Below are positions 1-64,000 of a DNA stretch of 64,000 bases, in pieces. This DNA is from Gammaproteobacteria bacterium. GTDB lineage: Bacteria; Pseudomonadota; Gammaproteobacteria; Burkholderiales; Rhodocyclaceae. The notes below the pieces were generated by a model. The model was not told the origin of the DNA. It worked only from the letters and a program-made list of their open reading frames with translations, and did not search any database. The stretch spans positions 186,001 through 250,000 of the forward strand of contig JAHJEO010000016.1 of NCBI GenBank assembly GCA_018825305.1. Direction: 5' to 3'. A program made the position numbers and the translations under genes. Within the stretch, counting starts at the first letter, position 1; each line of letters starts with the position of its first letter.

Positions 1-2
1 AC

Positions 3-149
3 GTGCTGACGCGGGTCTCGATGATAGGCAACGACCTCGCGCTCGATCCCGGCGTCGGCACCTGCGGCAAGGAAGGGCAGAGCGTGCCGGTCGGCGTGGG
101 GCAGCCGACGCTGAAGATCGACGGGCTGACGGTGGGCGGCACCGGCTGA
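3..149 (+). CDS. 3' end of a CDS of unknown function (truncated by window start)
   Basis: Open frame [48 protein letters not shown] ending in TGA. Confidence 0.4.
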
Positions 150-159
150 GGCTGCGGCA

Positions 160-1053
160 ATGAACACGACGCCCCCGGCCACCGCGGTGGCCGCTGCCAG
201 CAATGCCGAATTGCAGATCGAGTCGCGCATGCGGGAGGAGATCCGGGATATCGGCATTCCTCCGCGGCCGGCCATCCTCAGCGAAATCGATGCCGAGATG
301 CGCAAGGATGAACCCGATTTCAAGCACCTCGCCGACATCATCGGCTCCGATGTCGGCCTGGCGGCCAGTGTCATCAAGGTCGCCAACTCGCCTTATTACG
401 GCTTCGGCAAGAAGGTGCGATCGGTCCCGGAAGCCATGCTGGTGCTGGGGCTGAAAGTGATCTTTCGCACCGTCGCCGGTCTGGCGCTGATGAAGCTGTT
501 TCCCCATGTGCCCAGCCTCGAGCGTTTCTGGGATTCGGCCGCGCGTACCGCGCGAGTGTCGGGCTGGCTGGCGCAGCGCCTGCACAGCGGCGTGCGGCCG
601 GAAGACGCCTACACCCTGGGCCTGTTCCGCGACTGCGGCGTGGCCGTGCTGATGATCCCGTTTCCGGAGTATCCGCAGATACTGCAGCAAGCCAACGAAG
701 AGCCGGTGCAGGCATTTACCGCGGTCGAGGACCGGTTGCTGTCGATCAACCATGCAGTCGTCGGCTCCGACCTGGCGGCGGACTGGCTGTTGCCTGACGA
801 GATTACCCAGGCGATTTGCCATCATCACGATACGGCGGCCATAGAGGGCAGTGCTGCCGAGATGCTGCCCGATGCCACCCGGAAGTTGATCGCCGTTTGC
901 CAGGTCGCCGAATACCTTATCCAGAGCACCACCATGCTGAGCCAGACGCACGAGTGGAGCAAGCTTGGCGATGCCTGCATGACGCAACTGGACCTGACGG
1001 CCGACGACATCGCCGCCCTGCAGGCGGATTGCCGCGAGGCCGTGGCCGGATAA
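160..1053 (+). CDS. HDOD domain protein
   Basis: IPPRPAILSEIDAEM...DIIGSDVGLAASVIKVANSPYYG pattern typical of HDOD. Confidence 0.9.
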   Translation: MNTTPPATAVAAASNAELQIESRMREEIRDIGIPPRPAILSEIDAEMRKDEPDFKHLADIIGSDVGLAASVIKVANSPYYGFGKKVRSVPEAMLVLGLKVIFRTVAGLALMKLFPHVPSLERFWDSAARTARVSGWLAQRLHSGVRPEDAYTLGLFRDCGVAVLMIPFPEYPQILQQANEEPVQAFTAVEDRLLSINHAVVGSDLAADWLLPDEITQAICHHHDTAAIEGSAAEMLPDATRKLIAVCQVAEYLIQSTTMLSQTHEWSKLGDACMTQLDLTADDIAALQADCREAVAG

Positions 1054-1088
1054 GGGTGTCGCTGGCAGCTCGCGAACGCCCCGGCGAC

Positions 1089-1118
1089 AAAAAAGTCGGC
1101 GCTGGCGCCACGCCGCCG
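1089..1118 (+). repeat. Dispersed ~28-nt motif, exact core, intergenic
   Basis: AAAAAAGTCGGCGCTGGCGCCACGCCGCCG. Confidence 0.9.
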
Positions 1119-1200
1119 CAGCCGCCGGCCGCAGGCGAGACCGGTGCAAGCGACCGGACATGGCCTACAATCCCGGCATGCCCTTGTCTGCCACCGCGCA

Positions 1201-1896
1201 ATGAACGCTCCCGATCCCATCATCGCTCCGGCCGGCTTCCTGGCGCGGTTGCGTGCGGCCGGCGTCGAGCCGGGCGACGGCCCGGAACTGCAGCTGACCA
1301 AGTCGCTGCTGGTGCTGGCCACCGGGCTGGTGACTGCGGCGACCATGGTCTGGGTGGGCATCTACCAGTTGCTGGGCCTGCGGTTTTCGGCGACGCTGCC
1401 CTTCGCCTTCCAGCTGCTGCTGGTCGGCAACATGCTGCTGTATGTCCGCACCCGTAACTTCGAGTTCTTCCGCATCAGCCAGCTGGGCCTGTTCCTGTTC
1501 CTGCCGCTGGTGGCGCAATGGACCGTCGGCAACGTCATCGCGTCCAGCGGCGTGGTGCTGTGGAGTGTGCTGGCCCCGGTCGGCGCGATGCTGTGCATCG
1601 GCGTGCGCCAGTCACTTGGCTGGTTTTTCGCCTGGGTGGTGCTCACGGCGCTGTCCGGCGCCGTCGATTACTACCTTGCGGACCCGGTGTTCGGGCAGCA
1701 TGGGCCGGTGCCGGAGCGGGTCAGCCTGGTGTTCTTTGCGCTCAACTTCATCGCGGTCGTCAGCATCATTTACGCACTGATGTTTTTCGCGGTCGAGCAG
1801 AAACGGCGGATACAGGAAAAGCTCGAACAGTCGCGCCGCGAAATCGAACGGGCGAAGGACGCCGCAGACAAACTCTTCGGCAGCATGCTGCTCTGA
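1201..1896 (+). CDS. Multi-TM sensor-like membrane protein ending in a coiled coil; resembles the N-terminal module of class III cyclases without a catalytic domain
   Basis: Hydrophobic segments, then RRIQEKLEQSRREIERAKDAADKLFGSMLL and stop. Confidence 0.6.
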   Translation: MNAPDPIIAPAGFLARLRAAGVEPGDGPELQLTKSLLVLATGLVTAATMVWVGIYQLLGLRFSATLPFAFQLLLVGNMLLYVRTRNFEFFRISQLGLFLFLPLVAQWTVGNVIASSGVVLWSVLAPVGAMLCIGVRQSLGWFFAWVVLTALSGAVDYYLADPVFGQHGPVPERVSLVFFALNFIAVVSIIYALMFFAVEQKRRIQEKLEQSRREIERAKDAADKLFGSMLL

Positions 1897-1899
1897 CCT

Positions 1900-2865
1900 T
1901 CAGGCCCGTTCCGGGCTGAGCACCACGCAATTGCGGCCGCCCTGCTTGGCGAGGTAAAGCGCCGCATCGGCCAGCCCGATCAACTGCGCCAGGTCGTCGC
2001 CGAGACGGAAGGGCGCGACCCCGCACGAGAGGGTGACGCTTTCCTCGGTTCCGCCATTGGCCAGGGTGATGCGCAGCTGGCTGACGGTGGCGCGCAGGCG
2101 TTCGGCGATATTCATGCCTTCGTCGATTCCCGCCATCGGCAGCATCACCGCGAATTCCTCGCCGCCGTAGCGCGCCACCAGATCCTGCGGCCGCAGGTCT
2201 TCGGCGATGCTGCGGGCGACGATGCGCAGCACCGAATCGCCGACCAGGTGGCCGTGCTGGTCGTTGAAGCGCTTGAAGTGGTCGATGTCGGCCATCAGCA
2301 GGCACAGCGGCGCGGCGTCGCGCTCGCAGCGCCGCAGCGCTCGCGGGAAAGCCTCGTTCATCCAGCGCCGGTTGTGCAATCCGGTCAGGGCGTCGACGCT
2401 CGCCGCTTCTTCGAACTCAAGGCTGCGCGACTGGGTGGTGACCAGAGTGAGGTTGTCGTGGCGGACGCGGCCGGCGAGGATGGCCAGCAGGTTGCGGGCG
2501 AGGCCGTGGGCGTTCTCGATCATGGCCCAGACCGTTTCATGCGGGATGGCCAGCAGGCTGGTGTCGAGCGCGGCGATGACATGGGCCGACGGCTTCTGGC
2601 CGTCCATCAGCGACATTTCGCCGACACAGTCGCCGCCGCCGAGAACGGTGTGCTCGGGCAGGTTGCGGTCGCCGAGGTAAACGCGCAATTCGCCGCTGAG
2701 GACGAGGAACAGCGTGTCGTTGGCGACATTCGGCGCCAGCAGCGTCTCGCCGGCGGCGAGGCTGCGGCGCGAGCAATGTTCGAGCAGGTGCTCGACCGAT
2801 TCCAGGGCCGTCTGGCGGAACAGGCGGCCGCCGGCGATCTGCCGGCGTTCGTCGTCATTCAGCAT
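1900..2865 (-). CDS. Cyclic-nucleotide-binding domain + GGDEF diguanylate cyclase
   Basis: N-terminal cNMP-binding fold (LFLVLSGELRVYL...GGGDCVGEMSLMDG); DALTGLHNRR and RYGGEEFAV. Confidence 0.92.
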   Translation of the reverse strand: MLNDDERRQIAGGRLFRQTALESVEHLLEHCSRRSLAAGETLLAPNVANDTLFLVLSGELRVYLGDRNLPEHTVLGGGDCVGEMSLMDGQKPSAHVIAALDTSLLAIPHETVWAMIENAHGLARNLLAILAGRVRHDNLTLVTTQSRSLEFEEAASVDALTGLHNRRWMNEAFPRALRRCERDAAPLCLLMADIDHFKRFNDQHGHLVGDSVLRIVARSIAEDLRPQDLVARYGGEEFAVMLPMAGIDEGMNIAERLRATVSQLRITLANGGTEESVTLSCGVAPFRLGDDLAQLIGLADAALYLAKQGGRNCVVLSPERA

Positions 2866-2965
2866 GCATGTCTCCGGTGGCTGTGCGGGGATCGGGTATC
2901 CTTGGCCTTGTTCCAGCCGCACGCCAGTTTAGCGCCAACCCCACCCGGATCTGCAAGGAATCACG

Positions 2966-4123
2966 ATGCCCCACAACGAAGACATCAGCATGGCCCTGTT
3001 CTGCGATTTCGAGAATGTCGCTCTGGGAGTCCGCGACGCCAACTACGACAAGTTCGACATCAAGCCGGTGCTCGAGCGGCTGCTGCTCAAGGGCAGCATC
3101 GTGGTGAAGAAGGCCTACTGCGACTGGGACCGCTACAAGAGCTTCAAGGCCGGCATGCACGAGGCCAACTTTGAGCTGATCGAGATTCCCCACGTGCGCC
3201 AGTCGGGCAAGAACTCGGCCGACATCCGCATGGTGGTCGATGCCCTCGACCTCTGCTACACCAAGTCGCACGTCGATACCTTCGTCATCATCAGCGGCGA
3301 TTCCGACTTCTCGCCGCTGGTGTCCAAGTTGCGCGAGAACGCCAAACGGGTGATCGGCGTCGGCGTCAAACAGTCGACCTCCGACCTGCTGATCGCCAAC
3401 TGCGACGAGTTCATCTACTACGACGACCTGGTGCGCGAACGCGAGTCGCGCCGTGGCGGTGGCCGCCGCGATGCCCGCGATGCGCAACCCAAGCGCTCGC
3501 CCGAGGAGGAAAAGGCGCGCCGCGATGAGGCGGATGCGCGCCGCGGCAAAGGCCTCGGCCTGGCGGCGGAGACGCTGGAAGCCCTGCTCGAGGATCGAGC
3601 CGACGACGAGCGCGTCTGGGCCTCGGTGCTGAAGGAGGCGCTGAAGCGGCGCAACCCCGGCTTCAACGAGTCCTATTTCGGCTTCAAGACCTTCGGTGGC
3701 CTGCTCGAGGAGGCGCACAAGCGCGGCCTGCTCGAGTTTGGCCGCGACGAGAAATCCGGCGCCTTCGTCAAGCGTCGCGCGGCGATGCAGGTTGCCGCGC
3801 CACAAGGGGACTTGCCGCGCGCCGTCCCGCCAGCGCCGAGTTTTCCGGCGGAGCCCGCGGCCGCTGCGACCGATGCCGAGCCGTCCCTCGTGCCGGCCGC
3901 TGACGCGGCGCCAAAACCGGCACCCGCGTCGCGGCGCCGCTCGCGCGGCAAGAAGGCGGAAGCCGCCGCTGCTCCCGCAGCGATGGCGGCAGTCGAGACT
4001 GCTCCGGTTGCAGTGGCCAAACCCGCCGCCAAGGCGAAGGCGGCCGCCAAGCGCCCCGCCAAGCCGCGCGCCCCGCGCGCCACCAGGCCGAAGAAGACCG
4101 CCGCCGCCAAGGATGGGACCTAG
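2966..4123 (+). CDS. NYN domain (LabA/PIN-like) protein with OST-HTH/LOTUS domain and Ala/Lys/Pro-rich tail
   Basis: FCDFENV...VDALDLCYTKSHVDTFVIISGDSDFSPLVSKLRE; downstream LOTUS-like region. Confidence 0.88.
   Translation: MPHNEDISMALFCDFENVALGVRDANYDKFDIKPVLERLLLKGSIVVKKAYCDWDRYKSFKAGMHEANFELIEIPHVRQSGKNSADIRMVVDALDLCYTKSHVDTFVIISGDSDFSPLVSKLRENAKRVIGVGVKQSTSDLLIANCDEFIYYDDLVRERESRRGGGRRDARDAQPKRSPEEEKARRDEADARRGKGLGLAAETLEALLEDRADDERVWASVLKEALKRRNPGFNESYFGFKTFGGLLEEAHKRGLLEFGRDEKSGAFVKRRAAMQVAAPQGDLPRAVPPAPSFPAEPAAAATDAEPSLVPAADAAPKPAPASRRRSRGKKAEAAAAPAAMAAVETAPVAVAKPAAKAKAAAKRPAKPRAPRATRPKKTAAAKDGT
3820..3846 (-). repeat. Dispersed motif variant (1 core mismatch), in NYN gene
   Basis: CGCCGTCCCGCCAGCGCCGAGTTTTCC on + strand. 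Confidence 0.8.
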
Positions 4124-4174
4124 CCGATCCGGTAAAATGGCTGGCTCTTTCACGAATCCAGGCAGCAGCAGGTT

Positions 4175-5242
4175 ATGAAGCACATCGTCGACGACGTCCG
4201 CATCAAGGAGATCAAGGAACTCTCCCCGCCCGCCCACATCCTGCGCGAGTTTCCCGCCAGCGAGCCGGCGGCGGCGGCGACCTTTGAAGCGCGCCAGGAC
4301 ATCCACCGCATCCTCCACGGTTCCGACGACCGCCTGCTGGTGGTGATCGGCCCCTGTTCCATTCACGATTACGACGCGGCGATCGAATATGCGCGCCGCC
4401 TCAAGGCCGAGCGCGAGCGTCTGGCCGCCGACCTGCAGATCGTGATGCGCGTTTATTTCGAGAAGCCGCGCACCACCGTCGGCTGGAAGGGTCTCATCAA
4501 CGACCCGCGCCTCGACGGCAGCTACAAGATCAACGAGGGCCTGCGCCTGGCGCGGAAGCTCCTGTGGGAAGTCAACGAGCTTGGCCTGCCCTGCGCCACC
4601 GAGTTCCTCGACACCATCACGCCGCAATACACGGCCGACCTCATCAGCTGGGGCGCCATCGGCGCCCGCACCACCGAATCGCAGGTGCACCGCGAGCTGG
4701 CCTCGGGCCTGTCGTGCCCCGTCGGCTTCAAGAACGGCACCGACGGCAACATCCGCATCGCGGTCGATGCCATCAAGGCCGCGGCCGCGCCGCATCACTT
4801 CCTTTCGGTCACCAAGGCCGGACATTCGGCCATCGTCTCGACCAACGGCAACGAGGACTGTCACGTCATCCTGCGCGGCGGCAAGAAGCCCAACTACGAT
4901 GCGGCCAGCGTTGATGCCGCCTGCACCGACCTCGGCAAATCTGGCCTGGCGGCGCGCGTCATGGTTGATTTCTCGCACGCCAACAGCAGCAAGCAGTTCA
5001 AGCTGCAGCTCGAGGTGGCGCGCGACGTCGCCCGCCAGCTGGCCGGCGGCGAGGACCGCATCTTCGGCGTGATGGTCGAGTCGCACCTGAAGGAAGGGCG
5101 GCAGGACCTCAAGCCCGGCCTCGCCCTCGACCACGGCATGTCGATTACCGATGCCTGCCTCGGCTGGGAAGACAGCGTCATGGCGCTGGAAATCCTCGCC
5201 GAAGCCGTGCGGGCGCGGCGGCTGGCGCTGGCCGAGAAGTAA
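4175..5242 (+). CDS. aroG: 3-deoxy-7-phosphoheptulonate synthase (class I DAHP synthase)
   Basis: VVIGPCSIHD, RVYFEKPRTTVGWKGLINDP, GFKNGTDG, DFSHANSSK. Confidence 0.97.
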   Translation: MKHIVDDVRIKEIKELSPPAHILREFPASEPAAAATFEARQDIHRILHGSDDRLLVVIGPCSIHDYDAAIEYARRLKAERERLAADLQIVMRVYFEKPRTTVGWKGLINDPRLDGSYKINEGLRLARKLLWEVNELGLPCATEFLDTITPQYTADLISWGAIGARTTESQVHRELASGLSCPVGFKNGTDGNIRIAVDAIKAAAAPHHFLSVTKAGHSAIVSTNGNEDCHVILRGGKKPNYDAASVDAACTDLGKSGLAARVMVDFSHANSSKQFKLQLEVARDVARQLAGGEDRIFGVMVESHLKEGRQDLKPGLALDHGMSITDACLGWEDSVMALEILAEAVRARRLALAEK

Positions 5243-5255
5243 GCCGCCCAAGCGA

Positions 5256-6752
5256 GTGAAGGCCCGGCGGCTCTTTCTCGTCCTTTTTCCGCTCACGCTC
5301 GGCTTCCGCCTCTGGCTGGGCTGGGCGATGCCCATCACCGGCGACGAGGCCTATTTCGTCGACTGGGGGCGCCACCCCGACTGGGGTTTCTACGATCACC
5401 CGCCCATGGTGGGGTGGTGGCTGGCGGCGCAGTTGCTTGCGGGCGACGCGCAGGTCTGGTTGCGGCTGTCGGCGATCCTGCAACCGGCATTGCTGGCGCT
5501 GGCCTGCGCATGGATGCTGCCGCGGCTGGCTCCCGGTGTCACGGCCGAACGCGCCTGGTGGGCGGCGCTGCTGGTGCTGCTGGCACCGGTCAATGTCTGG
5601 AACGTCTTCGTCACCACCGATACGCCGCTGATCTACTTCAGCCTATTGGCGGCGCTGGCATGGCTGCGCGCCACGCAGGACGACCATCGCGGCTGGTACG
5701 TCGTCGCCGGCATCATGCTGGTGGGTGCTGTACTGTCGAAATACTTCGCTGCACTGCTCGGCTTCGCCTTGCTGGTTCACGCCCTGACCCTGCGCCGCAA
5801 GGGCGCCTTTGCCGGCCTTGCCATCGCCTATGCCTGCACCCTGCCGGCGCTGGCGCTGATGGCCTGGTGGAACGCCGGCCACTGCTGGGTCAATGTGATG
5901 TTCAATTTCGTCAATCGCAACGAAGGCGCCGGCCTTAATGCCATGACGCCGCTGCTCTACGCCGCCACGCTGCTCTATGTCGTGAGCCCGCCTGCGCTGT
6001 GGCTGTGGTGGAAGTCGCGCGACCTGCGCGGCGAGGACGGCGGTCTGTGGCTGCTCGCCGCCGTACCCTTCGCCCTGTTCGCCCTGCTGTCGCTGGCCAA
6101 GACCGTCGGCCTGCACTGGTTGCTCGGTTTCGTGCCGCTGGTGCTGCTGTGGCTGGCGCTGCGGCTGCCGCAGGCGACGCTGAATAAGCTCGGCAATTTC
6201 TTCATCGGCTTTGCCGCGCTGCACGTTGCGATCATCGCTGCCGTCGCCCTGGCGCCGATGGAAAGCTGGAAGCGCACCCAGCTCTACGACGGCATTGTCC
6301 TGACCTTCGAGGCGGAACGGCTGGTCGAACGACTGCAGCCCTTCGCCGCCGACTACGCCTTCGCCAGCGACGGCTATTCCAACGCGGCGACGCTTTCGTA
6401 TCGTTCGCCGCAGCGTTTCATGGTTTTCGGCGAAGGCGGCTACCACGCGCGGCAGGACGATTTTGTCACCGACTGGCGCGAACACGACGGCCGCAACATC
6501 CTGATCCTGACCAAGCGCCGTCCCGCCAGCGCCGACTTTTCCAAATACTTCCACGAAGTCGAATTCAAGGCGATCGAGTTGCGCGGCGTCACCTTCACTG
6601 CCGTCCTCGGCCGCGGCTTCAACTACGCGGCCTATCGCGAAGACGTGCTGGCCCGGGTGAAGAGCCGTTACTATGCGCTACCCGCATGGCTGCCGCAGCG
6701 TGGCTGCCAGTTCTGCGACCGCCATTTCCCGGATACCGCATGCACCCGCTGA
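5256..6752 (+). CDS. GT39/ArnT-like glycosyltransferase
   Basis: GDEAYFVDWGRHPDWGFYDHPPMVGWW motif and many TM segments; GTG start. Confidence 0.88.
   Translation: MKARRLFLVLFPLTLGFRLWLGWAMPITGDEAYFVDWGRHPDWGFYDHPPMVGWWLAAQLLAGDAQVWLRLSAILQPALLALACAWMLPRLAPGVTAERAWWAALLVLLAPVNVWNVFVTTDTPLIYFSLLAALAWLRATQDDHRGWYVVAGIMLVGAVLSKYFAALLGFALLVHALTLRRKGAFAGLAIAYACTLPALALMAWWNAGHCWVNVMFNFVNRNEGAGLNAMTPLLYAATLLYVVSPPALWLWWKSRDLRGEDGGLWLLAAVPFALFALLSLAKTVGLHWLLGFVPLVLLWLALRLPQATLNKLGNFFIGFAALHVAIIAAVALAPMESWKRTQLYDGIVLTFEAERLVERLQPFAADYAFASDGYSNAATLSYRSPQRFMVFGEGGYHARQDDFVTDWREHDGRNILILTKRRPASADFSKYFHEVEFKAIELRGVTFTAVLGRGFNYAAYREDVLARVKSRYYALPAWLPQRGCQFCDRHFPDTACTR
6516..6540 (-). repeat. Dispersed motif, exact core, in GT39 CDS
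   Basis: CGCCGTCCCGCCAGCGCCGACTTTT on + strand. Confidence 0.9.
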
Positions 6753-7606
6753 TCAAGTTGCTCAGGCCGCACCAGTGGATCAAGAACGGCTTCGTCTTCG
6801 TCGGCCTGCTGTTCGGCCATGCCTGGCATGATCCGGCGAAGGTGACGATGGCACTGGCTGCCTTCGCCGCCTTCTGTCTGCTGGCTTCCGCCGTGTATGT
6901 GATGAACGACCTCGCTGATCGCGAGCAGGACCGGCTGCATCCGGACAAGCGCCACCGTCCGCTCGCCAGCGGCACGGTGGGTACCGTTGCCGCCATCGCG
7001 CTCGGCATCGCCTGCCTGCTCGGCGGGCTGGCGCTGGCCTTCACCGTCGCCGGCGGTGCGCCGTGGATATTCCTCGCCTACCTGCTGCTCAACGCCGCCT
7101 ACAGCGCCAGCCTCAAGCACGTGGTGATCCTCGACGTCTTCCTCATCGCCGCCGGCTTCATGCTGCGGTTGCTGGCTGGCACGCTGGGGATCGGCATCGC
7201 ACCGTCGCAATGGCTGCTGCTGTGCGGCCTGATGCTGACGCTGTTCCTCGGTTTCGCCAAGCGCCGCGCCGAGCTGGGTGCCCTGATGGAGCAGAGTGCC
7301 GGCCACCGGCGCGTGCTGGAGCATTACTCGGCGCCCATGCTCGACCAGTTTCTGAGCATGACCGCCATGGGCACGGTGGTCACCTACGGCCTCTACACCG
7401 TCAGCGCCGAGACGGTGGCATTGCACGGCACCGCCAACCTGATGTTGACCGTGCCCTTCGTCCTCTACGGCATGCTGCGCTATCTCTATCGCCTGCACCG
7501 CCAGGGCGGCGGTGGCGACCCGGCGCGCGAACTGTTCCGCGACAGCCACCTGCTGGCGGCCTTCTTCGGCTGGCTGGGCACCGTTTTGGCGGTATTGGCC
7601 CGCTGA
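6740..7606 (+). CDS. UbiA-family prenyltransferase (decaprenyl-phosphate phosphoribosyltransferase-like)
   Basis: LLRPHQWIKNGFVF, YVMNDLADREQDRLHPDKRHRPLASG. Confidence 0.9.
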   Translation: MHPLIKLLRPHQWIKNGFVFVGLLFGHAWHDPAKVTMALAAFAAFCLLASAVYVMNDLADREQDRLHPDKRHRPLASGTVGTVAAIALGIACLLGGLALAFTVAGGAPWIFLAYLLLNAAYSASLKHVVILDVFLIAAGFMLRLLAGTLGIGIAPSQWLLLCGLMLTLFLGFAKRRAELGALMEQSAGHRRVLEHYSAPMLDQFLSMTAMGTVVTYGLYTVSAETVALHGTANLMLTVPFVLYGMLRYLYRLHRQGGGGDPARELFRDSHLLAAFFGWLGTVLAVLAR

Positions 7607-7619
7607 GCGGGCAGGGGAC

Positions 7620-7625
7620 TATAAT
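7620..7625 (+). promoter_or_regulatory. -10-like TATAAT upstream of the cNMP-binding gene
   Basis: TATAAT about 28 nt upstream of ATG 7654. Confidence 0.4.
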
Positions 7626-7653
7626 GGCCGCCGAGGAGACTTAGTCAACCGTC

Positions 7654-8190
7654 ATGGCGCAGGGCGATCCCGATCACTTTCCCAAGCTCGAGCATCTCGG
7701 CGACGCCGTTCAATATGTCGAGCTGATCCACGAGATCATCCAGCACATCGACCTCTTCGACGACTTCGACGAAGACGAGTTGGCGCACTTCGCCGCCTAC
7801 ATGGAGTGCTACCGCGCCCCGGCAGGGACAGAGATCATCCGCGAGGGTGACCCCGGCGATTTCATGCTGATGATCATCGAGGGTACCGTCGAGATCATGC
7901 GCAAGGACACCACCGGCGTGCCGGCGCGCATCGGCAACGCCGGGCCGGGCAAGACGCTGGGCGAGATGTCGCTGATCGACGGCGAGCCGCGTTTCGCCAG
8001 TTGCATCGCCACTTCCGAGCTAGTCTTCGCCGTGCTCGACCGCGCCCGCCTCACCCACCTCATCGCCGACGAACCCAGGATCGGCGTCAAGATCCTCATG
8101 GAACTGCTGATGCTGCTGAACCAGCGCTTGCGCGTTGTCAGCAAACAGCTGATGCAGTGCCTGGAGAAGCGTCTCCCGAGAATCAGTTGA
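7654..8190 (+). CDS. Cyclic nucleotide-binding domain protein
   Basis: CYRAPAGTEIIREGDPGDFMLMIIEGTVEIM...GKTLGEMSLIDGEPRFASCIA. Confidence 0.88.
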   Translation: MAQGDPDHFPKLEHLGDAVQYVELIHEIIQHIDLFDDFDEDELAHFAAYMECYRAPAGTEIIREGDPGDFMLMIIEGTVEIMRKDTTGVPARIGNAGPGKTLGEMSLIDGEPRFASCIATSELVFAVLDRARLTHLIADEPRIGVKILMELLMLLNQRLRVVSKQLMQCLEKRLPRIS

Positions 8191-8204
8191 TTCTCGGGAG
8201 ACGC
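8169..8204. repeat. Perfect 17-bp inverted repeat with 2-nt centre, spanning a stop codon
   Basis: GCGTCTCCCGAGAATCA-GT-TGATTCTCGGGAGACGC. Confidence 0.95.
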
Positions 8205-8296
8205 GGCCCGACCTCCCCCAGCCCCTCCTTCCCGGGAGGGGAGACTTGCGGCTCGCTGGGCTCGATTGTTACGGGGGGCTTCGATCGGGGTGCGTC

Positions 8297-8340
8297 GTGG
8301 TTTGCACCCGCCGTGGTTTGCACCCGCCGTGGTTTGCACC
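8297..8340. repeat. 16-bp tandem repeat, 2.75 units
   Basis: GTGGTTTGCACCCGCC x2 + GTGGTTTGCACC. Confidence 0.97.
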
Positions 8341-8354
8341 TTGAGCGCCGTGCC

Positions 8355-8906
8355 TTACGCGTTCTTGCCCTTTTGCCACAACACATCGCCGCGACCGGCG
8401 CTCTTGTTGAGCCAGCGACCGAGCACGAACAGCAGGTCCGACAGGCGGTTGAGGTACTGCCGGCCTGAATCCGATACCGGTTCCTGGTGCGCCAGCGCCA
8501 CCACGCTGCGCTCGGCGCGGCGGCAGACGGTGCGGGCCAGATGGGTCAGCGCGGCGGCGCGGGTGCCGCCGGGCAATATGAATTCCTTGAGCGGACCGAG
8601 CTGGTCGTTCCAGCCGTCGAGAATTTTCTCGAGCCGCGCCGGCTGGGTGTCCGCCAGCAGTTTCGCACCTGGAATCGATATTTCGCCGCCGAGGTCGAAG
8701 AGGTCGTGCTGGATGCCGGTCAGCGCAGCGCTGACGTCCTCCGGCAGGTCCTCGCAGAGCAGCACGCCGATGACCGAGTTGAGTTCATCGACGTCGCCCA
8801 GCGCGGCCACGCGCGGCGCATCCTTGCCCACGCGCGAGCCGTCGCCGAGCCCGGTGGTGCCGGCGTCGCCGGTGCGGGTGTAGATCTTGGAAAGGCGGTG
8901 TCCCAT
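8355..8906 (-). CDS. Cob(I)yrinic acid a,c-diamide adenosyltransferase, PduO type
   Basis: KIYTRTGDAGTTGLGDGSRVGKD...GDVDELNS. Confidence 0.95.
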   Translation of the reverse strand: MGHRLSKIYTRTGDAGTTGLGDGSRVGKDAPRVAALGDVDELNSVIGVLLCEDLPEDVSAALTGIQHDLFDLGGEISIPGAKLLADTQPARLEKILDGWNDQLGPLKEFILPGGTRAAALTHLARTVCRRAERSVVALAHQEPVSDSGRQYLNRLSDLLFVLGRWLNKSAGRGDVLWQKGKNA

Positions 8907-8938
8907 GGTCTTGTCCGGGGTGGTTGGTCGGGGCCTTG

Positions 8939-11527
8939 TTACGCCTGATTCTTGACGGCGGCCACCAGTTCATCGGGTTCGGGCGGGCGCTTGACCACCA
9001 GCACCGGGCAGGTGACGCTGCCGACCAGCTTGTCGGTGGTGCTGCCGGTCAGGGTGCGATTGATGCCCTTGCTCTGGTTGTTGCCGATGATCAGCAGGTC
9101 GGCAGCGAGTTCGCGCAAGGCCCCGATGATGGCCTTGTCCGCCGCATCCTCGACGATGCGGCTGTCGCAGTCGATGCCTTCGACCCGCAGGGCGCCGAGC
9201 TTCAGGGCCACGTCGTCCTCGGCCGCCTCGCGGCTCGTGCCGGAGTCAATCGCGGCCAGCACCGTAACGGGGATGCGCGAAGCCTTGGCGATCTGTGCGG
9301 CGACCTCGACGGCCGCGTCGCTGATGATCGAGCCATCGGTTGCCAGCAGGATGCGCTTGCTCCAGGGGCGGGATTGCCAGCCGGCCACCAGGACATGGCA
9401 GGGTGCCTGCAGGATGATCTGGCGGGCGATGTCGCCGACCAGCCTTTCCTTGATGCCGCCGCTCGGGGGACGCCGGCCGATGACCAGGATCCGGCTGTCG
9501 GCAGCCGCCGCCGCGGCCACGATTTCGGCGACCGGCTGCTTGCCGTGGCGCACGATCTCCTCGGTGTCGACGCCAGCCACCAGTGCGGCGCGAGCCGTGA
9601 TCATCAGGCGCGCCTTGGCCACCTCGTTCTCGTCCGGCGCCGGCAGCGAGGTCATCACGTCGAGCGTGACGCCGAAGTTCTTCGCCAGCGCGATGGCGAT
9701 TTCCTGCGGTGCCTGGCTGAATTCGCTGCCGTCGGTGGCGAACATCAGGCGCTGGCGACGGAAGCCGTCGGGCAGCAGGCCGCTGTTGCATTCCTTGAAG
9801 ATGCGCTTCTTGCAGGTGCGGCAAATGCCCGGGTCGAGGGTCCAGTAGAGCGCCTTGGTGACGTCGGTCATCACCGGGAAGAACGCGCCTTCGCCGATGT
9901 CGCGGGTGTAGCCGCCCTGGCGCAGCAGCTGGTAGGACGCGTCGTTGAGGCGGTAGAAATACAGCCCGCCGCCAAGTCGCCGCCGCCGCCGTGCTTCCTG
10001 GGCGAGTATCTCGGCGCCGGCGATGTCGATGGAGTTGATGCTGTTGGCCGAGATCAGCACGGATTTCTGCTGCGGGTTGTCCTCGTCGATCTGTTGCAGT
10101 GCCCGCTGCACATAGCTGGCGGCGCCGAAGTAGACCGAGCCGTTGATGCGGATGATGCGCAGTTGCGGGCACTCGGGGCGGCCCTTGGCGCTGATGAAGT
10201 GGTAGGCGCCGGTTTCGGGCGCCGGCACCACCGGCACGACGTCCGGCTTGGACGAGCGGTAGAGATACATCACCAGCGACAGGAAGACGCCGATGAAGAT
10301 GCCCATTTCGAGGTTGAACAGGGTGCCGACCAGCGTGGCGGCCAGGATCGCCGCCTCGGCCTTGCTGGTGTGCCAGATGTGCGTGATGTGGTGGAAATCG
10401 ATCAGGCCCCAGGCGACGAGAAAAAGGATGCCGGCCATGGCGGCGTTGGGCAGGAATGCGGCAAGCGGCGCCACGGCGAGAAGCACCAGCATCAGGAAGA
10501 CCGAGGCGAAAACCGAAGCGAGCGGCGTGCGCGCGCCGGATTCGTAGTTGACCCCGCTGCGGTTGAAGGAGCCGGAGGAGGCGTAGGCGGAGAAGAACGA
10601 GCCGACGATGTTCGACAGGCCCTGGCCGATGAATTCCTGGTTGCCGTCGAGGCGCTGCTCCGAGCGCACGGCGATGGCTCGCGTGATGGAAACCGCCTCC
10701 GTCAGCGCCAGCATGGTGATGACCAGCGCCGGACCGATGGTGTGGCGCAACGCCTCCAGCGAGAAGTCGGGAGCCGACAATGGTGGCAGGTGCGCCGGCA
10801 GGGCGCCGACGGTCTTGATGCCGGTGACATCCTGCCCCATCCAGACATTCAATACTTCTGCCACGATGCTGCCGACGACCATGGCCGCGATCATGTAGGG
10901 GACCTTCCGCAGGTGGCGGCGGGCGAGGATGCCGGTGACCAGCGTCACGGCGCCGACCGTCGCGACCCAGGGGTTGATGTCGCCGGCCTGCGCTACCAGC
11001 TGGTGGATGATTTCGTAGAAAGGCGTGCCGCGCGGAATCTGGATGCCGAAGAAGCTGCGGACCTGGCTGGCGGCGATGAGGATGGCGGCGCCGGCCGTGA
11101 AGCCGATCACCACCGTGTGGGAAATGAAGTTCACCAGCGCGCCCATGCGGGCCAGCCCCAGCACCAGCTGGAAGACGCCGACGAGGAAGGTCAGCGTCAG
11201 CACCAGGCTGATGTATTGCGCCGAGCCGGGTTCGGCCTGGTGGGACAGGGCGGCGAAGACGGCGATGGAAATCGCGGTGGTCGGGCCGGAAACCAGATGC
11301 CAGCTCGAACCGAACAGCGCGGCGATGATCGCCGGCACCATGGCGGCATAGAGGCCGTACTGTGGCGGCAGGCCGGCGATGGTGGCGAAGGCCACGCCCT
11401 GCGGCAGGACGATCAGCGCACCGGTGAATCCGGCGAGCATGTCGTCGCGGACCGAGCGGCGGTTGACCCTGGGCCACCAGAAAAGGAACGGGAAGAACTG
11501 GCCCAGCGGGCCGGAAAGCGGTTTCAT
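8939..11527 (-). CDS. SulP-family anion transporter with STAS domain and two C-terminal UspA domains
   Basis: SulP signature GVAFATIAGLPPQYGLYAA; STAS region; two UspA-like repeats (LMFATDGS..., ILLATDGS...). Confidence 0.92.
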   Translation of the reverse strand: MKPLSGPLGQFFPFLFWWPRVNRRSVRDDMLAGFTGALIVLPQGVAFATIAGLPPQYGLYAAMVPAIIAALFGSSWHLVSGPTTAISIAVFAALSHQAEPGSAQYISLVLTLTFLVGVFQLVLGLARMGALVNFISHTVVIGFTAGAAILIAASQVRSFFGIQIPRGTPFYEIIHQLVAQAGDINPWVATVGAVTLVTGILARRHLRKVPYMIAAMVVGSIVAEVLNVWMGQDVTGIKTVGALPAHLPPLSAPDFSLEALRHTIGPALVITMLALTEAVSITRAIAVRSEQRLDGNQEFIGQGLSNIVGSFFSAYASSGSFNRSGVNYESGARTPLASVFASVFLMLVLLAVAPLAAFLPNAAMAGILFLVAWGLIDFHHITHIWHTSKAEAAILAATLVGTLFNLEMGIFIGVFLSLVMYLYRSSKPDVVPVVPAPETGAYHFISAKGRPECPQLRIIRINGSVYFGAASYVQRALQQIDEDNPQQKSVLISANSINSIDIAGAEILAQEARRRRRLGGGLYFYRLNDASYQLLRQGGYTRDIGEGAFFPVMTDVTKALYWTLDPGICRTCKKRIFKECNSGLLPDGFRRQRLMFATDGSEFSQAPQEIAIALAKNFGVTLDVMTSLPAPDENEVAKARLMITARAALVAGVDTEEIVRHGKQPVAEIVAAAAAADSRILVIGRRPPSGGIKERLVGDIARQIILQAPCHVLVAGWQSRPWSKRILLATDGSIISDAAVEVAAQIAKASRIPVTVLAAIDSGTSREAAEDDVALKLGALRVEGIDCDSRIVEDAADKAIIGALRELAADLLIIGNNQSKGINRTLTGSTTDKLVGSVTCPVLVVKRPPEPDELVAAVKNQA

Positions 11528-11646
11528 CGTTGGCAACGTCGGTTGGGCGTGGGTGTCACCGGCCGGAATGCCGGCAGGATGCGGGCGCGTCGGCATTCCG
11601 GCCAGCAACAGGAAGGGATTCTAGCCCTGGCCGCGTCAAGAGTTCG

Positions 11647-12909
11647 TCAAGAGCGGAAATCCAGGGTGGCTACGGTGCCCTCGTCGTGGCGACTGCGCAG
11701 GTCGATCCGCCACCCCAGCCGGTCGCAGATGCGCTTGACCAGGGACAACCCGATGCCGGCACCGGCACTGTCCGGACCGCGATAGTTGCGCTCGAAGACC
11801 CGTCCGATCGCCTCGGCGCGTATGCCGCTGCCGCTGTCGCGGACGACGAGTGCCGCGCCATCCAGGCTGATGCCGACATGGCCGGCGCGGGTGTGGGCCA
11901 CGGCGTTGTGCACCAGATTGGAGACGACGATGGCGAACAGTGCCGGGGCTACCGGCAGCAATACCGGCGCCGGCGCGTCGATGGTGATGCTGGTGTCGCG
12001 TGCGGTTGCCAGCGGGCGATAGCGTTCGACGCAGTCTGCTGTAATTCTGACGGCATCGCACGGTGCCTCGACCGGACTGTCCTCCTCGCGTGCCAGCAGC
12101 AGGAGGGCATCGATCAGTTCGAGCATTTCCGCCGCCGCGCGCTCGATGCGGGCGACGCGCTCGTGCTGGGCAGCCCCCAGCGCGGGATCGTCGGCCAGCA
12201 CCTCGGCGGCACCGCGGATGACGGCCAGCGGGGTGCGCAACTCGTGGCTGGCGTCGGCGGCGAAGGCGCGTTCGCGTTCGACGAAGGCTGCCAGCCGCGT
12301 CAGGTAACGATCGAAGGCGCGGGCCAGTTCGTCGATCTCGTCGCCGGGAATGGCGGCCGCAGCCGCCAGCCGCGGCGGATGCTCGGGTTCTGCCTGTCCG
12401 ACGGCACGCGCCAGCTCGGTGACCGGGGCGATGACTCGTCCGGCCAGCCACCGCCCGCCCACCGCGGCGAGCAGCGTCATCAGGGCCGCTCCGGCGATCA
12501 GGTAGCCGAGGAAGCGTTTCTCCCTTTGCCGCTGGTGCTCGGCGCTGAAGAGGATGACGTGACGTTCGCCGCCGCGGTCGGCGATGGCGACACGGTAGGG
12601 TATTTGCTCCAGCATGATTTCGTGCCGCCCCGGCGGCAGGCCGGCGAGGGCTGGCGGCAGGCCGGCGCCACTGCCGGCCTGGCCGAGGTAGCCGTGCAGG
12701 CTGGCCGTGGCCGGTGGCCGCGAGTTCGGGTTGCGGGCGCGGCGCGCCATGTAGTCCTCCAGCTCGGCATCGAGCGTCTGGTCCAGCAGCCGTTGCGACA
12801 CGTCATGGGCCGCGACCCAGATGCCGAGGGTGAGCAGCAGGCTCAGCGTAGCCCCGAGCGTGGCGAAGGCGAAGGCGACGCGCAGCCGCAGGCTATGGCG
12901 GCGGGACAT
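11647..12909 (-). CDS. Sensor histidine kinase
   Basis: DASHELRTPLAVIRGAAEVL H-box, GSGIRAEAIGRVFER, GAGIGLSLVKRI. Confidence 0.93.
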   Translation of the reverse strand: MSRRHSLRLRVAFAFATLGATLSLLLTLGIWVAAHDVSQRLLDQTLDAELEDYMARRARNPNSRPPATASLHGYLGQAGSGAGLPPALAGLPPGRHEIMLEQIPYRVAIADRGGERHVILFSAEHQRQREKRFLGYLIAGAALMTLLAAVGGRWLAGRVIAPVTELARAVGQAEPEHPPRLAAAAAIPGDEIDELARAFDRYLTRLAAFVERERAFAADASHELRTPLAVIRGAAEVLADDPALGAAQHERVARIERAAAEMLELIDALLLLAREEDSPVEAPCDAVRITADCVERYRPLATARDTSITIDAPAPVLLPVAPALFAIVVSNLVHNAVAHTRAGHVGISLDGAALVVRDSGSGIRAEAIGRVFERNYRGPDSAGAGIGLSLVKRICDRLGWRIDLRSRHDEGTVATLDFRS

Positions 12910-13618
12910 CGCGGGCGACCGCAGCGGGTTCTTCCGGCGCGGCGATCTGCCAGCCGACACCGCGCATTGTGCGCAACAGCGGGCGGCCGAAAGGCTTGTC
13001 GATGGCGGCGCGCAACGAATGCATGTGGCTGCGCAGGGCATCTGAATCGGGCGGGGCGTCGCCCCAGATGGCGCGCTCCATTTCGCGGCGGCCAAGCACG
13101 CGCGGGGCGGCACGCATCAGTGCCTCCAGCATGCGCCGGGCGATGGGTGGCAGGGCGATGTCGCGTCCGGCGCGGGTGATGCGCAATGTGGCGGGATCGA
13201 ACGACAGGTCGGCGACTTGCAGCGGGCCCGGCACCACGCTGGCGTGCGCGCGCCGCGCCAGCGCCTGGATGCGCGCGGCGACTTCGCGCAGGGCGAAGGG
13301 CTTGACCAGGTAGTCGTCGGCGCCGGCTTCCAGCCCCGCGACCTTGTCGTCGAGGGTGTCGCGCGCCGTCAGCATCAGGATGGGCGTCGCGTTGCCCGAT
13401 TCCTCGCGGAGCCGCCGACACAGGGTGAGGCCGTCCAGCCCAGGCAGGATGATGTCGAGCAGGATCACGTCGAAGTCCCGGCTGCCGGCCAGCAGCAGCC
13501 CGGTAACGCCGTCGCCCGCGGCATCGACCAGATGCCCCCGGGCCGTCAGGAAATCGACCAGGTTGGCGGCGAGATCGGGATTGTCCTCGACGACGAGAAC
13601 CTTCAGCGCGGCATCCAT
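12893..13618 (-). CDS. OmpR-family response regulator
   Basis: VLVVEDNPDLAANLVDFL...DVILLDIILPGLDGL...ADDYLVKPFAL; overlaps kinase start. Confidence 0.93.
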   Translation of the reverse strand: MDAALKVLVVEDNPDLAANLVDFLTARGHLVDAAGDGVTGLLLAGSRDFDVILLDIILPGLDGLTLCRRLREESGNATPILMLTARDTLDDKVAGLEAGADDYLVKPFALREVAARIQALARRAHASVVPGPLQVADLSFDPATLRITRAGRDIALPPIARRMLEALMRAAPRVLGRREMERAIWGDAPPDSDALRSHMHSLRAAIDKPFGRPLLRTMRGVGWQIAAPEEPAAVARDVPPP

Positions 13619-13640
13619 GGCGCGATTATGGCGCAGCCGC

Positions 13641-13668
13641 AAAAAAGTCGGCAGTGGCGGGACGGCGG
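13641..13668 (+). repeat. Dispersed motif variant, intergenic
   Basis: AAAAAAGTCGGCAGTGGCGGGACGGCGG. Confidence 0.85.
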
Positions 13669-13861
13669 TCTTTGCACCTTGGTGTGCGTCGGCGTCGGGG
13701 ACGGCTATCAGACAATGTGGAATACAGGCCCTTGATTGCTGAATAAATACCTTGTTGGATGCAGGGGGAAGTGGCCTGTTAATATCACAGGTTCCGTGAA
13801 AAATGCGTCAAGGCTGGAGGGCATGCTCAATGCCCGGGACGCCGCGAACGAGCCCGATACC

Positions 13862-15985
13862 ATGACTATGCCCCCGCTGCTACAACGCTTTCTGCCATTC
13901 CTGCGCTGGTTCCCCTACGGCGGCACAGCCCTTCGTGCCGACTTCATTGCCGGGCTCACCGTCGCGTTGGTGTTGGTGCCGCAGTCAATGGCCTATGCCC
14001 AGCTCGCCGGGCTGCCCGCCTACTACGGGCTCTACGCGGCTTTCCTGCCGGTGGCGGTGGCGGCCTTGTGGGGCTCGTCGAACCAGCTGGGTACCGGGCC
14101 GGTGGCGGTGGTATCGCTGCTCACGGCGTCCTCGCTGGCGCCATTTGCTGCAGTCGGTTCCGAGCAGTTCGTAGCGCTGGCCATCATGCTGGCGCTGATG
14201 GTTGGCCTGGTGCAGCTGGCGCTGGGCGTGTTCAAGCTCGGGGTGGTGGTGAACTTCCTGTCCCACCCGGTGATCGTCGGTTTCACCAATGCGGCGGCGA
14301 TGATCATCGGCCTGTCGCAGGTCAACAAGATCATCGGCGTGCCGATGGGCCGTTCGGAATCATTCATTGCCGACATCTGGGGCGTGGCCAAGCTGGTCGG
14401 CGAAACCCACCTGCCGAGCCTGGCCATGGGTGTGGCTGCGATCGTCATTATCTGGGGCGTGCGCAAGAAGGTACCGAAGTTGCCGGGCGTGTTGATCGCG
14501 GTTGCGCTGACCACGGTGATCTCCTGGCAGATCGGCTTCGAGCGCAACATGACCGCGCGTCTCGACCAGGTGGCCGACGTGGAAGTGCAGGCGCAGCTTA
14601 ACGAGTTCGTCCGCACCCAGGCCCGCATCGCCGAGCTAAGCGAGCAACTTGCGGCCAAGTCGACGGACCAGAAGGCGATGCAGAAGAATCCGGATGCGCC
14701 GCCGCATGAGGTGGCGACGCTGATATACGAGACGGAACTGCTGAAGTTGCAGCTGAAAGATCGAGAGGAGGAGAACCGCAATCGCAATCGCGCGCTGCGC
14801 AGCTTCGTCTTCGAGATGGTGCCGGCCAACGGCGAGCGGCCGGCAATGTTCTATATCCAGGGCAGGGTGCCGGCCGGGGCCGAGGCGGAGGGCCATCGCT
14901 GGCACATCGCCAGGACCAGCACCAGCGAACTCAAGTTCAAGGGCGGCGGCGACGTCGTCGGCAATATCCCGGAAGGACTACCGAGCGTCGCCTTGCCGAA
15001 ATTTTCGCTTGAGATGCTGGGCAGCCTGTTGTCGGCGGCCATCGTCATCTCGCTGGTGGGCTTCATGGAGGCGATTTCCATCGCCAAGGCCATCGCCGCC
15101 AAGACCAAGGACAAGATCAACCCGAATCAGGAATTGATCGGACAGGGCCTGGCGAACATTGTTGGCAGCCTGACCCAGGCTTTCCCCGTCTCGGGCTCCT
15201 TCTCGCGCTCCGCCGTGAATATCAACGCCGGAGCAAAGACTGGCATGTCCTCGCTATTCACCGCCCTGATCGTGTTGGTGACGCTGCTGTTCCTGACGCC
15301 GCTGCTCTATCACCTGCCGCAGGCGGTGCTGGCCGCGGTGATCATCATGGCGGTGATCGGCCTCATCAACTTCACCGCCGTCAAGCATGCCTGGCATGCC
15401 AACCGCCACGACGGCATCGCCTCCATGGTCACCTTCGTTGCCACGCTGGCCTTTGCGCCGCACCTCGACAAGGGGATCATGGTCGGCGCCGGGCTGGCGA
15501 TTGGCCTGTACCTGTATCGCACCATGTCCCCGCGCGTGGCCATCCTCGGCCGCTTCGCCGACGGCACGCTGCGCGACGCCAAGGTGAACAACCTGCCGCC
15601 ATCCGACGTGGTGACGGCGGTGCGCTTCGACGGGCGGCTCTATTTCGCCAACGTGTCCTACTTCGAGGAAACCATCCTGGAAGCGGTGGCGACCAACCCG
15701 AAGGCGCCCTACCTGCTGATCGTCGGCGACGCCATCAACGAGATGGATGCGTCGGGCGAGGAGGTGATTCACCACCTGGTGTCGCGCCTGCGCGACGGCA
15801 AAGTGACCGTGGTGTTCTCCGGCCTCAAGAAGCAGGTGATCGACGTCATGCGGGCCACCGGCCTGTTCGACTACATCGGCGTGACGAACATCCATGCCAC
15901 GGCCGACCAGGCATTGGCGTACATCTATGCCAACGCCAGCGGCCAGACCGGGGAGGACGCCCTGCGTCCAGTCGCCGTCCTCTGA
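13862..15985 (+). CDS. SulP-family transporter (putative bicarbonate/sulfate) with long hydrophilic insertion and C-terminal STAS
   Basis: ADFIAGLTVALVLVPQSMAYAQLAGLPAYYGLYAAFLP; adjacent to the DAB-like cluster. Confidence 0.9.
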   Translation: MTMPPLLQRFLPFLRWFPYGGTALRADFIAGLTVALVLVPQSMAYAQLAGLPAYYGLYAAFLPVAVAALWGSSNQLGTGPVAVVSLLTASSLAPFAAVGSEQFVALAIMLALMVGLVQLALGVFKLGVVVNFLSHPVIVGFTNAAAMIIGLSQVNKIIGVPMGRSESFIADIWGVAKLVGETHLPSLAMGVAAIVIIWGVRKKVPKLPGVLIAVALTTVISWQIGFERNMTARLDQVADVEVQAQLNEFVRTQARIAELSEQLAAKSTDQKAMQKNPDAPPHEVATLIYETELLKLQLKDREEENRNRNRALRSFVFEMVPANGERPAMFYIQGRVPAGAEAEGHRWHIARTSTSELKFKGGGDVVGNIPEGLPSVALPKFSLEMLGSLLSAAIVISLVGFMEAISIAKAIAAKTKDKINPNQELIGQGLANIVGSLTQAFPVSGSFSRSAVNINAGAKTGMSSLFTALIVLVTLLFLTPLLYHLPQAVLAAVIIMAVIGLINFTAVKHAWHANRHDGIASMVTFVATLAFAPHLDKGIMVGAGLAIGLYLYRTMSPRVAILGRFADGTLRDAKVNNLPPSDVVTAVRFDGRLYFANVSYFEETILEAVATNPKAPYLLIVGDAINEMDASGEEVIHHLVSRLRDGKVTVVFSGLKKQVIDVMRATGLFDYIGVTNIHATADQALAYIYANASGQTGEDALRPVAVL

Positions 15986-15994
15986 TCGTCATTC

Positions 15995-17464
15995 GTGGGA
16001 CTGCTTTCCGCACTCCTCCTGCTGCCGCTGGTCGGCGGCCTGATCGTCGCCCTGCTGCCCGGGCGCAAGGTCGATCTCATCCGCCGCGCTACCCTGGCGG
16101 CGACGGTCGTGGTGCTGGCTTTTGCCTGGTCGCTGCTGATCCACTTCGACCCCGCCGTCGCCGGCATCCAGTTGTATGAGGCCCATGCCTGGCATGCCCG
16201 GCTGGGTTCGAGTTTCACCCTCGGGGTCGATGGTTTCTCCTTTCCGCTGGTGCTGCTTGCAACGCTGCTGATGCCCGTCGCCGTGGTGGCATCGGGCGGG
16301 GTGAAGCACGGCGCCAAGCTCTATTTCACGCTGCTGCTGCTGCTCGAAACCGCCATGCTCGGCGTTTTCATGGCGCGTGACTGGTCGCTGTTCTACGTCT
16401 TCTGGGAGCTGACGCTGGTCCCGCTGTTCTTCCTCATCGACCGCCTCGGCGGCAAAAACCGGCTGCGGCGGCAGAAGGCGGCGCTCAACTTCGTGCTCTA
16501 CACCATGGGCGGCTCGGTGTTCATGCTGATCGCCCTGTTGCTGCTCTACGACGCCGTGCCGACCCACAGCTTCGCCATGGGTGCGATGGCGGAAGCGGCG
16601 CGGGGTCTGCCGATCGAAACCCAGGTCTGGATCTTCGCCGGATTCTTCATCGGCTTCGGCGTCAAGATGGCGGTATTCCCGATGCACGGCTGGGTGCCGC
16701 TGGTCTATGCCGAGGCGCCCAGCGCGGTGCCGCTGATATCGTCGGGCATCCTGCTCAAGATGGGCGGCTACGGCCTGCTGCGGGCGACGGAAACGCTGCC
16801 CGGCGCGGTCTGGGCGCTGCAGGGCTGGCTGGCGACCCTGGCTTTCGTCACGCTGCTCTACGGCGGGGTGCTGGCATGGCGCCAGCGCGACCTGATCGTG
16901 ATGCTGGCCTACTCGTCGATCTCGCACATGGGCGTGGTGCTGCTGGGCATTGCCGCCCTCAACACGGCGGGCCTGACCGGCGCCATGATGCAGATGCTGG
17001 CGCACGGCTTCGTCGCTGCCGCCCTGTTCCTGATGGTCGGCCTGCTCGATGCGCGTACCGACACCCGCGACATCGGCGACTATTCCTCGCTGGTGCGCAG
17101 CATGCCGCGCTTCGCCTTCTTCATGGTGCTGGCACTGACAGCGGCCGTCGGCCTGCCCGGCACGGCCGGATTCATCGCCGAACTGCACGCGCTGGTCGGC
17201 GGCTTCGCCCGCTGGGGCGGCTGGATGGTGCTGCTGTCGCTGAGTCTCCTGATCAGCGCCGCCTACGCCTTCCGCACCGTCGGCCGCCTGTTTACCGGCC
17301 CGGTGGGCAAGGCGATGCGCGAAGTGCCCGACCTGACCCGGCCCGAGATGGCGGCGGTCGGTGTGGTCTCGTTCGGCATCCTCGGCATCGGCCTCTACCC
17401 GGCGCCGGCGCTGGCCCTGGTTGGCGCCTCGGTGGCGCAACTGGCGCGGTATTTCGGAGGCTGA
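15995..17464 (+). CDS. NuoM-like membrane subunit of the DAB-type complex (GTG start)
   Basis: NADH-quinone oxidoreductase/Mrp-like TM pattern; stop adjacent to dabA start. Confidence 0.85.
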   Translation: MGLLSALLLLPLVGGLIVALLPGRKVDLIRRATLAATVVVLAFAWSLLIHFDPAVAGIQLYEAHAWHARLGSSFTLGVDGFSFPLVLLATLLMPVAVVASGGVKHGAKLYFTLLLLLETAMLGVFMARDWSLFYVFWELTLVPLFFLIDRLGGKNRLRRQKAALNFVLYTMGGSVFMLIALLLLYDAVPTHSFAMGAMAEAARGLPIETQVWIFAGFFIGFGVKMAVFPMHGWVPLVYAEAPSAVPLISSGILLKMGGYGLLRATETLPGAVWALQGWLATLAFVTLLYGGVLAWRQRDLIVMLAYSSISHMGVVLLGIAALNTAGLTGAMMQMLAHGFVAAALFLMVGLLDARTDTRDIGDYSSLVRSMPRFAFFMVLALTAAVGLPGTAGFIAELHALVGGFARWGGWMVLLSLSLLISAAYAFRTVGRLFTGPVGKAMREVPDLTRPEMAAVGVVSFGILGIGLYPAPALALVGASVAQLARYFGG

Positions 17465-17466
17465 CG

Positions 17467-20400
17467 ATGACCGCCCAGGCCAGCGATACCCCGGACATCC
17501 GCAGCCGCCTGCACGACTGCATGCATCACCTCGAGCACGTGTTGCCGAGCCAGGCCTCGATCCGCGATTTCGTACATCACAACACCCTGCATGGCTTTCA
17601 GCACCTGCCCTTCCCCGAGGCACTGGCCGCGGCCAGTCGCCTGACCGGCGCCAGGGCCTGGCTGCCCGAGGAAACCAGCCGCGATCACTATCGCAGCGGC
17701 CGCATCGACGCCGCCGACCTCGATGCCGCGCTCGACCAGCTGGCGCCCGGCTGGCAGATCGACCTCGCCGCGGTACTGCTGGAAACGCCTGCGACCGCGG
17801 TATGCCGCCGCGATGTCCTCCGGGTCGGCCTGGTTCATCCGCTGGGTGCGGTTCCGCTGGCCCGGCTCAAATGGCTGATCGAGGAAAAGCAGGCGCTGAC
17901 CCGCTTCGCCGCCGACCTGTCGGCCCCGGCACGGGCGCGGCTGCTCGCGGCCCAGGGTGACCATGGCGACCAGGGTGACCATGGCAACCATGGCGACGAG
18001 GCGCAACTGGTCGGCGAGTTGTGGGCTGCCTGCCTCGATGCCTTCGGCCTCGACCACGTCTTCGACCACCCGGAGGAGTTGCTGGAACTGTCGGCACGGG
18101 AGGAAGAGGGCTACGCCACCAGCGCCGAAACCCATCCGGCGTTTTCCTCGCGGGCCGCCCTGCTGTGGCAGGAGCTTGCCGTAAAAGTCGGCGTTAGCGG
18201 CACGGTGGGTGCGTTGCTCAAGGCACTGACTGACGAGGACACGCAGGATGGCGTGCGCCCGCTGCTGTTGCGCCATCTCGCCGGGCATCTCGACCAGGGC
18301 CTGGCGCCGTGGCACAACCCGGCGCGACCGCTGGGCTTCTATGCCTCGTGGCGGCAAAGCGTCGCCCACGATATCGCCTGGGCGATGGAGTCGCTGCCGG
18401 GCGCCCGCTTTGAAGTCGAGCAACTGCCGGATGATGCGACTGACGTCGTCGTCGCCGAACTGACGCGACTGGGCCTGCCCGAAGAACGCTGGCCCGGTTA
18501 CCTTGAGCGCCTGGCGCTGGAATTGCCAGGCTGGTCCGGCATGTTTCTGTGGCGCCACAATCGTCCGGGCTACGCCGGCACCGGCGAGGTTCCGGTGGCG
18601 ATGATGGACTACCTCGCCGTGCGCCTGGTGCTGGAACGGCTGGCCGGCGGCGCCATCACGCAGCGGCACTGGGGCGTGGAGTTTTCGCTGCCGGCGCTCG
18701 GCGAGTATTTCCGTCGCCACCCCGACGAACTGTGGGTCCGCCACGCCTACCATGGCGGCGACCTGCCCGAATGGCTGCTCGACCTGATCGAGCCGCACCT
18801 GCCTGCTGCCAACGAAGCCGCGCTGCCCCAGGCACCAGGCCTGTGGCAGTGGCTGGCCGAGCGGGTCGAGGCCTGGCGCAACGCGCCGACCGCCGAGCAG
18901 ACCGCCAGCCATGGCCTGGCCTGTTCGGCCTGGCCGCTATTCATGCTGGCGCAGCATCTCGGTGTTTCCGGCGCGGAGTTGCGCGGCATCGGCCGCGCCG
19001 GTGCCGAGACCCTGCTGGCGAGCCTCGACCTGCTTGACGAGCACCAGCGCGGCTTCATCTGGCTCAATGCCTACGAACGCCACTATCGCGAGCAGATCCT
19101 CGCGGGGCTGGCGGCCAACCATGGCCGCTGGAACGGCCATCCGGACGGCCCGGTGGCTCAACTGGTGTTCTGCATGGATGACCGCGAGGAGGGCATGCGC
19201 CGCCACCTCGAAGAGATCAACCCGCAACTGGAGACGCTGGGTGGTGCCGCCCACTTTGCCGTGTTCCAGAATTACTACGGCCTCGACGACCGCGAGCCGA
19301 CGCCGCTGTGTCCGGTGGTGCCGCAGGTCATCGTGCCCTCGCACGACGTGCGCGAGACCGCGCGACCGGGCGCGGAGGCCGCGGCGACCGAACACCGCCG
19401 CCGCCATGCCCGCCGCCGCCGCTGGCAGGATCAGTTGCACCAGATTACCCGCCGTGGCCTCGTCACCGGCCCGCTGCTGACGCTGCTGGCCGCACCGCTG
19501 GCGCTGGCCGGCTTGCTGCTGCGCGCACTGGCTCCGGGCGTGCTGGGCCGGCTCAACGGTGCGCTGCGCGAAGCCTTCGATGGCCAGGTGCCGACCCGGC
19601 TCGACCACAACGCCGCCGCCGATGCCGGTCCGGCCACGCCCGAGGCGCCGCGCCACGGCTTTACCGACGCCGAGCAGGCCGAGCGTATCGCCGGCTTCCT
19701 CACCAACTTAGGCCTCACCCGCGACTTCGCGCCGCTGGTGGTGATCATGGGTCACGGCTCGAACAGCAACAACAACCCGCACATGGCCGCCTACGACTGC
19801 GGCGCCTGCGCCGGCCGCCATTCCGGCCCCAACGCGCGGCTCTTCTGCGCCATGGCCAACCGCCCCGAGGTGCGCGCGCTGATGCGTGAGCGCGGCATCG
19901 ACGTGCCGGCGACCACGCATTTCCTCGGCGCCGAGCACAACACCGCCGACGACCTGATCACCTGGTACGACACCGAGGATCTCGCCGTGTCGCTGCAGCC
20001 GACTTTTTCGCGCGTCGACGGCGACCTGGCCGCAGCCGCCCGCGCCCACGCCCAGGAGCGCTGCCGCCGGCTCTATTCGGCGCCGCTCGGCATTGACCAG
20101 GACGACGCCTTGCGCCATGTCTGGGGCCGTCGCAACGACTTCTCGCAGCCGCGCCCGGAACTCGGCCACGTCACCAACGCCTGCGCCTTCTTCGGCCGTC
20201 GCGCCATGAGCCGCGGCGCCTATTTCGACCGCCGTGCCTTCCTCATCTCCTACGACCCGACGCAGGACCCGAGCGGCTCGGTGCTGGAACGCCACCTGCT
20301 GATCAACGGCGCGGTCGGCGCCGGCATCAACCTCGAATATTTCTTCTCGACGGTGAACAACGAGGCCTTCGGCTGCAGCAGCAAGATCATGCACAACGTC

Positions 20401-20766
20401 GCGGGCTATTTCGGTGTCATGGAAGGCGCCGGCTCCGACCTGCGCACCGGCCTGCCCAAACAGATGATCGAGATCCACGAGGCGATGCGCCTGCTGGTGG
20501 TGATCGAGCAGACGCTCGACATCATCACCGCCGTCTACCAGCGCCAGCCGCCGCTGCAGGAACTGGTCGGCAACGGCTGGGTAATCGTCGTCGCCAAGGA
20601 TCCGGTGAGCGGCGCGATCCATCTGTTCGATCCGGCAACGGGCTGGCAGCCGTGGCAGTCCGCGGTCAGCGTGAGCACGGTCAAGCAGTCGGCCGACTGG
20701 TTCGCCGGCAATCGCGAGCCGCTGCCCCCGGTGCTGCTCGAGAAACCCTTGCAGGTGGCGGCATGA
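17467..20766 (+). CDS. dabA: DabA (DUF2309/UPF0753) inorganic carbon accumulation protein
   Basis: Beta-CA-like site FCMDDREEGMRRHLEE and GHGSNSNNNPHMAAYDCGACAGRH (H-x14-C); 1099 aa. Confidence 0.95.
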   Translation: MTAQASDTPDIRSRLHDCMHHLEHVLPSQASIRDFVHHNTLHGFQHLPFPEALAAASRLTGARAWLPEETSRDHYRSGRIDAADLDAALDQLAPGWQIDLAAVLLETPATAVCRRDVLRVGLVHPLGAVPLARLKWLIEEKQALTRFAADLSAPARARLLAAQGDHGDQGDHGNHGDEAQLVGELWAACLDAFGLDHVFDHPEELLELSAREEEGYATSAETHPAFSSRAALLWQELAVKVGVSGTVGALLKALTDEDTQDGVRPLLLRHLAGHLDQGLAPWHNPARPLGFYASWRQSVAHDIAWAMESLPGARFEVEQLPDDATDVVVAELTRLGLPEERWPGYLERLALELPGWSGMFLWRHNRPGYAGTGEVPVAMMDYLAVRLVLERLAGGAITQRHWGVEFSLPALGEYFRRHPDELWVRHAYHGGDLPEWLLDLIEPHLPAANEAALPQAPGLWQWLAERVEAWRNAPTAEQTASHGLACSAWPLFMLAQHLGVSGAELRGIGRAGAETLLASLDLLDEHQRGFIWLNAYERHYREQILAGLAANHGRWNGHPDGPVAQLVFCMDDREEGMRRHLEEINPQLETLGGAAHFAVFQNYYGLDDREPTPLCPVVPQVIVPSHDVRETARPGAEAAATEHRRRHARRRRWQDQLHQITRRGLVTGPLLTLLAAPLALAGLLLRALAPGVLGRLNGALREAFDGQVPTRLDHNAAADAGPATPEAPRHGFTDAEQAERIAGFLTNLGLTRDFAPLVVIMGHGSNSNNNPHMAAYDCGACAGRHSGPNARLFCAMANRPEVRALMRERGIDVPATTHFLGAEHNTADDLITWYDTEDLAVSLQPTFSRVDGDLAAAARAHAQERCRRLYSAPLGIDQDDALRHVWGRRNDFSQPRPELGHVTNACAFFGRRAMSRGAYFDRRAFLISYDPTQDPSGSVLERHLLINGAVGAGINLEYFFSTVNNEAFGCSSKIMHNVAGYFGVMEGAGSDLRTGLPKQMIEIHEAMRLLVVIEQTLDIITAVYQRQPPLQELVGNGWVIVVAKDPVSGAIHLFDPATGWQPWQSAVSVSTVKQSADWFAGNREPLPPVLLEKPLQVAA

Positions 20767-22310
20767 ACTGCCTGTTCATCCTCGTCATGCTGATCCCGTT
20801 GCTGCCGCTGCTGGCGGCAGGCGGCATAGCAACCTACATCCTCGGCGGCCGGGCGGCAGGCGGCAACAGCGATGATCGCGAGCCGCCAACGGCGCGTCTG
20901 GCCGAGGGCGCCGCCTGGCTCGCCTTCGCCGGCCTGCTCGGACTCGACGCGCTGGCCCTGCTGGAGGGAGCGCCGGGCCACTTCGTCGTCGGCACCTGGT
21001 TCGCCAGCGGCAGCTTCGTCGTCCCGGTCTCCTTCCTGCTCGACGGCCTCAGCCTCCCCTTCGCCACGCTGGTCGCGCTGATCGGCGCGGTGACGCTGCG
21101 CTTCTCGCGCAACTACCTGCATCGCGAGGCCGGCTTCCACCGCTTCTTCATCTTCATGTGCCTGTTCCTCGCCGGCATGCTGCTGATCGTGCTTTCCGGC
21201 AATGCGGTGATGACCTTCGTCGGCTGGGAGTTCGCCGGCGTCAGCTCCTATCTGCTGATCGGCTATGCCTACGACCGGCCGGTGGCCACCGGCAATGCGC
21301 TGTGGGCCTTCATCACCAACCGCATCGGCGATGCCGGCTTCATCCTCGGCATCAGCCTCGCCGCCTGGTGGCTGGGCACGGTCGAGTGGTCGGGGCTGGC
21401 GGCCTGGGCGGAGAACGCCACCGCCTTCGACAAGGTCACTGCGCGGCTGATCCTGCTCGGCTTTCTCCTTGCCGCCGTCGCCAAGTCGGCGCAACTGCCC
21501 TTCGCCTCATGGATCGCCCGCGCCCTCGAGGGGCCGACGCCGTCCTCGGCGATTTTCTACGGCGCGGTGATGGTACATGCCGGCGTCTATCTGGTGATCC
21601 GCCTCGAACCGGTGCTGCTGCACGTCCCCGACGTGATGATCTACCTCGCCATCATCGGCGCCGCTACCGCGCTGTATGGCTGGCTGGCGGGCCTGACGCA
21701 GACCGACGTCAAGTCGTCGCTGGTATTCGCCACCACCACCCAGGTGGGACTGATGTTCCTCGCCTGCGGCCTCGGCTGGTTCGAGCTGGCGGCCTGGCAC
21801 ATGGGGCTGCACACCACCTGGCGCGCCTACCAGTTCCTGCTGGCGCCGTCCTATATGCACCTGGTGAACGAAAAGGCCAAGCCGGCGCCGGCCTGGCTGG
21901 CGGGCCGGCAGTGGCTCTACACGGCGGCGCTGCAGCGGTTCTGGATCGAGCACCTGGCCCAGAGCACGCTGATCCGTCCGGCGATCGCAGTGGGGCACGA
22001 CATGCGCGACTTTGACGACAACGTGCTTTCCCACCTCGTCGGCATGCCGCAGCAACGGCGGACCGGCGAAGAAGGCGAGCGCGACGAAGACGCCGTGATT
22101 CGCGGCCACGGCCTGGCCGGTGCCTTCCTCGTCTGGACGGCCGACCGCCTGCACCGCTTCGAGTCGCATCTGGTCATGCAACAGGGCAGCGGGCCGCTCA
22201 CCCGCGCCATGCGCCGCATCGGCGAATACCTGCTGGTGTTCGAGGCCCTGCTGGAGCGGCCGCGCTACCTGATCGTGGCCATCGTCGCGACCTTCGTGGT
22301 GATTCTATGA
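20763..22310 (+). CDS. NuoL-like membrane subunit (DabB-like)
   Basis: LLDGLSLPFATLVALIGAVTLRFSRNYLHREAGFHRFF...FVGWEFAGVSSYLLIGYAYDRP; ATGA overlap with dabA. Confidence 0.88.
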   Translation: MNCLFILVMLIPLLPLLAAGGIATYILGGRAAGGNSDDREPPTARLAEGAAWLAFAGLLGLDALALLEGAPGHFVVGTWFASGSFVVPVSFLLDGLSLPFATLVALIGAVTLRFSRNYLHREAGFHRFFIFMCLFLAGMLLIVLSGNAVMTFVGWEFAGVSSYLLIGYAYDRPVATGNALWAFITNRIGDAGFILGISLAAWWLGTVEWSGLAAWAENATAFDKVTARLILLGFLLAAVAKSAQLPFASWIARALEGPTPSSAIFYGAVMVHAGVYLVIRLEPVLLHVPDVMIYLAIIGAATALYGWLAGLTQTDVKSSLVFATTTQVGLMFLACGLGWFELAAWHMGLHTTWRAYQFLLAPSYMHLVNEKAKPAPAWLAGRQWLYTAALQRFWIEHLAQSTLIRPAIAVGHDMRDFDDNVLSHLVGMPQQRRTGEEGERDEDAVIRGHGLAGAFLVWTADRLHRFESHLVMQQGSGPLTRAMRRIGEYLLVFEALLERPRYLIVAIVATFVVIL

Positions 22311-22491
22311 GCGACGCCCGCAGGGCCGCCCCAAGGGCGGCGCAATCCAACGACCGGAGCCGCGAAGCGGCGAACTCTCGTCACCTCCCCGCGAGGGGGC
22401 GAAGGCAGGGGTTCGCGGAGCATTGCTCCGCGCTGCCGAAGCCGGCTGGCTGTGCAAAGCCAGCCGTGGACGGTCGGGAGGGGGAGGGCTC
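22311..22491. repeat. Hairpin-rich intergenic segment inside the DAB operon
   Basis: Five short inverted repeats: GCCGCCC/GGGCGGC, GCCGC/GCGGC, CCCC/GGGG, CGCGGAGCA/TGCTCCGCG, GGCTGGC/GCCAGCC. Confidence 0.75.
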
Positions 22492-24003
22492 ATGACCGAG
22501 ATTTTCTGGAACCAGCAGGCGACGTGGCCGATCCTCGCGGTGATGCAACTGCTGCCGCTGATCGGCGGGGCGGTGGTGTATGCGCTGGGTGACCGCACGG
22601 CGGCGGTCGCGCTCGGCCGCACCGTGGCACTTGCCGAACTCGGGCTCGCCTTCGTGCTGTACCGCCATATCGACGCCAGTTCGACGGCCCTGCAGATGGC
22701 CGAGCGCATCGGATGGCTGGGTTACCACGCCGCAGCCGATGGCATCACCGCCCTGTTCGTTCTGCTCGGCACCTTGATTGCGGCGTTGATGACCCTCTAT
22801 GGCCTGGTGCGGGGGCTGGCGCGACCCGGCCGGCTGATGGCGCTGATCCTTCTTGCCGAAGCGGCGCTGCTGTCGATGCTGGTGACGATGAACCTGCTGT
22901 GGTTCCTGCTGGCTTCGGTGGTCGAACTGGCGATCGCCGGTTACCTGGTCGGCCACTGGTCAACATCGACCGAGGAAAACCGCCGCCTGGCGATGACGCG
23001 CTTCCTGCAGTTCCAGGGCGTCGGGGTGATTTTGCTGGCGGCCGGAACCATCATCCTCGCCTGGCATCATGGCGACGCGACCGGCCACTGGAGCTTCGAC
23101 CTCTTCGACCTGATCCAGTTGCCGGCCACCGGCCGCTTCCAGTCGGCGGCATTCTTCCTGCTGTTCTACGGCCTGGCCGTGCGCACGCCGCTGTTCCCGC
23201 TGCACGGCTGGCTGCCGCACGTGGCGCATCGCGGCATGATCGCGGTCGCTCCCTCGCTGCTGCTCGGCGTCAAGGTCGGCATCTACGGCATGGTGCGCTT
23301 CCTGCTGCCATTGACGGCCGAAGCCGCGATGGTGTGGCAGAACTTCGTCATCGCCTTTGCCATCACCGGCGTCTTCTACGCGGCGGCCCTGGCCTTCCTG
23401 CAGACGAACCTGCGCCGCCTGCTCGCCTTTGCCGTGGTCAGCCATACCGGCCTGATCGTCATCGGCCTGTTCACCCTGCATCCGCTGGGAATGATCGGCG
23501 CCGTGCTGCTGTCGGTCAATTTCGGCCTGGCGGTGACGGTCATGCTGTTCATGGTCGGCTTCGTCTTCCGCCGCACGCGATCCACCGACCTTGCCAAGCT
23601 CGGCGGGCTGTTCGAACGCACGCCGTTCATCGCCGGCTGCTTTCTCATCGGCGGCTTTTCCATCGTCGGCATGCCGGGAACACCGGGCTTCGATGCGGTC
23701 CACTTCGTGCTCGAGGCCGCCATGGACAAGTTCGGTGCCCTGCCCACGGTGGCGGCTGCGCTGGGCAACGTCGCCGCCGCCGGTTTCCTCCTCTACGCCT
23801 TCCAGCGCGCCTTTCTGGCGTCGCGTGCCGAAGGCTACGTCGGCGCGGCACTGGAGCGCACCCAGCCGATGGAGTACGTCGTCGGCGGTGTCGCCGTGCT
23901 GACGCTGCTGCTGGCCGGCTTCTATTTCGAGCCCTGGCTCAACCTGATCGAGCCGACGCTCAAGACGCTTGCCGCCCGCTTCGGCCACGGCATGGGGGGA
24001 TGA
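22492..24003 (+). CDS. NuoM/NuoN-like membrane subunit
   Basis: RTPLFPLHGWLPHVAHRGMIAVAPSLLLGVKVGIYGMVRF. Confidence 0.86.
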   Translation: MTEIFWNQQATWPILAVMQLLPLIGGAVVYALGDRTAAVALGRTVALAELGLAFVLYRHIDASSTALQMAERIGWLGYHAAADGITALFVLLGTLIAALMTLYGLVRGLARPGRLMALILLAEAALLSMLVTMNLLWFLLASVVELAIAGYLVGHWSTSTEENRRLAMTRFLQFQGVGVILLAAGTIILAWHHGDATGHWSFDLFDLIQLPATGRFQSAAFFLLFYGLAVRTPLFPLHGWLPHVAHRGMIAVAPSLLLGVKVGIYGMVRFLLPLTAEAAMVWQNFVIAFAITGVFYAAALAFLQTNLRRLLAFAVVSHTGLIVIGLFTLHPLGMIGAVLLSVNFGLAVTVMLFMVGFVFRRTRSTDLAKLGGLFERTPFIAGCFLIGGFSIVGMPGTPGFDAVHFVLEAAMDKFGALPTVAAALGNVAAAGFLLYAFQRAFLASRAEGYVGAALERTQPMEYVVGGVAVLTLLLAGFYFEPWLNLIEPTLKTLAARFGHGMGG

Positions 24004-25475
24004 TGGACTCCTTGCCGCTGCTCTCCCTGATGTTCCTGACCCTGCCGCTGGGCGCGGCGCTGGCCTGGCTGCTGCCGCGTCCCGAGTCGGCGCGCGTCAT
24101 CGCGCTGGGTACCGCCGTGGTCGATCTGGTCGTCGCGATCGCGGCGGTTGTGGCGTTCGACCCGGCCCAGCCGGGTTTCCAGCTGGTCGAGAAATACCCC
24201 TGGATTCCCAGCCTCAACATCCACTACATGGTCGGCATCGACGGCATATCGCTGCTGTTCCTGCCGGCCGCCATCCTGTTGTTCATCGGCGTCATCCTCG
24301 CCTCATGGAACAGCGTGCATACCCTGCCGCGCCTCTACTACAGCCTGCTGATGCTGCTGGAAACCGCGACGCTGGGCGTGTTCTGCGCGCTCGACTCGGT
24401 GCTGTTCTTCCTCTTCTGGGAGTTCACGCTGGTGCCGCTCTACTTCCTCATCAGCCTGTGGGGCGTCGGCGCCAACCGTCGCCATGCGGCGATGAAATAC
24501 ACGCTGGTGATGCTCGCCGGTGGCGTGCCGCTGCTATTCGGCTTTCTCGTGCTGGCCTTTGGCGCGGCGGCCGGCGGCGGCCCGCTGGTGTTCGACCTGC
24601 CGACGTTGCTGCGCGTGCCGCTGCCTAGCGACCTGCAATACCTGGTGTTTCTCCTGTTGCTGGTCGGCTTCGGCGTCAAGGTGCCGGTATTCCCGTTGCA
24701 CACCTGGCTGCCGCTGATTGCCATCGAGGGCCCTGCGGCGGTTGCCGCGCTGCTCACCGGCATGAAACTCGGCGCCTACGGCCTGATCCGTTTTGCCGTG
24801 CCGCTGGCGCCGACCGCCGCGCAGGAACTGCACTGGCTGCTGGCCGGCCTGGGCGTGTTGGCGATCCTCTACGGCGCCGCCGCCGCCCTGGCGCAGACCA
24901 ACCTGCGACGCATGCTGGCCTATGCCAGCCTGTCCCACGTTGGACTGGTGGTGCTCGGTATTGCCTCGTTCAACCTGCAGGGCCTGCAGGGCGCCGTGCT
25001 GCAACTGCTCAACTTCACGCTGGCGGCCGGCGGTCTGTTCCTGCTGGCGAGCCACCTCCATCACCGCACCGGCTCGACCGACATCGCCAGCCTCGGCGGC
25101 GTTGCCCGCACCATGCCGTGGCTTTCGAGCTTCTTCCTGCTTTATGGCCTCGCCGGCATGGGCCTGCCAGGCACCTCGGGCTTCCCGGCGGAACTGCTGA
25201 TCCTGATGTCCACATTCAAGGACCATGCCGGCGCAGGTCTCGCCGCGCTGGTCGGCATGGTGGCCAGCGCGGTCTATTTCCTCGCCATCTACCGCCGCGC
25301 CTTCCTCGGACCGGCGACCCGCCCGGCGGTACTGACCGCCGAGGATCTGCGCCCGCGCGAGTTGTGGCTGGCGCTGACGTTCGCGCTGCTGATCATCCTC
25401 TTCGGTTTCTTCCCGGCCCCGCTGCTCGACCTGATACGGCCGGCGGCCGAGGCATGGCTGGCGCGCCTCGGTTAG
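24000..25475 (+). CDS. NuoM-like membrane subunit
   Basis: FLFWEFTLVPLYFLISLWG, KVPVFPLHTWLPLIAIEGPAAVAALLTGMKLGAYGLIRF; start overlaps preceding stop. Confidence 0.88.
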   Translation: MMDSLPLLSLMFLTLPLGAALAWLLPRPESARVIALGTAVVDLVVAIAAVVAFDPAQPGFQLVEKYPWIPSLNIHYMVGIDGISLLFLPAAILLFIGVILASWNSVHTLPRLYYSLLMLLETATLGVFCALDSVLFFLFWEFTLVPLYFLISLWGVGANRRHAAMKYTLVMLAGGVPLLFGFLVLAFGAAAGGGPLVFDLPTLLRVPLPSDLQYLVFLLLLVGFGVKVPVFPLHTWLPLIAIEGPAAVAALLTGMKLGAYGLIRFAVPLAPTAAQELHWLLAGLGVLAILYGAAAALAQTNLRRMLAYASLSHVGLVVLGIASFNLQGLQGAVLQLLNFTLAAGGLFLLASHLHHRTGSTDIASLGGVARTMPWLSSFFLLYGLAGMGLPGTSGFPAELLILMSTFKDHAGAGLAALVGMVASAVYFLAIYRRAFLGPATRPAVLTAEDLRPRELWLALTFALLIILFGFFPAPLLDLIRPAAEAWLARLG

Positions 25476-25526
25476 TCAATTCGCATTTTTCCCTCGGGGT
25501 AGCACCCGGTGTCGTGATACTATCCC

Positions 25527-25540
25527 TTGACATAAATCAA
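25527..25540 (+). promoter_or_regulatory. FNR/Anr-like box
   Basis: TTGAC-ATAA-ATCAA vs TTGAT-N4-ATCAA, ~30 nt upstream of the OmpA-like gene. Confidence 0.5.
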
Positions 25541-25570
25541 GAATCACAACACAACAGGGAGCAATCAACC

Positions 25571-26209
25571 ATGCAAATGAATGCCATCGGCAAGTCGCTG
25601 ATCATCGCCGTCGCCACCGCAACCGCCATGGGCGCCGCCGGCGCCCAGGACAAGTCAGCCTACGCCCTCGACAGTCGTGGCGCGGTGGTCAAGAGCGGTT
25701 TCGGCCTGTGCTGGCGCACCGGCTGGTGGACGCCGTCCATGGCCATCGCCGAGTGCGATCCCGACCTGGCCCGCGGCAAGCCCATGGCCGCCGCGCCTGC
25801 CGCTGCTGCGCCCGCGGCAGCGGCACCGGCTTCTGCCTCGATGGCCTTGTCGGCTGACGGCCTGTTCGCCTTCGGCAAGTCCACCCTCAAGGCCGACGGC
25901 AAGAAGCAACTCGATGCTTTCGTCGCCAAGCTCGGCGGCCGCAAGCTCGACAAGATGGTCGTCACCGGCCATACCGATCGCTTCGGCTCCGCCAAGTTCA
26001 ACCAGAAGCTGTCGCAGAAGCGCGCCGACGCAGTCAAGGGTTATCTCGCCGGCAAGGGCGTGGACGGCGCCAGGATCATGACCGAAGGCAAGGGCAGCAG
26101 CATGCCGAAGACTTCGGCCAATCAATGCGAAGGCAAGAAGAGCGCGAAAGTGATCGCTTGCCTGGCTGCGGATCGCCGAGTCGAGATCGAGGCGACTTTC
26201 GCCAAGTAA
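25571..26209 (+). CDS. OmpA-family outer-membrane protein
   Basis: Signal peptide; GHTDRFGSAKFNQKLSQKRADAVKGYLAGKGV...DRRVEIE. Confidence 0.92.
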   Translation: MQMNAIGKSLIIAVATATAMGAAGAQDKSAYALDSRGAVVKSGFGLCWRTGWWTPSMAIAECDPDLARGKPMAAAPAAAAPAAAAPASASMALSADGLFAFGKSTLKADGKKQLDAFVAKLGGRKLDKMVVTGHTDRFGSAKFNQKLSQKRADAVKGYLAGKGVDGARIMTEGKGSSMPKTSANQCEGKKSAKVIACLAADRRVEIEATFAK

Positions 26210-26228
26210 GACACAGGCATCAGTAGTG

Positions 26229-26262
26229 AAAAAGGGGCGCCGCGAAAGCGGTGCCCCTTTTT
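26229..26262 (+). terminator. Rho-independent terminator (possibly bidirectional)
   Basis: AAAAAGGGGCGCCGC-GAAA-GCGGTGCCCCTTTTT hairpin between convergent genes. Confidence 0.9.
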
Positions 26263-26348
26263 ATTTGGGCGGCGGAAATGGCCGCCGCGCCGAGCCGCCA
26301 GCGCGCCCCGTAGGAAGTACTCTTGGGGTGCCAGACTTTCTGGAGGTA

Positions 26349-27425
26349 TCAGGTTTCGCTGCTCAGCGCTTCCAGCCGGCGCGAGCGCCAGTCGAGCAGC
26401 GTGGTGCGCATGGCCATCTTGCCGGCGAGCTCCGGGTGATCGGCGGCGATCACGTCGGCGGCGAATTTCGACAGGAAGCGGCTCTTGAGTTCGGCCCGGG
26501 CGCGGTCCACGCCGATCTCGTCGTAGGGCACCGACGCCAGCAGCAGGAAGCCGTCGCTGGGGATGCGTCCCGCCGCCATGTTGGCGCCGATGATGCTGGC
26601 GGCGGTGCGGATCGGCACGTCGAGATTGGGGCTGTAGGGGCCGATGATCAGTGCCAGGTTGGGCGTGTGCAGGAAGTCGAAGCCGCGGCCGAGGCAGATC
26701 ATCCACTCGCGGTGCTCGATGTCGAGGGCGCGCTCGCCGCGGCGGTTCTGCGCCCGCACCTGCTCGATGCGGTCGAGGTTGCCGTGCAGCAGGGGCAGCA
26801 GGTCCGCGCGCATCTGCGCCGGCATGTCGGGCAGCAGCGCCGCCAGTTTTGGCGCCAGCGTGCCGCGGTCGGCGGTAGGGATTTCGCACAGGTCGAGCTT
26901 GTGGCCGTCGGCGCCGTGGATCACCAGCGTGTCCTCGTCGGTCTCGAAGCCGCAGACCAGCGGATAGACCGTGCCGTGCGCGCCGCCGAAGATATGCTCG
27001 ACCTGGCGGCGGATCTGGTAGGTGTGGGCGATGGCGGCCTCGGTGTCGTAATTGAAGCCGGCGCAGCCGCGCTTGGGATCGCCCTTGGAATAGTGATAGG
27101 TGATGAGGAACAGCACGCGGCGGCCGCTGCTCACCATGCGCTGCACATGGTGGGCCAGCATCTCGCCAAGGTGCGGCCAGCCCAGGTCGAACATGCCGCC
27201 GAGGTTGCGGAAGGGCATCAGCAGGCCGACCGGCGTGTTGGTGGCAACCGGGATGTTGATGCGTCCGTCCATGCACTTGAGCACCGCGATGGCCGTCGGA
27301 TGCTCGGCGAGGTAGCGTTCGCGCGCCAGATAGGCCTCGGGGCTGCGGTAGTCGGCGCCGTGGCGGTTGGCGACTTCGAATACCCAGTCGATGCGCTGCT
27401 GGATCGGTTTGCTGTGGATGTCCAT
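26349..27425 (-). CDS. Divergent beta-carbonic-anhydrase-like / CsoSCA-like putative zinc protein
   Basis: VLKCMDGRI...FRNLGG...ITYHYSKGDPKRGCAGF: C-x-D-x-R and H-x9-C. Confidence 0.6.
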   Translation of the reverse strand: MDIHSKPIQQRIDWVFEVANRHGADYRSPEAYLARERYLAEHPTAIAVLKCMDGRINIPVATNTPVGLLMPFRNLGGMFDLGWPHLGEMLAHHVQRMVSSGRRVLFLITYHYSKGDPKRGCAGFNYDTEAAIAHTYQIRRQVEHIFGGAHGTVYPLVCGFETDEDTLVIHGADGHKLDLCEIPTADRGTLAPKLAALLPDMPAQMRADLLPLLHGNLDRIEQVRAQNRRGERALDIEHREWMICLGRGFDFLHTPNLALIIGPYSPNLDVPIRTAASIIGANMAAGRIPSDGFLLLASVPYDEIGVDRARAELKSRFLSKFAADVIAADHPELAGKMAMRTTLLDWRSRRLEALSSET

Positions 27426-27433
27426 GCTGCCTC

Positions 27434-27510
27434 CTAAAGTCGGGCCTCGAGAATACCCGCGATTTCGGGGTCGGTGAGTACGACCGGGTTGGTTTTCATG
27501 CTGCTGCCGT
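27434..27510 (-). pseudogene. Remnant duplicate of the Fe-ADH 3' end
   Basis: Encodes HGSSMKTNPVVLTDPEIAGILEARL, nearly identical to the ADH C-terminus at 28222-28300; 36-nt identical run. Confidence 0.85.
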
Positions 27511-27528
27511 GCGACGTGTCCCGGTACT

Positions 27529-27873
27529 TCAGACTGTCGGCGAGATTTTGAGAAGCGTCGCCACGGCGTGCTTGAGCATTGGCAGGTCGTCGGTAACGGT
27601 GACGAACACGGCGCGCCAATCCACAGAGAAGTACGCATGCACGGCGATGTTGCGAAAGCCGATGATTTCCTTCCAGGGAACATCAGCAGCATGCGTGCGG
27701 GTTTCGTCGGTGAGCCGACCAGCCGCCTCGCCGATGACCGAGAGCTTCTGCAGCACCGCACTCTGGATCAACTCGTCCGCAACGAAACACGTTTCGTCGA
27801 TGCCCGTCGTGAAGCGCTCTATCGCTTCGATCGAATCGACAATATCCGCCAGAAACAGTCGGTCATTCCGCAT
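27529..27873 (-). CDS. HEPN/HepT-like toxin (DUF86)
   Basis: RNIAVHAYF (RN-x4-6-H) HEPN motif; adjacent MNT partner. Confidence 0.9.
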   Translation of the reverse strand: MRNDRLFLADIVDSIEAIERFTTGIDETCFVADELIQSAVLQKLSVIGEAAGRLTDETRTHAADVPWKEIIGFRNIAVHAYFSVDWRAVFVTVTDDLPMLKHAVATLLKISPTV

Positions 27874-28162
27874 GGATGACTTGGGCCTGACGCAGGATTT
27901 CGCCCTTGATATGCCGATTCAGACTGTTGCGGGTCAGCAGGTCGACCGGACGGCCGAAGATGCCGGACAATTCGTCCCGCATTCTCTGCAGGCCCACGAG
28001 TCCGACGCGTGCGTCGGGGGCAAGATCGATCAGCACGTCGACATCGCTGTCGGCGCCGAAATCCTCGCGAACCACGGAACCAAACAGCGCGAGCTCCCGA
28101 ACGGAATGAGCGCGGCAGAAAGCGCGTATCGCGGCGTGGGGAATGGGCAATTGAGGATCCAT
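27863..28162 (-). CDS. MNT minimal nucleotidyltransferase (MntA-like antitoxin)
   Basis: ALFGSVVREDFGADSDVDVLID. Confidence 0.92.
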   Translation of the reverse strand: MDPQLPIPHAAIRAFCRAHSVRELALFGSVVREDFGADSDVDVLIDLAPDARVGLVGLQRMRDELSGIFGRPVDLLTRNSLNRHIKGEILRQAQVIHAE

Positions 28163-28221
28163 CGGAGCTACTTTATCACCTCATGCCACCGTGGAAGCAG
28201 GCGGGCGGGAGCTTGCGGGCG

Positions 28222-29421
28222 TCAAAGCCGGGCGGCGAGAATGCCGGCGATCTCGGCATCCGTGAGTACGACCGGGTTGGTTTTCATGCTGCTGCCGCGA
28301 CTGTTGGCGACGATGCGCGAAAAGTCGGCGCTGGCGACACGGTAAGCCGACAGCCGCGGCAACCGCAATTGATCTTGCCACTGCTGCAGCGTCGCCACCA
28401 GGTAGTCGCGTGCCTCGGTGCCGTTCAAGCCCTTCTGCATGGCGAAGCGGCGGCCGATCTCGGCGTATTTCGGCAGGGCCGGGTTGTCGGGTTCGCGCGC
28501 CGCCATCGCGGCGATATTCACGGCCGTGGCGGTGGCCGCCAGCGTGCCGCAGACCACGCCGTGCGGAATCGGGAAAAAGGCGCCGAGCGGCGCCGCCAGG
28601 CCATGCACCGAACCGAGGCCGGTCTGCGCCAGGCAGATGCCCGACATGAGTGAGGCGTAGGCCATCCGCTCGCGGGCGGCGGCCGACTGCTCGCGGTGCA
28701 GCGCCAGCAGCGAGTCCTTCACGGCCATGATGCCGGAGCGCGCCAGCGCATCGGTGACGGGGTTGGCGCGGGTCGAGACGAAGGATTCGAGCAGCTGGGT
28801 GAATGCGTCCATGCCGTCGGCGGCGATCAGCTCGGGCGGGCAGGTCGCCAGCAGGTCGGGATCGACCACGGCCCACTCGGCCACCAGCGCGTCGTCGCGG
28901 AAGGATTTCTTGAAGCCGTCCGGCCCCTGGACCGAGAGTACGGCGTTCCTGGTCGCCTCCGATCCGGTGCCGGCTGTGGTCGGCACCGCGATGAAGGGCG
29001 TGGCGGGGCCGCGGTAGGGCAGCTCGGGGCCGACGCCTTCGAGGTGGTCCATCACCGAGTTGCCGGGCTTGAGCAGGCCGGCGATGGCCTTGGCGGCATC
29101 GAGTGCCGAGCCGCCGCCGATGCCGATCACCACGTCGAAGCTCTGCCCCTCGCCACGCAAGGCGGCGACCTGCTCGTCGACGAATTGCGGCGACGGCTCG
29201 CCATTTACCCGGACATGCCGCAAGATGAAGTCGCGCGCCTCGAGCGCGGCGAACAGCCGTTCGCCCGCGGGCGACTCGACGAAGGCGCGCTGGCCGGTGA
29301 CCAGCAGGGCCTTGCGGCCGTAACGCTCGGCAACCTCTGGCAGGCGGGCGATGGCGCCGGCGCCGAATTCGACGCGCGGCACCCGGGCGATTGAAAAGGG
29401 TGCGATGGCGTGGTTCGCCAT
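28222..29421 (-). CDS. Iron-containing alcohol dehydrogenase
   Basis: GGGSALDAAKAIA, PTTAGTGSEATRNAV, HGLAAPLGAFFPIPHG. Confidence 0.95.
   Translation of the reverse strand: MANHAIAPFSIARVPRVEFGAGAIARLPEVAERYGRKALLVTGQRAFVESPAGERLFAALEARDFILRHVRVNGEPSPQFVDEQVAALRGEGQSFDVVIGIGGGSALDAAKAIAGLLKPGNSVMDHLEGVGPELPYRGPATPFIAVPTTAGTGSEATRNAVLSVQGPDGFKKSFRDDALVAEWAVVDPDLLATCPPELIAADGMDAFTQLLESFVSTRANPVTDALARSGIMAVKDSLLALHREQSAAARERMAYASLMSGICLAQTGLGSVHGLAAPLGAFFPIPHGVVCGTLAATATAVNIAAMAAREPDNPALPKYAEIGRRFAMQKGLNGTEARDYLVATLQQWQDQLRLPRLSAYRVASADFSRIVANSRGSSMKTNPVVLTDAEIAGILAARL
28320..28342 (+). repeat. Dispersed motif, exact core, in Fe-ADH CDS
   Basis: AAAAGTCGGCGCTGGCGACACGG. Confidence 0.9.
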
Positions 29422-29422
29422 G

Positions 29423-31471
29423 TCAGGCAACCAGCGAGGCGCCGGCCAGCAGCAGGCGTGCCGCCGCGGCCAGCAGCAGGGCCACGCCCACCGACAGCGC
29501 CACCGAGAAGAAAGCCTCGCGGCGGCCAAGCACCTTGAGCATCACGGCGAAGGTGGAGACGCAGGGGACATAGAAGGTGAGGAAGACGAGAAAGGTGAAA
29601 ATCTGGGTGGTGTCTAGCACGCTGCCGACGTCTGCGGTGCCGAGCGCCTGCGCCACCATCAGCAGCGAGAGCTCCTTGCGCAGCACGCCGAAAAGGATGG
29701 GCACGCCCAGCACGATCGGCAGCCCCAGCCACCAGCCGGTGATCGGCGTCAGCAGCGTGTTGATCACGGCGTCGGCGCCGAAGTGCGCCAGCAGCGCCAG
29801 CACCACGCTGCCGGCGATCAGCAGCGGCGTGACGATGGTGACGATGTCCTCGGTGCGGTCCCAGGCGTCGCGCAGCAGCGGGCGCAGGCGCGGCCAGGAA
29901 TAGGCGGGGATGTCGAGGATCATGCCCGGCGCCGTGTCGGAATAGCGCTTTGCCAGCAGTCGCCCCAGCACGGCGATGACCAGCGGCGTCAACAGGAACA
30001 GCGCCAGCACCGCGAAGCCCCCGAGATACTTGCCGCCGAGCGCGAGGATGATGGCCGAGCGCGCCGAGCAGGGCACGAAGGTAATGAGCAGCGAAGCCAG
30101 TATGCGGTCGCGGCCGCTGGCGGCGTTGTTGGCCGCCGAAATCGCCGGCACGTTGCAGCCAAGCCCGATGAGGAAGGGCAGGGCTGCGGCGCCATGCAGG
30201 CCGATGCGGTGGAAGCCGCGATCCACCACGAAGGCGACGCGATGCATGATGCCGGATTGTTCCAGCGCCACCAGCAGGATCACCAGCGGAATCATGTAGG
30301 GCACGACGATGCCGACCAGCCCGACCAGGCCGTCCGCCACCGCGCGGCCGACCACGCCGACGGCGGATGTCGGCTCCCAGGTCTGCACCCAGGCGGCCAA
30401 CCGGGCCGAGGTGTGGGCGTCGAGTAGCGCCGCCAGTTCGAAAACGATGAACAGCACCGCGGCGAAAATCGCCAGGCTGCCGACGAGGCCCCAGCGCGGA
30501 TGCAGGAACAGCGCATCGAGCCAGCCCTTCCAGCCGGCCTCGGTCGGCCCCGAGAGGCTGGTGACGGCCTCGAACAGCAGCGCCGCGCGGTGGTGGCGGT
30601 CGGCGTGCAATTCGTCGGAGAGGGTGCGCGGCAGCAACGCTGCTGCTGCTGCGCGCGCCGCCAGCACCTTGGGCGCGAGGTCGGGGAAGTGCGCCTGCAT
30701 CTCGCGCAAAAACCAGTCGTCGTTCTCGGCCAGTTGCGTCACCAGCAGTTCGCGCGGCACGCGGAAGGCCTCGCAGACGCGATGCTCGGCGGCGACGGCC
30801 TCGAGCTTCTTCAGCGCCGCGGCGATGTGCGGGCTTTCCGGCTGCGGCAGCGGGCAGACCTCGTCGCGCGCCGCCTCCAGCGCGGCGGCGAAGAGCTGGG
30901 CCACGCCCTTGCCCATGTGCGCCACCGTCGGCACCACCGGCACGCCGAGCCGGTCGGCCAGTGCCCGGACGTTGATGAACAGGCCCTTGTCGCGCGCCTC
31001 GTCCATGCGGTTGAGCGCCACCACCAGCGGCCGTCCGAGCAGCGTCAGCGCCAGCGTCAGTTCGAGGTCGCGCTCCAAGGCCGTGGCGTCGATCACCTGG
31101 ATCAGCACGTCGGGCGCATCGAAGGCCGCCTGCGGCTGCTCCGGCTCGTGGCGGGCGATGCTCGGCCAGCGGTCGCCCCACAGCAGATACTTGAGTACCG
31201 CGCGGTCGCCTTCCGAGAGGCGGTGCAGCGAATCCAGCGGCGGCAGCGCGACCAGCGAGATCTGTTCGAGGCCGAGCTCGACCACGCATTCTTCGTAGGT
31301 CGACTCGCCGACGCCCAGCCCGGCCAGCCGTTCCTGGCGGACGTCGACGGCAGACGCGGCGCGGAAGATCGTGCTCTTGCCGGTGCGGGCGCGGCCGACC
31401 AGCGCCACGCGCGGGCGGCGCTCGCCGCGCAACAGCGGCTGCTTCAGGGTGACGGTGGCGGTGGTGGGCAT
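29423..31471 (-). CDS. FeoB-like GTPase/transporter with atypical G1 motif
   Basis: GRARTGKST P-loop, ALNRMDEARDKG (NKxD variant), FeoB-like gate/TM region IGLGCNVPAISAANNAASGRDRILASLLITFVPCSARSAII. Confidence 0.88.
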   Translation of the reverse strand: MPTTATVTLKQPLLRGERRPRVALVGRARTGKSTIFRAASAVDVRQERLAGLGVGESTYEECVVELGLEQISLVALPPLDSLHRLSEGDRAVLKYLLWGDRWPSIARHEPEQPQAAFDAPDVLIQVIDATALERDLELTLALTLLGRPLVVALNRMDEARDKGLFINVRALADRLGVPVVPTVAHMGKGVAQLFAAALEAARDEVCPLPQPESPHIAAALKKLEAVAAEHRVCEAFRVPRELLVTQLAENDDWFLREMQAHFPDLAPKVLAARAAAAALLPRTLSDELHADRHHRAALLFEAVTSLSGPTEAGWKGWLDALFLHPRWGLVGSLAIFAAVLFIVFELAALLDAHTSARLAAWVQTWEPTSAVGVVGRAVADGLVGLVGIVVPYMIPLVILLVALEQSGIMHRVAFVVDRGFHRIGLHGAAALPFLIGLGCNVPAISAANNAASGRDRILASLLITFVPCSARSAIILALGGKYLGGFAVLALFLLTPLVIAVLGRLLAKRYSDTAPGMILDIPAYSWPRLRPLLRDAWDRTEDIVTIVTPLLIAGSVVLALLAHFGADAVINTLLTPITGWWLGLPIVLGVPILFGVLRKELSLLMVAQALGTADVGSVLDTTQIFTFLVFLTFYVPCVSTFAVMLKVLGRREAFFSVALSVGVALLLAAAARLLLAGASLVA

Positions 31472-31478
31472 CAGCGCA

Positions 31479-31775
31479 TCAGGCGGCGGGGAAGAGGCCG
31501 GCCATGGGCTCGCCGCGGCGCGGTTCGGCCATCATGTCGGCCACGGCATCGCGCCAGATGGCGTAGTGGGCCGTCTGCTTGTGGGCGGCGGCGGCCTCTG
31601 CCGTGGCGTAGGCCTCGTAGAAAACAAAGCGCGACGGATCGTCGGGCGAGCGCAGGATGTCGAAGCGGCGGTTGCCGGGCTCCTTGACCGAGGCCGCGTG
31701 GTTCAGCTGCGTCGCCGCGATGAAGGCGGCAACGGCTTCGGGCTTGACGCGGATGTGGACGAGCGTGACGTGCAT
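31479..31775 (-). CDS. Antibiotic biosynthesis monooxygenase (ABM/YgiN/LsrG-like)
   Basis: HVTLVHIRVKPEAVAAFIAAT...EPGNRRFDILRSPDDPSRFVFYEAYATAEAAAAHKQTAHY. Confidence 0.9.
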   Translation of the reverse strand: MHVTLVHIRVKPEAVAAFIAATQLNHAASVKEPGNRRFDILRSPDDPSRFVFYEAYATAEAAAAHKQTAHYAIWRDAVADMMAEPRRGEPMAGLFPAA

Positions 31776-31796
31776 GGAAAATCCCTTGGGTTGCCT

Positions 31797-31833
31797 CCGA
31801 TTCTAGCGCGGCGGTGGGTGCCGTTAGAATCGG
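31797..31833. promoter_or_regulatory. Symmetric divergent -10-like elements (9-bp inverted repeat)
   Basis: CCGATTCTA-N19-TAGAATCGG between divergent starts 31775 and 31859. Confidence 0.5.
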
Positions 31834-31858
31834 GACTGACAAGGCAAACCACGGATCG

Positions 31859-33274
31859 ATGCAAAAAAATACTCTCGCGCAATTTTCCGGCCGGCTCCTC
31901 ATGGTCGGCTTTGGCTGTATCGGGCGCGGTGTGCTGCCGCTGCTGCTGCGGCACATCGACATCGATCCGGCCCGGATCCGCATCGTCACCGAGCACGATG
32001 GCCACCGCGAGATCGCCGACGCCCACGGCATCGCGATGCGCGTCGAGGCGATGACCCCCGACAACTACCGCAGGATTCTCGACGAGGAACTGGGCGCGGG
32101 AGACTTCCTCCTCAACCTGTCGATCAACGTCGGCAGCGTCGATCTCATCGCCTGGTGCCAGGCGCACGACGTCGCCTACCTCGACGCCTGCATCGAGCCC
32201 TGGGCCGGCGGCTATTACGATGCCGCGCTGACGCCGTCGCAGCGTTCCAACTACGGTTTGCGGGAATCGGCGCTGGCGCTGCGGCGAGCGGGCAGCGGCG
32301 GCCCGACGGCGGTGCTGACCCACGGCGTCAATCCGGGCCTGGTGTCGCATTTCGTCAAGAAGGCCTTGCTCGACATTGCCGCCGCGACCGGCGATGCCGA
32401 CGGCGAGCCGACGAACCGCGCCGGCTGGGCCGCGCTGGCGCAGCGCCTCGGCGTCAAGGCCATCCACATCGCCGAGCGCGACACCCAGGTATCGGCGCTG
32501 GCGAAGCGCCCGGGCGAATTTGTGAACACCTGGTCGATCGAGGGCTTCGCCGGCGAAGGCTGCCAGCCCGCCGAACTCGGCTGGGGCAGCCACGAGCGCC
32601 ACTGGCCGCCCGATGCGCGCCGCCACGGCTATGGCTGCGATGCCGCGGTCTATCTGCAACGCCCCGGCGTCGCCACCCGCGTGCGCAGCTGGACGCCGCT
32701 CGAAGGCCCGTATCACGGCTTCCTCATCACCCATGGCGAATCGGTTTCCATCGCCGATTTCCTGACGGTGCGCGACGGCGAGGTGGCCACCTACCGCCCG
32801 ACCGTGCATTACGCCTACCACCCCTGCGACGACGCGGTGCTGTCGCTGCACGAGCTGGCCGGCAAAAACTGGCATTTGCAGCAGCGTCGCCGCGAACTGC
32901 GCGCCGCCGACATCCACTCGGGCATGGACGAACTCGGCGTGCTGCTTGCCGGCCATGCCAAAAATGCCTACTGGTACGGCTCGCGCCTGAGCATCGGCCA
33001 GGCGCGCGAACTGTGCCCGCTCAACAACGCCACCAGCCTGCAGACCGCGGCCGGCGTGCTCGGCGGCGTGGTGTGGGCGCTGCGCCACCCGCAGGCCGGC
33101 ATCGTCGATCCCGACGACATGGACTGGCGCGAAGTGATGGCCGTGGCCGGGCCCTACCTCGGCGAAATGGCCGGCGTGTTCAGCGAGTGGACGCCGCTGG
33201 AAGGCCGCGGCGAACTGTTTCCCGAAGACGTCGACGCCAGCGACCCCTGGCAGTTCAAGAACGTCCGGGTCTGA
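31859..33274 (+). CDS. Homospermidine synthase
   Basis: GRLLMVGFGCIGRGVLPLLLRHIDI...HGVNPGLVSHFVKKALLDIA; saccharopine-dehydrogenase-like fold. Confidence 0.93.
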   Translation: MQKNTLAQFSGRLLMVGFGCIGRGVLPLLLRHIDIDPARIRIVTEHDGHREIADAHGIAMRVEAMTPDNYRRILDEELGAGDFLLNLSINVGSVDLIAWCQAHDVAYLDACIEPWAGGYYDAALTPSQRSNYGLRESALALRRAGSGGPTAVLTHGVNPGLVSHFVKKALLDIAAATGDADGEPTNRAGWAALAQRLGVKAIHIAERDTQVSALAKRPGEFVNTWSIEGFAGEGCQPAELGWGSHERHWPPDARRHGYGCDAAVYLQRPGVATRVRSWTPLEGPYHGFLITHGESVSIADFLTVRDGEVATYRPTVHYAYHPCDDAVLSLHELAGKNWHLQQRRRELRAADIHSGMDELGVLLAGHAKNAYWYGSRLSIGQARELCPLNNATSLQTAAGVLGGVVWALRHPQAGIVDPDDMDWREVMAVAGPYLGEMAGVFSEWTPLEGRGELFPEDVDASDPWQFKNVRV

Positions 33275-33280
33275 CCCGCG

Positions 33281-34228
33281 ATGCAGCCGCGCCTGATCCA
33301 GGTCGATCGTGCCGACCCATCCGCCAGTCGCGACGAGCTGCTGCGCGGCCTGCAGGCCGACCCCGCCGCGATCCCGCCCAAGTATTTCTACGACGCGCTC
33401 GGCGCGCGCCTGTTCGCCGCCATCACCGAGCTGCCCGAGTACTACCCGACGCGCACCGAGGCGGCGATCTTCGCCCGCCATGCGGAGGCGATGGCGCGGC
33501 TGCTGCCGGCCTTCGCGGCGCTGGTGGACCTGGGCGCCGGCAACTGCGAGAAGGCGGCGCGGCTGTTCGCCGCCTTCGGCGTGCGCCGCTACGTCGCGGT
33601 CGACATTTCCGTCGACTACCTGCGCGAGTCGCTCGACGTCCTGCGCCACCAGCATCCGCGGCTGGACCTGCTCGGCGTCGGCCTCGATTTCTCGTCCCGC
33701 CTGGACCTGCCCGCCGCAGTGGGCGAGGGGCCGCGGCTGCTGTTCTATCCCGGCTCCAGCATCGGCAACTTCGCGCCTGCCGACGCGCTCGCCTTCCTGC
33801 GCCAGGCGCGGGCGGCGGCGCAGGGCGGGGCGCTGCTGATCGGCGTCGACCTGGTCAAGCCCGTGGATGTGCTGGAAGCCGCCTACGACGACCCGCTCGG
33901 CGTCACGGCGGCGTTCAACCGCAACCTGCTGCGGCATGTGCGGCGTGTCGCCAGCGCCGACTTTTCACTAACCGACTGGCGCCACGTCGCCTTCTTCAAT
34001 GACGCCGAATCGCGCATCGAGATGCACCTCGAAGCCGTGCGCGACGTCGCCGTGCGCTGGCCCGGTGGCGCACGCCGCTTCGCCGCCGGCGCGCGCATCC
34101 ACACCGAGAATTCGTACAAGTGGCGCCTCGCCGATTTCGCCGCGCTGCTGGACAGCGCGGGCTTTGGCGACCTGCATCACTGGACCGACGATAACGACTG
34201 GTTCGCGGTGTTCCTCGCCCGCGCCTGA
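33281..34228 (+). CDS. egtD: L-histidine N-alpha-methyltransferase
   Basis: PPKYFYDALGARLFAAITELPEYYPTRTEAAIF; LVDLGAGNCEKAARLF; SRIEMHL. Confidence 0.94.
   Translation: MQPRLIQVDRADPSASRDELLRGLQADPAAIPPKYFYDALGARLFAAITELPEYYPTRTEAAIFARHAEAMARLLPAFAALVDLGAGNCEKAARLFAAFGVRRYVAVDISVDYLRESLDVLRHQHPRLDLLGVGLDFSSRLDLPAAVGEGPRLLFYPGSSIGNFAPADALAFLRQARAAAQGGALLIGVDLVKPVDVLEAAYDDPLGVTAAFNRNLLRHVRRVASADFSLTDWRHVAFFNDAESRIEMHLEAVRDVAVRWPGGARRFAAGARIHTENSYKWRLADFAALLDSAGFGDLHHWTDDNDWFAVFLARA
33941..33965 (-). repeat. Dispersed motif, exact core, in egtD
   Basis: CGGCGTGTCGCCAGCGCCGACTTTT on + strand. Confidence 0.9.
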
Positions 34229-34236
34229 GGCCGGGG

Positions 34237-34262
34237 CGCCGTGTCGCCAGAGCCGACTTTTT
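34237..34262 (-). repeat. Dispersed motif (1 core mismatch), abutting EgtB-like stop codon
   Basis: CGCCGTGTCGCCAGAGCCGACTTTTT on + strand. Confidence 0.88.
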
Positions 34263-35406
34263 ACGCCGCGCAGCTGCGGAAGCCGGCGTGGATGTCGTCG
34301 CGCTCCGGCGCGAAGAAGTTGCGGTATTGCGGATGCGCCATGCGCGGCGCGGTGGCGCGGCTGGCGCCCTTGAGCACGCGGTGGTCCGTCTCGAAGCCGA
34401 AGCGCGAGTAGTCGCGGTAGGGGTGGGCGACAAAGCCGGCGAAGGACACGAAGCGGCTGGCCGTCCATTCCCAGACGTCGCCCCAGGCGAAATCCGGCGC
34501 CGACAGGGCCGCGCATTCCCACTCGGCCTCGCTCGGCAGCCGCCGCCCGGCCCAGCGGCACCAGGCGTCGGCCGCGTCGCCGCTCACGTGGACCGCGGCG
34601 GCATCGAGGTCCAGCGGCTGCCACGTGCCGTGGCGCCGTGCCTGCCACGCGCCGCCCTCACGCCGCAGGGTACGCGGCATCGCCACCGCGCCCGCCTCGA
34701 CCGCCGGCAGGAAACGGCGCCAGCTGACGGCTACGCTGTCGATGGCGAAAGGCGCCAGTTCGATGTCATGGGCCGGCAGCTCGTTGTCGAAGGCGAAGCC
34801 CGGTCCGGCGTGGCCGAGGCGCCAGGTCGTCGCCGGGATGGCGATTTGCAGCGGCGGCGGCAGCGCGCGCTCGGCGGGGCGCAGCGGCGCGGGCAGGGCG
34901 ATGTCGAGCGCCTGCGCCATGTAGGTGGCGGCTTCGGCGTGCATGTCCTCGTGGAAGAGCGAGAGGCGGAAGAAGTAAAGCCCGGCGTCCGTCGTCGGTG
35001 CGTGCGCCAGCAGTTGCAGCGTCTCGGCCAGGCTGGCGTCGAGATAGGCCCGCGTCGCCGCGAGCGCAGGCAGGGGTATGTGCCAGCGCGAGGCGTGGGC
35101 GACATGGCTCGAATCGTAGAGCGCGTCGGCGCCGGGCAGGCGGCCGTCGGGCCGCGCGTGGTCGGGGTCGCAGGCCAGGCCGCGCTCGCGCTGGCGGTTG
35201 CGGGCGATCCAGAAGTCCTGGAACCATGCGACGTGGCCGGCTTCCCACAGCGGCGGGTTGAGCCGCGGCGAACAGGGCACGCGCAAGTCCTCGCCCAGCG
35301 CGGCGACGTAGGCGTCCTGCAAGGCCAGCGTGCGGCGGCGCGCATCCTGCAGCGCGCCGGTGAGATAGGCCGCGTCGCCGCTGCGGGCGTCGTCGCGCGG
35401 AACCAT
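34261..35406 (-). CDS. EgtB/SenA-family sulfoxide (selenoneine) synthase-like protein
   Basis: NPPLWEAGHVAWFQDFW, FHEDMHAEA, FGE-sulfatase-like C-terminal region. Confidence 0.85.
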   Translation of the reverse strand: MVPRDDARSGDAAYLTGALQDARRRTLALQDAYVAALGEDLRVPCSPRLNPPLWEAGHVAWFQDFWIARNRQRERGLACDPDHARPDGRLPGADALYDSSHVAHASRWHIPLPALAATRAYLDASLAETLQLLAHAPTTDAGLYFFRLSLFHEDMHAEAATYMAQALDIALPAPLRPAERALPPPLQIAIPATTWRLGHAGPGFAFDNELPAHDIELAPFAIDSVAVSWRRFLPAVEAGAVAMPRTLRREGGAWQARRHGTWQPLDLDAAAVHVSGDAADAWCRWAGRRLPSEAEWECAALSAPDFAWGDVWEWTASRFVSFAGFVAHPYRDYSRFGFETDHRVLKGASRATAPRMAHPQYRNFFAPERDDIHAGFRSCAA

Positions 35407-35777
35407 CAGCCGGCGCCGGCGTGAAGATCGTCCATGTCGCAGCCGAGCGCGGCGGCCAGCTTTGCCAGCAGGTCGGCGGACGGCTTCGCCTTGCCGTGCT
35501 CGATCATCGACAGCATCTGCTGCGTCACGCCGCACGCATCCGCAAGCGCCTGCAGCGTCAGGCCGCGATATTCGCGCCAGACTCTGAGCGGCGCCTCGCC
35601 GGCCAGTCGGCGCTCGACGAATTCCAGCGGGAACGTTTCCTCGTTGCGTGCCCGGGCATCCTTCACGTCGGCGACGTCCTGCAGTTCTTCGAGCCTGGCC
35701 AGCAGGGCCATCCACTCGGTCATCGGTACGACGGCAAAGGCCGGCTTCCCGTCTTGCTCAATGATCTGTGCACTCAT
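35406..35777 (-). CDS. XRE-family antitoxin-like regulator
   Basis: YRGLTLQALADACGVTQQMLSMIEHGKAKPSADLLAKLAAALGC; stop overlaps start of EgtB-like gene. Confidence 0.88.
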   Translation of the reverse strand: MSAQIIEQDGKPAFAVVPMTEWMALLARLEELQDVADVKDARARNEETFPLEFVERRLAGEAPLRVWREYRGLTLQALADACGVTQQMLSMIEHGKAKPSADLLAKLAAALGCDMDDLHAGAG

Positions 35778-35836
35778 TTGTACGCATCTCCTCTCGTGGC
35801 GATCTTCAGTACCAGCAATATCAACTCGCCAGAGGT

Positions 35837-35861
35837 CGCCGTCCCGCCAGCGCCGACTTTT
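35837..35861 (-). repeat. Dispersed motif, exact core, abutting higA stop codon
   Basis: CGCCGTCCCGCCAGCGCCGACTTTT on + strand. Confidence 0.9.
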
Positions 35862-36151
35862 CAGGCGGCCAGCCGCTCGATGGCCTCCAGCGCCGCGCCG
35901 GCCTTGGCCATGGCCTCTTCCGTGTCGTAATCCGCCTGCAGGCCGAGCCAGAAGCCGGGCGTGGTGCCCAGCGCACGCGCCAGGCGCAAGGCGGTGTCCG
36001 CCGTGATCGCGCGCCGTCCGGCACAGATTTCGCCGATGCGGATCGGCTGCACGCCGATGGTCTTGGCCAGACGGTACTGGCTGATGCCCAGTGGATCGAG
36101 GAACTCTTCCTTCAGCACTTCGCCGGGATGGATGTTGGGTAGCCGTTTCAT
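35861..36151 (-). CDS. higA: HigA-family antitoxin
   Basis: NIHPGEVLKEEFLDPLGISQYRLAKTIGVQPIRIGEICAGRRAITADTALRLARALG. Confidence 0.94.
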   Translation of the reverse strand: MKRLPNIHPGEVLKEEFLDPLGISQYRLAKTIGVQPIRIGEICAGRRAITADTALRLARALGTTPGFWLGLQADYDTEEAMAKAGAALEAIERLAA

Positions 36152-36162
36152 ATGGCCTCCTG

Positions 36163-36444
36163 TCAGTGATAGTCGCAAATCTCGACGTGTTCGGCATTGC
36201 CCTCGTTCCAGACGAAGCACACACGCCACTGATCGTTGATGCGGATGCTGTGCTGGCCGGCGCGGTCGCCGGAAAGCAACTCCAGCCGGTTGTTCGGCGG
36301 CACCCGCAGATCGTCGAGCCGACGCGCGTTGGCAATCATCCGCAACTTGCGCCGCGCCACGGCCTGGATCTGATTTGGCAGTTTCCGGGTGAACAGGCCG
36401 TTCCAGATGCTTTCGGTGGCGTCGTCGTGGAACGAGGCAATCAT
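36163..36444 (-). CDS. higB: HigB/RelE-family toxin
   Basis: LDDLRVPPNNRLELLSGDRAGQHSIRINDQWRVCFVW; directly upstream of higA. Confidence 0.93.
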   Translation of the reverse strand: MIASFHDDATESIWNGLFTRKLPNQIQAVARRKLRMIANARRLDDLRVPPNNRLELLSGDRAGQHSIRINDQWRVCFVWNEGNAEHVEICDYH

Positions 36445-36532
36445 GAAGCAAAGCGTATCGCAACGCGATAATATCGTCAAGCGACAAGTTTGTGGCAGGG
36501 ATGCCATGAGTGTTTTGGGCGACAATGCTCCC

Positions 36533-39424
36533 ATGACACCCGAGAAGTTCATCGCCCTCTGGCGCGACAACCCGCTCACCGAGCGCGCCGGTGCGCAGGG
36601 CCACTTCGACGACCTGTGCGAGCTGCTCGGCGTTGACAAGCCGCGCGATCCCGACAACTACTGCTTCGAGCGCGGCGCCGCCAAGGCCAGCGGCCCCGAA
36701 GGCAATCGCGGCTGGGCCGACGTCTGGAAGCGCGGCCATTTCGGCTGGGAAAACAAGCGGCCGGGGCGCGACCTGCGCGCCGCGCTGAAGCAGCTCACCG
36801 ACTACGCGCTGGAGCTTGAAAATCCCCCGCTGCTCGTCGTCTCCGACCGCGAACGCATCGAGATCCACACCGCCTTCACCGGTTATCCCGACGAGCCGCG
36901 CCGCATCGCCATCGCCGACATCGGCGCGCCCGAAAACCTGCAGACCCTGCGCTGGGTCTTCACCGAGCCCGAGAAGCTGCGCCCGGTCAAGTCGCTTGCC
37001 GCCATCACCGAGGAAGCCGCCGGCCAGTTCGGCGCGCTGGCCGAGACGCTGCGCGGCCGCGGGCAGGAAAGCCATGCCGTCGCCCACTTCCTCATCCAGT
37101 GCCTGTTCTGCATGTTCGCCGAGGATGAAGGCCTGCTGCCGCGCGGGGTCTTCACCGGGCTGCTGACCAAGGCGGCGAGCGACCCGACGCGTGCCGCCAA
37201 CCGGCTGACTGCGCTGTTCGCCGCCATGCGCGACGGTGGCGACTACGGCGACGAGACCATCGCCTGGTTCAACGGCGGCCTGTTCGCGGTCGTTGCCGTG
37301 CCGCCGCTCGAAGCCTCGGACGTCGCCGCCCTGCAGCGTGCCGCCGACATGGACTGGCGCAACATCGACCCCTCGATCTTCGGCACCCTGTTCGAGCGCG
37401 GGCTCAACCCGGCCAAGCGCTCGCAGCTCGGCGCGCACTACACCGACCCGGCGACCATCATGCGGCTGGTCGAGCCGGTCGTCGTGCGGCCCTTGAGCGT
37501 CGAATGGCGGGCCGCGAAGGAGCGCATCGTCGCCGCGCTCCGGAAGTCGAAGAAGAAGAAGGACAAGGCCTATAACGATGCCGCCGCCATCTTTCAGCAC
37601 CACCTCGAACGCCTGCGCAACTACCGCGTGCTCGACGCCGCCTGCGGCAGCGGCAACTTCCTCTACCTCGCCCTCAAGGCGCTGAAAGACCTCGAACGCC
37701 GGGCCAACACGGAGGCCGAGGCGCTGGGTCTGGAACGGCATATCAACATCGAAGTCTCGCCCGCCAACGTGCTGGGCATCGAGCTCGACCCCTACGCCGC
37801 CGAGCTTGCCCGCGTCACCGTCTGGATCGGCGAAATCCAGTGGATGCTGCGGAACGGCTATCCCTACGCCACGCAGCCCATCCTCAAGCCGCTCGACACC
37901 ATCGAATGCCGCGACGCGCTGATAGAAAAAGTTCCCGCAGGGACGCAGAGCGCTGGCGCTGGCGGCACGGCGGTCGAGGCCGAATGGCCCGCCTGCGACG
38001 CCATCGTCGGCAATCCGCCCTTCCTCGGCGACAAGAAGATGCGCGGCGAACTCGGCGACGACTACACCGACACCCTGCGCAAGTGCTACGCCGGTCGCGT
38101 ACCGGGCGGTGCGGATTTCGTCACCTACTGGTTCGAGAAGGCGCGGGCGCAGATCGAAGCTGACAAATGCACGGCGGCCGGCCTGGTCGCCACCAACTCG
38201 ATTCGCGGCGGCGCCAACCGCAAGGTTCTGGATCGCATTGCCGCCAGCGGCCGCATCTTCGAGGCGTGGAGCGACGAGGCATGGATCAACGAAGGTGCAG
38301 CGGTGCGGGTGTCGCTGGTGGCGTTTGGCAAAGGTGAAGCCTCAAGGCTGGATGGAAAAGAAACGCAAGTCATTCATTCCGACCTGACGGCTAGCGAAAA
38401 CTCCAACCTGACGACAGCGCAAAGGCTCGTCGAGAATGCGGGCGTATGTTTCGAGGGCATCAAGAAGTATGGGCCGTTCGATGTTCCCGGTGAAACCGCC
38501 CGCGCTTGGCTGGCGTTAGGCGGCAACCCAAACGGTCGACCAAACGCCAATGTGCTGCGCCCGTGGATCAACGCCACCGACGTGGTGCGCAGCGACTCTG
38601 ATACTTGGGTCATCGACTTCACCGGCCTGACGGAAAGCGAGGCTGCCCTTTACGAAGCGCCGTTCGAGCATGCGCGGAGCAATGTGCAACCGGCACGTGC
38701 GCAGGATCGCAACGCGAAAACCCGTACTCAGTGGTGGCTCTACGAGCGTCCGCGTCTTGAATTACGCAAGGCCATCGAGGTACTACCGCGCTACATCGTC
38801 ACGCCTGTGGTTGCCAAGCACCGCATTTTTGCGTGGCGATCCTCGCCCACGCTCGCCATGAATCTGCTGGACGTCGTCGCCCGCGCCGACGACGCCACCT
38901 TCGGCGTCCTGCATTCGCGCTTCCACGAGCTCTGGTCGCTGCGGCTCGGCACCTCGCTCGAAGATCGCCCGCGCTACACCCCGACCACCACCTTCGAGAC
39001 CTTCCCCTTTCCGGCCGGCCTGACGCCGCGCGACACGGCAACTGTGGCCGGCCAGCCGGCGCCGCCGTGCATGGCGGCGCAGATTCCCGCCGCCAACATC
39101 GCCGCCGCCGCGCGGCGCCTGAACGAACTGCGCGACAACTGGCTCAACCCGCCGGAATGGACCGAGCGCATCGCCGAGGTCGTGCCCGGCTACCCCGACC
39201 GCATCGTCGCCAGGCCCGGCCATGAGGCCGAGCTGAAGAAGCGCACCCTGACCAAGCTCTACAACACCCGCCCGGCGTGGCTGGCCAATGCGCACCAGGC
39301 GCTCGACGCGGCAGTGGCCGCGGCCTATGGCTGGGCGGATTACACGGCGGAAATGCCGGACGAGGAAATCCTGCGGCGCCTGCTGCTGCTGAATCAGGAG
39401 CGCAAGGCCGCCGAGGCGAAATGA
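36533..39424 (+). CDS. MmeI-like (Type IIG/IIL) restriction-modification fusion protein
   Basis: D-x9-ExK nuclease motif (DVWKRGHFGWENK), VLDAACGSGNFLYLAL, NPPFLGDKKMRGELGDDY, VATNSIRGGANR. Confidence 0.9.
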   Translation: MTPEKFIALWRDNPLTERAGAQGHFDDLCELLGVDKPRDPDNYCFERGAAKASGPEGNRGWADVWKRGHFGWENKRPGRDLRAALKQLTDYALELENPPLLVVSDRERIEIHTAFTGYPDEPRRIAIADIGAPENLQTLRWVFTEPEKLRPVKSLAAITEEAAGQFGALAETLRGRGQESHAVAHFLIQCLFCMFAEDEGLLPRGVFTGLLTKAASDPTRAANRLTALFAAMRDGGDYGDETIAWFNGGLFAVVAVPPLEASDVAALQRAADMDWRNIDPSIFGTLFERGLNPAKRSQLGAHYTDPATIMRLVEPVVVRPLSVEWRAAKERIVAALRKSKKKKDKAYNDAAAIFQHHLERLRNYRVLDAACGSGNFLYLALKALKDLERRANTEAEALGLERHINIEVSPANVLGIELDPYAAELARVTVWIGEIQWMLRNGYPYATQPILKPLDTIECRDALIEKVPAGTQSAGAGGTAVEAEWPACDAIVGNPPFLGDKKMRGELGDDYTDTLRKCYAGRVPGGADFVTYWFEKARAQIEADKCTAAGLVATNSIRGGANRKVLDRIAASGRIFEAWSDEAWINEGAAVRVSLVAFGKGEASRLDGKETQVIHSDLTASENSNLTTAQRLVENAGVCFEGIKKYGPFDVPGETARAWLALGGNPNGRPNANVLRPWINATDVVRSDSDTWVIDFTGLTESEAALYEAPFEHARSNVQPARAQDRNAKTRTQWWLYERPRLELRKAIEVLPRYIVTPVVAKHRIFAWRSSPTLAMNLLDVVARADDATFGVLHSRFHELWSLRLGTSLEDRPRYTPTTTFETFPFPAGLTPRDTATVAGQPAPPCMAAQIPAANIAAAARRLNELRDNWLNPPEWTERIAEVVPGYPDRIVARPGHEAELKKRTLTKLYNTRPAWLANAHQALDAAVAAAYGWADYTAEMPDEEILRRLLLLNQERKAAEAK

Positions 39425-39513
39425 TCGCCGTGCCGCCGCCCCGATCTTGTCGTAGCATCGGCGGCTTGTCCGGCGCCGGCGGCGCCCAACTTCTGCCCGG
39501 AGTGTGCCTTCAC

Positions 39514-40578
39514 ATGTTCGCGATTCGTGCCCGGTCGGTGACCGGTTTCATGGCTTTGCTGCTTTTTCCGCTGGCCGCGCTGGCCGGCTTTGCCGAGGCG
39601 CTGACGGCCTACCAGGTTAGGGACTACGCCACCGCCATCGATGAATCCCGCGCGGCTGCCGCGGCCGGCGACGCTCGCGGCAGCTTCCTGCTGGGGGTGA
39701 TGATCCAGAACGGCCAGGGCGTCGCCGCGAATTCGGGCGAGGCGGCGGCCCTGTATGAAAAGGCGGTGCAGGGCGGGGTGGTCGGCGCCTTCTCGAAGCT
39801 GGCGCAGCTCTACGCCCGCGGCGATGGCGTGGCGAAGGACCTGGCCAAGGCACTGGCCCTGGCACGCCGCGGCGCCCAGGCGGGCGATCCGGAGGCCACC
39901 TTCTTCCTGCATGTCCTGCTGACCGCGGGGCCGCTCGGCTACCTCGATGCGGCCGGCAAGCCGGACCATGCGAAATACCGGCAATTGGCGGCACGGCCGG
40001 TGGGCGAGCGCGGCAGTGACGTGGAGGCCCGGGACGCGCTGTATTGGGCGGCGGCCAAGGGCTATCCGCTGGCGGTGATGTCGCTCGCCCTGACGCTCGG
40101 CGGCACGGTGGGTGACGGCAATCGCGAGCGCATGCTGGCGGCGCTGGCCAAGCTTCCCGGCCACACCAATCAGGCATTGAAGAACTACGAACAGGTCGCC
40201 CGCCACATCGAGCGCCTGGGCACGAGCTACACCAGTCCGCAGCTGTTCCTCGATTCGCAAGTCACGCAGATGGTGGCGGGCACGGTCCAGACCTGCGGCA
40301 TTCGCGATCCGAAGAGTGCCGAGCGGGCGCCGCTGGCGGAGCTCGTCGCCGTCGCGATCTCCAAACCGGTCAGCGGTGCGGCGTATCTGCCGAGCAAGGT
40401 CGCCGGCAACGAGCGTGCCTACCTGCTTGCCGGCGAGTGGGAAGAACGCTGGACCTACCGCGGTTGCGGCAAGACGGCGGACGTCACGGTCAGGTTCATG
40501 GCCGACGGCCTCGGCGGCGCCTTCATGACCTCGGCGCAAAAGCTGCAGCCCGGCGCCGCGCCGGCAACCGCGCTCTAG
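39514..40578 (+). CDS. SEL1/TPR-repeat secreted protein
   Basis: Signal peptide; AAALYEKAVQGGVVGAFSKLAQLYARGDGVAKDLAKALALARRGAQAGDPEA. Confidence 0.8.
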   Translation: MFAIRARSVTGFMALLLFPLAALAGFAEALTAYQVRDYATAIDESRAAAAAGDARGSFLLGVMIQNGQGVAANSGEAAALYEKAVQGGVVGAFSKLAQLYARGDGVAKDLAKALALARRGAQAGDPEATFFLHVLLTAGPLGYLDAAGKPDHAKYRQLAARPVGERGSDVEARDALYWAAAKGYPLAVMSLALTLGGTVGDGNRERMLAALAKLPGHTNQALKNYEQVARHIERLGTSYTSPQLFLDSQVTQMVAGTVQTCGIRDPKSAERAPLAELVAVAISKPVSGAAYLPSKVAGNERAYLLAGEWEERWTYRGCGKTADVTVRFMADGLGGAFMTSAQKLQPGAAPATAL

Positions 40579-40635
40579 CCGTTCCGGCCCGACCATGTAC
40601 ATGACCGCCGCCAGGAATGGCCAGCCGCCGCATCC

Positions 40636-41787
40636 ATGGAACTGATCAACCCCCGTACCTTCCTCGTCGTCGCCAACCTGCTCGGCCTGCTGTGCGCGCT
40701 GGTGTTGTGGGTGCAGGCGCGCAGCTTTCCCGACGACATCCTCGGCCTGCGCGACTGGGCCAGGGCGGTGTTCCTGATCGCCTGCGCCTCGGGGCTGGCC
40801 TCGATGCGCGCCGTGTTGCCCGACGCCGTCGCCATCATCCTGGCGAGCGGACTGCTGCTGCTCGGGCAGTTCCTGCTGGTGATCGGCCTGTTGCGTTTCA
40901 ACGGCCGCGAGCCGCACTGGCGGCCGACGCTCGACGCGATCGGGGCGGTGCTGATCGTCATCACCTGGCTGACCTACGGCAGCCACAGCTACCAGGGGCG
41001 GATCTTCCTGATGGCGCTGGCGCACATCGGCTTCTTTTCGTTCGGCGCCGTGCTGGCCTGGCAGGCGGAGCCAAAGGGTTTCGGCAGCCGCTTCCTCAGC
41101 GTGGTCTTCCTGCTCGGTGCGGCCATCGCCATCTGGCGGCTGACGACGCTGTCGGCGACGGTCGTCGATGCCGACGAAATCTTCGACTACAGCCTGATCC
41201 AGCAGGTCTATCTCGGCATGTTCTCGCTCGGGGTGCTTGGCCTGTCGATCGGCTTCATCCTGCTGGCCAACGACCGCCTGCGCGTCGAGCTGGAGTTCAT
41301 GGCGACGCGCGACCCGATGACCGGCCTGTTCAACCGCCGCGCCTTCTTCGCCCGCGCCGAAACCGAGTGGGCCCGCAGCCTGCGTTCCGGGCGGCCGCTG
41401 GCGGTGATCACCTCGGACATCGATTTCTTCAAGAAGATCAACGACAGTCGCGGCCATCATGTCGGCGACCTCGTCATCAAGGACTACGCCACGCGCTCGG
41501 CCCGCACGCTGCGCCTGCCGGACATCCTGGCCCGATTCGGCGGCGAGGAGTTCGTGCTGCTGCTGCCCGATACCGCCCTGGACGAGGCGCTGCAGGTGGC
41601 GGAACGGATTCGCCAGGACATCGCGGATCACCGCGAGCCGGCGCTGCCGCCCTACACGGTGAGCCTGGGCGTGGCCGTGGCGCAGGGCAAGGCCGGGCAG
41701 GCGGCCGACATCCAGGCGCTGATCGCCGAGGCCGATGCGGCGCTCTATCGCGCCAAGCAGCGCGGCCGCAATCGCGTCGAAACTTAG
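40636..41787 (+). CDS. Membrane diguanylate cyclase (GGDEF)
   Basis: DPMTGLFNRRAFF, DIDFFKKIND, RFGGEEFVLLLP. Confidence 0.94.
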   Translation: MELINPRTFLVVANLLGLLCALVLWVQARSFPDDILGLRDWARAVFLIACASGLASMRAVLPDAVAIILASGLLLLGQFLLVIGLLRFNGREPHWRPTLDAIGAVLIVITWLTYGSHSYQGRIFLMALAHIGFFSFGAVLAWQAEPKGFGSRFLSVVFLLGAAIAIWRLTTLSATVVDADEIFDYSLIQQVYLGMFSLGVLGLSIGFILLANDRLRVELEFMATRDPMTGLFNRRAFFARAETEWARSLRSGRPLAVITSDIDFFKKINDSRGHHVGDLVIKDYATRSARTLRLPDILARFGGEEFVLLLPDTALDEALQVAERIRQDIADHREPALPPYTVSLGVAVAQGKAGQAADIQALIAEADAALYRAKQRGRNRVET

Positions 41788-42377
41788 CTTCGCGGGTCGC
41801 GCGGCGGCGCTTCGCCGAAATCGCGCCGCAGCTGCTCCAGGTCACGGCGGTAACTCTCGGCGTCGCCGTGGTCGAAGAACTTCGGGTAGTGCTCGTGCGC
41901 GGCCAGCAGCCGGCGCGCGTGCTTGATCGGGCACCAGTACTGCTCGGTGCGCGCCGCGACTTCGCGGGCGTAGGCGGCGACGCCGTTGCCGTAGGAGCAA
42001 TAGAAGCAGTTGAACTTCTCGATGAGGTTCAGGTACGGCAGGTCTTCGCGGTCGAACACCAGGTAGTCGGCGCGGCGCACCCGGGGGATGCCATAGACCG
42101 GGAAGCAGACGAACTGGTAGAGCGTGACGAACAGGTCCATCAGCAGGAAGGGGATCCAGCCGAGATAGATGACCGGTGCGGTCAGCAGCACCAGCGGGCG
42201 CGCGCGCAGCACGAAGCGCAGCAGCCCTTCCTTGTAGCGCTTCTGCTGCCGCAGGAACTCGCCGGCCAGCCGCAGCCGCTGCTGTTCGAGGTCGAGGCGC
42301 GCCTGGCGGTAGACCTCTTCCACCTCGTCCTGCATGGCCTGGATGCGAGCCAGCAGTTCGTCCAGATGTTGCCTCAT
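41784..42377 (-). CDS. Conserved membrane protein of unknown function
   Basis: Coiled coil then TM region; EKFNCFYCSYGNGVAAYAREVAARTEQYWCPIKHA; stop overlaps GGDEF gene stop. Confidence 0.75.
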   Translation of the reverse strand: MRQHLDELLARIQAMQDEVEEVYRQARLDLEQQRLRLAGEFLRQQKRYKEGLLRFVLRARPLVLLTAPVIYLGWIPFLLMDLFVTLYQFVCFPVYGIPRVRRADYLVFDREDLPYLNLIEKFNCFYCSYGNGVAAYAREVAARTEQYWCPIKHARRLLAAHEHYPKFFDHGDAESYRRDLEQLRRDFGEAPPRDPRS

Positions 42378-42461
42378 CCTGCGTCCCTCGTTTTTTTGCC
42401 GTTGCGGCAGGGGCGCAGTATGCGCTGTTGCGAAGCGGCTGTCCCGGGCGTGCCGTTCCTG

Positions 42462-43808
42462 CTATGCGAGGAAGGAGTGGCCGAGCCCGAACAGGGCGCA
42501 GACGCCGATGACCCGCATGATGTCGGCCTTGTACTTCCACAGCGCAACGAAGGAGGCGATGGCGATGACCACCGGCAGCCAGTCGAATGGCCCGGTGAAG
42601 GGCGCCGCTTCGGTGGCCCTGGGCCAGAAGGTATGCCAGGCGAAGAAGGTGGCGAGGTTGATGATCACGCCGACCACGGCGGCCGTGATCGCGGTGAGCG
42701 GGGCGGTGAACTTCAATTCGCCGCGCGTGGCCTCGACCAGCGGGCCACCGGCGATGATGAACCAGAAACTGGGCAGGAAGGTGAAGAAGGTTGCCACCGT
42801 CGCGCCGGCGAGGCCCGCTCCGACGGGGTTGGCGAATATCGCCTTGGTCACGCCGCCGACATAGCCGACCCAGGTGACGATCATGATCAGTGGTCCCGGC
42901 GTGGTTTCGCCCAGCGCCAGGCCGTCCATCATCTGCGGGCCGCTGAGCCAGCCGAAGTGCTCGACCGCGCCCTGATAGACATAGGGCAGCACGGCGTAGG
43001 CGCCGCCGATGGTGAGGAAGGCCGCCTTGGTGAAGAACTCGCCCATGTCGAACAGCGTGCCGCTGCCCGTCAGCGCCAACAGCGCGGCGCCGCCGATGGC
43101 GAGGAAGACCAGCGTGGTCAGCGCCAGCCTGACCCAGGAAAACCTGGCATGCGGCGGCGGCGGCGTGTCGTCGTCGATCAGTGCCGGGCCGTACTGCTTG
43201 TGGCTGGCACCGTGGCCGCCGCCGGCCTTGAACTTGGCCGGCATCAGCTTGCCTCCGATGGCGCCGAGGATGGCCGCCGCCAGCACGATCCAGGGGAAGT
43301 CGATCTTGAAGAAGAAGATGCCGACGAAGGCCAGCGCGGCGATGCCGAACAGCAGTTCGTTCTTGATCGCCCGCGAGCCGATGCGCCACGCGGCGAACAG
43401 CACCACGGCGACCACCGCCGGCTTGATGCCGTAGAAGATTCCGGCTACCTGCGGCACGTCGCCCCAGGCCAGGTAGATGCCCGCCAGCGCAGAAAGCAGC
43501 ACGAAGGCCGGCAGGAAGAACAGGATGCCGGCGGTCAGCGCACCCTTGACGCCGTGCATCAGCCAGCTGATGTAGATGGCGAGCTGGATCGCCTCCGGCC
43601 CCGGCAGCAGCATGCAGTAGTTGAGCGCGTGCAGGTAGCGGTGCTCGGAGATCCAGCGGCGGCGCTCGACCAGTTCCTGGTGCATCATCGAAATCTGCCC
43701 GGCGGGGCCGCCGAAGCTGATGAAGCCGAGCTTGAGCCAGTACTTGAAGGCTTCGCCGAGCGTCGGCGCCGGTGGCGGCGTGGTGGGGATGGCGGCGTCA
43801 GGCATCAT
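42462..43808 (-). CDS. chrA: Chromate transporter
   Basis: KLGFISFGGPAGQISMMHQELVERRRWISEHRYLHALNYCMLLPGPEA. Confidence 0.96.
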   Translation of the reverse strand: MMPDAAIPTTPPPAPTLGEAFKYWLKLGFISFGGPAGQISMMHQELVERRRWISEHRYLHALNYCMLLPGPEAIQLAIYISWLMHGVKGALTAGILFFLPAFVLLSALAGIYLAWGDVPQVAGIFYGIKPAVVAVVLFAAWRIGSRAIKNELLFGIAALAFVGIFFFKIDFPWIVLAAAILGAIGGKLMPAKFKAGGGHGASHKQYGPALIDDDTPPPPHARFSWVRLALTTLVFLAIGGAALLALTGSGTLFDMGEFFTKAAFLTIGGAYAVLPYVYQGAVEHFGWLSGPQMMDGLALGETTPGPLIMIVTWVGYVGGVTKAIFANPVGAGLAGATVATFFTFLPSFWFIIAGGPLVEATRGELKFTAPLTAITAAVVGVIINLATFFAWHTFWPRATEAAPFTGPFDWLPVVIAIASFVALWKYKADIMRVIGVCALFGLGHSFLA

Positions 43809-44745
43809 TGCCCTCCTGCTGGTAGTTTTTGTAGAGGCCGTCGAAGACGCGGCCGGCTGCGTCGAGCAGTTGATCGTCGTTTGGCGCTGCCGCGCGCAGG
43901 CCGGCCAGCACGGCCTCGATGCCTGCCGCTTCAGCCACCGCCGCCCCGCCCTCGTTCACCAGGTCCAGGCAATGCACGATGGCGCCGATGCGGGCGAGGG
44001 CGGGGTCGGCATCGAGGCCGAAGCTGGCCGCCAGCACTTCGAAGCTGACGCGTTCCGGTGCATTGCCGGTGGCGGCGATGTGGGTGAAGGCCGCGCCGTC
44101 GAAGTCGAAGCCGAGCGCGTCGGCCGGGCAGTCGGCGGGTGTGGCCAGCCAGAGGAACTTCGCCTCGCGGTCGATGAAGCGGCGGATCAGCCAGGCCGAT
44201 GCCATGCGATCGACCCAGAGCTGCTTGCGCGTGGCCCAGGTCCGCCCGCAAAAGTCGGCGCTGGCGAGACGGCGGATTTCGCCGCCGGCCGGGCGCGGTT
44301 CGCCCGGGGCCAGGCGCGCGGCGAGGTCATCCAGCGCCTGACGCGCCTGATCCTGCGCGGCGCCGGGGAAGTAGTCGGCGGCGGCCAGTTGGGTAAGTTC
44401 ACGCGTCAGCCGCCGCAGGGTCTTGTCGTCGGTCGTCGCCTCGTGGGTAGCCGCGATCAGCGCGCCGTACTCGGTGCCGCGGTCGAACAGCTGGCGGAAG
44501 CTTTCGTCCTGCGCGGCGTCGGCCGCGATGTGCAGCACCTCGGCGCTGCCGTCGGCTGCGCGCACTTCGTCGGCCAGCGCGCGCAGTGCCGCGCTCGTCG
44601 CCTCGCGCGCCGGCAACAGATAGACTCCGTCGCGCAAAGTGGCGGCGCCCAGTGCCTTGACGGCGCGCCACAGCCGCATGCGCGCGGCGGTGTTGCGCGA
44701 GGGCAGGGTAGTGACGAGGGTGAGCCATTCGACCAGCTGAAGCAT
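43798..44745 (-). CDS. chrB: Chromate resistance protein ChrB
   Basis: WLTLVTTLPSRNTAARMRLWRAVKALGAATLRDGVYLLP; RTWATRKQLWVDRMASAWLIRRFID. Confidence 0.93.
   Translation of the reverse strand: MLQLVEWLTLVTTLPSRNTAARMRLWRAVKALGAATLRDGVYLLPAREATSAALRALADEVRAADGSAEVLHIAADAAQDESFRQLFDRGTEYGALIAATHEATTDDKTLRRLTRELTQLAAADYFPGAAQDQARQALDDLAARLAPGEPRPAGGEIRRLASADFCGRTWATRKQLWVDRMASAWLIRRFIDREAKFLWLATPADCPADALGFDFDGAAFTHIAATGNAPERVSFEVLAASFGLDADPALARIGAIVHCLDLVNEGGAAVAEAAGIEAVLAGLRAAAPNDDQLLDAAGRVFDGLYKNYQQEGNDA
44250..44275 (+). repeat. Dispersed motif, exact core, in chrB
   Basis: AAAAGTCGGCGCTGGCGAGACGGCGG. Confidence 0.9.
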
Positions 44746-44761
44746 GTAGAGTAATCTACAT
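44744..44761. promoter_or_regulatory. Palindromic operator-like element overlapping the chrB start codon
   Basis: ATGTAGA-GTAA-TCTACAT. Confidence 0.6.
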
Positions 44762-44768
44762 CAATGTT

Positions 44769-45995
44769 ATGACTTCTACAACAGCCTCTGCGGCCAGCGA
44801 CCGTCGCCGCCTTTATGCCGCCGCCTTCCTGCGGGCACTGGCCACCGGCATGGCCGGCGTGCTGCTGGGGCTTTATATCGCCCGGCTGGGCCTGTCGGCG
44901 AGCTGGCTGGGGCTGGTGCTGAGCGTCGGCCTGATGGGCGCGACACTGTCGGTGGCGGTGGCGACCTGGTGGGGCGACCGGCTCGGGCGGCGGCGCGCAT
45001 TGCTCTGGCTGGCCGCCCTTTCCGCCGGCGGCGGGGTGGTGCTGGCGCTGGGCGCCGAGGGTTCGCGCGGCTGGCTGATCGTGGCGGCGGCGCTGCTGGG
45101 CATGGTCAACGGCATGGGCCGCGACCGCGGCGCGGCGCTGGTGCTGGAGCAGGCGATCATGCCGGCCACCACGGACGACGCCGGTCGCACCGCGGCCTTC
45201 GCCCGCTACAACCTGCTGATGGACATCGGCCATGCGCTCGGCGCCCTGGCCGGCGCCCTGCCCGCGTTGCTTCTGCTCACGACCGGCATGGACGAGCTGG
45301 CGGCCTATCGCGCCGCCTTCCTGGTTTATGCGGCGCTGCTGGCGGCGGGGCTGCCGCTCTATGCCGGATTGTCGGCGGCGGCCGAGGCGCCGCCGCGAAT
45401 CGAGCGCCTGGTGCTGTCGCCGCAAAGTCGCAAGGTGCTCGCCCGCATCTCGGCGCTGTTCGCCATCGACAGCATCGCCGGCGGCTTCATCGGTGCGGCG
45501 CTGATCTCATGGTTCTTCTTCGAGCGCTTCGGTACTTCGGCCGCGGTGATCGGCCTGCTGTTCTTCGGCGCGCGGCTGATGAACGCCGTTTCGCACCTCG
45601 GCGCGGCCTGGCTGGCGGCGCGCATCGGCCTGGTAAACACCATGGTGTTTACCCACATCCCGTCGAGCCTGCTGTTGCTCACCGTGCCGCTGGCGCCGAC
45701 TTTTTCCGTCGCGGCGATCCTGTTCCTGCTGCGCGAGGGCCTGGTCGAGATGGACGTGCCGACGCGCCAGTCGTATGTCATGGCGATGGTGCGGCCGGAG
45801 GAGCGCACCTTCGCTTCCGGCGTGACGCACCTGGTGCGCCTCGGCGGCTGGGCGGTGGCGCCGGCCTTCGCCGGCTGGCTGATGCAGGCGGTGGCGCTGG
45901 GTGCGCCGCTGGCCGTCGGCGCGGTGATGAAAATCGGCTACGACCTGGCGCTGTGGGCGTCGTTCAGGAAGCTCAAGCCGCCGGAGGAACGCTGA
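44769..45995 (+). CDS. MFS transporter
   Basis: 12-TM-like; GDRLGRRRALLWLAALSA. Confidence 0.9.
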   Translation: MTSTTASAASDRRRLYAAAFLRALATGMAGVLLGLYIARLGLSASWLGLVLSVGLMGATLSVAVATWWGDRLGRRRALLWLAALSAGGGVVLALGAEGSRGWLIVAAALLGMVNGMGRDRGAALVLEQAIMPATTDDAGRTAAFARYNLLMDIGHALGALAGALPALLLLTTGMDELAAYRAAFLVYAALLAAGLPLYAGLSAAAEAPPRIERLVLSPQSRKVLARISALFAIDSIAGGFIGAALISWFFFERFGTSAAVIGLLFFGARLMNAVSHLGAAWLAARIGLVNTMVFTHIPSSLLLLTVPLAPTFSVAAILFLLREGLVEMDVPTRQSYVMAMVRPEERTFASGVTHLVRLGGWAVAPAFAGWLMQAVALGAPLAVGAVMKIGYDLALWASFRKLKPPEER

Positions 45996-46077
45996 CGCGT
46001 TCTTGTCGGTAGTGGTTGCGCATATCGCTTGCTCCGCGCATGATTCGCGCATCCCATCCTGTTGCTGCTGGACGCTC

Positions 46078-47325
46078 ATGCCGGACAATCCGCTCTCCGC
46101 CGTACCCGCTGCAATCGCCCGCTATTTCCGCCGGCTGGGCCACGGGCAGGTCGCCGCAGAGCCTGCCACGGATGACGGCGAGACGCGCTACCACCCCTGC
46201 CAGGGGCGGGCGGATCGCGTCGCCGCCGAACTCACCGGCCGCGCCCTGCCACCGGCGCTGCTAGATGCCTTTCAGCCGGCACCGCTCGGTCCCGGTTCGC
46301 CGCTGTTTGTCGGCCGCGAGGCTTATTTGCAGCGGCTGCAGAAAACCGTGGATGCCTGGCGCCAGCAGCGGCCGGAGCTGGTTGCGGTGGTCGGCCCGCC
46401 GGGCTGCGGTGTGACCTCACTGCTGCGGCAGATAGAAACGCTGCTGGAAGCCGGAGAGAGGGTTGACTATCACGCCCTCGACGGCCGCCCCGCGTCGGCG
46501 GTGGATGCGCTGGCCAGTTGTGCCGCGCTGTTCGACATCGCGACGGTGCCGGGCAGCGTCGAAGAGCTTGCCGCACGGATCAATGCCCTCGAGCCGCGCC
46601 TGATCGTGCTCGACAACGGCCATTTCCTCGCCTGTCGCATCATGGGGGCGAGCCAGGCGGTGCGCACTTTCGGGGCCCTGATGGTGGCGACCCAGGAGCG
46701 CCACCAGTGGGTGCTGGGCTGCAACGACGAAGCCTGGCGCCGACTTGGCTACGTCCATCGCGCCGACCGTTTCTTCGAAGAGGTGATCGAGCTGGCGCCG
46801 TTCGAGCGCGAAGGGCTCGGTGCGCTGCTCGCCGCGCGGCTGCGCTCGGCCGGCGTTGCGCTGGCGCTGCCGGAAGGCGAAGCGGCCGACCCCGCGGCGG
46901 CGGAAGACACCGATGCACCGGCTGCGGTTGGCCTCACCGACAGTCGCATCGCGACACTGCAGCAGTTGAGCCTGGGCCGACCGGCCCCCGCTTTCTTCCA
47001 CCTGCTGCGGGCGCTGGAAGTGCCGACCGACGCAACGGCCCTGATACTGCATCCATTCGTCCGCTTCGACTACGCGGCGCTCGACGCACTGGCGCGCATG
47101 GAAATGTTCACCCTGGCCGAGATCGCGGTGCATGGCGGCCTGACGGCGCCGGAGCATTGCAGCCTGCTGCACCTGGCGGACCATGACAGCCAGATGCTGC
47201 TGCAGCGCCTGTGCGCCATGGGCCTGCTGGAGCGCCCGGCGGGAGACACGCTGCGCTACCGGCTGGTGCCGGTGCACGTCGGGGCGGTCACCCAGCGCCT
47301 GCACAAGGCCAACTACCTTTACTGA
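46078..47325 (+). CDS. P-loop AAA/STAND-like ATPase
   Basis: VAVVGPPGCGVTSLLRQIE Walker A; RLIVLDNGHF Walker B-like. Confidence 0.75.
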   Translation: MPDNPLSAVPAAIARYFRRLGHGQVAAEPATDDGETRYHPCQGRADRVAAELTGRALPPALLDAFQPAPLGPGSPLFVGREAYLQRLQKTVDAWRQQRPELVAVVGPPGCGVTSLLRQIETLLEAGERVDYHALDGRPASAVDALASCAALFDIATVPGSVEELAARINALEPRLIVLDNGHFLACRIMGASQAVRTFGALMVATQERHQWVLGCNDEAWRRLGYVHRADRFFEEVIELAPFEREGLGALLAARLRSAGVALALPEGEAADPAAAEDTDAPAAVGLTDSRIATLQQLSLGRPAPAFFHLLRALEVPTDATALILHPFVRFDYAALDALARMEMFTLAEIAVHGGLTAPEHCSLLHLADHDSQMLLQRLCAMGLLERPAGDTLRYRLVPVHVGAVTQRLHKANYLY

Positions 47326-47335
47326 AAGGCTTGCC

Positions 47336-48136
47336 GTGGAACGCGACGCCATTGCCCAACTGATAGATCTGCTCTCGCTCGGCAAGCTGCTGCAGGCCGC
47401 CGGCATTCTGCTGGCCGTCTGGCTGCTGATCCACGCCATGCAGCTCGGTCTCAAGCAGCTCGCCCGCCGCTTCCCGCGCTACCGCCTGCAGTTCGCCCAG
47501 GGTTATCCGGCCCTGCGCGTGCTGGCCTGGTCGCTGGCGGTCGGCTACATCACGCTCGGCATCATCGCGCCGCCGGACAGCGTGATCTTCGCCGTGCTCG
47601 GCTCGATCGGCCTCGCCGTCGGCCTCGGCGCGCAGGACGGCATCCGCAACCTGCTGGCCGGCCTGATGATGATCTTCAACCCGCCTTTCCGCATCGGCGA
47701 CATGGTGCGCTTCGGCGGCTACTACGGCGAAGTGACGCGCATCGACCTCTCGGTGACCTGGCTGCGCACCTTCGACGACAACGCCGTGATGGTGCCGAAC
47801 TCCGAACTGCTGAAGAACGCCGTGGCCAATTCCAACAACGGCGAACTGGCCGAGATGGTGGAAATCCCGGTCGACCTGCCGCTGGGCGTTCCGGTCGCCC
47901 AGGCGCGAATGCTGGCCGAGGAGGCCGCGCGGGCCTCGCCCTACACCTTCCTGAAAAAGCCCGTCGTCGTCATCGTGCAGCCACGCCATGAATACGGCTT
48001 CCTGGTGCGGCTGACCATCAAGGCCTACGTCATCGACGTGCGCTTCGAGCGGCTGATGTCCGGCGACATCGCGGAGCGCTTCCTGCAGGCGCTCGACGGG
48101 GCGGGCATCATGCCGCAGCGCCCGGCACCGGCCTGA
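47336..48136 (+). CDS. MscS-family mechanosensitive channel (GTG start)
   Basis: GSIGLAVGLGAQDGIRNLLAGLMMIFNPPFRIGDMV...TFDDNAVMVPNSELL. Confidence 0.93.
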   Translation: MERDAIAQLIDLLSLGKLLQAAGILLAVWLLIHAMQLGLKQLARRFPRYRLQFAQGYPALRVLAWSLAVGYITLGIIAPPDSVIFAVLGSIGLAVGLGAQDGIRNLLAGLMMIFNPPFRIGDMVRFGGYYGEVTRIDLSVTWLRTFDDNAVMVPNSELLKNAVANSNNGELAEMVEIPVDLPLGVPVAQARMLAEEAARASPYTFLKKPVVVIVQPRHEYGFLVRLTIKAYVIDVRFERLMSGDIAERFLQALDGAGIMPQRPAPA

Positions 48137-48161
48137 AACGCCCGGCAAAGTGGTGTATATT

Positions 48162-48180
48162 AGAGAACGATTATCAATTC
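48162..48180 (+). promoter_or_regulatory. Weak Fur-box-like sequence
   Basis: GAGAACGATTATCAATTC, about 12 of 19 positions match the Fur consensus by eye. Confidence 0.3.
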
Positions 48181-48281
48181 GCCACCACCGCTCTTAGCGG
48201 CGGGCGGCACTAGAAATTGAAGTCCGTGGCGATCGTGATGACTTTGGCGTTTTTCGCGACCCCGCTTCCCGAGGAGACACC

Positions 48282-49757
48282 ATGGCCCAATTGCTGACGG
48301 TATCGCGCGCCGCCCATCTGATTGGCGTTTCGCGTGGATCGCTGCAGGAGAAGATCGGCAGTGGTGACCTGCCGTCCTTCGATGGCATGGTTTCCACCGA
48401 GGACCTGACGCGCCTGTTTCCCGACATCCGCCTCGAGGACAGCGGCGCCTTCGAGCGCATCACCAAGATCCGCGAGGAGGCCTTCGGCAAGCGCGTCCGC
48501 GAGCGGGTGCTGCCGAACCAGGAAATCCTGGCCCAGCGCCTTGCTGCGCAGGGCGAGGAACTCGAGGATGTCCGCCGCCATCTCGCCCACTATCACGATC
48601 TCATCGAGGCCCTGCGTGAGCGCATCGATTTCATGGCGGGAGAGTCGCCCTCGGAGCAACTGCTCACCCTTGCCGATTTCGTCGACGATGGCCTGGCCAG
48701 CGTGCTCGGCAGCGAAGATCCGGTCGATACGGTGGCGGTGATGGACGACATGATGCGCGTGGTGGCGGCGCACGTCACCGTCAAGCCGTCCGGCCGCGAG
48801 TTCTTCGTCGAGGGCAACGAGACCGTGCTCAAGGCGGCGCTGCGCGCCGGCCTCGCGCCTTCCTACGGCTGCGGCAACGGCAATTGCGGCCTGTGCAAGG
48901 CGCGCGTGGTGTCGGGCAAGCTGCGCCAGATCCACCATACCGACTATCCGCTGTCGACGGTCGAGCGCGACCGGGGCTATGCCTTGCTCTGCTCGCACAC
49001 GCCGGTGTCGGACATCGTCATCGAAATGCTCGAGGCCAATTCGGCCGAGGACATTCCCGAGCAGCATGTCGTTGCCAAGGTGAAGAGCGCCACGCCGCTC
49101 GACACCGAGATCATGCTGCTGCACCTGCAGACGCCGCGCACCAACCGCCTGCGCTTCCTCGCCGGGCAGAGCGTGACGCTGGGGGTGACCGGCAGCAGCG
49201 GCGAGTTCCGCGCCGAGTATCCGGTCGGCTCCTGCCCCTGCGACGACAGGAACCTGCTGTTCCATGTGCGCCGGGACGCCGGTGACGAGTTCGCCTCGCG
49301 CCTGTTCGACGGCGCGGTGAAAAACGGCGACGCCGTGAGTGTCTGGGGGCCGTGGGGCGACTTCGTGCTGCGCAAGGACTCGACGCGGCCCATCGTCTTC
49401 GTCGCCTGCGACACCGGCTTCGCCCCGCTGAAGAGCCTGGTCGAGCACGCCCTGGCGATCGACGCCACCGACACCATGGTGATGGCGTGGGCGGCGACGC
49501 GGCCCGACGGGCACTACCTCGCCAACCAGTGCCGCGCCTGGGCCGAGGCCTTCGACCGCTTCCGCTACCTGCCGCTGCAGGCCGCCGACCCGGCCGCCGC
49601 AGGCGTCGCTGCCGTGCGGGGCGTTGTTGCCGAAGTGCCCAACCTTGCCGACTTCGACGTTTACGTCGCGGGCAGTGCCGCCTTCACCGACGCTGCCGTG
49701 AATGCGCTGCGCGCCGCCGGCGTCGCCGACTCCAATCTTTCCTCGATTGCCTACTGA
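48282..49757 (+). CDS. N-terminal HTH (excisionase/MerR-like) + [2Fe-2S] ferredoxin + FAD/NAD(P) reductase fusion
   Basis: LLTVSRAAHLIGVSRGSLQEKIGSGDLPSF; YGCGNGNCGLCKARVV; VFVACDTGFAPLKSLVEHAL. Confidence 0.88.
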   Translation: MAQLLTVSRAAHLIGVSRGSLQEKIGSGDLPSFDGMVSTEDLTRLFPDIRLEDSGAFERITKIREEAFGKRVRERVLPNQEILAQRLAAQGEELEDVRRHLAHYHDLIEALRERIDFMAGESPSEQLLTLADFVDDGLASVLGSEDPVDTVAVMDDMMRVVAAHVTVKPSGREFFVEGNETVLKAALRAGLAPSYGCGNGNCGLCKARVVSGKLRQIHHTDYPLSTVERDRGYALLCSHTPVSDIVIEMLEANSAEDIPEQHVVAKVKSATPLDTEIMLLHLQTPRTNRLRFLAGQSVTLGVTGSSGEFRAEYPVGSCPCDDRNLLFHVRRDAGDEFASRLFDGAVKNGDAVSVWGPWGDFVLRKDSTRPIVFVACDTGFAPLKSLVEHALAIDATDTMVMAWAATRPDGHYLANQCRAWAEAFDRFRYLPLQAADPAAAGVAAVRGVVAEVPNLADFDVYVAGSAAFTDAAVNALRAAGVADSNLSSIAY

Positions 49758-50809
49758 TGCGTCCAGCCCAGCTCTCCTTCGTCCTCGAACGTGAATTCCT
49801 CAGCACTGCCGAAGGCCACCACACCCCCGTCATGCTGTGGGGGCCGCCCGGTGTCGGCAAGTCGCAGATCGTCGCCCAGATCGCCGCGCGGCACGATGTA
49901 CCGGTCATCGACATCCGCCTGTCGCAGATGGAGCCGTCCGACCTGCGCGGCATCCCCTTCCGCGTCGGCGACGTGGTGCAGTGGGCGGTGCCGGCGCTGC
50001 TGCCCGATGAGCAACGCCACGGCGAGCGCGGTGTGCTGTTCCTCGACGAAATCACCTCGGCGCCGCCGGCCGTCTCCGCCGCCGCCTACCAGCTGATCCT
50101 CGACCGGCGGCTGGGCGAATACCGCATCCCCGACGGCTGGGCCATCTTCGCCGCCGGCAACCGCCAGGGCGACCGCGGCGTCACCTACGCCATGCCGGCG
50201 CCGCTGGCCAACCGCTTCTCGCACTTCGAGGTCGATGTGAACCTCGACGACTGGGCCTTCTGGGCCTACGCCAACGGCATCGACGAGCGCCTCATCGGCT
50301 TCCTTCGCTTCAAGCCCGAGCTGATCTTCGACTTCGACCCGGCCAAGACGCTGGCGGGCGAGATGGCCTTTCCCAGCCCGCGCTCGTGGGAGTTCGCCCA
50401 CCGCGCGCTGCAGAAGTTCGGCGACCATCCCGAGATGTTGACGGGCGCACTGGCCGCCTGCGTCGGGCACGCCGCCGGCGTCGAGTGCGCCGCCTACATC
50501 GACAGCCTCGACCGCCTGCCCGACCTCGACGCCATCACCGAAGGCCGCGAAGCTGCGGTGCCGGCCGAGATCGACCTGCAGTATGCCGTCGCCGCGGCGC
50601 TGGCCGGCCGGGCCCTGCGCGCCAAGGGTAAGCCGGAGGCGCAGCAGGTCTGGGGCAACATCCTCGACTACGCCCAGCGTCTGCCGCTCAAGGAAATGGG
50701 CGTGATGCTGGTGTCCGACATGCACCGCGGCATCGGCTCGCCCCTGTTCGCAGTGCCACAATTCGCCGGGTGGGCCAATGCGGTGGCGGATGTGATGTTG
50801 TATGAGTGA
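49757..50809 (+). CDS. MoxR-like AAA ATPase
   Basis: LWGPPGVGKSQIV, VLFLDEITSAPPAVSAAAYQLILDRRLGEYRIPDGW. Confidence 0.93.
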   Translation: MRPAQLSFVLEREFLSTAEGHHTPVMLWGPPGVGKSQIVAQIAARHDVPVIDIRLSQMEPSDLRGIPFRVGDVVQWAVPALLPDEQRHGERGVLFLDEITSAPPAVSAAAYQLILDRRLGEYRIPDGWAIFAAGNRQGDRGVTYAMPAPLANRFSHFEVDVNLDDWAFWAYANGIDERLIGFLRFKPELIFDFDPAKTLAGEMAFPSPRSWEFAHRALQKFGDHPEMLTGALAACVGHAAGVECAAYIDSLDRLPDLDAITEGREAAVPAEIDLQYAVAAALAGRALRAKGKPEAQQVWGNILDYAQRLPLKEMGVMLVSDMHRGIGSPLFAVPQFAGWANAVADVMLYE

Positions 50810-50854
50810 TGGGGTTCCGGCGAGCCATCCCGATACGATTAGAATGAATTCACC

Positions 50855-51043
50855 ATGGAAAAAGTCGTTTCCTGCTTCCCCCTGAAAGCGCAACCGCGCG
50901 ATACCGAGTACTGGCTTTCCCGCCCCGTCGAGGAGAGGCTGGCGGCGGTCGAACAACTTCGCCTGAACTGGCTTGCGGCAAACCCCGATGCTATCCAAGG
51001 ACTTCAAAGAGTTTGTCGCGTTGTTGAACGCACACGGGGCTAA
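50855..51043 (+). CDS. Small protein, possible antitoxin partner of the following nucleotidyltransferase
   Basis: MEKVVSCFPLKAQPRDTEYWLSRPVEERLAAVEQLRLNW; overlaps next gene. Confidence 0.6.
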   Translation: MEKVVSCFPLKAQPRDTEYWLSRPVEERLAAVEQLRLNWLAANPDAIQGLQRVCRVVERTRG

Positions 51044-51425
51044 GTACCTCGTCGTCGGCGGTTACGCCATGGCCGTGCATGGGCGGCCGCGGCAGACCGG
51101 CGATCTCGATATCTGGCTCAAGCGCGACCACGCCAATGCCTTGACGGTGGTCGCGGCGTTGCAGGACTTCGGTTTCGGAGATCTTGGCCTCACGGTCAAG
51201 GATTTCGAGGTACCGGATCAAGTCGTGCAGCTGGGATATCCGCCGTTTCGGATCGATCTGCTGACGGGTATCGATGGCGTCGACTTCGATTCTGCCTGGC
51301 AGACGCGCTTCGAATATGCCCACGGCGATCTGAAAATTCCGTTCATCGGACTTGAAGCCCTCAAGGCGAACAAACGGGCAAGTGCCCGGCCACGAGACAT
51401 CGATGATCTCGAAAATCTTCCGTAG
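50988..51425 (+). CDS. Nucleotidyltransferase (AbiEii/MNT-like), possible toxin
   Basis: AKYLVVGGYAMAVHGRPRQTGDLDIWL. Confidence 0.85.
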   Translation: MLSKDFKEFVALLNAHGAKYLVVGGYAMAVHGRPRQTGDLDIWLKRDHANALTVVAALQDFGFGDLGLTVKDFEVPDQVVQLGYPPFRIDLLTGIDGVDFDSAWQTRFEYAHGDLKIPFIGLEALKANKRASARPRDIDDLENLP

Positions 51426-51462
51426 TACGCAAGGTCTGACCCAATTCCGATCCGTTGACTGT

Positions 51463-51488
51463 CGCCGTGTCGCCAGCGCCGACTTTTT
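51463..51488 (-). repeat. Dispersed motif, exact core, intergenic
   Basis: CGCCGTGTCGCCAGCGCCGACTTTTT on + strand. Confidence 0.9.
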
Positions 51489-51629
51489 CGGTTTTCGGAG
51501 ATGCCGGGACGAGTCCTGGCCGGCGGTTGCCCTCGCCGCGGGCCGTCGGCCCGGAGTTGAAGCGTGTGAGGTAATGTCATCTCCTACGTTGATATGTGCC
51601 AGAGAGAAGGCACAAGCCTACAGCGGGGC

Positions 51630-52262
51630 ATGAATTTCCGTCTGAAAGGGCATCATTCCGTAATCCTCATGTCTGTCCGCCCAAACTCCCCCTACCGCGA
51701 CGAGGTGCAAGACGACGGGGCCGTGCTTATTTACGAAGGGCACGACGAACCGAGGCGCAAGGGTATTTCTGATCCAAAAGCACTCGATCAACCTGAGCGG
51801 CAACCCGGCGGAACTCTGACCGAGAACGGAAAATTTCATCAGGCTGCACAGCGGTTCAAGGCAGGCGAAAAGGGCCCAGATATTGTTCAGGTTTACGAAA
51901 AGATCAAAGCCGGCATTTGGACCGACAACGGATTCTTTCACTTGGTGGATTCTTGGACGGAAAACGACAGCGTTAGAAATCTTTTCAAGTTCAAACTCGT
52001 CGCAGTTGAAAGCGTTTCTGACGAGACTGCCGCGGAGGAAAGATCAAATCGCCTTGTCGAGAGAAGTCGCATTATTCCAACCAGCGTCAAGCTCGAAGTG
52101 TGGGCGCGTGACGGTGGTAAGTGCGTAGCGTGTGGAGCAGCTGATGAACTCCACTTCGATCACGTTCTTCCCTTCTCAAAAGGTGGCACATCTCTTAAAG
52201 CAGAGAATGTGCAACTGCTCTGCGCCCGCCATAACCTGAGCAAGAGCGCGAAGATTCAATGA
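51630..52262 (+). CDS. HNH endonuclease with SRA/YDG-like N-terminal domain (tentative)
   Basis: RDGGKCVACGAADELHFDHVLPFSKGGTSLKAENVQLLCARHNLSKS; N-terminal YRDEVQDDGAVLIYEGHDEP. Confidence 0.8.
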   Translation: MNFRLKGHHSVILMSVRPNSPYRDEVQDDGAVLIYEGHDEPRRKGISDPKALDQPERQPGGTLTENGKFHQAAQRFKAGEKGPDIVQVYEKIKAGIWTDNGFFHLVDSWTENDSVRNLFKFKLVAVESVSDETAAEERSNRLVERSRIIPTSVKLEVWARDGGKCVACGAADELHFDHVLPFSKGGTSLKAENVQLLCARHNLSKSAKIQ

Positions 52263-53521
52263 GCAACTACGATTCCCTCGACGGAGCCGCCGACAAGCTC
52301 GCCGCGGCGCGCACCAAGCTTATCCTCGACAAGCCTTTCCTCGGCGCGCTGGTGCTGCGGTTGCCGCTGGTCGAGGCAGGGGCGTGGTGCCGCACCACCG
52401 GCACCGATGCCCGCAAGCTCTACTACAACCCGCAGTGGGTCGATACGCTGACCAGTGCCGAGGTGCAGTTCGCGCTGGCGCACGAGGCGCTGCATTGCGC
52501 GCTGGGGCATTTTGCGCGGCGTGGCCACCGGGTGAAGCGCAAGTGGGACCTCGCCTGCGACTTCGCCATCAACCCGTTGCTGATGGACGAGGGCCTCAAG
52601 CCGCCGCTGGGCTCGCAGGTGCTTGACCTCTACCGCGGCATGGCGGCCGAGGAGATCTACCCCTGCCTCGACGACAGCCTCGACAACGAGGTGCTCGACG
52701 ACCACTCATGGGATGGCGACGACGGCGGCGAGGGTGGTGGTGGCGGTGAGCAGGACGACGTGCAGGGCAAGGGCGGCAGCGACGCCGAGGAGATCGATCC
52801 CGACGCCGGCGGCGGCTCGCCGGAAAAAGTCGGCGCTGGCGGGACGCCGGGCGATGGCCCGGACGGACCGCCACCGCCGCTGTCGGGCAAGGAAAAGGAG
52901 CAGTTGCAGCAGCAGTGGCAGCGCCACCTCGCCAATGCGGCACAGCGCGCGCGCGAGGCCGGCAAGCTCACCGGCAACATGGCGCGCCTGACCGAAACCG
53001 CGCTGGCGCCGCAGGTGTCGTGGCGCGCCGCGCTGGCGCAATACCTGTCGCAGGCCGCGCGCGACGACTACACCTGGCTGCGGCCGTCGCGGCGCGAGGG
53101 TGACGTGATCTGGCCCTCGCTGCGCAGCCACAGCGGGGAGATCTACGTCGCGCTCGACACCTCGGGCTCGATCGCCGATGTCGACCTCGCCCAGTTCGTC
53201 GGCGAACTCAACGCCATCAAGGGTACGCTGCCGGTGCGCATCACGCTGTTTGCCTGCGACTCCGACCTGCATGCCGACACGCCGTGGATCTGCGAGCCGT
53301 GGGAGGAGTTCCGCCTGCCGCGCCAGTTCGAAGGCGGTGGCGGCACCGCCTTCGCGCCAGTGTTCGACTGGGTGGATCGCGCCGGGGCGCGGCCCGACGC
53401 GCTGGTGTATTTCACCGATGCAGAGGGTGAATTTCCCAAGGTCGCCCCCAACTACCCGGTTTTGTGGCTCATCAAAGGCAAGGCCCCGGTACCGTGGGGC
53501 CGCCGCATCCAACTGAATTGA
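52259..53521 (+). CDS. VWA-like / DUF2201 predicted metallopeptidase
   Basis: ALAHEALHCALGHF (HExxH) and C-terminal VWA-like YVALDTSGSIADVDL. Confidence 0.92.
   Translation: MSNYDSLDGAADKLAAARTKLILDKPFLGALVLRLPLVEAGAWCRTTGTDARKLYYNPQWVDTLTSAEVQFALAHEALHCALGHFARRGHRVKRKWDLACDFAINPLLMDEGLKPPLGSQVLDLYRGMAAEEIYPCLDDSLDNEVLDDHSWDGDDGGEGGGGGEQDDVQGKGGSDAEEIDPDAGGGSPEKVGAGGTPGDGPDGPPPPLSGKEKEQLQQQWQRHLANAAQRAREAGKLTGNMARLTETALAPQVSWRAALAQYLSQAARDDYTWLRPSRREGDVIWPSLRSHSGEIYVALDTSGSIADVDLAQFVGELNAIKGTLPVRITLFACDSDLHADTPWICEPWEEFRLPRQFEGGGGTAFAPVFDWVDRAGARPDALVYFTDAEGEFPKVAPNYPVLWLIKGKAPVPWGRRIQLN
52824..52850 (+). repeat. Dispersed motif, exact core, in VWA gene linker
   Basis: AAAAAGTCGGCGCTGGCGGGACGCCGG. 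Confidence 0.9.
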
Positions 53522-54540
53522 AAGCCGATATTTCCCCCGAAGACTCGCTGCGCCTCAATGTCCTGCTGGCCGGCGACGTGCACGCCGTGCGCATCGACGA
53601 GGGCGCGATGACGCTCTTTGCCCTGACGCCCAAGGGCGAGGCCAGGGTTGCCCTGCATCGCAACTGCCGTCCGGACTTGTACGTGACGCGGGTGCGCGAG
53701 CTGCTTGGCGGGCACGCGCTGGGTTCGCCCGGCGGCTATCCGGTGCACCTGCGGCGGTGGACACGCATGGGCCGCGCCAGCCCGCAGAACCTCGAAGCCA
53801 TGCTCAAGCTCGGCGAGCCGGAGGCGGTCACTGCCGTGGCGCTGGCGCCGATGCTCACCGACGAGCTCGCCCGCCGCGCCTGGTGGGCGCTGCCGACCAT
53901 GGAGATCGCGCGCGACATGCTGATGCAGCCGGCGGTGCGCGGTGGCGCCATGGGCCAGGTGCTGGCCGATTTCCTGATCGAGCACCTGCCCTTCGAGGAA
54001 GACCCGATCCAGGCCATGAACTCGATCCGCGCCGTGATCGGCGCCGGCCTGCTCGACGCCGTCGCCGGCGAGCAGCTCTGGGCCAAGGCCAGGCGCCGTC
54101 CGCATTATTTCATCGGCTTTCTCGAACATCGCCCGGATGCCCTGCCAGCGACGGCGGAGCGCCCGTTGCCGGCAGCCGTGGCGGCGCAGGCGACGGCCGG
54201 CAATGCCTGGGCCGCGCTACTGGCGCGATGCTATTCGCCGAGCGGCCAGAGTTTTCTGCATGCGTGCGAGATGGTCATGGAGAAGCCGCCGGGGCACGAG
54301 ACCGTCTATCTGTTGCTCGACATCATCGGCAATTACTTCGCCGCCGCGCGCGAGGCCGAAGCCATGGCAGGGTTCGAGGACGAGGCCGCGGCGATGCGCG
54401 CGCTGGCGCACTTGAGCAACGTCGCCGCCGAGCCCATCCTGACCCGCACCACCGCCGTGGGCGCCTTGATGCGACGCCACCTGGAGCCGCTGTTCGCACC
54501 GCTGCTGGGCAATATCCGCACATTGCGAGGGATCGAATAA
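53518..54540 (+). CDS. DsrS-like protein
   Basis: SPEDSLRLNVLLA...CRPDLYVTRVRELLGGHALGSPGGYPVHLRRWTRMG; TTG start inferred. Confidence 0.65.
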   Translation: MKADISPEDSLRLNVLLAGDVHAVRIDEGAMTLFALTPKGEARVALHRNCRPDLYVTRVRELLGGHALGSPGGYPVHLRRWTRMGRASPQNLEAMLKLGEPEAVTAVALAPMLTDELARRAWWALPTMEIARDMLMQPAVRGGAMGQVLADFLIEHLPFEEDPIQAMNSIRAVIGAGLLDAVAGEQLWAKARRRPHYFIGFLEHRPDALPATAERPLPAAVAAQATAGNAWAALLARCYSPSGQSFLHACEMVMEKPPGHETVYLLLDIIGNYFAAAREAEAMAGFEDEAAAMRALAHLSNVAAEPILTRTTAVGALMRRHLEPLFAPLLGNIRTLRGIE

Positions 54541-54788
54541 TGAAAGGTGGCGTCTATCTCGATGCCGAAGCGCCGCAGCTGGTGCAGGCGCGCTTTGCCG
54601 TGGTCAATGTCAAGCGCAGTTCGCGCAAGCGTTTCGCCGAGAATGTGGTGACACCGGTGGCCGATGCCGCGGCCGCGCTGGCCGGCGCCGATCCGGCCAA
54701 CGACCTGCACGCCGCCGAGGTGATGGGTCCGTCGCGGTCCTCGGAAGGCTTCAATTTGTATTACCTCGTTCGCTGGCTGGAGGATTGA
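54540..54788 (+). CDS. Small conserved protein of unknown function
   Basis: 82 aa ORF tightly packed between neighbours. Confidence 0.7.
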   Translation: MKGGVYLDAEAPQLVQARFAVVNVKRSSRKRFAENVVTPVADAAAALAGADPANDLHAAEVMGPSRSSEGFNLYYLVRWLED

Positions 54789-54790
54789 AC

Positions 54791-55180
54791 ATGCATGCCG
54801 AAAAGAAAGTCATTCCCATTTTCCCCGCCGCGTCGAGCCTGAAGGAGAAGGCCGAAGCCGAGGAGGCATCGAACTGCGCCGGCGCCGAACCGTTCGCGCT
54901 GATGGTGCTGGGCGACAGCATGGAGCCCGAGTTCATCGAAGGCGACATCATCATCATCGAACCGGAAGGGCTGGCGACGGACGGCTCCTATGTCTTCGCC
55001 TGGCTCAACGACGAGTGGATCTTCCGCCAGCTGGTCAAGCGCGGCGAGCAATGGCTGCTGAGCCCGCTCAATCCCGCCTATCCCGCCGCCGAGATCGCCG
55101 ACCTCGAACCGGTGCGCGGCGTCATCATCCAGAAGAGCAAGCCGGGGCGCCGCAAGGAAGCGAAGCGCTACGTCGAATAA
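54791..55180 (+). CDS. S24/LexA-type peptidase-like protein
   Basis: FALMVLGDSMEPEFIEGDIIIIEPEGLATDGSYVFAWLNDEWIFRQL. Confidence 0.85.
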   Translation: MHAEKKVIPIFPAASSLKEKAEAEEASNCAGAEPFALMVLGDSMEPEFIEGDIIIIEPEGLATDGSYVFAWLNDEWIFRQLVKRGEQWLLSPLNPAYPAAEIADLEPVRGVIIQKSKPGRRKEAKRYVE

Positions 55181-55205
55181 CCCATTTCATCGCAAAGAGA
55201 GAGCC

Positions 55206-55433
55206 ATGCCTTATTACATTTATCGCATCCCCACCGGGCCGGTGAAGATCCTCGAGAAGATCACCCAGTTCGACGCCTTCAAGGACGCCTCGGCCGAGGC
55301 CAAGCGCATGCGCAAGGAAGTCGACCTCACCAAGATGGCGATCAAGGTGGTGTTCGGCGAGAACGAAATCCAGGCCGAGGAAGCGCTGATGTCGGTGCGC
55401 GAAGCCGAGCCGCTGACCGGCGATGACTGGTAG
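55206..55433 (+). CDS. Small conserved protein of unknown function
   Basis: 75 aa ORF in operon order. Confidence 0.7.
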   Translation: MPYYIYRIPTGPVKILEKITQFDAFKDASAEAKRMRKEVDLTKMAIKVVFGENEIQAEEALMSVREAEPLTGDDW

Positions 55434-55455
55434 GACCTGACCGGAAGCTCGGGCG

Positions 55456-55908
55456 ATGGACGAGACCGCCTACACTTCCGCGCGCGGCGAGATCAACCGC
55501 CTGCCCTGCGTCTTCGAGAAGGCGCTGCTGTCGCGTTGCGTGGTCTGCGAGCTTGCGCTGCGGCACCTGCTGGCCGAGCGCGAGACGGTGGCCTGCACCG
55601 ACCCGCTGGCGCGCGCGGTGTGCGGCCAGATGGCGGGCCTGCTGCGCGAGAAATCCGCCTTCGCCCTCAAGCTCAAGGAGGCGGCGCGGATACTGCCGCA
55701 CGCCATGATGATGAAAATCCAGTGCGGCGGCCTCAACGGACTGAAGGACGTGCTCGACCCGGAGGCGCCGGCGCCCGATGTGCGCCGCCTGATTCGCCAG
55801 GCGCTGGCCGAATACGGCACGCTGGAGGCGCTGCCCTTCTCGCAGATCGTTCAGGGCGTGGCCCATTGGCAGGGACGCAAGCGATTCCATCCCCGGGATC
55901 CGCACTGA
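55456..55908 (+). CDS. Conserved protein of unknown function
   Basis: 150 aa ORF; Cys pair VVCELALRHLL; overlaps next start. Confidence 0.75.
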   Translation: MDETAYTSARGEINRLPCVFEKALLSRCVVCELALRHLLAERETVACTDPLARAVCGQMAGLLREKSAFALKLKEAARILPHAMMMKIQCGGLNGLKDVLDPEAPAPDVRRLIRQALAEYGTLEALPFSQIVQGVAHWQGRKRFHPRDPH

Positions 55909-56963
55909 TGGCATTGCCCCGCCTCGACCGCCTGATCGACACGGTGCAGCGCAACTGCCACGTCACCGACGCCCGCTACGCCCGCGGCATGACGCTGTGC
56001 ACCTATCTGCTTGAGATGCGCGAGTTCTATCGCTGGGAAAACGGTATCCCGCTGGGCGAGGCGCCGCCGCGCAGCGAGGTCGGGCCGTGGCTGTCGGCGC
56101 GCGAGGAGCTTTGGGAAACCCTGGAAGATGCCGAGTTCTCCGCCATCCCGCTCGACGGCGACAGCATCGACCCCTTCGCCGTGGCCGACATCAATCGCCG
56201 CCTGCTGCCCGAGGGGCTGATCTATGGCGCCGGCATCGGCCGCTTCCACAAACCGCATTTTTTCCTTGGGCGCCTGCGGCGCAATGCGACCGAGCAGGGT
56301 GCCCGCGTACTGGTCTGCGGCTGCGAGTATGCGCGCGACCTGACCGCGATTCCGGCCGCGCTGCAGGGCGACACCATCGTCGTGCGCCAGGAGGCGCTGC
56401 GGCAGTGGCTGTGGGAGAAGGCCGAGGCGTGGGCGATGAAGCGGCAGCCCGGCGCGATGCAGGCGGCGCTGGCCGCCTACGGCTATTTCGACGATGGCGC
56501 CGCGGCCCTCGAACGCATGACCGAAGGCGAGACCGATACCCTGATCCTGCACGAGCACGGCGAGTTTTTGGCCGGCCGCCGGCTCGGCCCGGAGTGGGAG
56601 GCGATGCTCGCCGCCATGACGCGCCGCCGCGCAGAGTTGCTGGCGCGGGCGGTGCGCGACAACTGGGCCGATTGCATCAGCACCCTGCCGCGCCTGCTCG
56701 AACGCAAGGCGGACGCCTCGCTGCATTTCTGGTTTTCCAATTTCGACGGCATGCGCCGCGAACTGTTTCCCCTGTTGGTCGCCGGCTACGCCGAGTGGGC
56801 CGGCGGCGGGCCGTGCGAGGCGTTGGAACAGGCGGTCGCGCAAGGCGCTACGCACTGGGGCGAAGTGGCCGGGCAACTGCTGCAAAGCTTTCAGGCGAAC
56901 GGCGCTGACAGCGAAGCCGAATTCGATGAGCTGAGCCACGATCTTGTCCCCATCACGCTCTGA
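55908..56963 (+). CDS. Conserved protein of unknown function (Sfum_1244-like, tentative)
   Basis: 351 aa ORF in operon with MoxR/VWA/DsrS-like genes. Confidence 0.7.
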   Translation: MALPRLDRLIDTVQRNCHVTDARYARGMTLCTYLLEMREFYRWENGIPLGEAPPRSEVGPWLSAREELWETLEDAEFSAIPLDGDSIDPFAVADINRRLLPEGLIYGAGIGRFHKPHFFLGRLRRNATEQGARVLVCGCEYARDLTAIPAALQGDTIVVRQEALRQWLWEKAEAWAMKRQPGAMQAALAAYGYFDDGAAALERMTEGETDTLILHEHGEFLAGRRLGPEWEAMLAAMTRRRAELLARAVRDNWADCISTLPRLLERKADASLHFWFSNFDGMRRELFPLLVAGYAEWAGGGPCEALEQAVAQGATHWGEVAGQLLQSFQANGADSEAEFDELSHDLVPITL

Positions 56964-57018
56964 CGCGGCATAATCGCAGGCAGTTTCCGCCAATCGCCCC
57001 CCAAGTAAAGAAGACGCC

Positions 57019-58485
57019 GTGCACGATCAAATTTCCGCCGCAATCGACGCCGCAACGCGCAATGCCCTGCTGTCCGAGCTGGCCGGCATCGTGCCCGCCG
57101 CCGCCCTGCTGACCGCCGACGAGGATCTCAAGCCCTACGAGTGCGACGGCCTCACCGCCTATCGCCAGGTGCCACTGGCCGTGGTGCTGGCGGCGGACGA
57201 GTCGCAGGTGGTGGCGGTGCTGCGCGCCTGCCACCGCCACGGCGTGCCGGTCGTCGCGCGTGGCGCCGGCACCGGGCTGTCGGGCGGCGCGACGCCCGTC
57301 GGCAATGGCGTCGTGCTGTCGCTCGCCAAGTTCATGCGCATCCTCGAGATCGACCCGCTGGCCCGCACCGCACGCGTCCAGCCCGGCGTGCGCAACATCG
57401 CCATTTCCGAGGCCGCCGCGCCCCATGGCCTCTACTACGCACCCGATCCCAGCTCGCAGATCGCCTGCACCATCGGCGGCAACGTCGCCGAAAACTCCGG
57501 CGGCGTGCATTGCCTCAAGTACGGCCTGACGGTGCACAACGTCCTCAAGCTGCGTGTCGCGCTGATCGACGGCGATATCGTCGAGATCGGCAGCGCTGCG
57601 CTGGATTCGGCCGGCTACGACCTGCTTGCCGTGATGATCGGTTCCGAAGGCATGCTCGGCGTGGTGCTGGAGGCGACGCTGAAACTGACCCCGAAGCCGC
57701 AGGTAGCGCAGGTGGTGATGGCCTCCTTCGACGACGTCATCAAGGCCGGCAACGCGGTGGCCGACATCATCGCCGCCGGCATCATTCCCGCCGGCCTCGA
57801 AATGATGGACAAGCCTGCCACTGCGGCCGTCGAGGACTTCGTCCATGCCGGCTACGACCTCACGGCCGCGGCCATCCTGCTCGCCGAATCCGACGGCACG
57901 CCGGAAGAAGTGGCCGAGGAAATCGCCGCCATGTGCGCCGTGCTGGAGAAGTCCGGCGCGCGTGACTTGCGGGTGTCGCAGAGCGAGGCCGAGCGCCTCA
58001 AGTTCTGGGCCGGGCGCAAGGCCGCCTTCCCGGCGGTAGGCCGCATCACGCCCGACTACCTGTGCATGGACGGTACCATCCCGCGCAAACACCTGGCCCA
58101 CGTGCTGACGCGCATCGCCGAGCTTGGCGAGGAATTCGGCCTGCGTTGCGCCAACGTCTTCCACGCCGGCGACGGCAACCTGCATCCGCTGATCATGTTC
58201 GATGCCAACGTGCCCGGCGAGATCGACCGCGCCACCGGCTTTGGCGCACGCATCCTCGAACTTTCGGTCGACGTCGGCGGCACCATCACCGGCGAGCACG
58301 GCGTCGGCATCGAGAAGGTGCAGCAGATGTGCGTACAGTTCTCGCGCGAGGAACTCGAAGCCTTCCATGCCCTCAAGGCGGCCTTCGATCCGCGCGGCCT
58401 GCTCAATCCCGGCAAGGCCGTGCCGACGCCGCGGCATTGTTCGGAATATCGATTGATCGGCTCGGCAAAGGGAGCGACAACATGA
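57019..58485 (+). CDS. glcD: Glycolate oxidase subunit GlcD
   Basis: PVVARGAGTGLSGGATP, HAGDGNLHPLI, GEHGVGIEK. Confidence 0.95.
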   Translation: MHDQISAAIDAATRNALLSELAGIVPAAALLTADEDLKPYECDGLTAYRQVPLAVVLAADESQVVAVLRACHRHGVPVVARGAGTGLSGGATPVGNGVVLSLAKFMRILEIDPLARTARVQPGVRNIAISEAAAPHGLYYAPDPSSQIACTIGGNVAENSGGVHCLKYGLTVHNVLKLRVALIDGDIVEIGSAALDSAGYDLLAVMIGSEGMLGVVLEATLKLTPKPQVAQVVMASFDDVIKAGNAVADIIAAGIIPAGLEMMDKPATAAVEDFVHAGYDLTAAAILLAESDGTPEEVAEEIAAMCAVLEKSGARDLRVSQSEAERLKFWAGRKAAFPAVGRITPDYLCMDGTIPRKHLAHVLTRIAELGEEFGLRCANVFHAGDGNLHPLIMFDANVPGEIDRATGFGARILELSVDVGGTITGEHGVGIEKVQQMCVQFSREELEAFHALKAAFDPRGLLNPGKAVPTPRHCSEYRLIGSAKGATT

Positions 58486-59543
58486 GCGACCTGACCGAAC
58501 AGTTTGCCGACCGCATTCGTGCCGCGAGCGGCCCGCTGTGCATTCGCGGCAGCGGCAGCAAGGATTTCTACGGCAACGCGCCGCGCGGAGAAGTGCTGGA
58601 GGCGGGCGGCCATCGCGGCATCGTCGGCTACGAGCCGACCGAACTGGTGATCACCGCGCGGTGTGGCACGCCGCTGGCGGAAATAAAGTCGGCGCTGGCG
58701 GAACGGCGGCAGATGCTGGCTTTCGAGCCGCCGTCGTTCGGCGACGCCGCGACGATCGGCGGCGTGGTCGCGGCAGGACTGTCCGGCCCGCGCCGTGCCA
58801 CGGCGGGCAGCGTGCGCGATTTCGTCCTTGGCGTGAAGCTGCTGGACGGCGAAGGCCGCCTGCTTACCTTCGGCGGCCAGGTGATGAAGAACGTGGCCGG
58901 CTACGATGTGTCGCGCCTGATCGCCGGCAGCCTCGGTACGCTGGGCTTGATCTCCGAAGTGTCGATCAAGGTGCTGCCGCTGCCGATGGCCGAGGCAACG
59001 CTGCGCTTCGAACTGCCACAAGACAAGGCGCTGGACCTGATGAATCGCTGGGCTGGCCAGCCGCTGCCGGTGTCGGCCACCTGTTGGGCCGATGACTCAC
59101 TGACACTGCGGCTGTCGGGCGCCGGCACGGCCGTGGAATCGGCCAGTAGCGCCCTTGGCGGCGAGCGCGTCGCCGACGCCGCTGCCGCGCATTTCTGGAC
59201 CAGCCTGCGCGAGCAGCGCCATGCCTTTTTCGCTGCCGATGGTGACGCTGCCGCGCTGTGGCGCCTTTCGGTGCCGTCGATCGCCGGCGCCCTCGACCTG
59301 CCGGGTGCGACCCTGGTCGAGTGGGGCGGCGCCCAGCGCTGGATTCGCGGCGGCAGCAGCGATGCGCCGCGCGCCGCGGCGCTGCGCGTCGGCGGCCATG
59401 CCACACTGTTCCGCGGCGGCGACAAGAGCGCCGGCGTGTTTCAGCCCCTCGATCCGGTGACGCAGCGCATCCACCGCGACCTCAAGCGCTCCTTCGACCC
59501 GCGCGGCATTCTCAATGCCGGGCGCATGTATCCCGATTTGTAA
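58482..59543 (+). CDS. glcE: Glycolate oxidase subunit GlcE
   Basis: GTPLAEIKSALAERRQMLAFEPPSFG; overlaps glcD. Confidence 0.95.
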   Translation: MSDLTEQFADRIRAASGPLCIRGSGSKDFYGNAPRGEVLEAGGHRGIVGYEPTELVITARCGTPLAEIKSALAERRQMLAFEPPSFGDAATIGGVVAAGLSGPRRATAGSVRDFVLGVKLLDGEGRLLTFGGQVMKNVAGYDVSRLIAGSLGTLGLISEVSIKVLPLPMAEATLRFELPQDKALDLMNRWAGQPLPVSATCWADDSLTLRLSGAGTAVESASSALGGERVADAAAAHFWTSLREQRHAFFAADGDAAALWRLSVPSIAGALDLPGATLVEWGGAQRWIRGGSSDAPRAAALRVGGHATLFRGGDKSAGVFQPLDPVTQRIHRDLKRSFDPRGILNAGRMYPDL

Positions 59544-60808
59544 TGGAAACCCACCTCGCCGACTTTATCCGCGATACCACCGCCGGCCGCGAGGCCGAGG
59601 AGATCCTGCGGAAATGTGTGCACTGCGGCTTTTGCACTGCCACCTGTCCTACCTACCAGCTGTTCGGTGACGAACTCGACGGGCCGCGCGGCCGCATCTA
59701 CCTCATCAAGCAGATGCTCGAAACCGGCGTGGCGACCGAAAAGACGCGGCTGCACCTCGATCGTTGCCTTACCTGCCGTTCCTGCGAGTCGACCTGTCCC
59801 TCGGGTGTGCATTACTCGCGCCTGCTCGACATCGGCCGCGAGGTGGTGGCGAGCCGCGTGCCGCGCTACGGCATGGACGGGCTGACGCGCTCGCTGCTCA
59901 AGCATCTGCTGCCGCGCCCGGCGCTGTTCAACCCGGCGATGCGGCTCGGCCAGATGGTGCGGCCGCTGCTGCCCGCCGCGCTCAAGGCCAAGGTGCCGGA
60001 ACGCCGCGACCCCGGCTTGACGCCGGCGCTGCATCATTCGCGGCGCATGATCGTGCTGGCCGGCTGCGTCCAGCCGGCCATGATGCCCGGCATCAATGCC
60101 GCTGCGGCGCGCGTGCTCCATCGCCTCGGCATTTCGCTGGTCGAAGCGCAAGGGAAAAATGCTGCCGGCTGCTGCGGCGCCTTGCGCATGCATCTGGACG
60201 ACGCCGAAGGCGCGCGGGACGATGCCCGGCGCAACATCGACGCCTGGCTGCCCCTGCTCGATGATGGCTGCGAGAACATCGTCATGACCGCCTCGGGCTG
60301 CGGAGTCCAGGTGCGCGACTACGCGCACCTGCTGCAGGACGATGCGCGCTATGCCGTCGGCGCGGCACGCATTGCACTGGCGACGCGCGACATCAGCGAG
60401 GTGGTGATCGCCGAGAAGGCGGCGCTGCTGGAACTGCTGGAAAAGTCGGCGCCAGCGCCACGGCGACGCGCGGTGTTTCACGCCTCCTGCACGCTGCAGC
60501 ACGGCCAGCAGATTCGCGGCGTAGTCGAAGACCTGCTTGCCGCGGCCGGCTTCGATTTGACGCCGGTGAGCGACCCCCACCTGTGCTGCGGCTCGGCCGG
60601 CACCTATTCGGTGCTGCAGCCGGAAATCTCCACCCGCCTGCGCGACAACAAGCTCGGCGGCCTGGGGGTCGGCAGCGACCGGCCGCCCGAGGTCATCGCC
60701 AGCGCCAACATCGGTTGCATCACCCACCTGCAAAGCGGTACGCTCCTGCCGGTACGCCACTGGATCGAACTGCTCGATGCCCGGCTCAAGGAGGCAGCTG
60801 ATGTCTGA
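59543..60808 (+). CDS. glcF: Glycolate oxidase iron-sulfur subunit GlcF
   Basis: CVHCGFCTATCPTY, CLTCRSCESTCPSGV, HASCTLQHGQQIRG. Confidence 0.95.
   Translation: METHLADFIRDTTAGREAEEILRKCVHCGFCTATCPTYQLFGDELDGPRGRIYLIKQMLETGVATEKTRLHLDRCLTCRSCESTCPSGVHYSRLLDIGREVVASRVPRYGMDGLTRSLLKHLLPRPALFNPAMRLGQMVRPLLPAALKAKVPERRDPGLTPALHHSRRMIVLAGCVQPAMMPGINAAAARVLHRLGISLVEAQGKNAAGCCGALRMHLDDAEGARDDARRNIDAWLPLLDDGCENIVMTASGCGVQVRDYAHLLQDDARYAVGAARIALATRDISEVVIAEKAALLELLEKSAPAPRRRAVFHASCTLQHGQQIRGVVEDLLAAAGFDLTPVSDPHLCCGSAGTYSVLQPEISTRLRDNKLGGLGVGSDRPPEVIASANIGCITHLQSGTLLPVRHWIELLDARLKEAADV
60441..60465 (+). repeat. Dispersed motif variant (2 core mismatches), in glcF
   Basis: AAAAGTCGGCGCCAGCGCCACGGCG. 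Confidence 0.65.
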
Positions 60809-61049
60809 AACCACTGAAGGCCAGCAGGATCGTCGCAGCAACCCGCGGCTGCGCATTGTGTTCGTCGAGGCCTATGACGTGCTGGAGCCTTTTTTTGATC
60901 CGGCCAACCAGTGGGGTGGCCAAAGTCTCGAGCACCTGGCCTATCGCGCGCTGCGCGAACGGTTCCCCGGCCTGACGGGCGACGACATCCTGACACTGCT
61001 GGCGGCCGCGCGGCGGGTGTTCGCGGGTGACGGCAAGCCCGCCCCCTGA
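60801..61049 (+). CDS. Small protein downstream of glcF
   Basis: 82 aa ORF overlapping the glcF end. Confidence 0.65.
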   Translation: MSETTEGQQDRRSNPRLRIVFVEAYDVLEPFFDPANQWGGQSLEHLAYRALRERFPGLTGDDILTLLAAARRVFAGDGKPAP

Positions 61050-61068
61050 TCTGTTCCGGGCACAGGCC

Positions 61069-61506
61069 CTAGGCGTTGTTTTCCACCAGCAGTTTGGCCG
61101 TCGCCTCGGCCACGGTCGCGCCGTCCTGGTTCGTGCAGGTGCCGGCAAAGCTGACCATGCCGCCGTTGTGCTTGGGCTTGTCGTCCATGGCCGTTACCGT
61201 CCAGGCCACGGTCAGCGTGTCGCCGGCACGCACCGGCGCGGTGAACTTGATGTTGTGCTCGACGTAGGCGATGGCAGTGCCGTAGAGGATCATGCCCATT
61301 GGCGCCGCCATGACGTTGCTGGTCAGGTAGCCGTGGGCGATGCGGCTGCCGAAACGGGTGCCCTTGCCGTAGGATTCATTGACGTGCAGGGGGTTGAAAT
61401 CGCCGAAGAGTCCGGCACCGAGAACGATGTGGGTTTCGGTGAGGGTCATGGTCGATTCGAAGACGTCGCCGACCTTGAGTTCGTTGTAGCCGCGGCCCGG
61501 GTGCAT
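61069..61506 (-). CDS. MaoC-like dehydratase
   Basis: GDFNPLHVNESYGKGTRFGSRIAHGYLTSNVMAA. Confidence 0.93.
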   Translation of the reverse strand: MHPGRGYNELKVGDVFESTMTLTETHIVLGAGLFGDFNPLHVNESYGKGTRFGSRIAHGYLTSNVMAAPMGMILYGTAIAYVEHNIKFTAPVRAGDTLTVAWTVTAMDDKPKHNGGMVSFAGTCTNQDGATVAEATAKLLVENNA

Positions 61507-61543
61507 GCTGCCTCCTGCGTAATCCAAGGGATGGGCCAATCAG

Positions 61544-61549
61544 TATAAT
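61544..61549 (+). promoter_or_regulatory. -10-like TATAAT directly upstream of the PP2C gene
   Basis: TATAAT ends 6 nt before ATG 61556. Confidence 0.5.
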
Positions 61550-61555
61550 CGCGCG

Positions 61556-62368
61556 ATGCCCCTATCCATCGAAACCGTCTCGGCCCAGCATATCGGCGAC
61601 CGCGGCGAACAGCAGGATCGCGTCGCGATCTTTCCGCATCCGGCGCACAAGGGTGCGTTGCTGGCCGTTTTGGCCGATGGCATGGGCGGCCATTCCGGCG
61701 GCGCGCTGGCCGCGGAGCAGGTGATATTCAAGGCGCGCCACGCCTTCGATGTCGCGCCACCCAATGTTGCGAACGTGCGGGAGACGCTGGCGGCAGGCAT
61801 CAACGACGCCCATGACAGCATCAGGCTCGCGGCAATGACCAGCGAGCAGGACCCGCACAGCACCGCCTGCATCCTGATATTGCAGCCGGGCCGCGTCGAC
61901 TGGGCCCACTGCGGCGATTCGCGCATCTACCATTTCCGCAAGGGCGAGAAGGTCTCGCGCAGCTTCGATCATTCCTACGTCATGGACCTGGTACGCCAGG
62001 GGCTCATCAGCGAGGAGGATGCCGAGAAGCATCCGAACAAGAACGTCCTGCTCTCCTGCCTTGGCGACGATCCGGCGCCGCGCATCGACTACGGCGAGAC
62101 TTCGCCGCTGCAGGACGGCGATGCCTTCCTGCTCTGTTCCGACGGACTCTGGGCCTACTTCACCGACGAAGTGCTGGGCAAGGTGCTCAACGAGTTTCCG
62201 GTGCGCCAGGCCGCCGAGATCCTCATCAACACGGCGCGCGACCGCGGCAAGCCGCGCGGCGACAACATCTCGCTGGCCATCGTCCGCATCAAGGACGTCG
62301 TGCCCGAGAAGAAACTGATGCCGCACCAGATGGTGAAGAAGCCGGGTATGCCCGGCGCCAAGCCCTAG
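61556..62368 (+). CDS. PP2C-family protein phosphatase
   Basis: IGDRGEQQDRVAI, LADGMGGHSGGALAAEQ, AHCGDSRIYHFR, LLCSDGLWAY. Confidence 0.95.
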   Translation: MPLSIETVSAQHIGDRGEQQDRVAIFPHPAHKGALLAVLADGMGGHSGGALAAEQVIFKARHAFDVAPPNVANVRETLAAGINDAHDSIRLAAMTSEQDPHSTACILILQPGRVDWAHCGDSRIYHFRKGEKVSRSFDHSYVMDLVRQGLISEEDAEKHPNKNVLLSCLGDDPAPRIDYGETSPLQDGDAFLLCSDGLWAYFTDEVLGKVLNEFPVRQAAEILINTARDRGKPRGDNISLAIVRIKDVVPEKKLMPHQMVKKPGMPGAKP

Positions 62369-62553
62369 GGTCTGTTCTCATTCTGGCGACGAGTGCGCCA
62401 GACTCGCCCCGTCCCTTCGGGTTGTCGCCCAATGCGGCGTCCGCTTTGTCGCTCGGCTCGCCAAGGGGACGGCCATCGCCTTCGCCTCGCTTCGTGCGGC
62501 CATCCGCATTGGGCGGCAACGCATCTCGCCGACTGAATGAGAACAGGCCCTAG
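62365..62553. mobile_element. MITE-like element with imperfect terminal inverted repeats
   Basis: CTAGGGTCTGTTCTCATTC / GAATGAGAACAGGCCCTAG (18/19) plus internal IR TTGTCGCCCAATGCGG / CCGCATTGGGCGGCAA. Confidence 0.75.
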
Positions 62554-62559
62554 TCGCGA

Positions 62560-63657
62560 TCAGCCGATCCAGCGCCGCCGCCAGAAGATCGCTCCCAGCG
62601 TGGCGGCGACGCCGAGCATCAGTCCGATGGCGATCATGAAGCCGTCGCTGGAATTAAGCAGCGGCATCGCCTTGAAGTTCATGCCGAAGATTCCCGAGAT
62701 CAGCGTTGCCGGCATGAAAATGATGGCGACCACGGTCAGCGCCCGCACTTCCTGGTTGACGCGGTTGCTGATGGAGGACAGGTAGATGTCGAGCATGCCG
62801 GCAATGAGGTCGCGAATTGCCTCCAGCGACTCGATCAGGTGCACCGTGTGATCGTAGATGTCGCGCAGGTAGGGCTGCGTTTCGGCCGTGAAGAAACCGC
62901 GCTCGTTGCGCAGCAGCGTGTTGATGACTTCGCGTAGCGGCCAGATGGCGCGGCGCAGCGTCAGCGTTTCGCGCTTCAGCTGGTGCAGGGCGTGCAGCAG
63001 CGCCGCATCCGGCTTCGCCATCAATTTCTCTTCCAGTTCCTCGCTGCGCTCGCCGATCTGTTCCAGCACCGTGAAGTAGCGGTCGACCAGCACGTCGAGC
63101 AGGGTGTAGGCGAGGTAATCGGTGCCGAGGCTGCGGATGCGGCCCTTGTCCGCCCGCAGCCATTCGCGCACCGGATCGAAGCGGCCGGTGGGCCGTTCCT
63201 GAAAGGTCAGCACGAAGTCCTTGCCGATGACGAAGCTGACCTGCTCCGAGGTCACGGTCAATGTCGCTGGGTCGTAATCGAAAAAGCGGGCGACGAGGAA
63301 GAGGTAGTCGCCGTAATCCTCGACCTTGGGCCGCTGGTCGGTGTTGAGGATGTCCTCCAGCACCAGCGGATGCAGCAGGAAGCGCCGCCCGATCTCGGCC
63401 ATGACGGCAGGCTCGTGCAGGCCGTGCACGTTGAGCCAGAGTCGCGGCAATTGCGGCGCGTAGTCGTGGGCCTGTGCCAGCGATTCGAAGCGGGTTTCGC
63501 CGAGGCTGTCCGGGCCGTACTCGATCAGGTTGATCGCGGCCTGCTCGGTCTTGCGTTCGCCGAGGTGGACCAGCGTTCCGGCGGGCAGTCCGGCCTTGCC
63601 GGAACGCAGCAATCGCGTCTGCCTGCGGTGGGATTTTTCGGTATTCCTCGTCGGCAC
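62560..63657 (-). CDS. corA: CorA-family Mg2+/Co2+ transporter
   Basis: C-terminal VVAIIFMPATLISGIFGMNFKAMP (GMN motif). Confidence 0.95.
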   Translation of the reverse strand: MPTRNTEKSHRRQTRLLRSGKAGLPAGTLVHLGERKTEQAAINLIEYGPDSLGETRFESLAQAHDYAPQLPRLWLNVHGLHEPAVMAEIGRRFLLHPLVLEDILNTDQRPKVEDYGDYLFLVARFFDYDPATLTVTSEQVSFVIGKDFVLTFQERPTGRFDPVREWLRADKGRIRSLGTDYLAYTLLDVLVDRYFTVLEQIGERSEELEEKLMAKPDAALLHALHQLKRETLTLRRAIWPLREVINTLLRNERGFFTAETQPYLRDIYDHTVHLIESLEAIRDLIAGMLDIYLSSISNRVNQEVRALTVVAIIFMPATLISGIFGMNFKAMPLLNSSDGFMIAIGLMLGVAATLGAIFWRRRWIG

Positions 63658-63780
63658 GGCAAGGGTCCTTTGCCTAGGAAAACAGGGGCGATTTAAGTAT
63701 GATTACCGGCTCGCGTCAATGCGGCGGCAGCCATTGCCGGGCCGCGCAACAAAACACAAGAGACACAAGAGAGGATTCCA

Positions 63781-64000
63781 TGCCTTTGACGATCGGAGTG
63801 CCCAGGGAAACATTTCCGGGCGAAAAGCGCGTCGCCACCGTCCCCGACGTCGTCGAGAAACTGATCAAGCTCGGTTTTGCAGTTGCCGTCGAGAGCGGTG
63901 CCGGCGATGGCGCCAATTTTGCCGATGACACCTATCGTGCCGCCGGCGCCGAGATCGTCGCCGACGCCGCCAGCCTCTGGAGCAAGGCCGACATCGTCTT
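63781..64000 (+). CDS. pntA: NAD(P) transhydrogenase subunit alpha, N-terminal part (truncated by window end)
   Basis: MPLTIGVPRETFPGEKRVATVPDVVEKLIKLGFAVAVESGAG. Confidence 0.88.

Follow-up and report, generated by a model that had tools for sequence, protein, structure and literature searches.

A dispersed 25-nucleotide repeat as a putative DNA uptake sequence in a clade of Rhodocyclaceae

What kind of element is a short sequence that recurs in both orientations, in genes and between them, along a bacterial chromosome? The 64-kb stretch analysed here (the window) belongs to the genome of a Rhodocyclaceae bacterium, 3.16 Mb in 29 contigs, and the relatives retrieved with one of its proteins are Rhodocyclaceae. 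The original prediction described a ~28-nt motif whose 17-nt core, AAAAGTCGGCGCTGGCG, occurs exactly eight times. Recounting gives the same eight exact copies (1091+, 6524-, 28320+, 33949-, 35845-, 44250+, 51471- and 52825+), versus none in 100 dinucleotide shuffles, and 16 copies at up to three mismatches, versus a dinucleotide-shuffle expectation of 0.62. The minus-strand coordinates first given agree with the recount because they mark the low end of a longer unit. That unit is real, what had been read as a variable "R S" being two variable positions, but its length is 25 nt: the full repeat, AAAAGTCGGCGCTGGCGNNACGGCG, has the layout AAAAGTCGGCGCTGGCG-NN-ACGGCG and sharp edges in copies aligned from three genera, and the same alignment displays neither sequence conservation in the flanks nor target duplication. 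Six earlier near-matches were recovered at 3820(-), 13643(+), 18183(+), 34237(-), 58684(+) and 60441(+). A "split" one at 37926 is absent at up to four mismatches, and copies at 45680(-) and 19983(-) had been missed. The copies, both genic and intergenic as had been claimed, are the following:

1091..1115, +, core exact, one mismatch to the 25-mer; intergenic
3820..3844, -, one mismatch; inside an NYN-domain gene (2966-4123); a copy occupies this position in G003 too
6516..6540, -, perfect 25-mer; glycosyltransferase-like gene (5256-6752); site empty in G003, with no 25-nt gap
13643..13667, +, two mismatches; intergenic
18183..18207, +, three mismatches; in dabA; common to other Rhodocyclaceae; motif-free DabA aligns without gap
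19983..20007, -, four mismatches; in dabA; common to L041, L042, L043 and L045
28320..28344, +, core exact, two mismatches to the 25-mer; Fe-alcohol dehydrogenase gene
33941..33965, -, core exact; EgtD-like methyltransferase gene; common to G003
34237..34261, -, one mismatch; intergenic; no copy in G003, alignment gapped
35837..35861, -, perfect; directly downstream of a HigA-like gene
44250..44274, +, perfect; chrB-like gene; same site in G001, G002, G003 and G004 (two genera)
45680..45704, -, three mismatches; MFS gene; common to G002 and G003
51463..51487, -, perfect; intergenic
52825..52849, +, core exact; DUF2201 (VWA) gene; common to G001, G003 and G011
58684..58708, +, one mismatch; FAD-binding gene; same site in G002, G003, G004, G011 and G041
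60441..60465, +, two mismatches; Fe-S/CCG-domain gene; common to G003

The excess extends to the whole genome, where the exact core is found 225 times (103 on the plus and 122 on the minus strand) and the reversed pattern never. The full unit occurs about once per 4.3 kb. In the 464-kb sample of the own genome used for mismatch counts, 26, 35, 19, 14, 5 and 8 copies of the 25-mer carry zero to five mismatches, respectively, versus 0, 0, 0, 0, 0 and 0.2 for a shuffled motif. The 833-kb sample used for spacing and gene context holds 67 exact, 65 one-off and 32 two-off copies of the 17-mer, at a density of 0.23 per kb, and by extrapolation the genome has ~700 copies. In carriers, unbiased 12-mer counting also ranks the motif with the most over-represented sequences. 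In a G+C-rich genome whose genic copies prefer certain reading frames, one might suspect chance, codon usage or a recurrent peptide motif, but the shuffle and reversed-motif controls are near zero, and the copies occupy both strands, several frames, unrelated genes and intergenic DNA. Controls and diversity together refute this origin, which is practically ruled out.

A second repeat, GGTACTTTCTTGC, has seven copies, both strands counted, in the same 464 kb (L001-L020). Among IMG/VR viral contigs, taken without host assignment, 77 stretches contain the exact 25-mer.

Were the copies inserted, or did they form in place? At the 28320 site, three relatives (L041, L042 and G003) possess unmodified sequence of the same length. 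A second place of this Fe-alcohol dehydrogenase gene harbors a copy in L041 and L042 and none in the window, with no large gap. For the dabA sites, DabA of motif-free gammaproteobacteria aligns gapless at the motif-encoded residues. Small gaps are present in some empty-site alignments and the intergenic copy at 34237 lies within a 36-nt gapped stretch, but a clean 25-nt insertion is observed in no coding case. Third-codon identity is 0.896 inside the motif versus 0.645 in the flanks for 24 shared coding site pairs, a contrast that is overstated because the pairs were chosen for matching. The alignments indicate that the copies arose in place by substitution, without insertion. The same protein-alignment test has been used to show that the USS is non-inserted (PMC1626085).

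These alignments bear directly on a mobile or REP/RAYT-type element spreading by insertion, one of the candidates originally proposed. Near-identical copies of a short dispersed repeat are what such an element would leave, and genus g20 indeed displays tandem hairpin arrays on the motif. The 25-mer, however, leaves empty sites without a 25-nt gap, shares sites across genera, lacks conserved flanks and target duplications, and is spaced more evenly than random. Unlike REP elements, it is neither mainly palindromic nor intergenic-only, and most carriers are without a RAYT gene: no Y1_Tnp gene was found in the own genome (G000) or in seven other carriers (G002, G041, G066, G082, G186, G048 and G022). 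With RAYT missing, copies formed in place and no intergenic insertion pattern, this candidate is rejected for the dispersed 25-mer and considered very improbable; only the g20 arrays could be such an element. These arrays consist of a 54-nt hairpin unit containing the motif core (L021 14187-14265, L022 10521-10653, L023 3433-3565 and 6966-7152, L024 10847-10925, and L123), and in most of them the outermost unit bears the full motif, ending ACGGCA. They are possibly REP-like elements grown from the uptake motif.

Along the chromosome, orientation is balanced (103 plus and 89 minus among 192 sites in 833 kb). The remark that mixed orientation sets the motif apart from KOPS/Chi-type signals is right for this region and agrees with this split, which describes strand balance within single contigs. 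The gaps between the sites of this sample have a coefficient of variation of 0.755, versus 0.977 at random placement, none of 5000 simulations being as even, and 19 gaps are below 1 kb versus 37.5 expected. The longest motif-free stretch in the sample, 15 kb (G000:C13:74411-89597), is occupied by a GlgE/alpha-amylase/4-alpha-glucanotransferase cluster that may have been acquired later. Large site-free gaps were also considered as foreign islands and dropped, the longest being this glycogen/GlgE sugar cluster and not a prophage.

By simple home-made gene calls, 148 of the 188 classified sites in the 833 kb are coding, versus a coding share of 91.7% of the DNA, so that intergenic DNA is enriched for copies. 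Their number per kb is 0.94 in convergent gaps, 0.68 in tandem gaps, 0.09 in divergent gaps and 0.19 in coding DNA, with ten copies in convergent versus one in divergent gaps, two classes of about equal total length. Inside genes, frames giving stops are avoided and certain frames are preferred on each strand; the peptide encoded by same-strand copies is mostly K-V-G-A-G-x-T-A.

The preference for convergent gaps and the avoidance of divergent ones would suit a transcription terminator or other RNA-level element, as would the inward pairs. In the own-genome sample, just two pairs lie less than 250 nt apart, both facing inward with the A-runs outside, and such a pair forms a terminator-like stem followed by a T-run (TTTT). 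Most copies, however, are single, genic and on either strand, of 28 carriers tested 8 have exact inward pairs, one or two each, and a single copy folds no better than shuffles. The terminator reading was abandoned on this last result, and is extremely improbable for the repeat as a whole.

How far does the motif extend among relatives? A family survey covered 399 Rhodocyclaceae genomes at up to three mismatches, with a reversed-motif control of 0-3. Carriers, which are freshwater and soil bacteria, fall in ~8 related genera forming one clade, abundant meaning 100 to 800 copies. Counts reach the hundreds in almost every genome sampled from g1, g2, g20 and g64, and also in g9 and g39 (one sampled genome each); they are lower in g46 (103 copies) and G026 of g24 (41 copies). 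The motif is nearly absent from ~60 other Rhodocyclaceae genera, and no more than a few copies, if any, occur in each of 60 genomes from the order's other families. In a ComEC tree, a single clade (support 98/93) takes in every carrier; its base, where G027 (4 copies) lies, is unresolved. Nested within this clade are G306, which has 0 copies and branches at the base of g20, and G301, placed within g2 with 39 copies; both look like motif losses in single lineages. A search of G301 for decayed remnants gives a slight excess only, at 5-7 mismatches. No comparable rival over-represented motif was found by 12-mer counting in 100-150 kb samples of the motif-free relatives G021, G062, G050, G301 and G306. 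A few copies are present in genomes of motif-free genera (G057:C50, G058:C66 and C104, G189:C1), several of them lying within some kb of each other, a pattern suggestive of DNA imported from carriers or of binning contamination.

The consensus varies by species, as these dialects exemplify:

G001: GTCGGCG[C/G]TAGCGNNACGGCA
G011: GTCGGtGCTGG
G066: CTGGtG
G048: GTCGaCGCTGG
G022 and G082: ending ACGGCA

At orthologous sites, that of 44250 included, G001 carries its own dialect, and the 58684 site is shared with five other genomes, across four genera when the window is counted. Because dialects imply a coordinated change at many sites, they point to a putative recognition factor acting in trans.

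This factor could be intracellular. MatP, Noc and SlmA are proteins that organise or mark the chromosome, and the 25-mer might be the site of an undescribed, clade-specific protein of this type, kept by selection at each site. A co-evolving intracellular protein would also give in-place origin, dialects and single-lineage loss, and it would fit the lack of ComEA in most carriers (see below). Known chromosome-organising systems, however, rely on short palindromic sites that number from a few to some hundred, whereas the 25-mer amounts to ~700 copies, uniform, on both strands, mostly genic and spread all over the contigs. Compared with matS, parS, SlmA/Noc sites, KOPS and Chi, which are likewise dispersed chromosomal protein-binding motifs, it is longer, asymmetric, far stricter, strand-unbiased and not confined to a region. 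Its 23 near-fixed positions far exceed the usual strictness of intracellular sites, a contrast that has also been drawn for the USS (PMC1626085). We regard the chromosomal-protein explanation as unlikely, and the "nucleoid/regulatory protein site" of the original prediction as less likely than its "DNA-uptake-like signal", the candidate that the evidence favours over REP/RAYT as well.

The 25-mer is probably a DNA uptake sequence of this Rhodocyclaceae clade. The preference follows because an intracellular protein hardly explains evenly spread, asymmetric, near-perfect 25-mers lying mostly in genes. Judged by genomic anatomy, a putative DUS is the best reading. Among the features listed for the USS/DUS genomic signature in PMC1626085, the 25-mer displays extreme over-representation, a near-perfect consensus, substitution in place, unbiased orientation, spacing more even than random, genic location with intergenic enrichment and inverted pairs as terminators (rare here). 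It is also present in related species with dialects tracking phylogeny and missing from other members of the family, features given for the DUS in PMC3630211.

The likeness extends to each of the known systems. The Pasteurellaceae USS also consists of hundreds of near-perfect asymmetric copies, strand-unbiased and evenly spaced, with some inverted pairs, many genic copies, intergenic enrichment and an origin by substitution (PMC1626085). In both sequences an initial A-run leads into GT.CGG-like letters, a likeness that may be accidental. The USS, however, has a 9-bp core with A/T-rich flanks, whereas the 25-nt repeat is G+C-rich and bipartite, belongs to another lineage, has a density of ~0.23 per kb and goes mostly without ComEA. 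The Neisseriaceae DUS, whose receptor is ComP, shares species dialects that follow phylogeny and a family of which part is without the repeat (PMC3630211), as well as inverted pairs acting as terminators, and its hosts, like the motif carriers, are Betaproteobacteria/Burkholderiales in the wide sense. In contrast, the 25-mer is unrelated in sequence, longer and sparser, and a PF16732 search found no specific ComP counterpart. Against the uptake reading, the density is lower than that of known USS/DUS, and 23 is a high number of fixed positions for an uptake signal.

Do carriers possess the machinery for uptake? ComEC was found in 46 of 46 genomes tested (one, a non-carrier, below cut-off), PilQ in 26 of 26 and DprA in 25 of 26, the exception being draft G004. 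Since non-carriers have them too, comEC, dprA and pilQ are permissive only, and competence of the carriers is possible from this gene content. The ComP_DUS pilin family PF16732 matches carriers and non-carriers alike and was discarded as a carrier marker. PilQ scores against the family model are 319-396 bits in most carrier genera versus 450-523 in most non-carriers, with g20 carriers at 425-474 and G301 low, at 335; the low scores may reflect drift in the lineage or a change in how DNA is handled. ComEA is present in carrier G066, but most carriers have no recognisable one, and this holds for G071, G026 and G082, whose genomes are single contigs. The HHH-domain matches in ComEA-less carriers belong to one protein of about 800 residues, probably Tex. 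ComEA is given as essential for uptake in Vibrio cholerae (PMC3879209). The lack of ComEA in most carriers is the main caveat to the uptake reading.

From these genomes, we infer competence, a receptor and an uptake bias. Naturally competent members of the clade would recognise DNA of their own kind by the 25-mer label and take it up preferentially. On double-stranded DNA arriving from outside, the asymmetric 25-mer would be bound by a surface receptor belonging to the type IV pilus machinery for uptake. One strand would then move inwards through ComEC, for recombination by DprA/RecA. Chance improvements of a near-match would spread by recombination because better-matching fragments enter cells more often. 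Hundreds of near-perfect copies would thus accumulate in place, between genes and where the encoded peptide is tolerated.

To our knowledge, uptake sequences have been described from two bacterial families only, and no paper with the motif sequence or on uptake sequences in Rhodocyclaceae was found in the open-access literature. A putative uptake sequence that evolved independently and was previously unreported is the best reading. We lean slightly towards the fuller claim of a third, independent self-DNA uptake code, 25 nt long and G+C-rich, with several dialects, repeated loss, no recognisable ComEA and an undescribed receptor. Are uptake sequences peculiar to two lineages by accident, or does biased uptake generally produce them? 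If true, a third origin, in which dialects exist and the motif was lost recently within individual genera (G301 and G306), would make this question testable and would offer an independent case for what makes a receptor sequence-specific. A 25-nt tag on DNA would then be a route to transform environmentally important wastewater and freshwater bacteria.

Two gene clusters of the window were recorded besides the repeat. Positions 16000-25500, where DabA adjoins NADH-quinone-oxidoreductase-M-like proteins and a SulP-type transporter, are a DAB-type inorganic carbon pump region. At 33281-35406, an EgtD-like histidine methyltransferase adjoins a SenA-like selenoneine synthase, the latter matching NF041186 with a score above cut-off.
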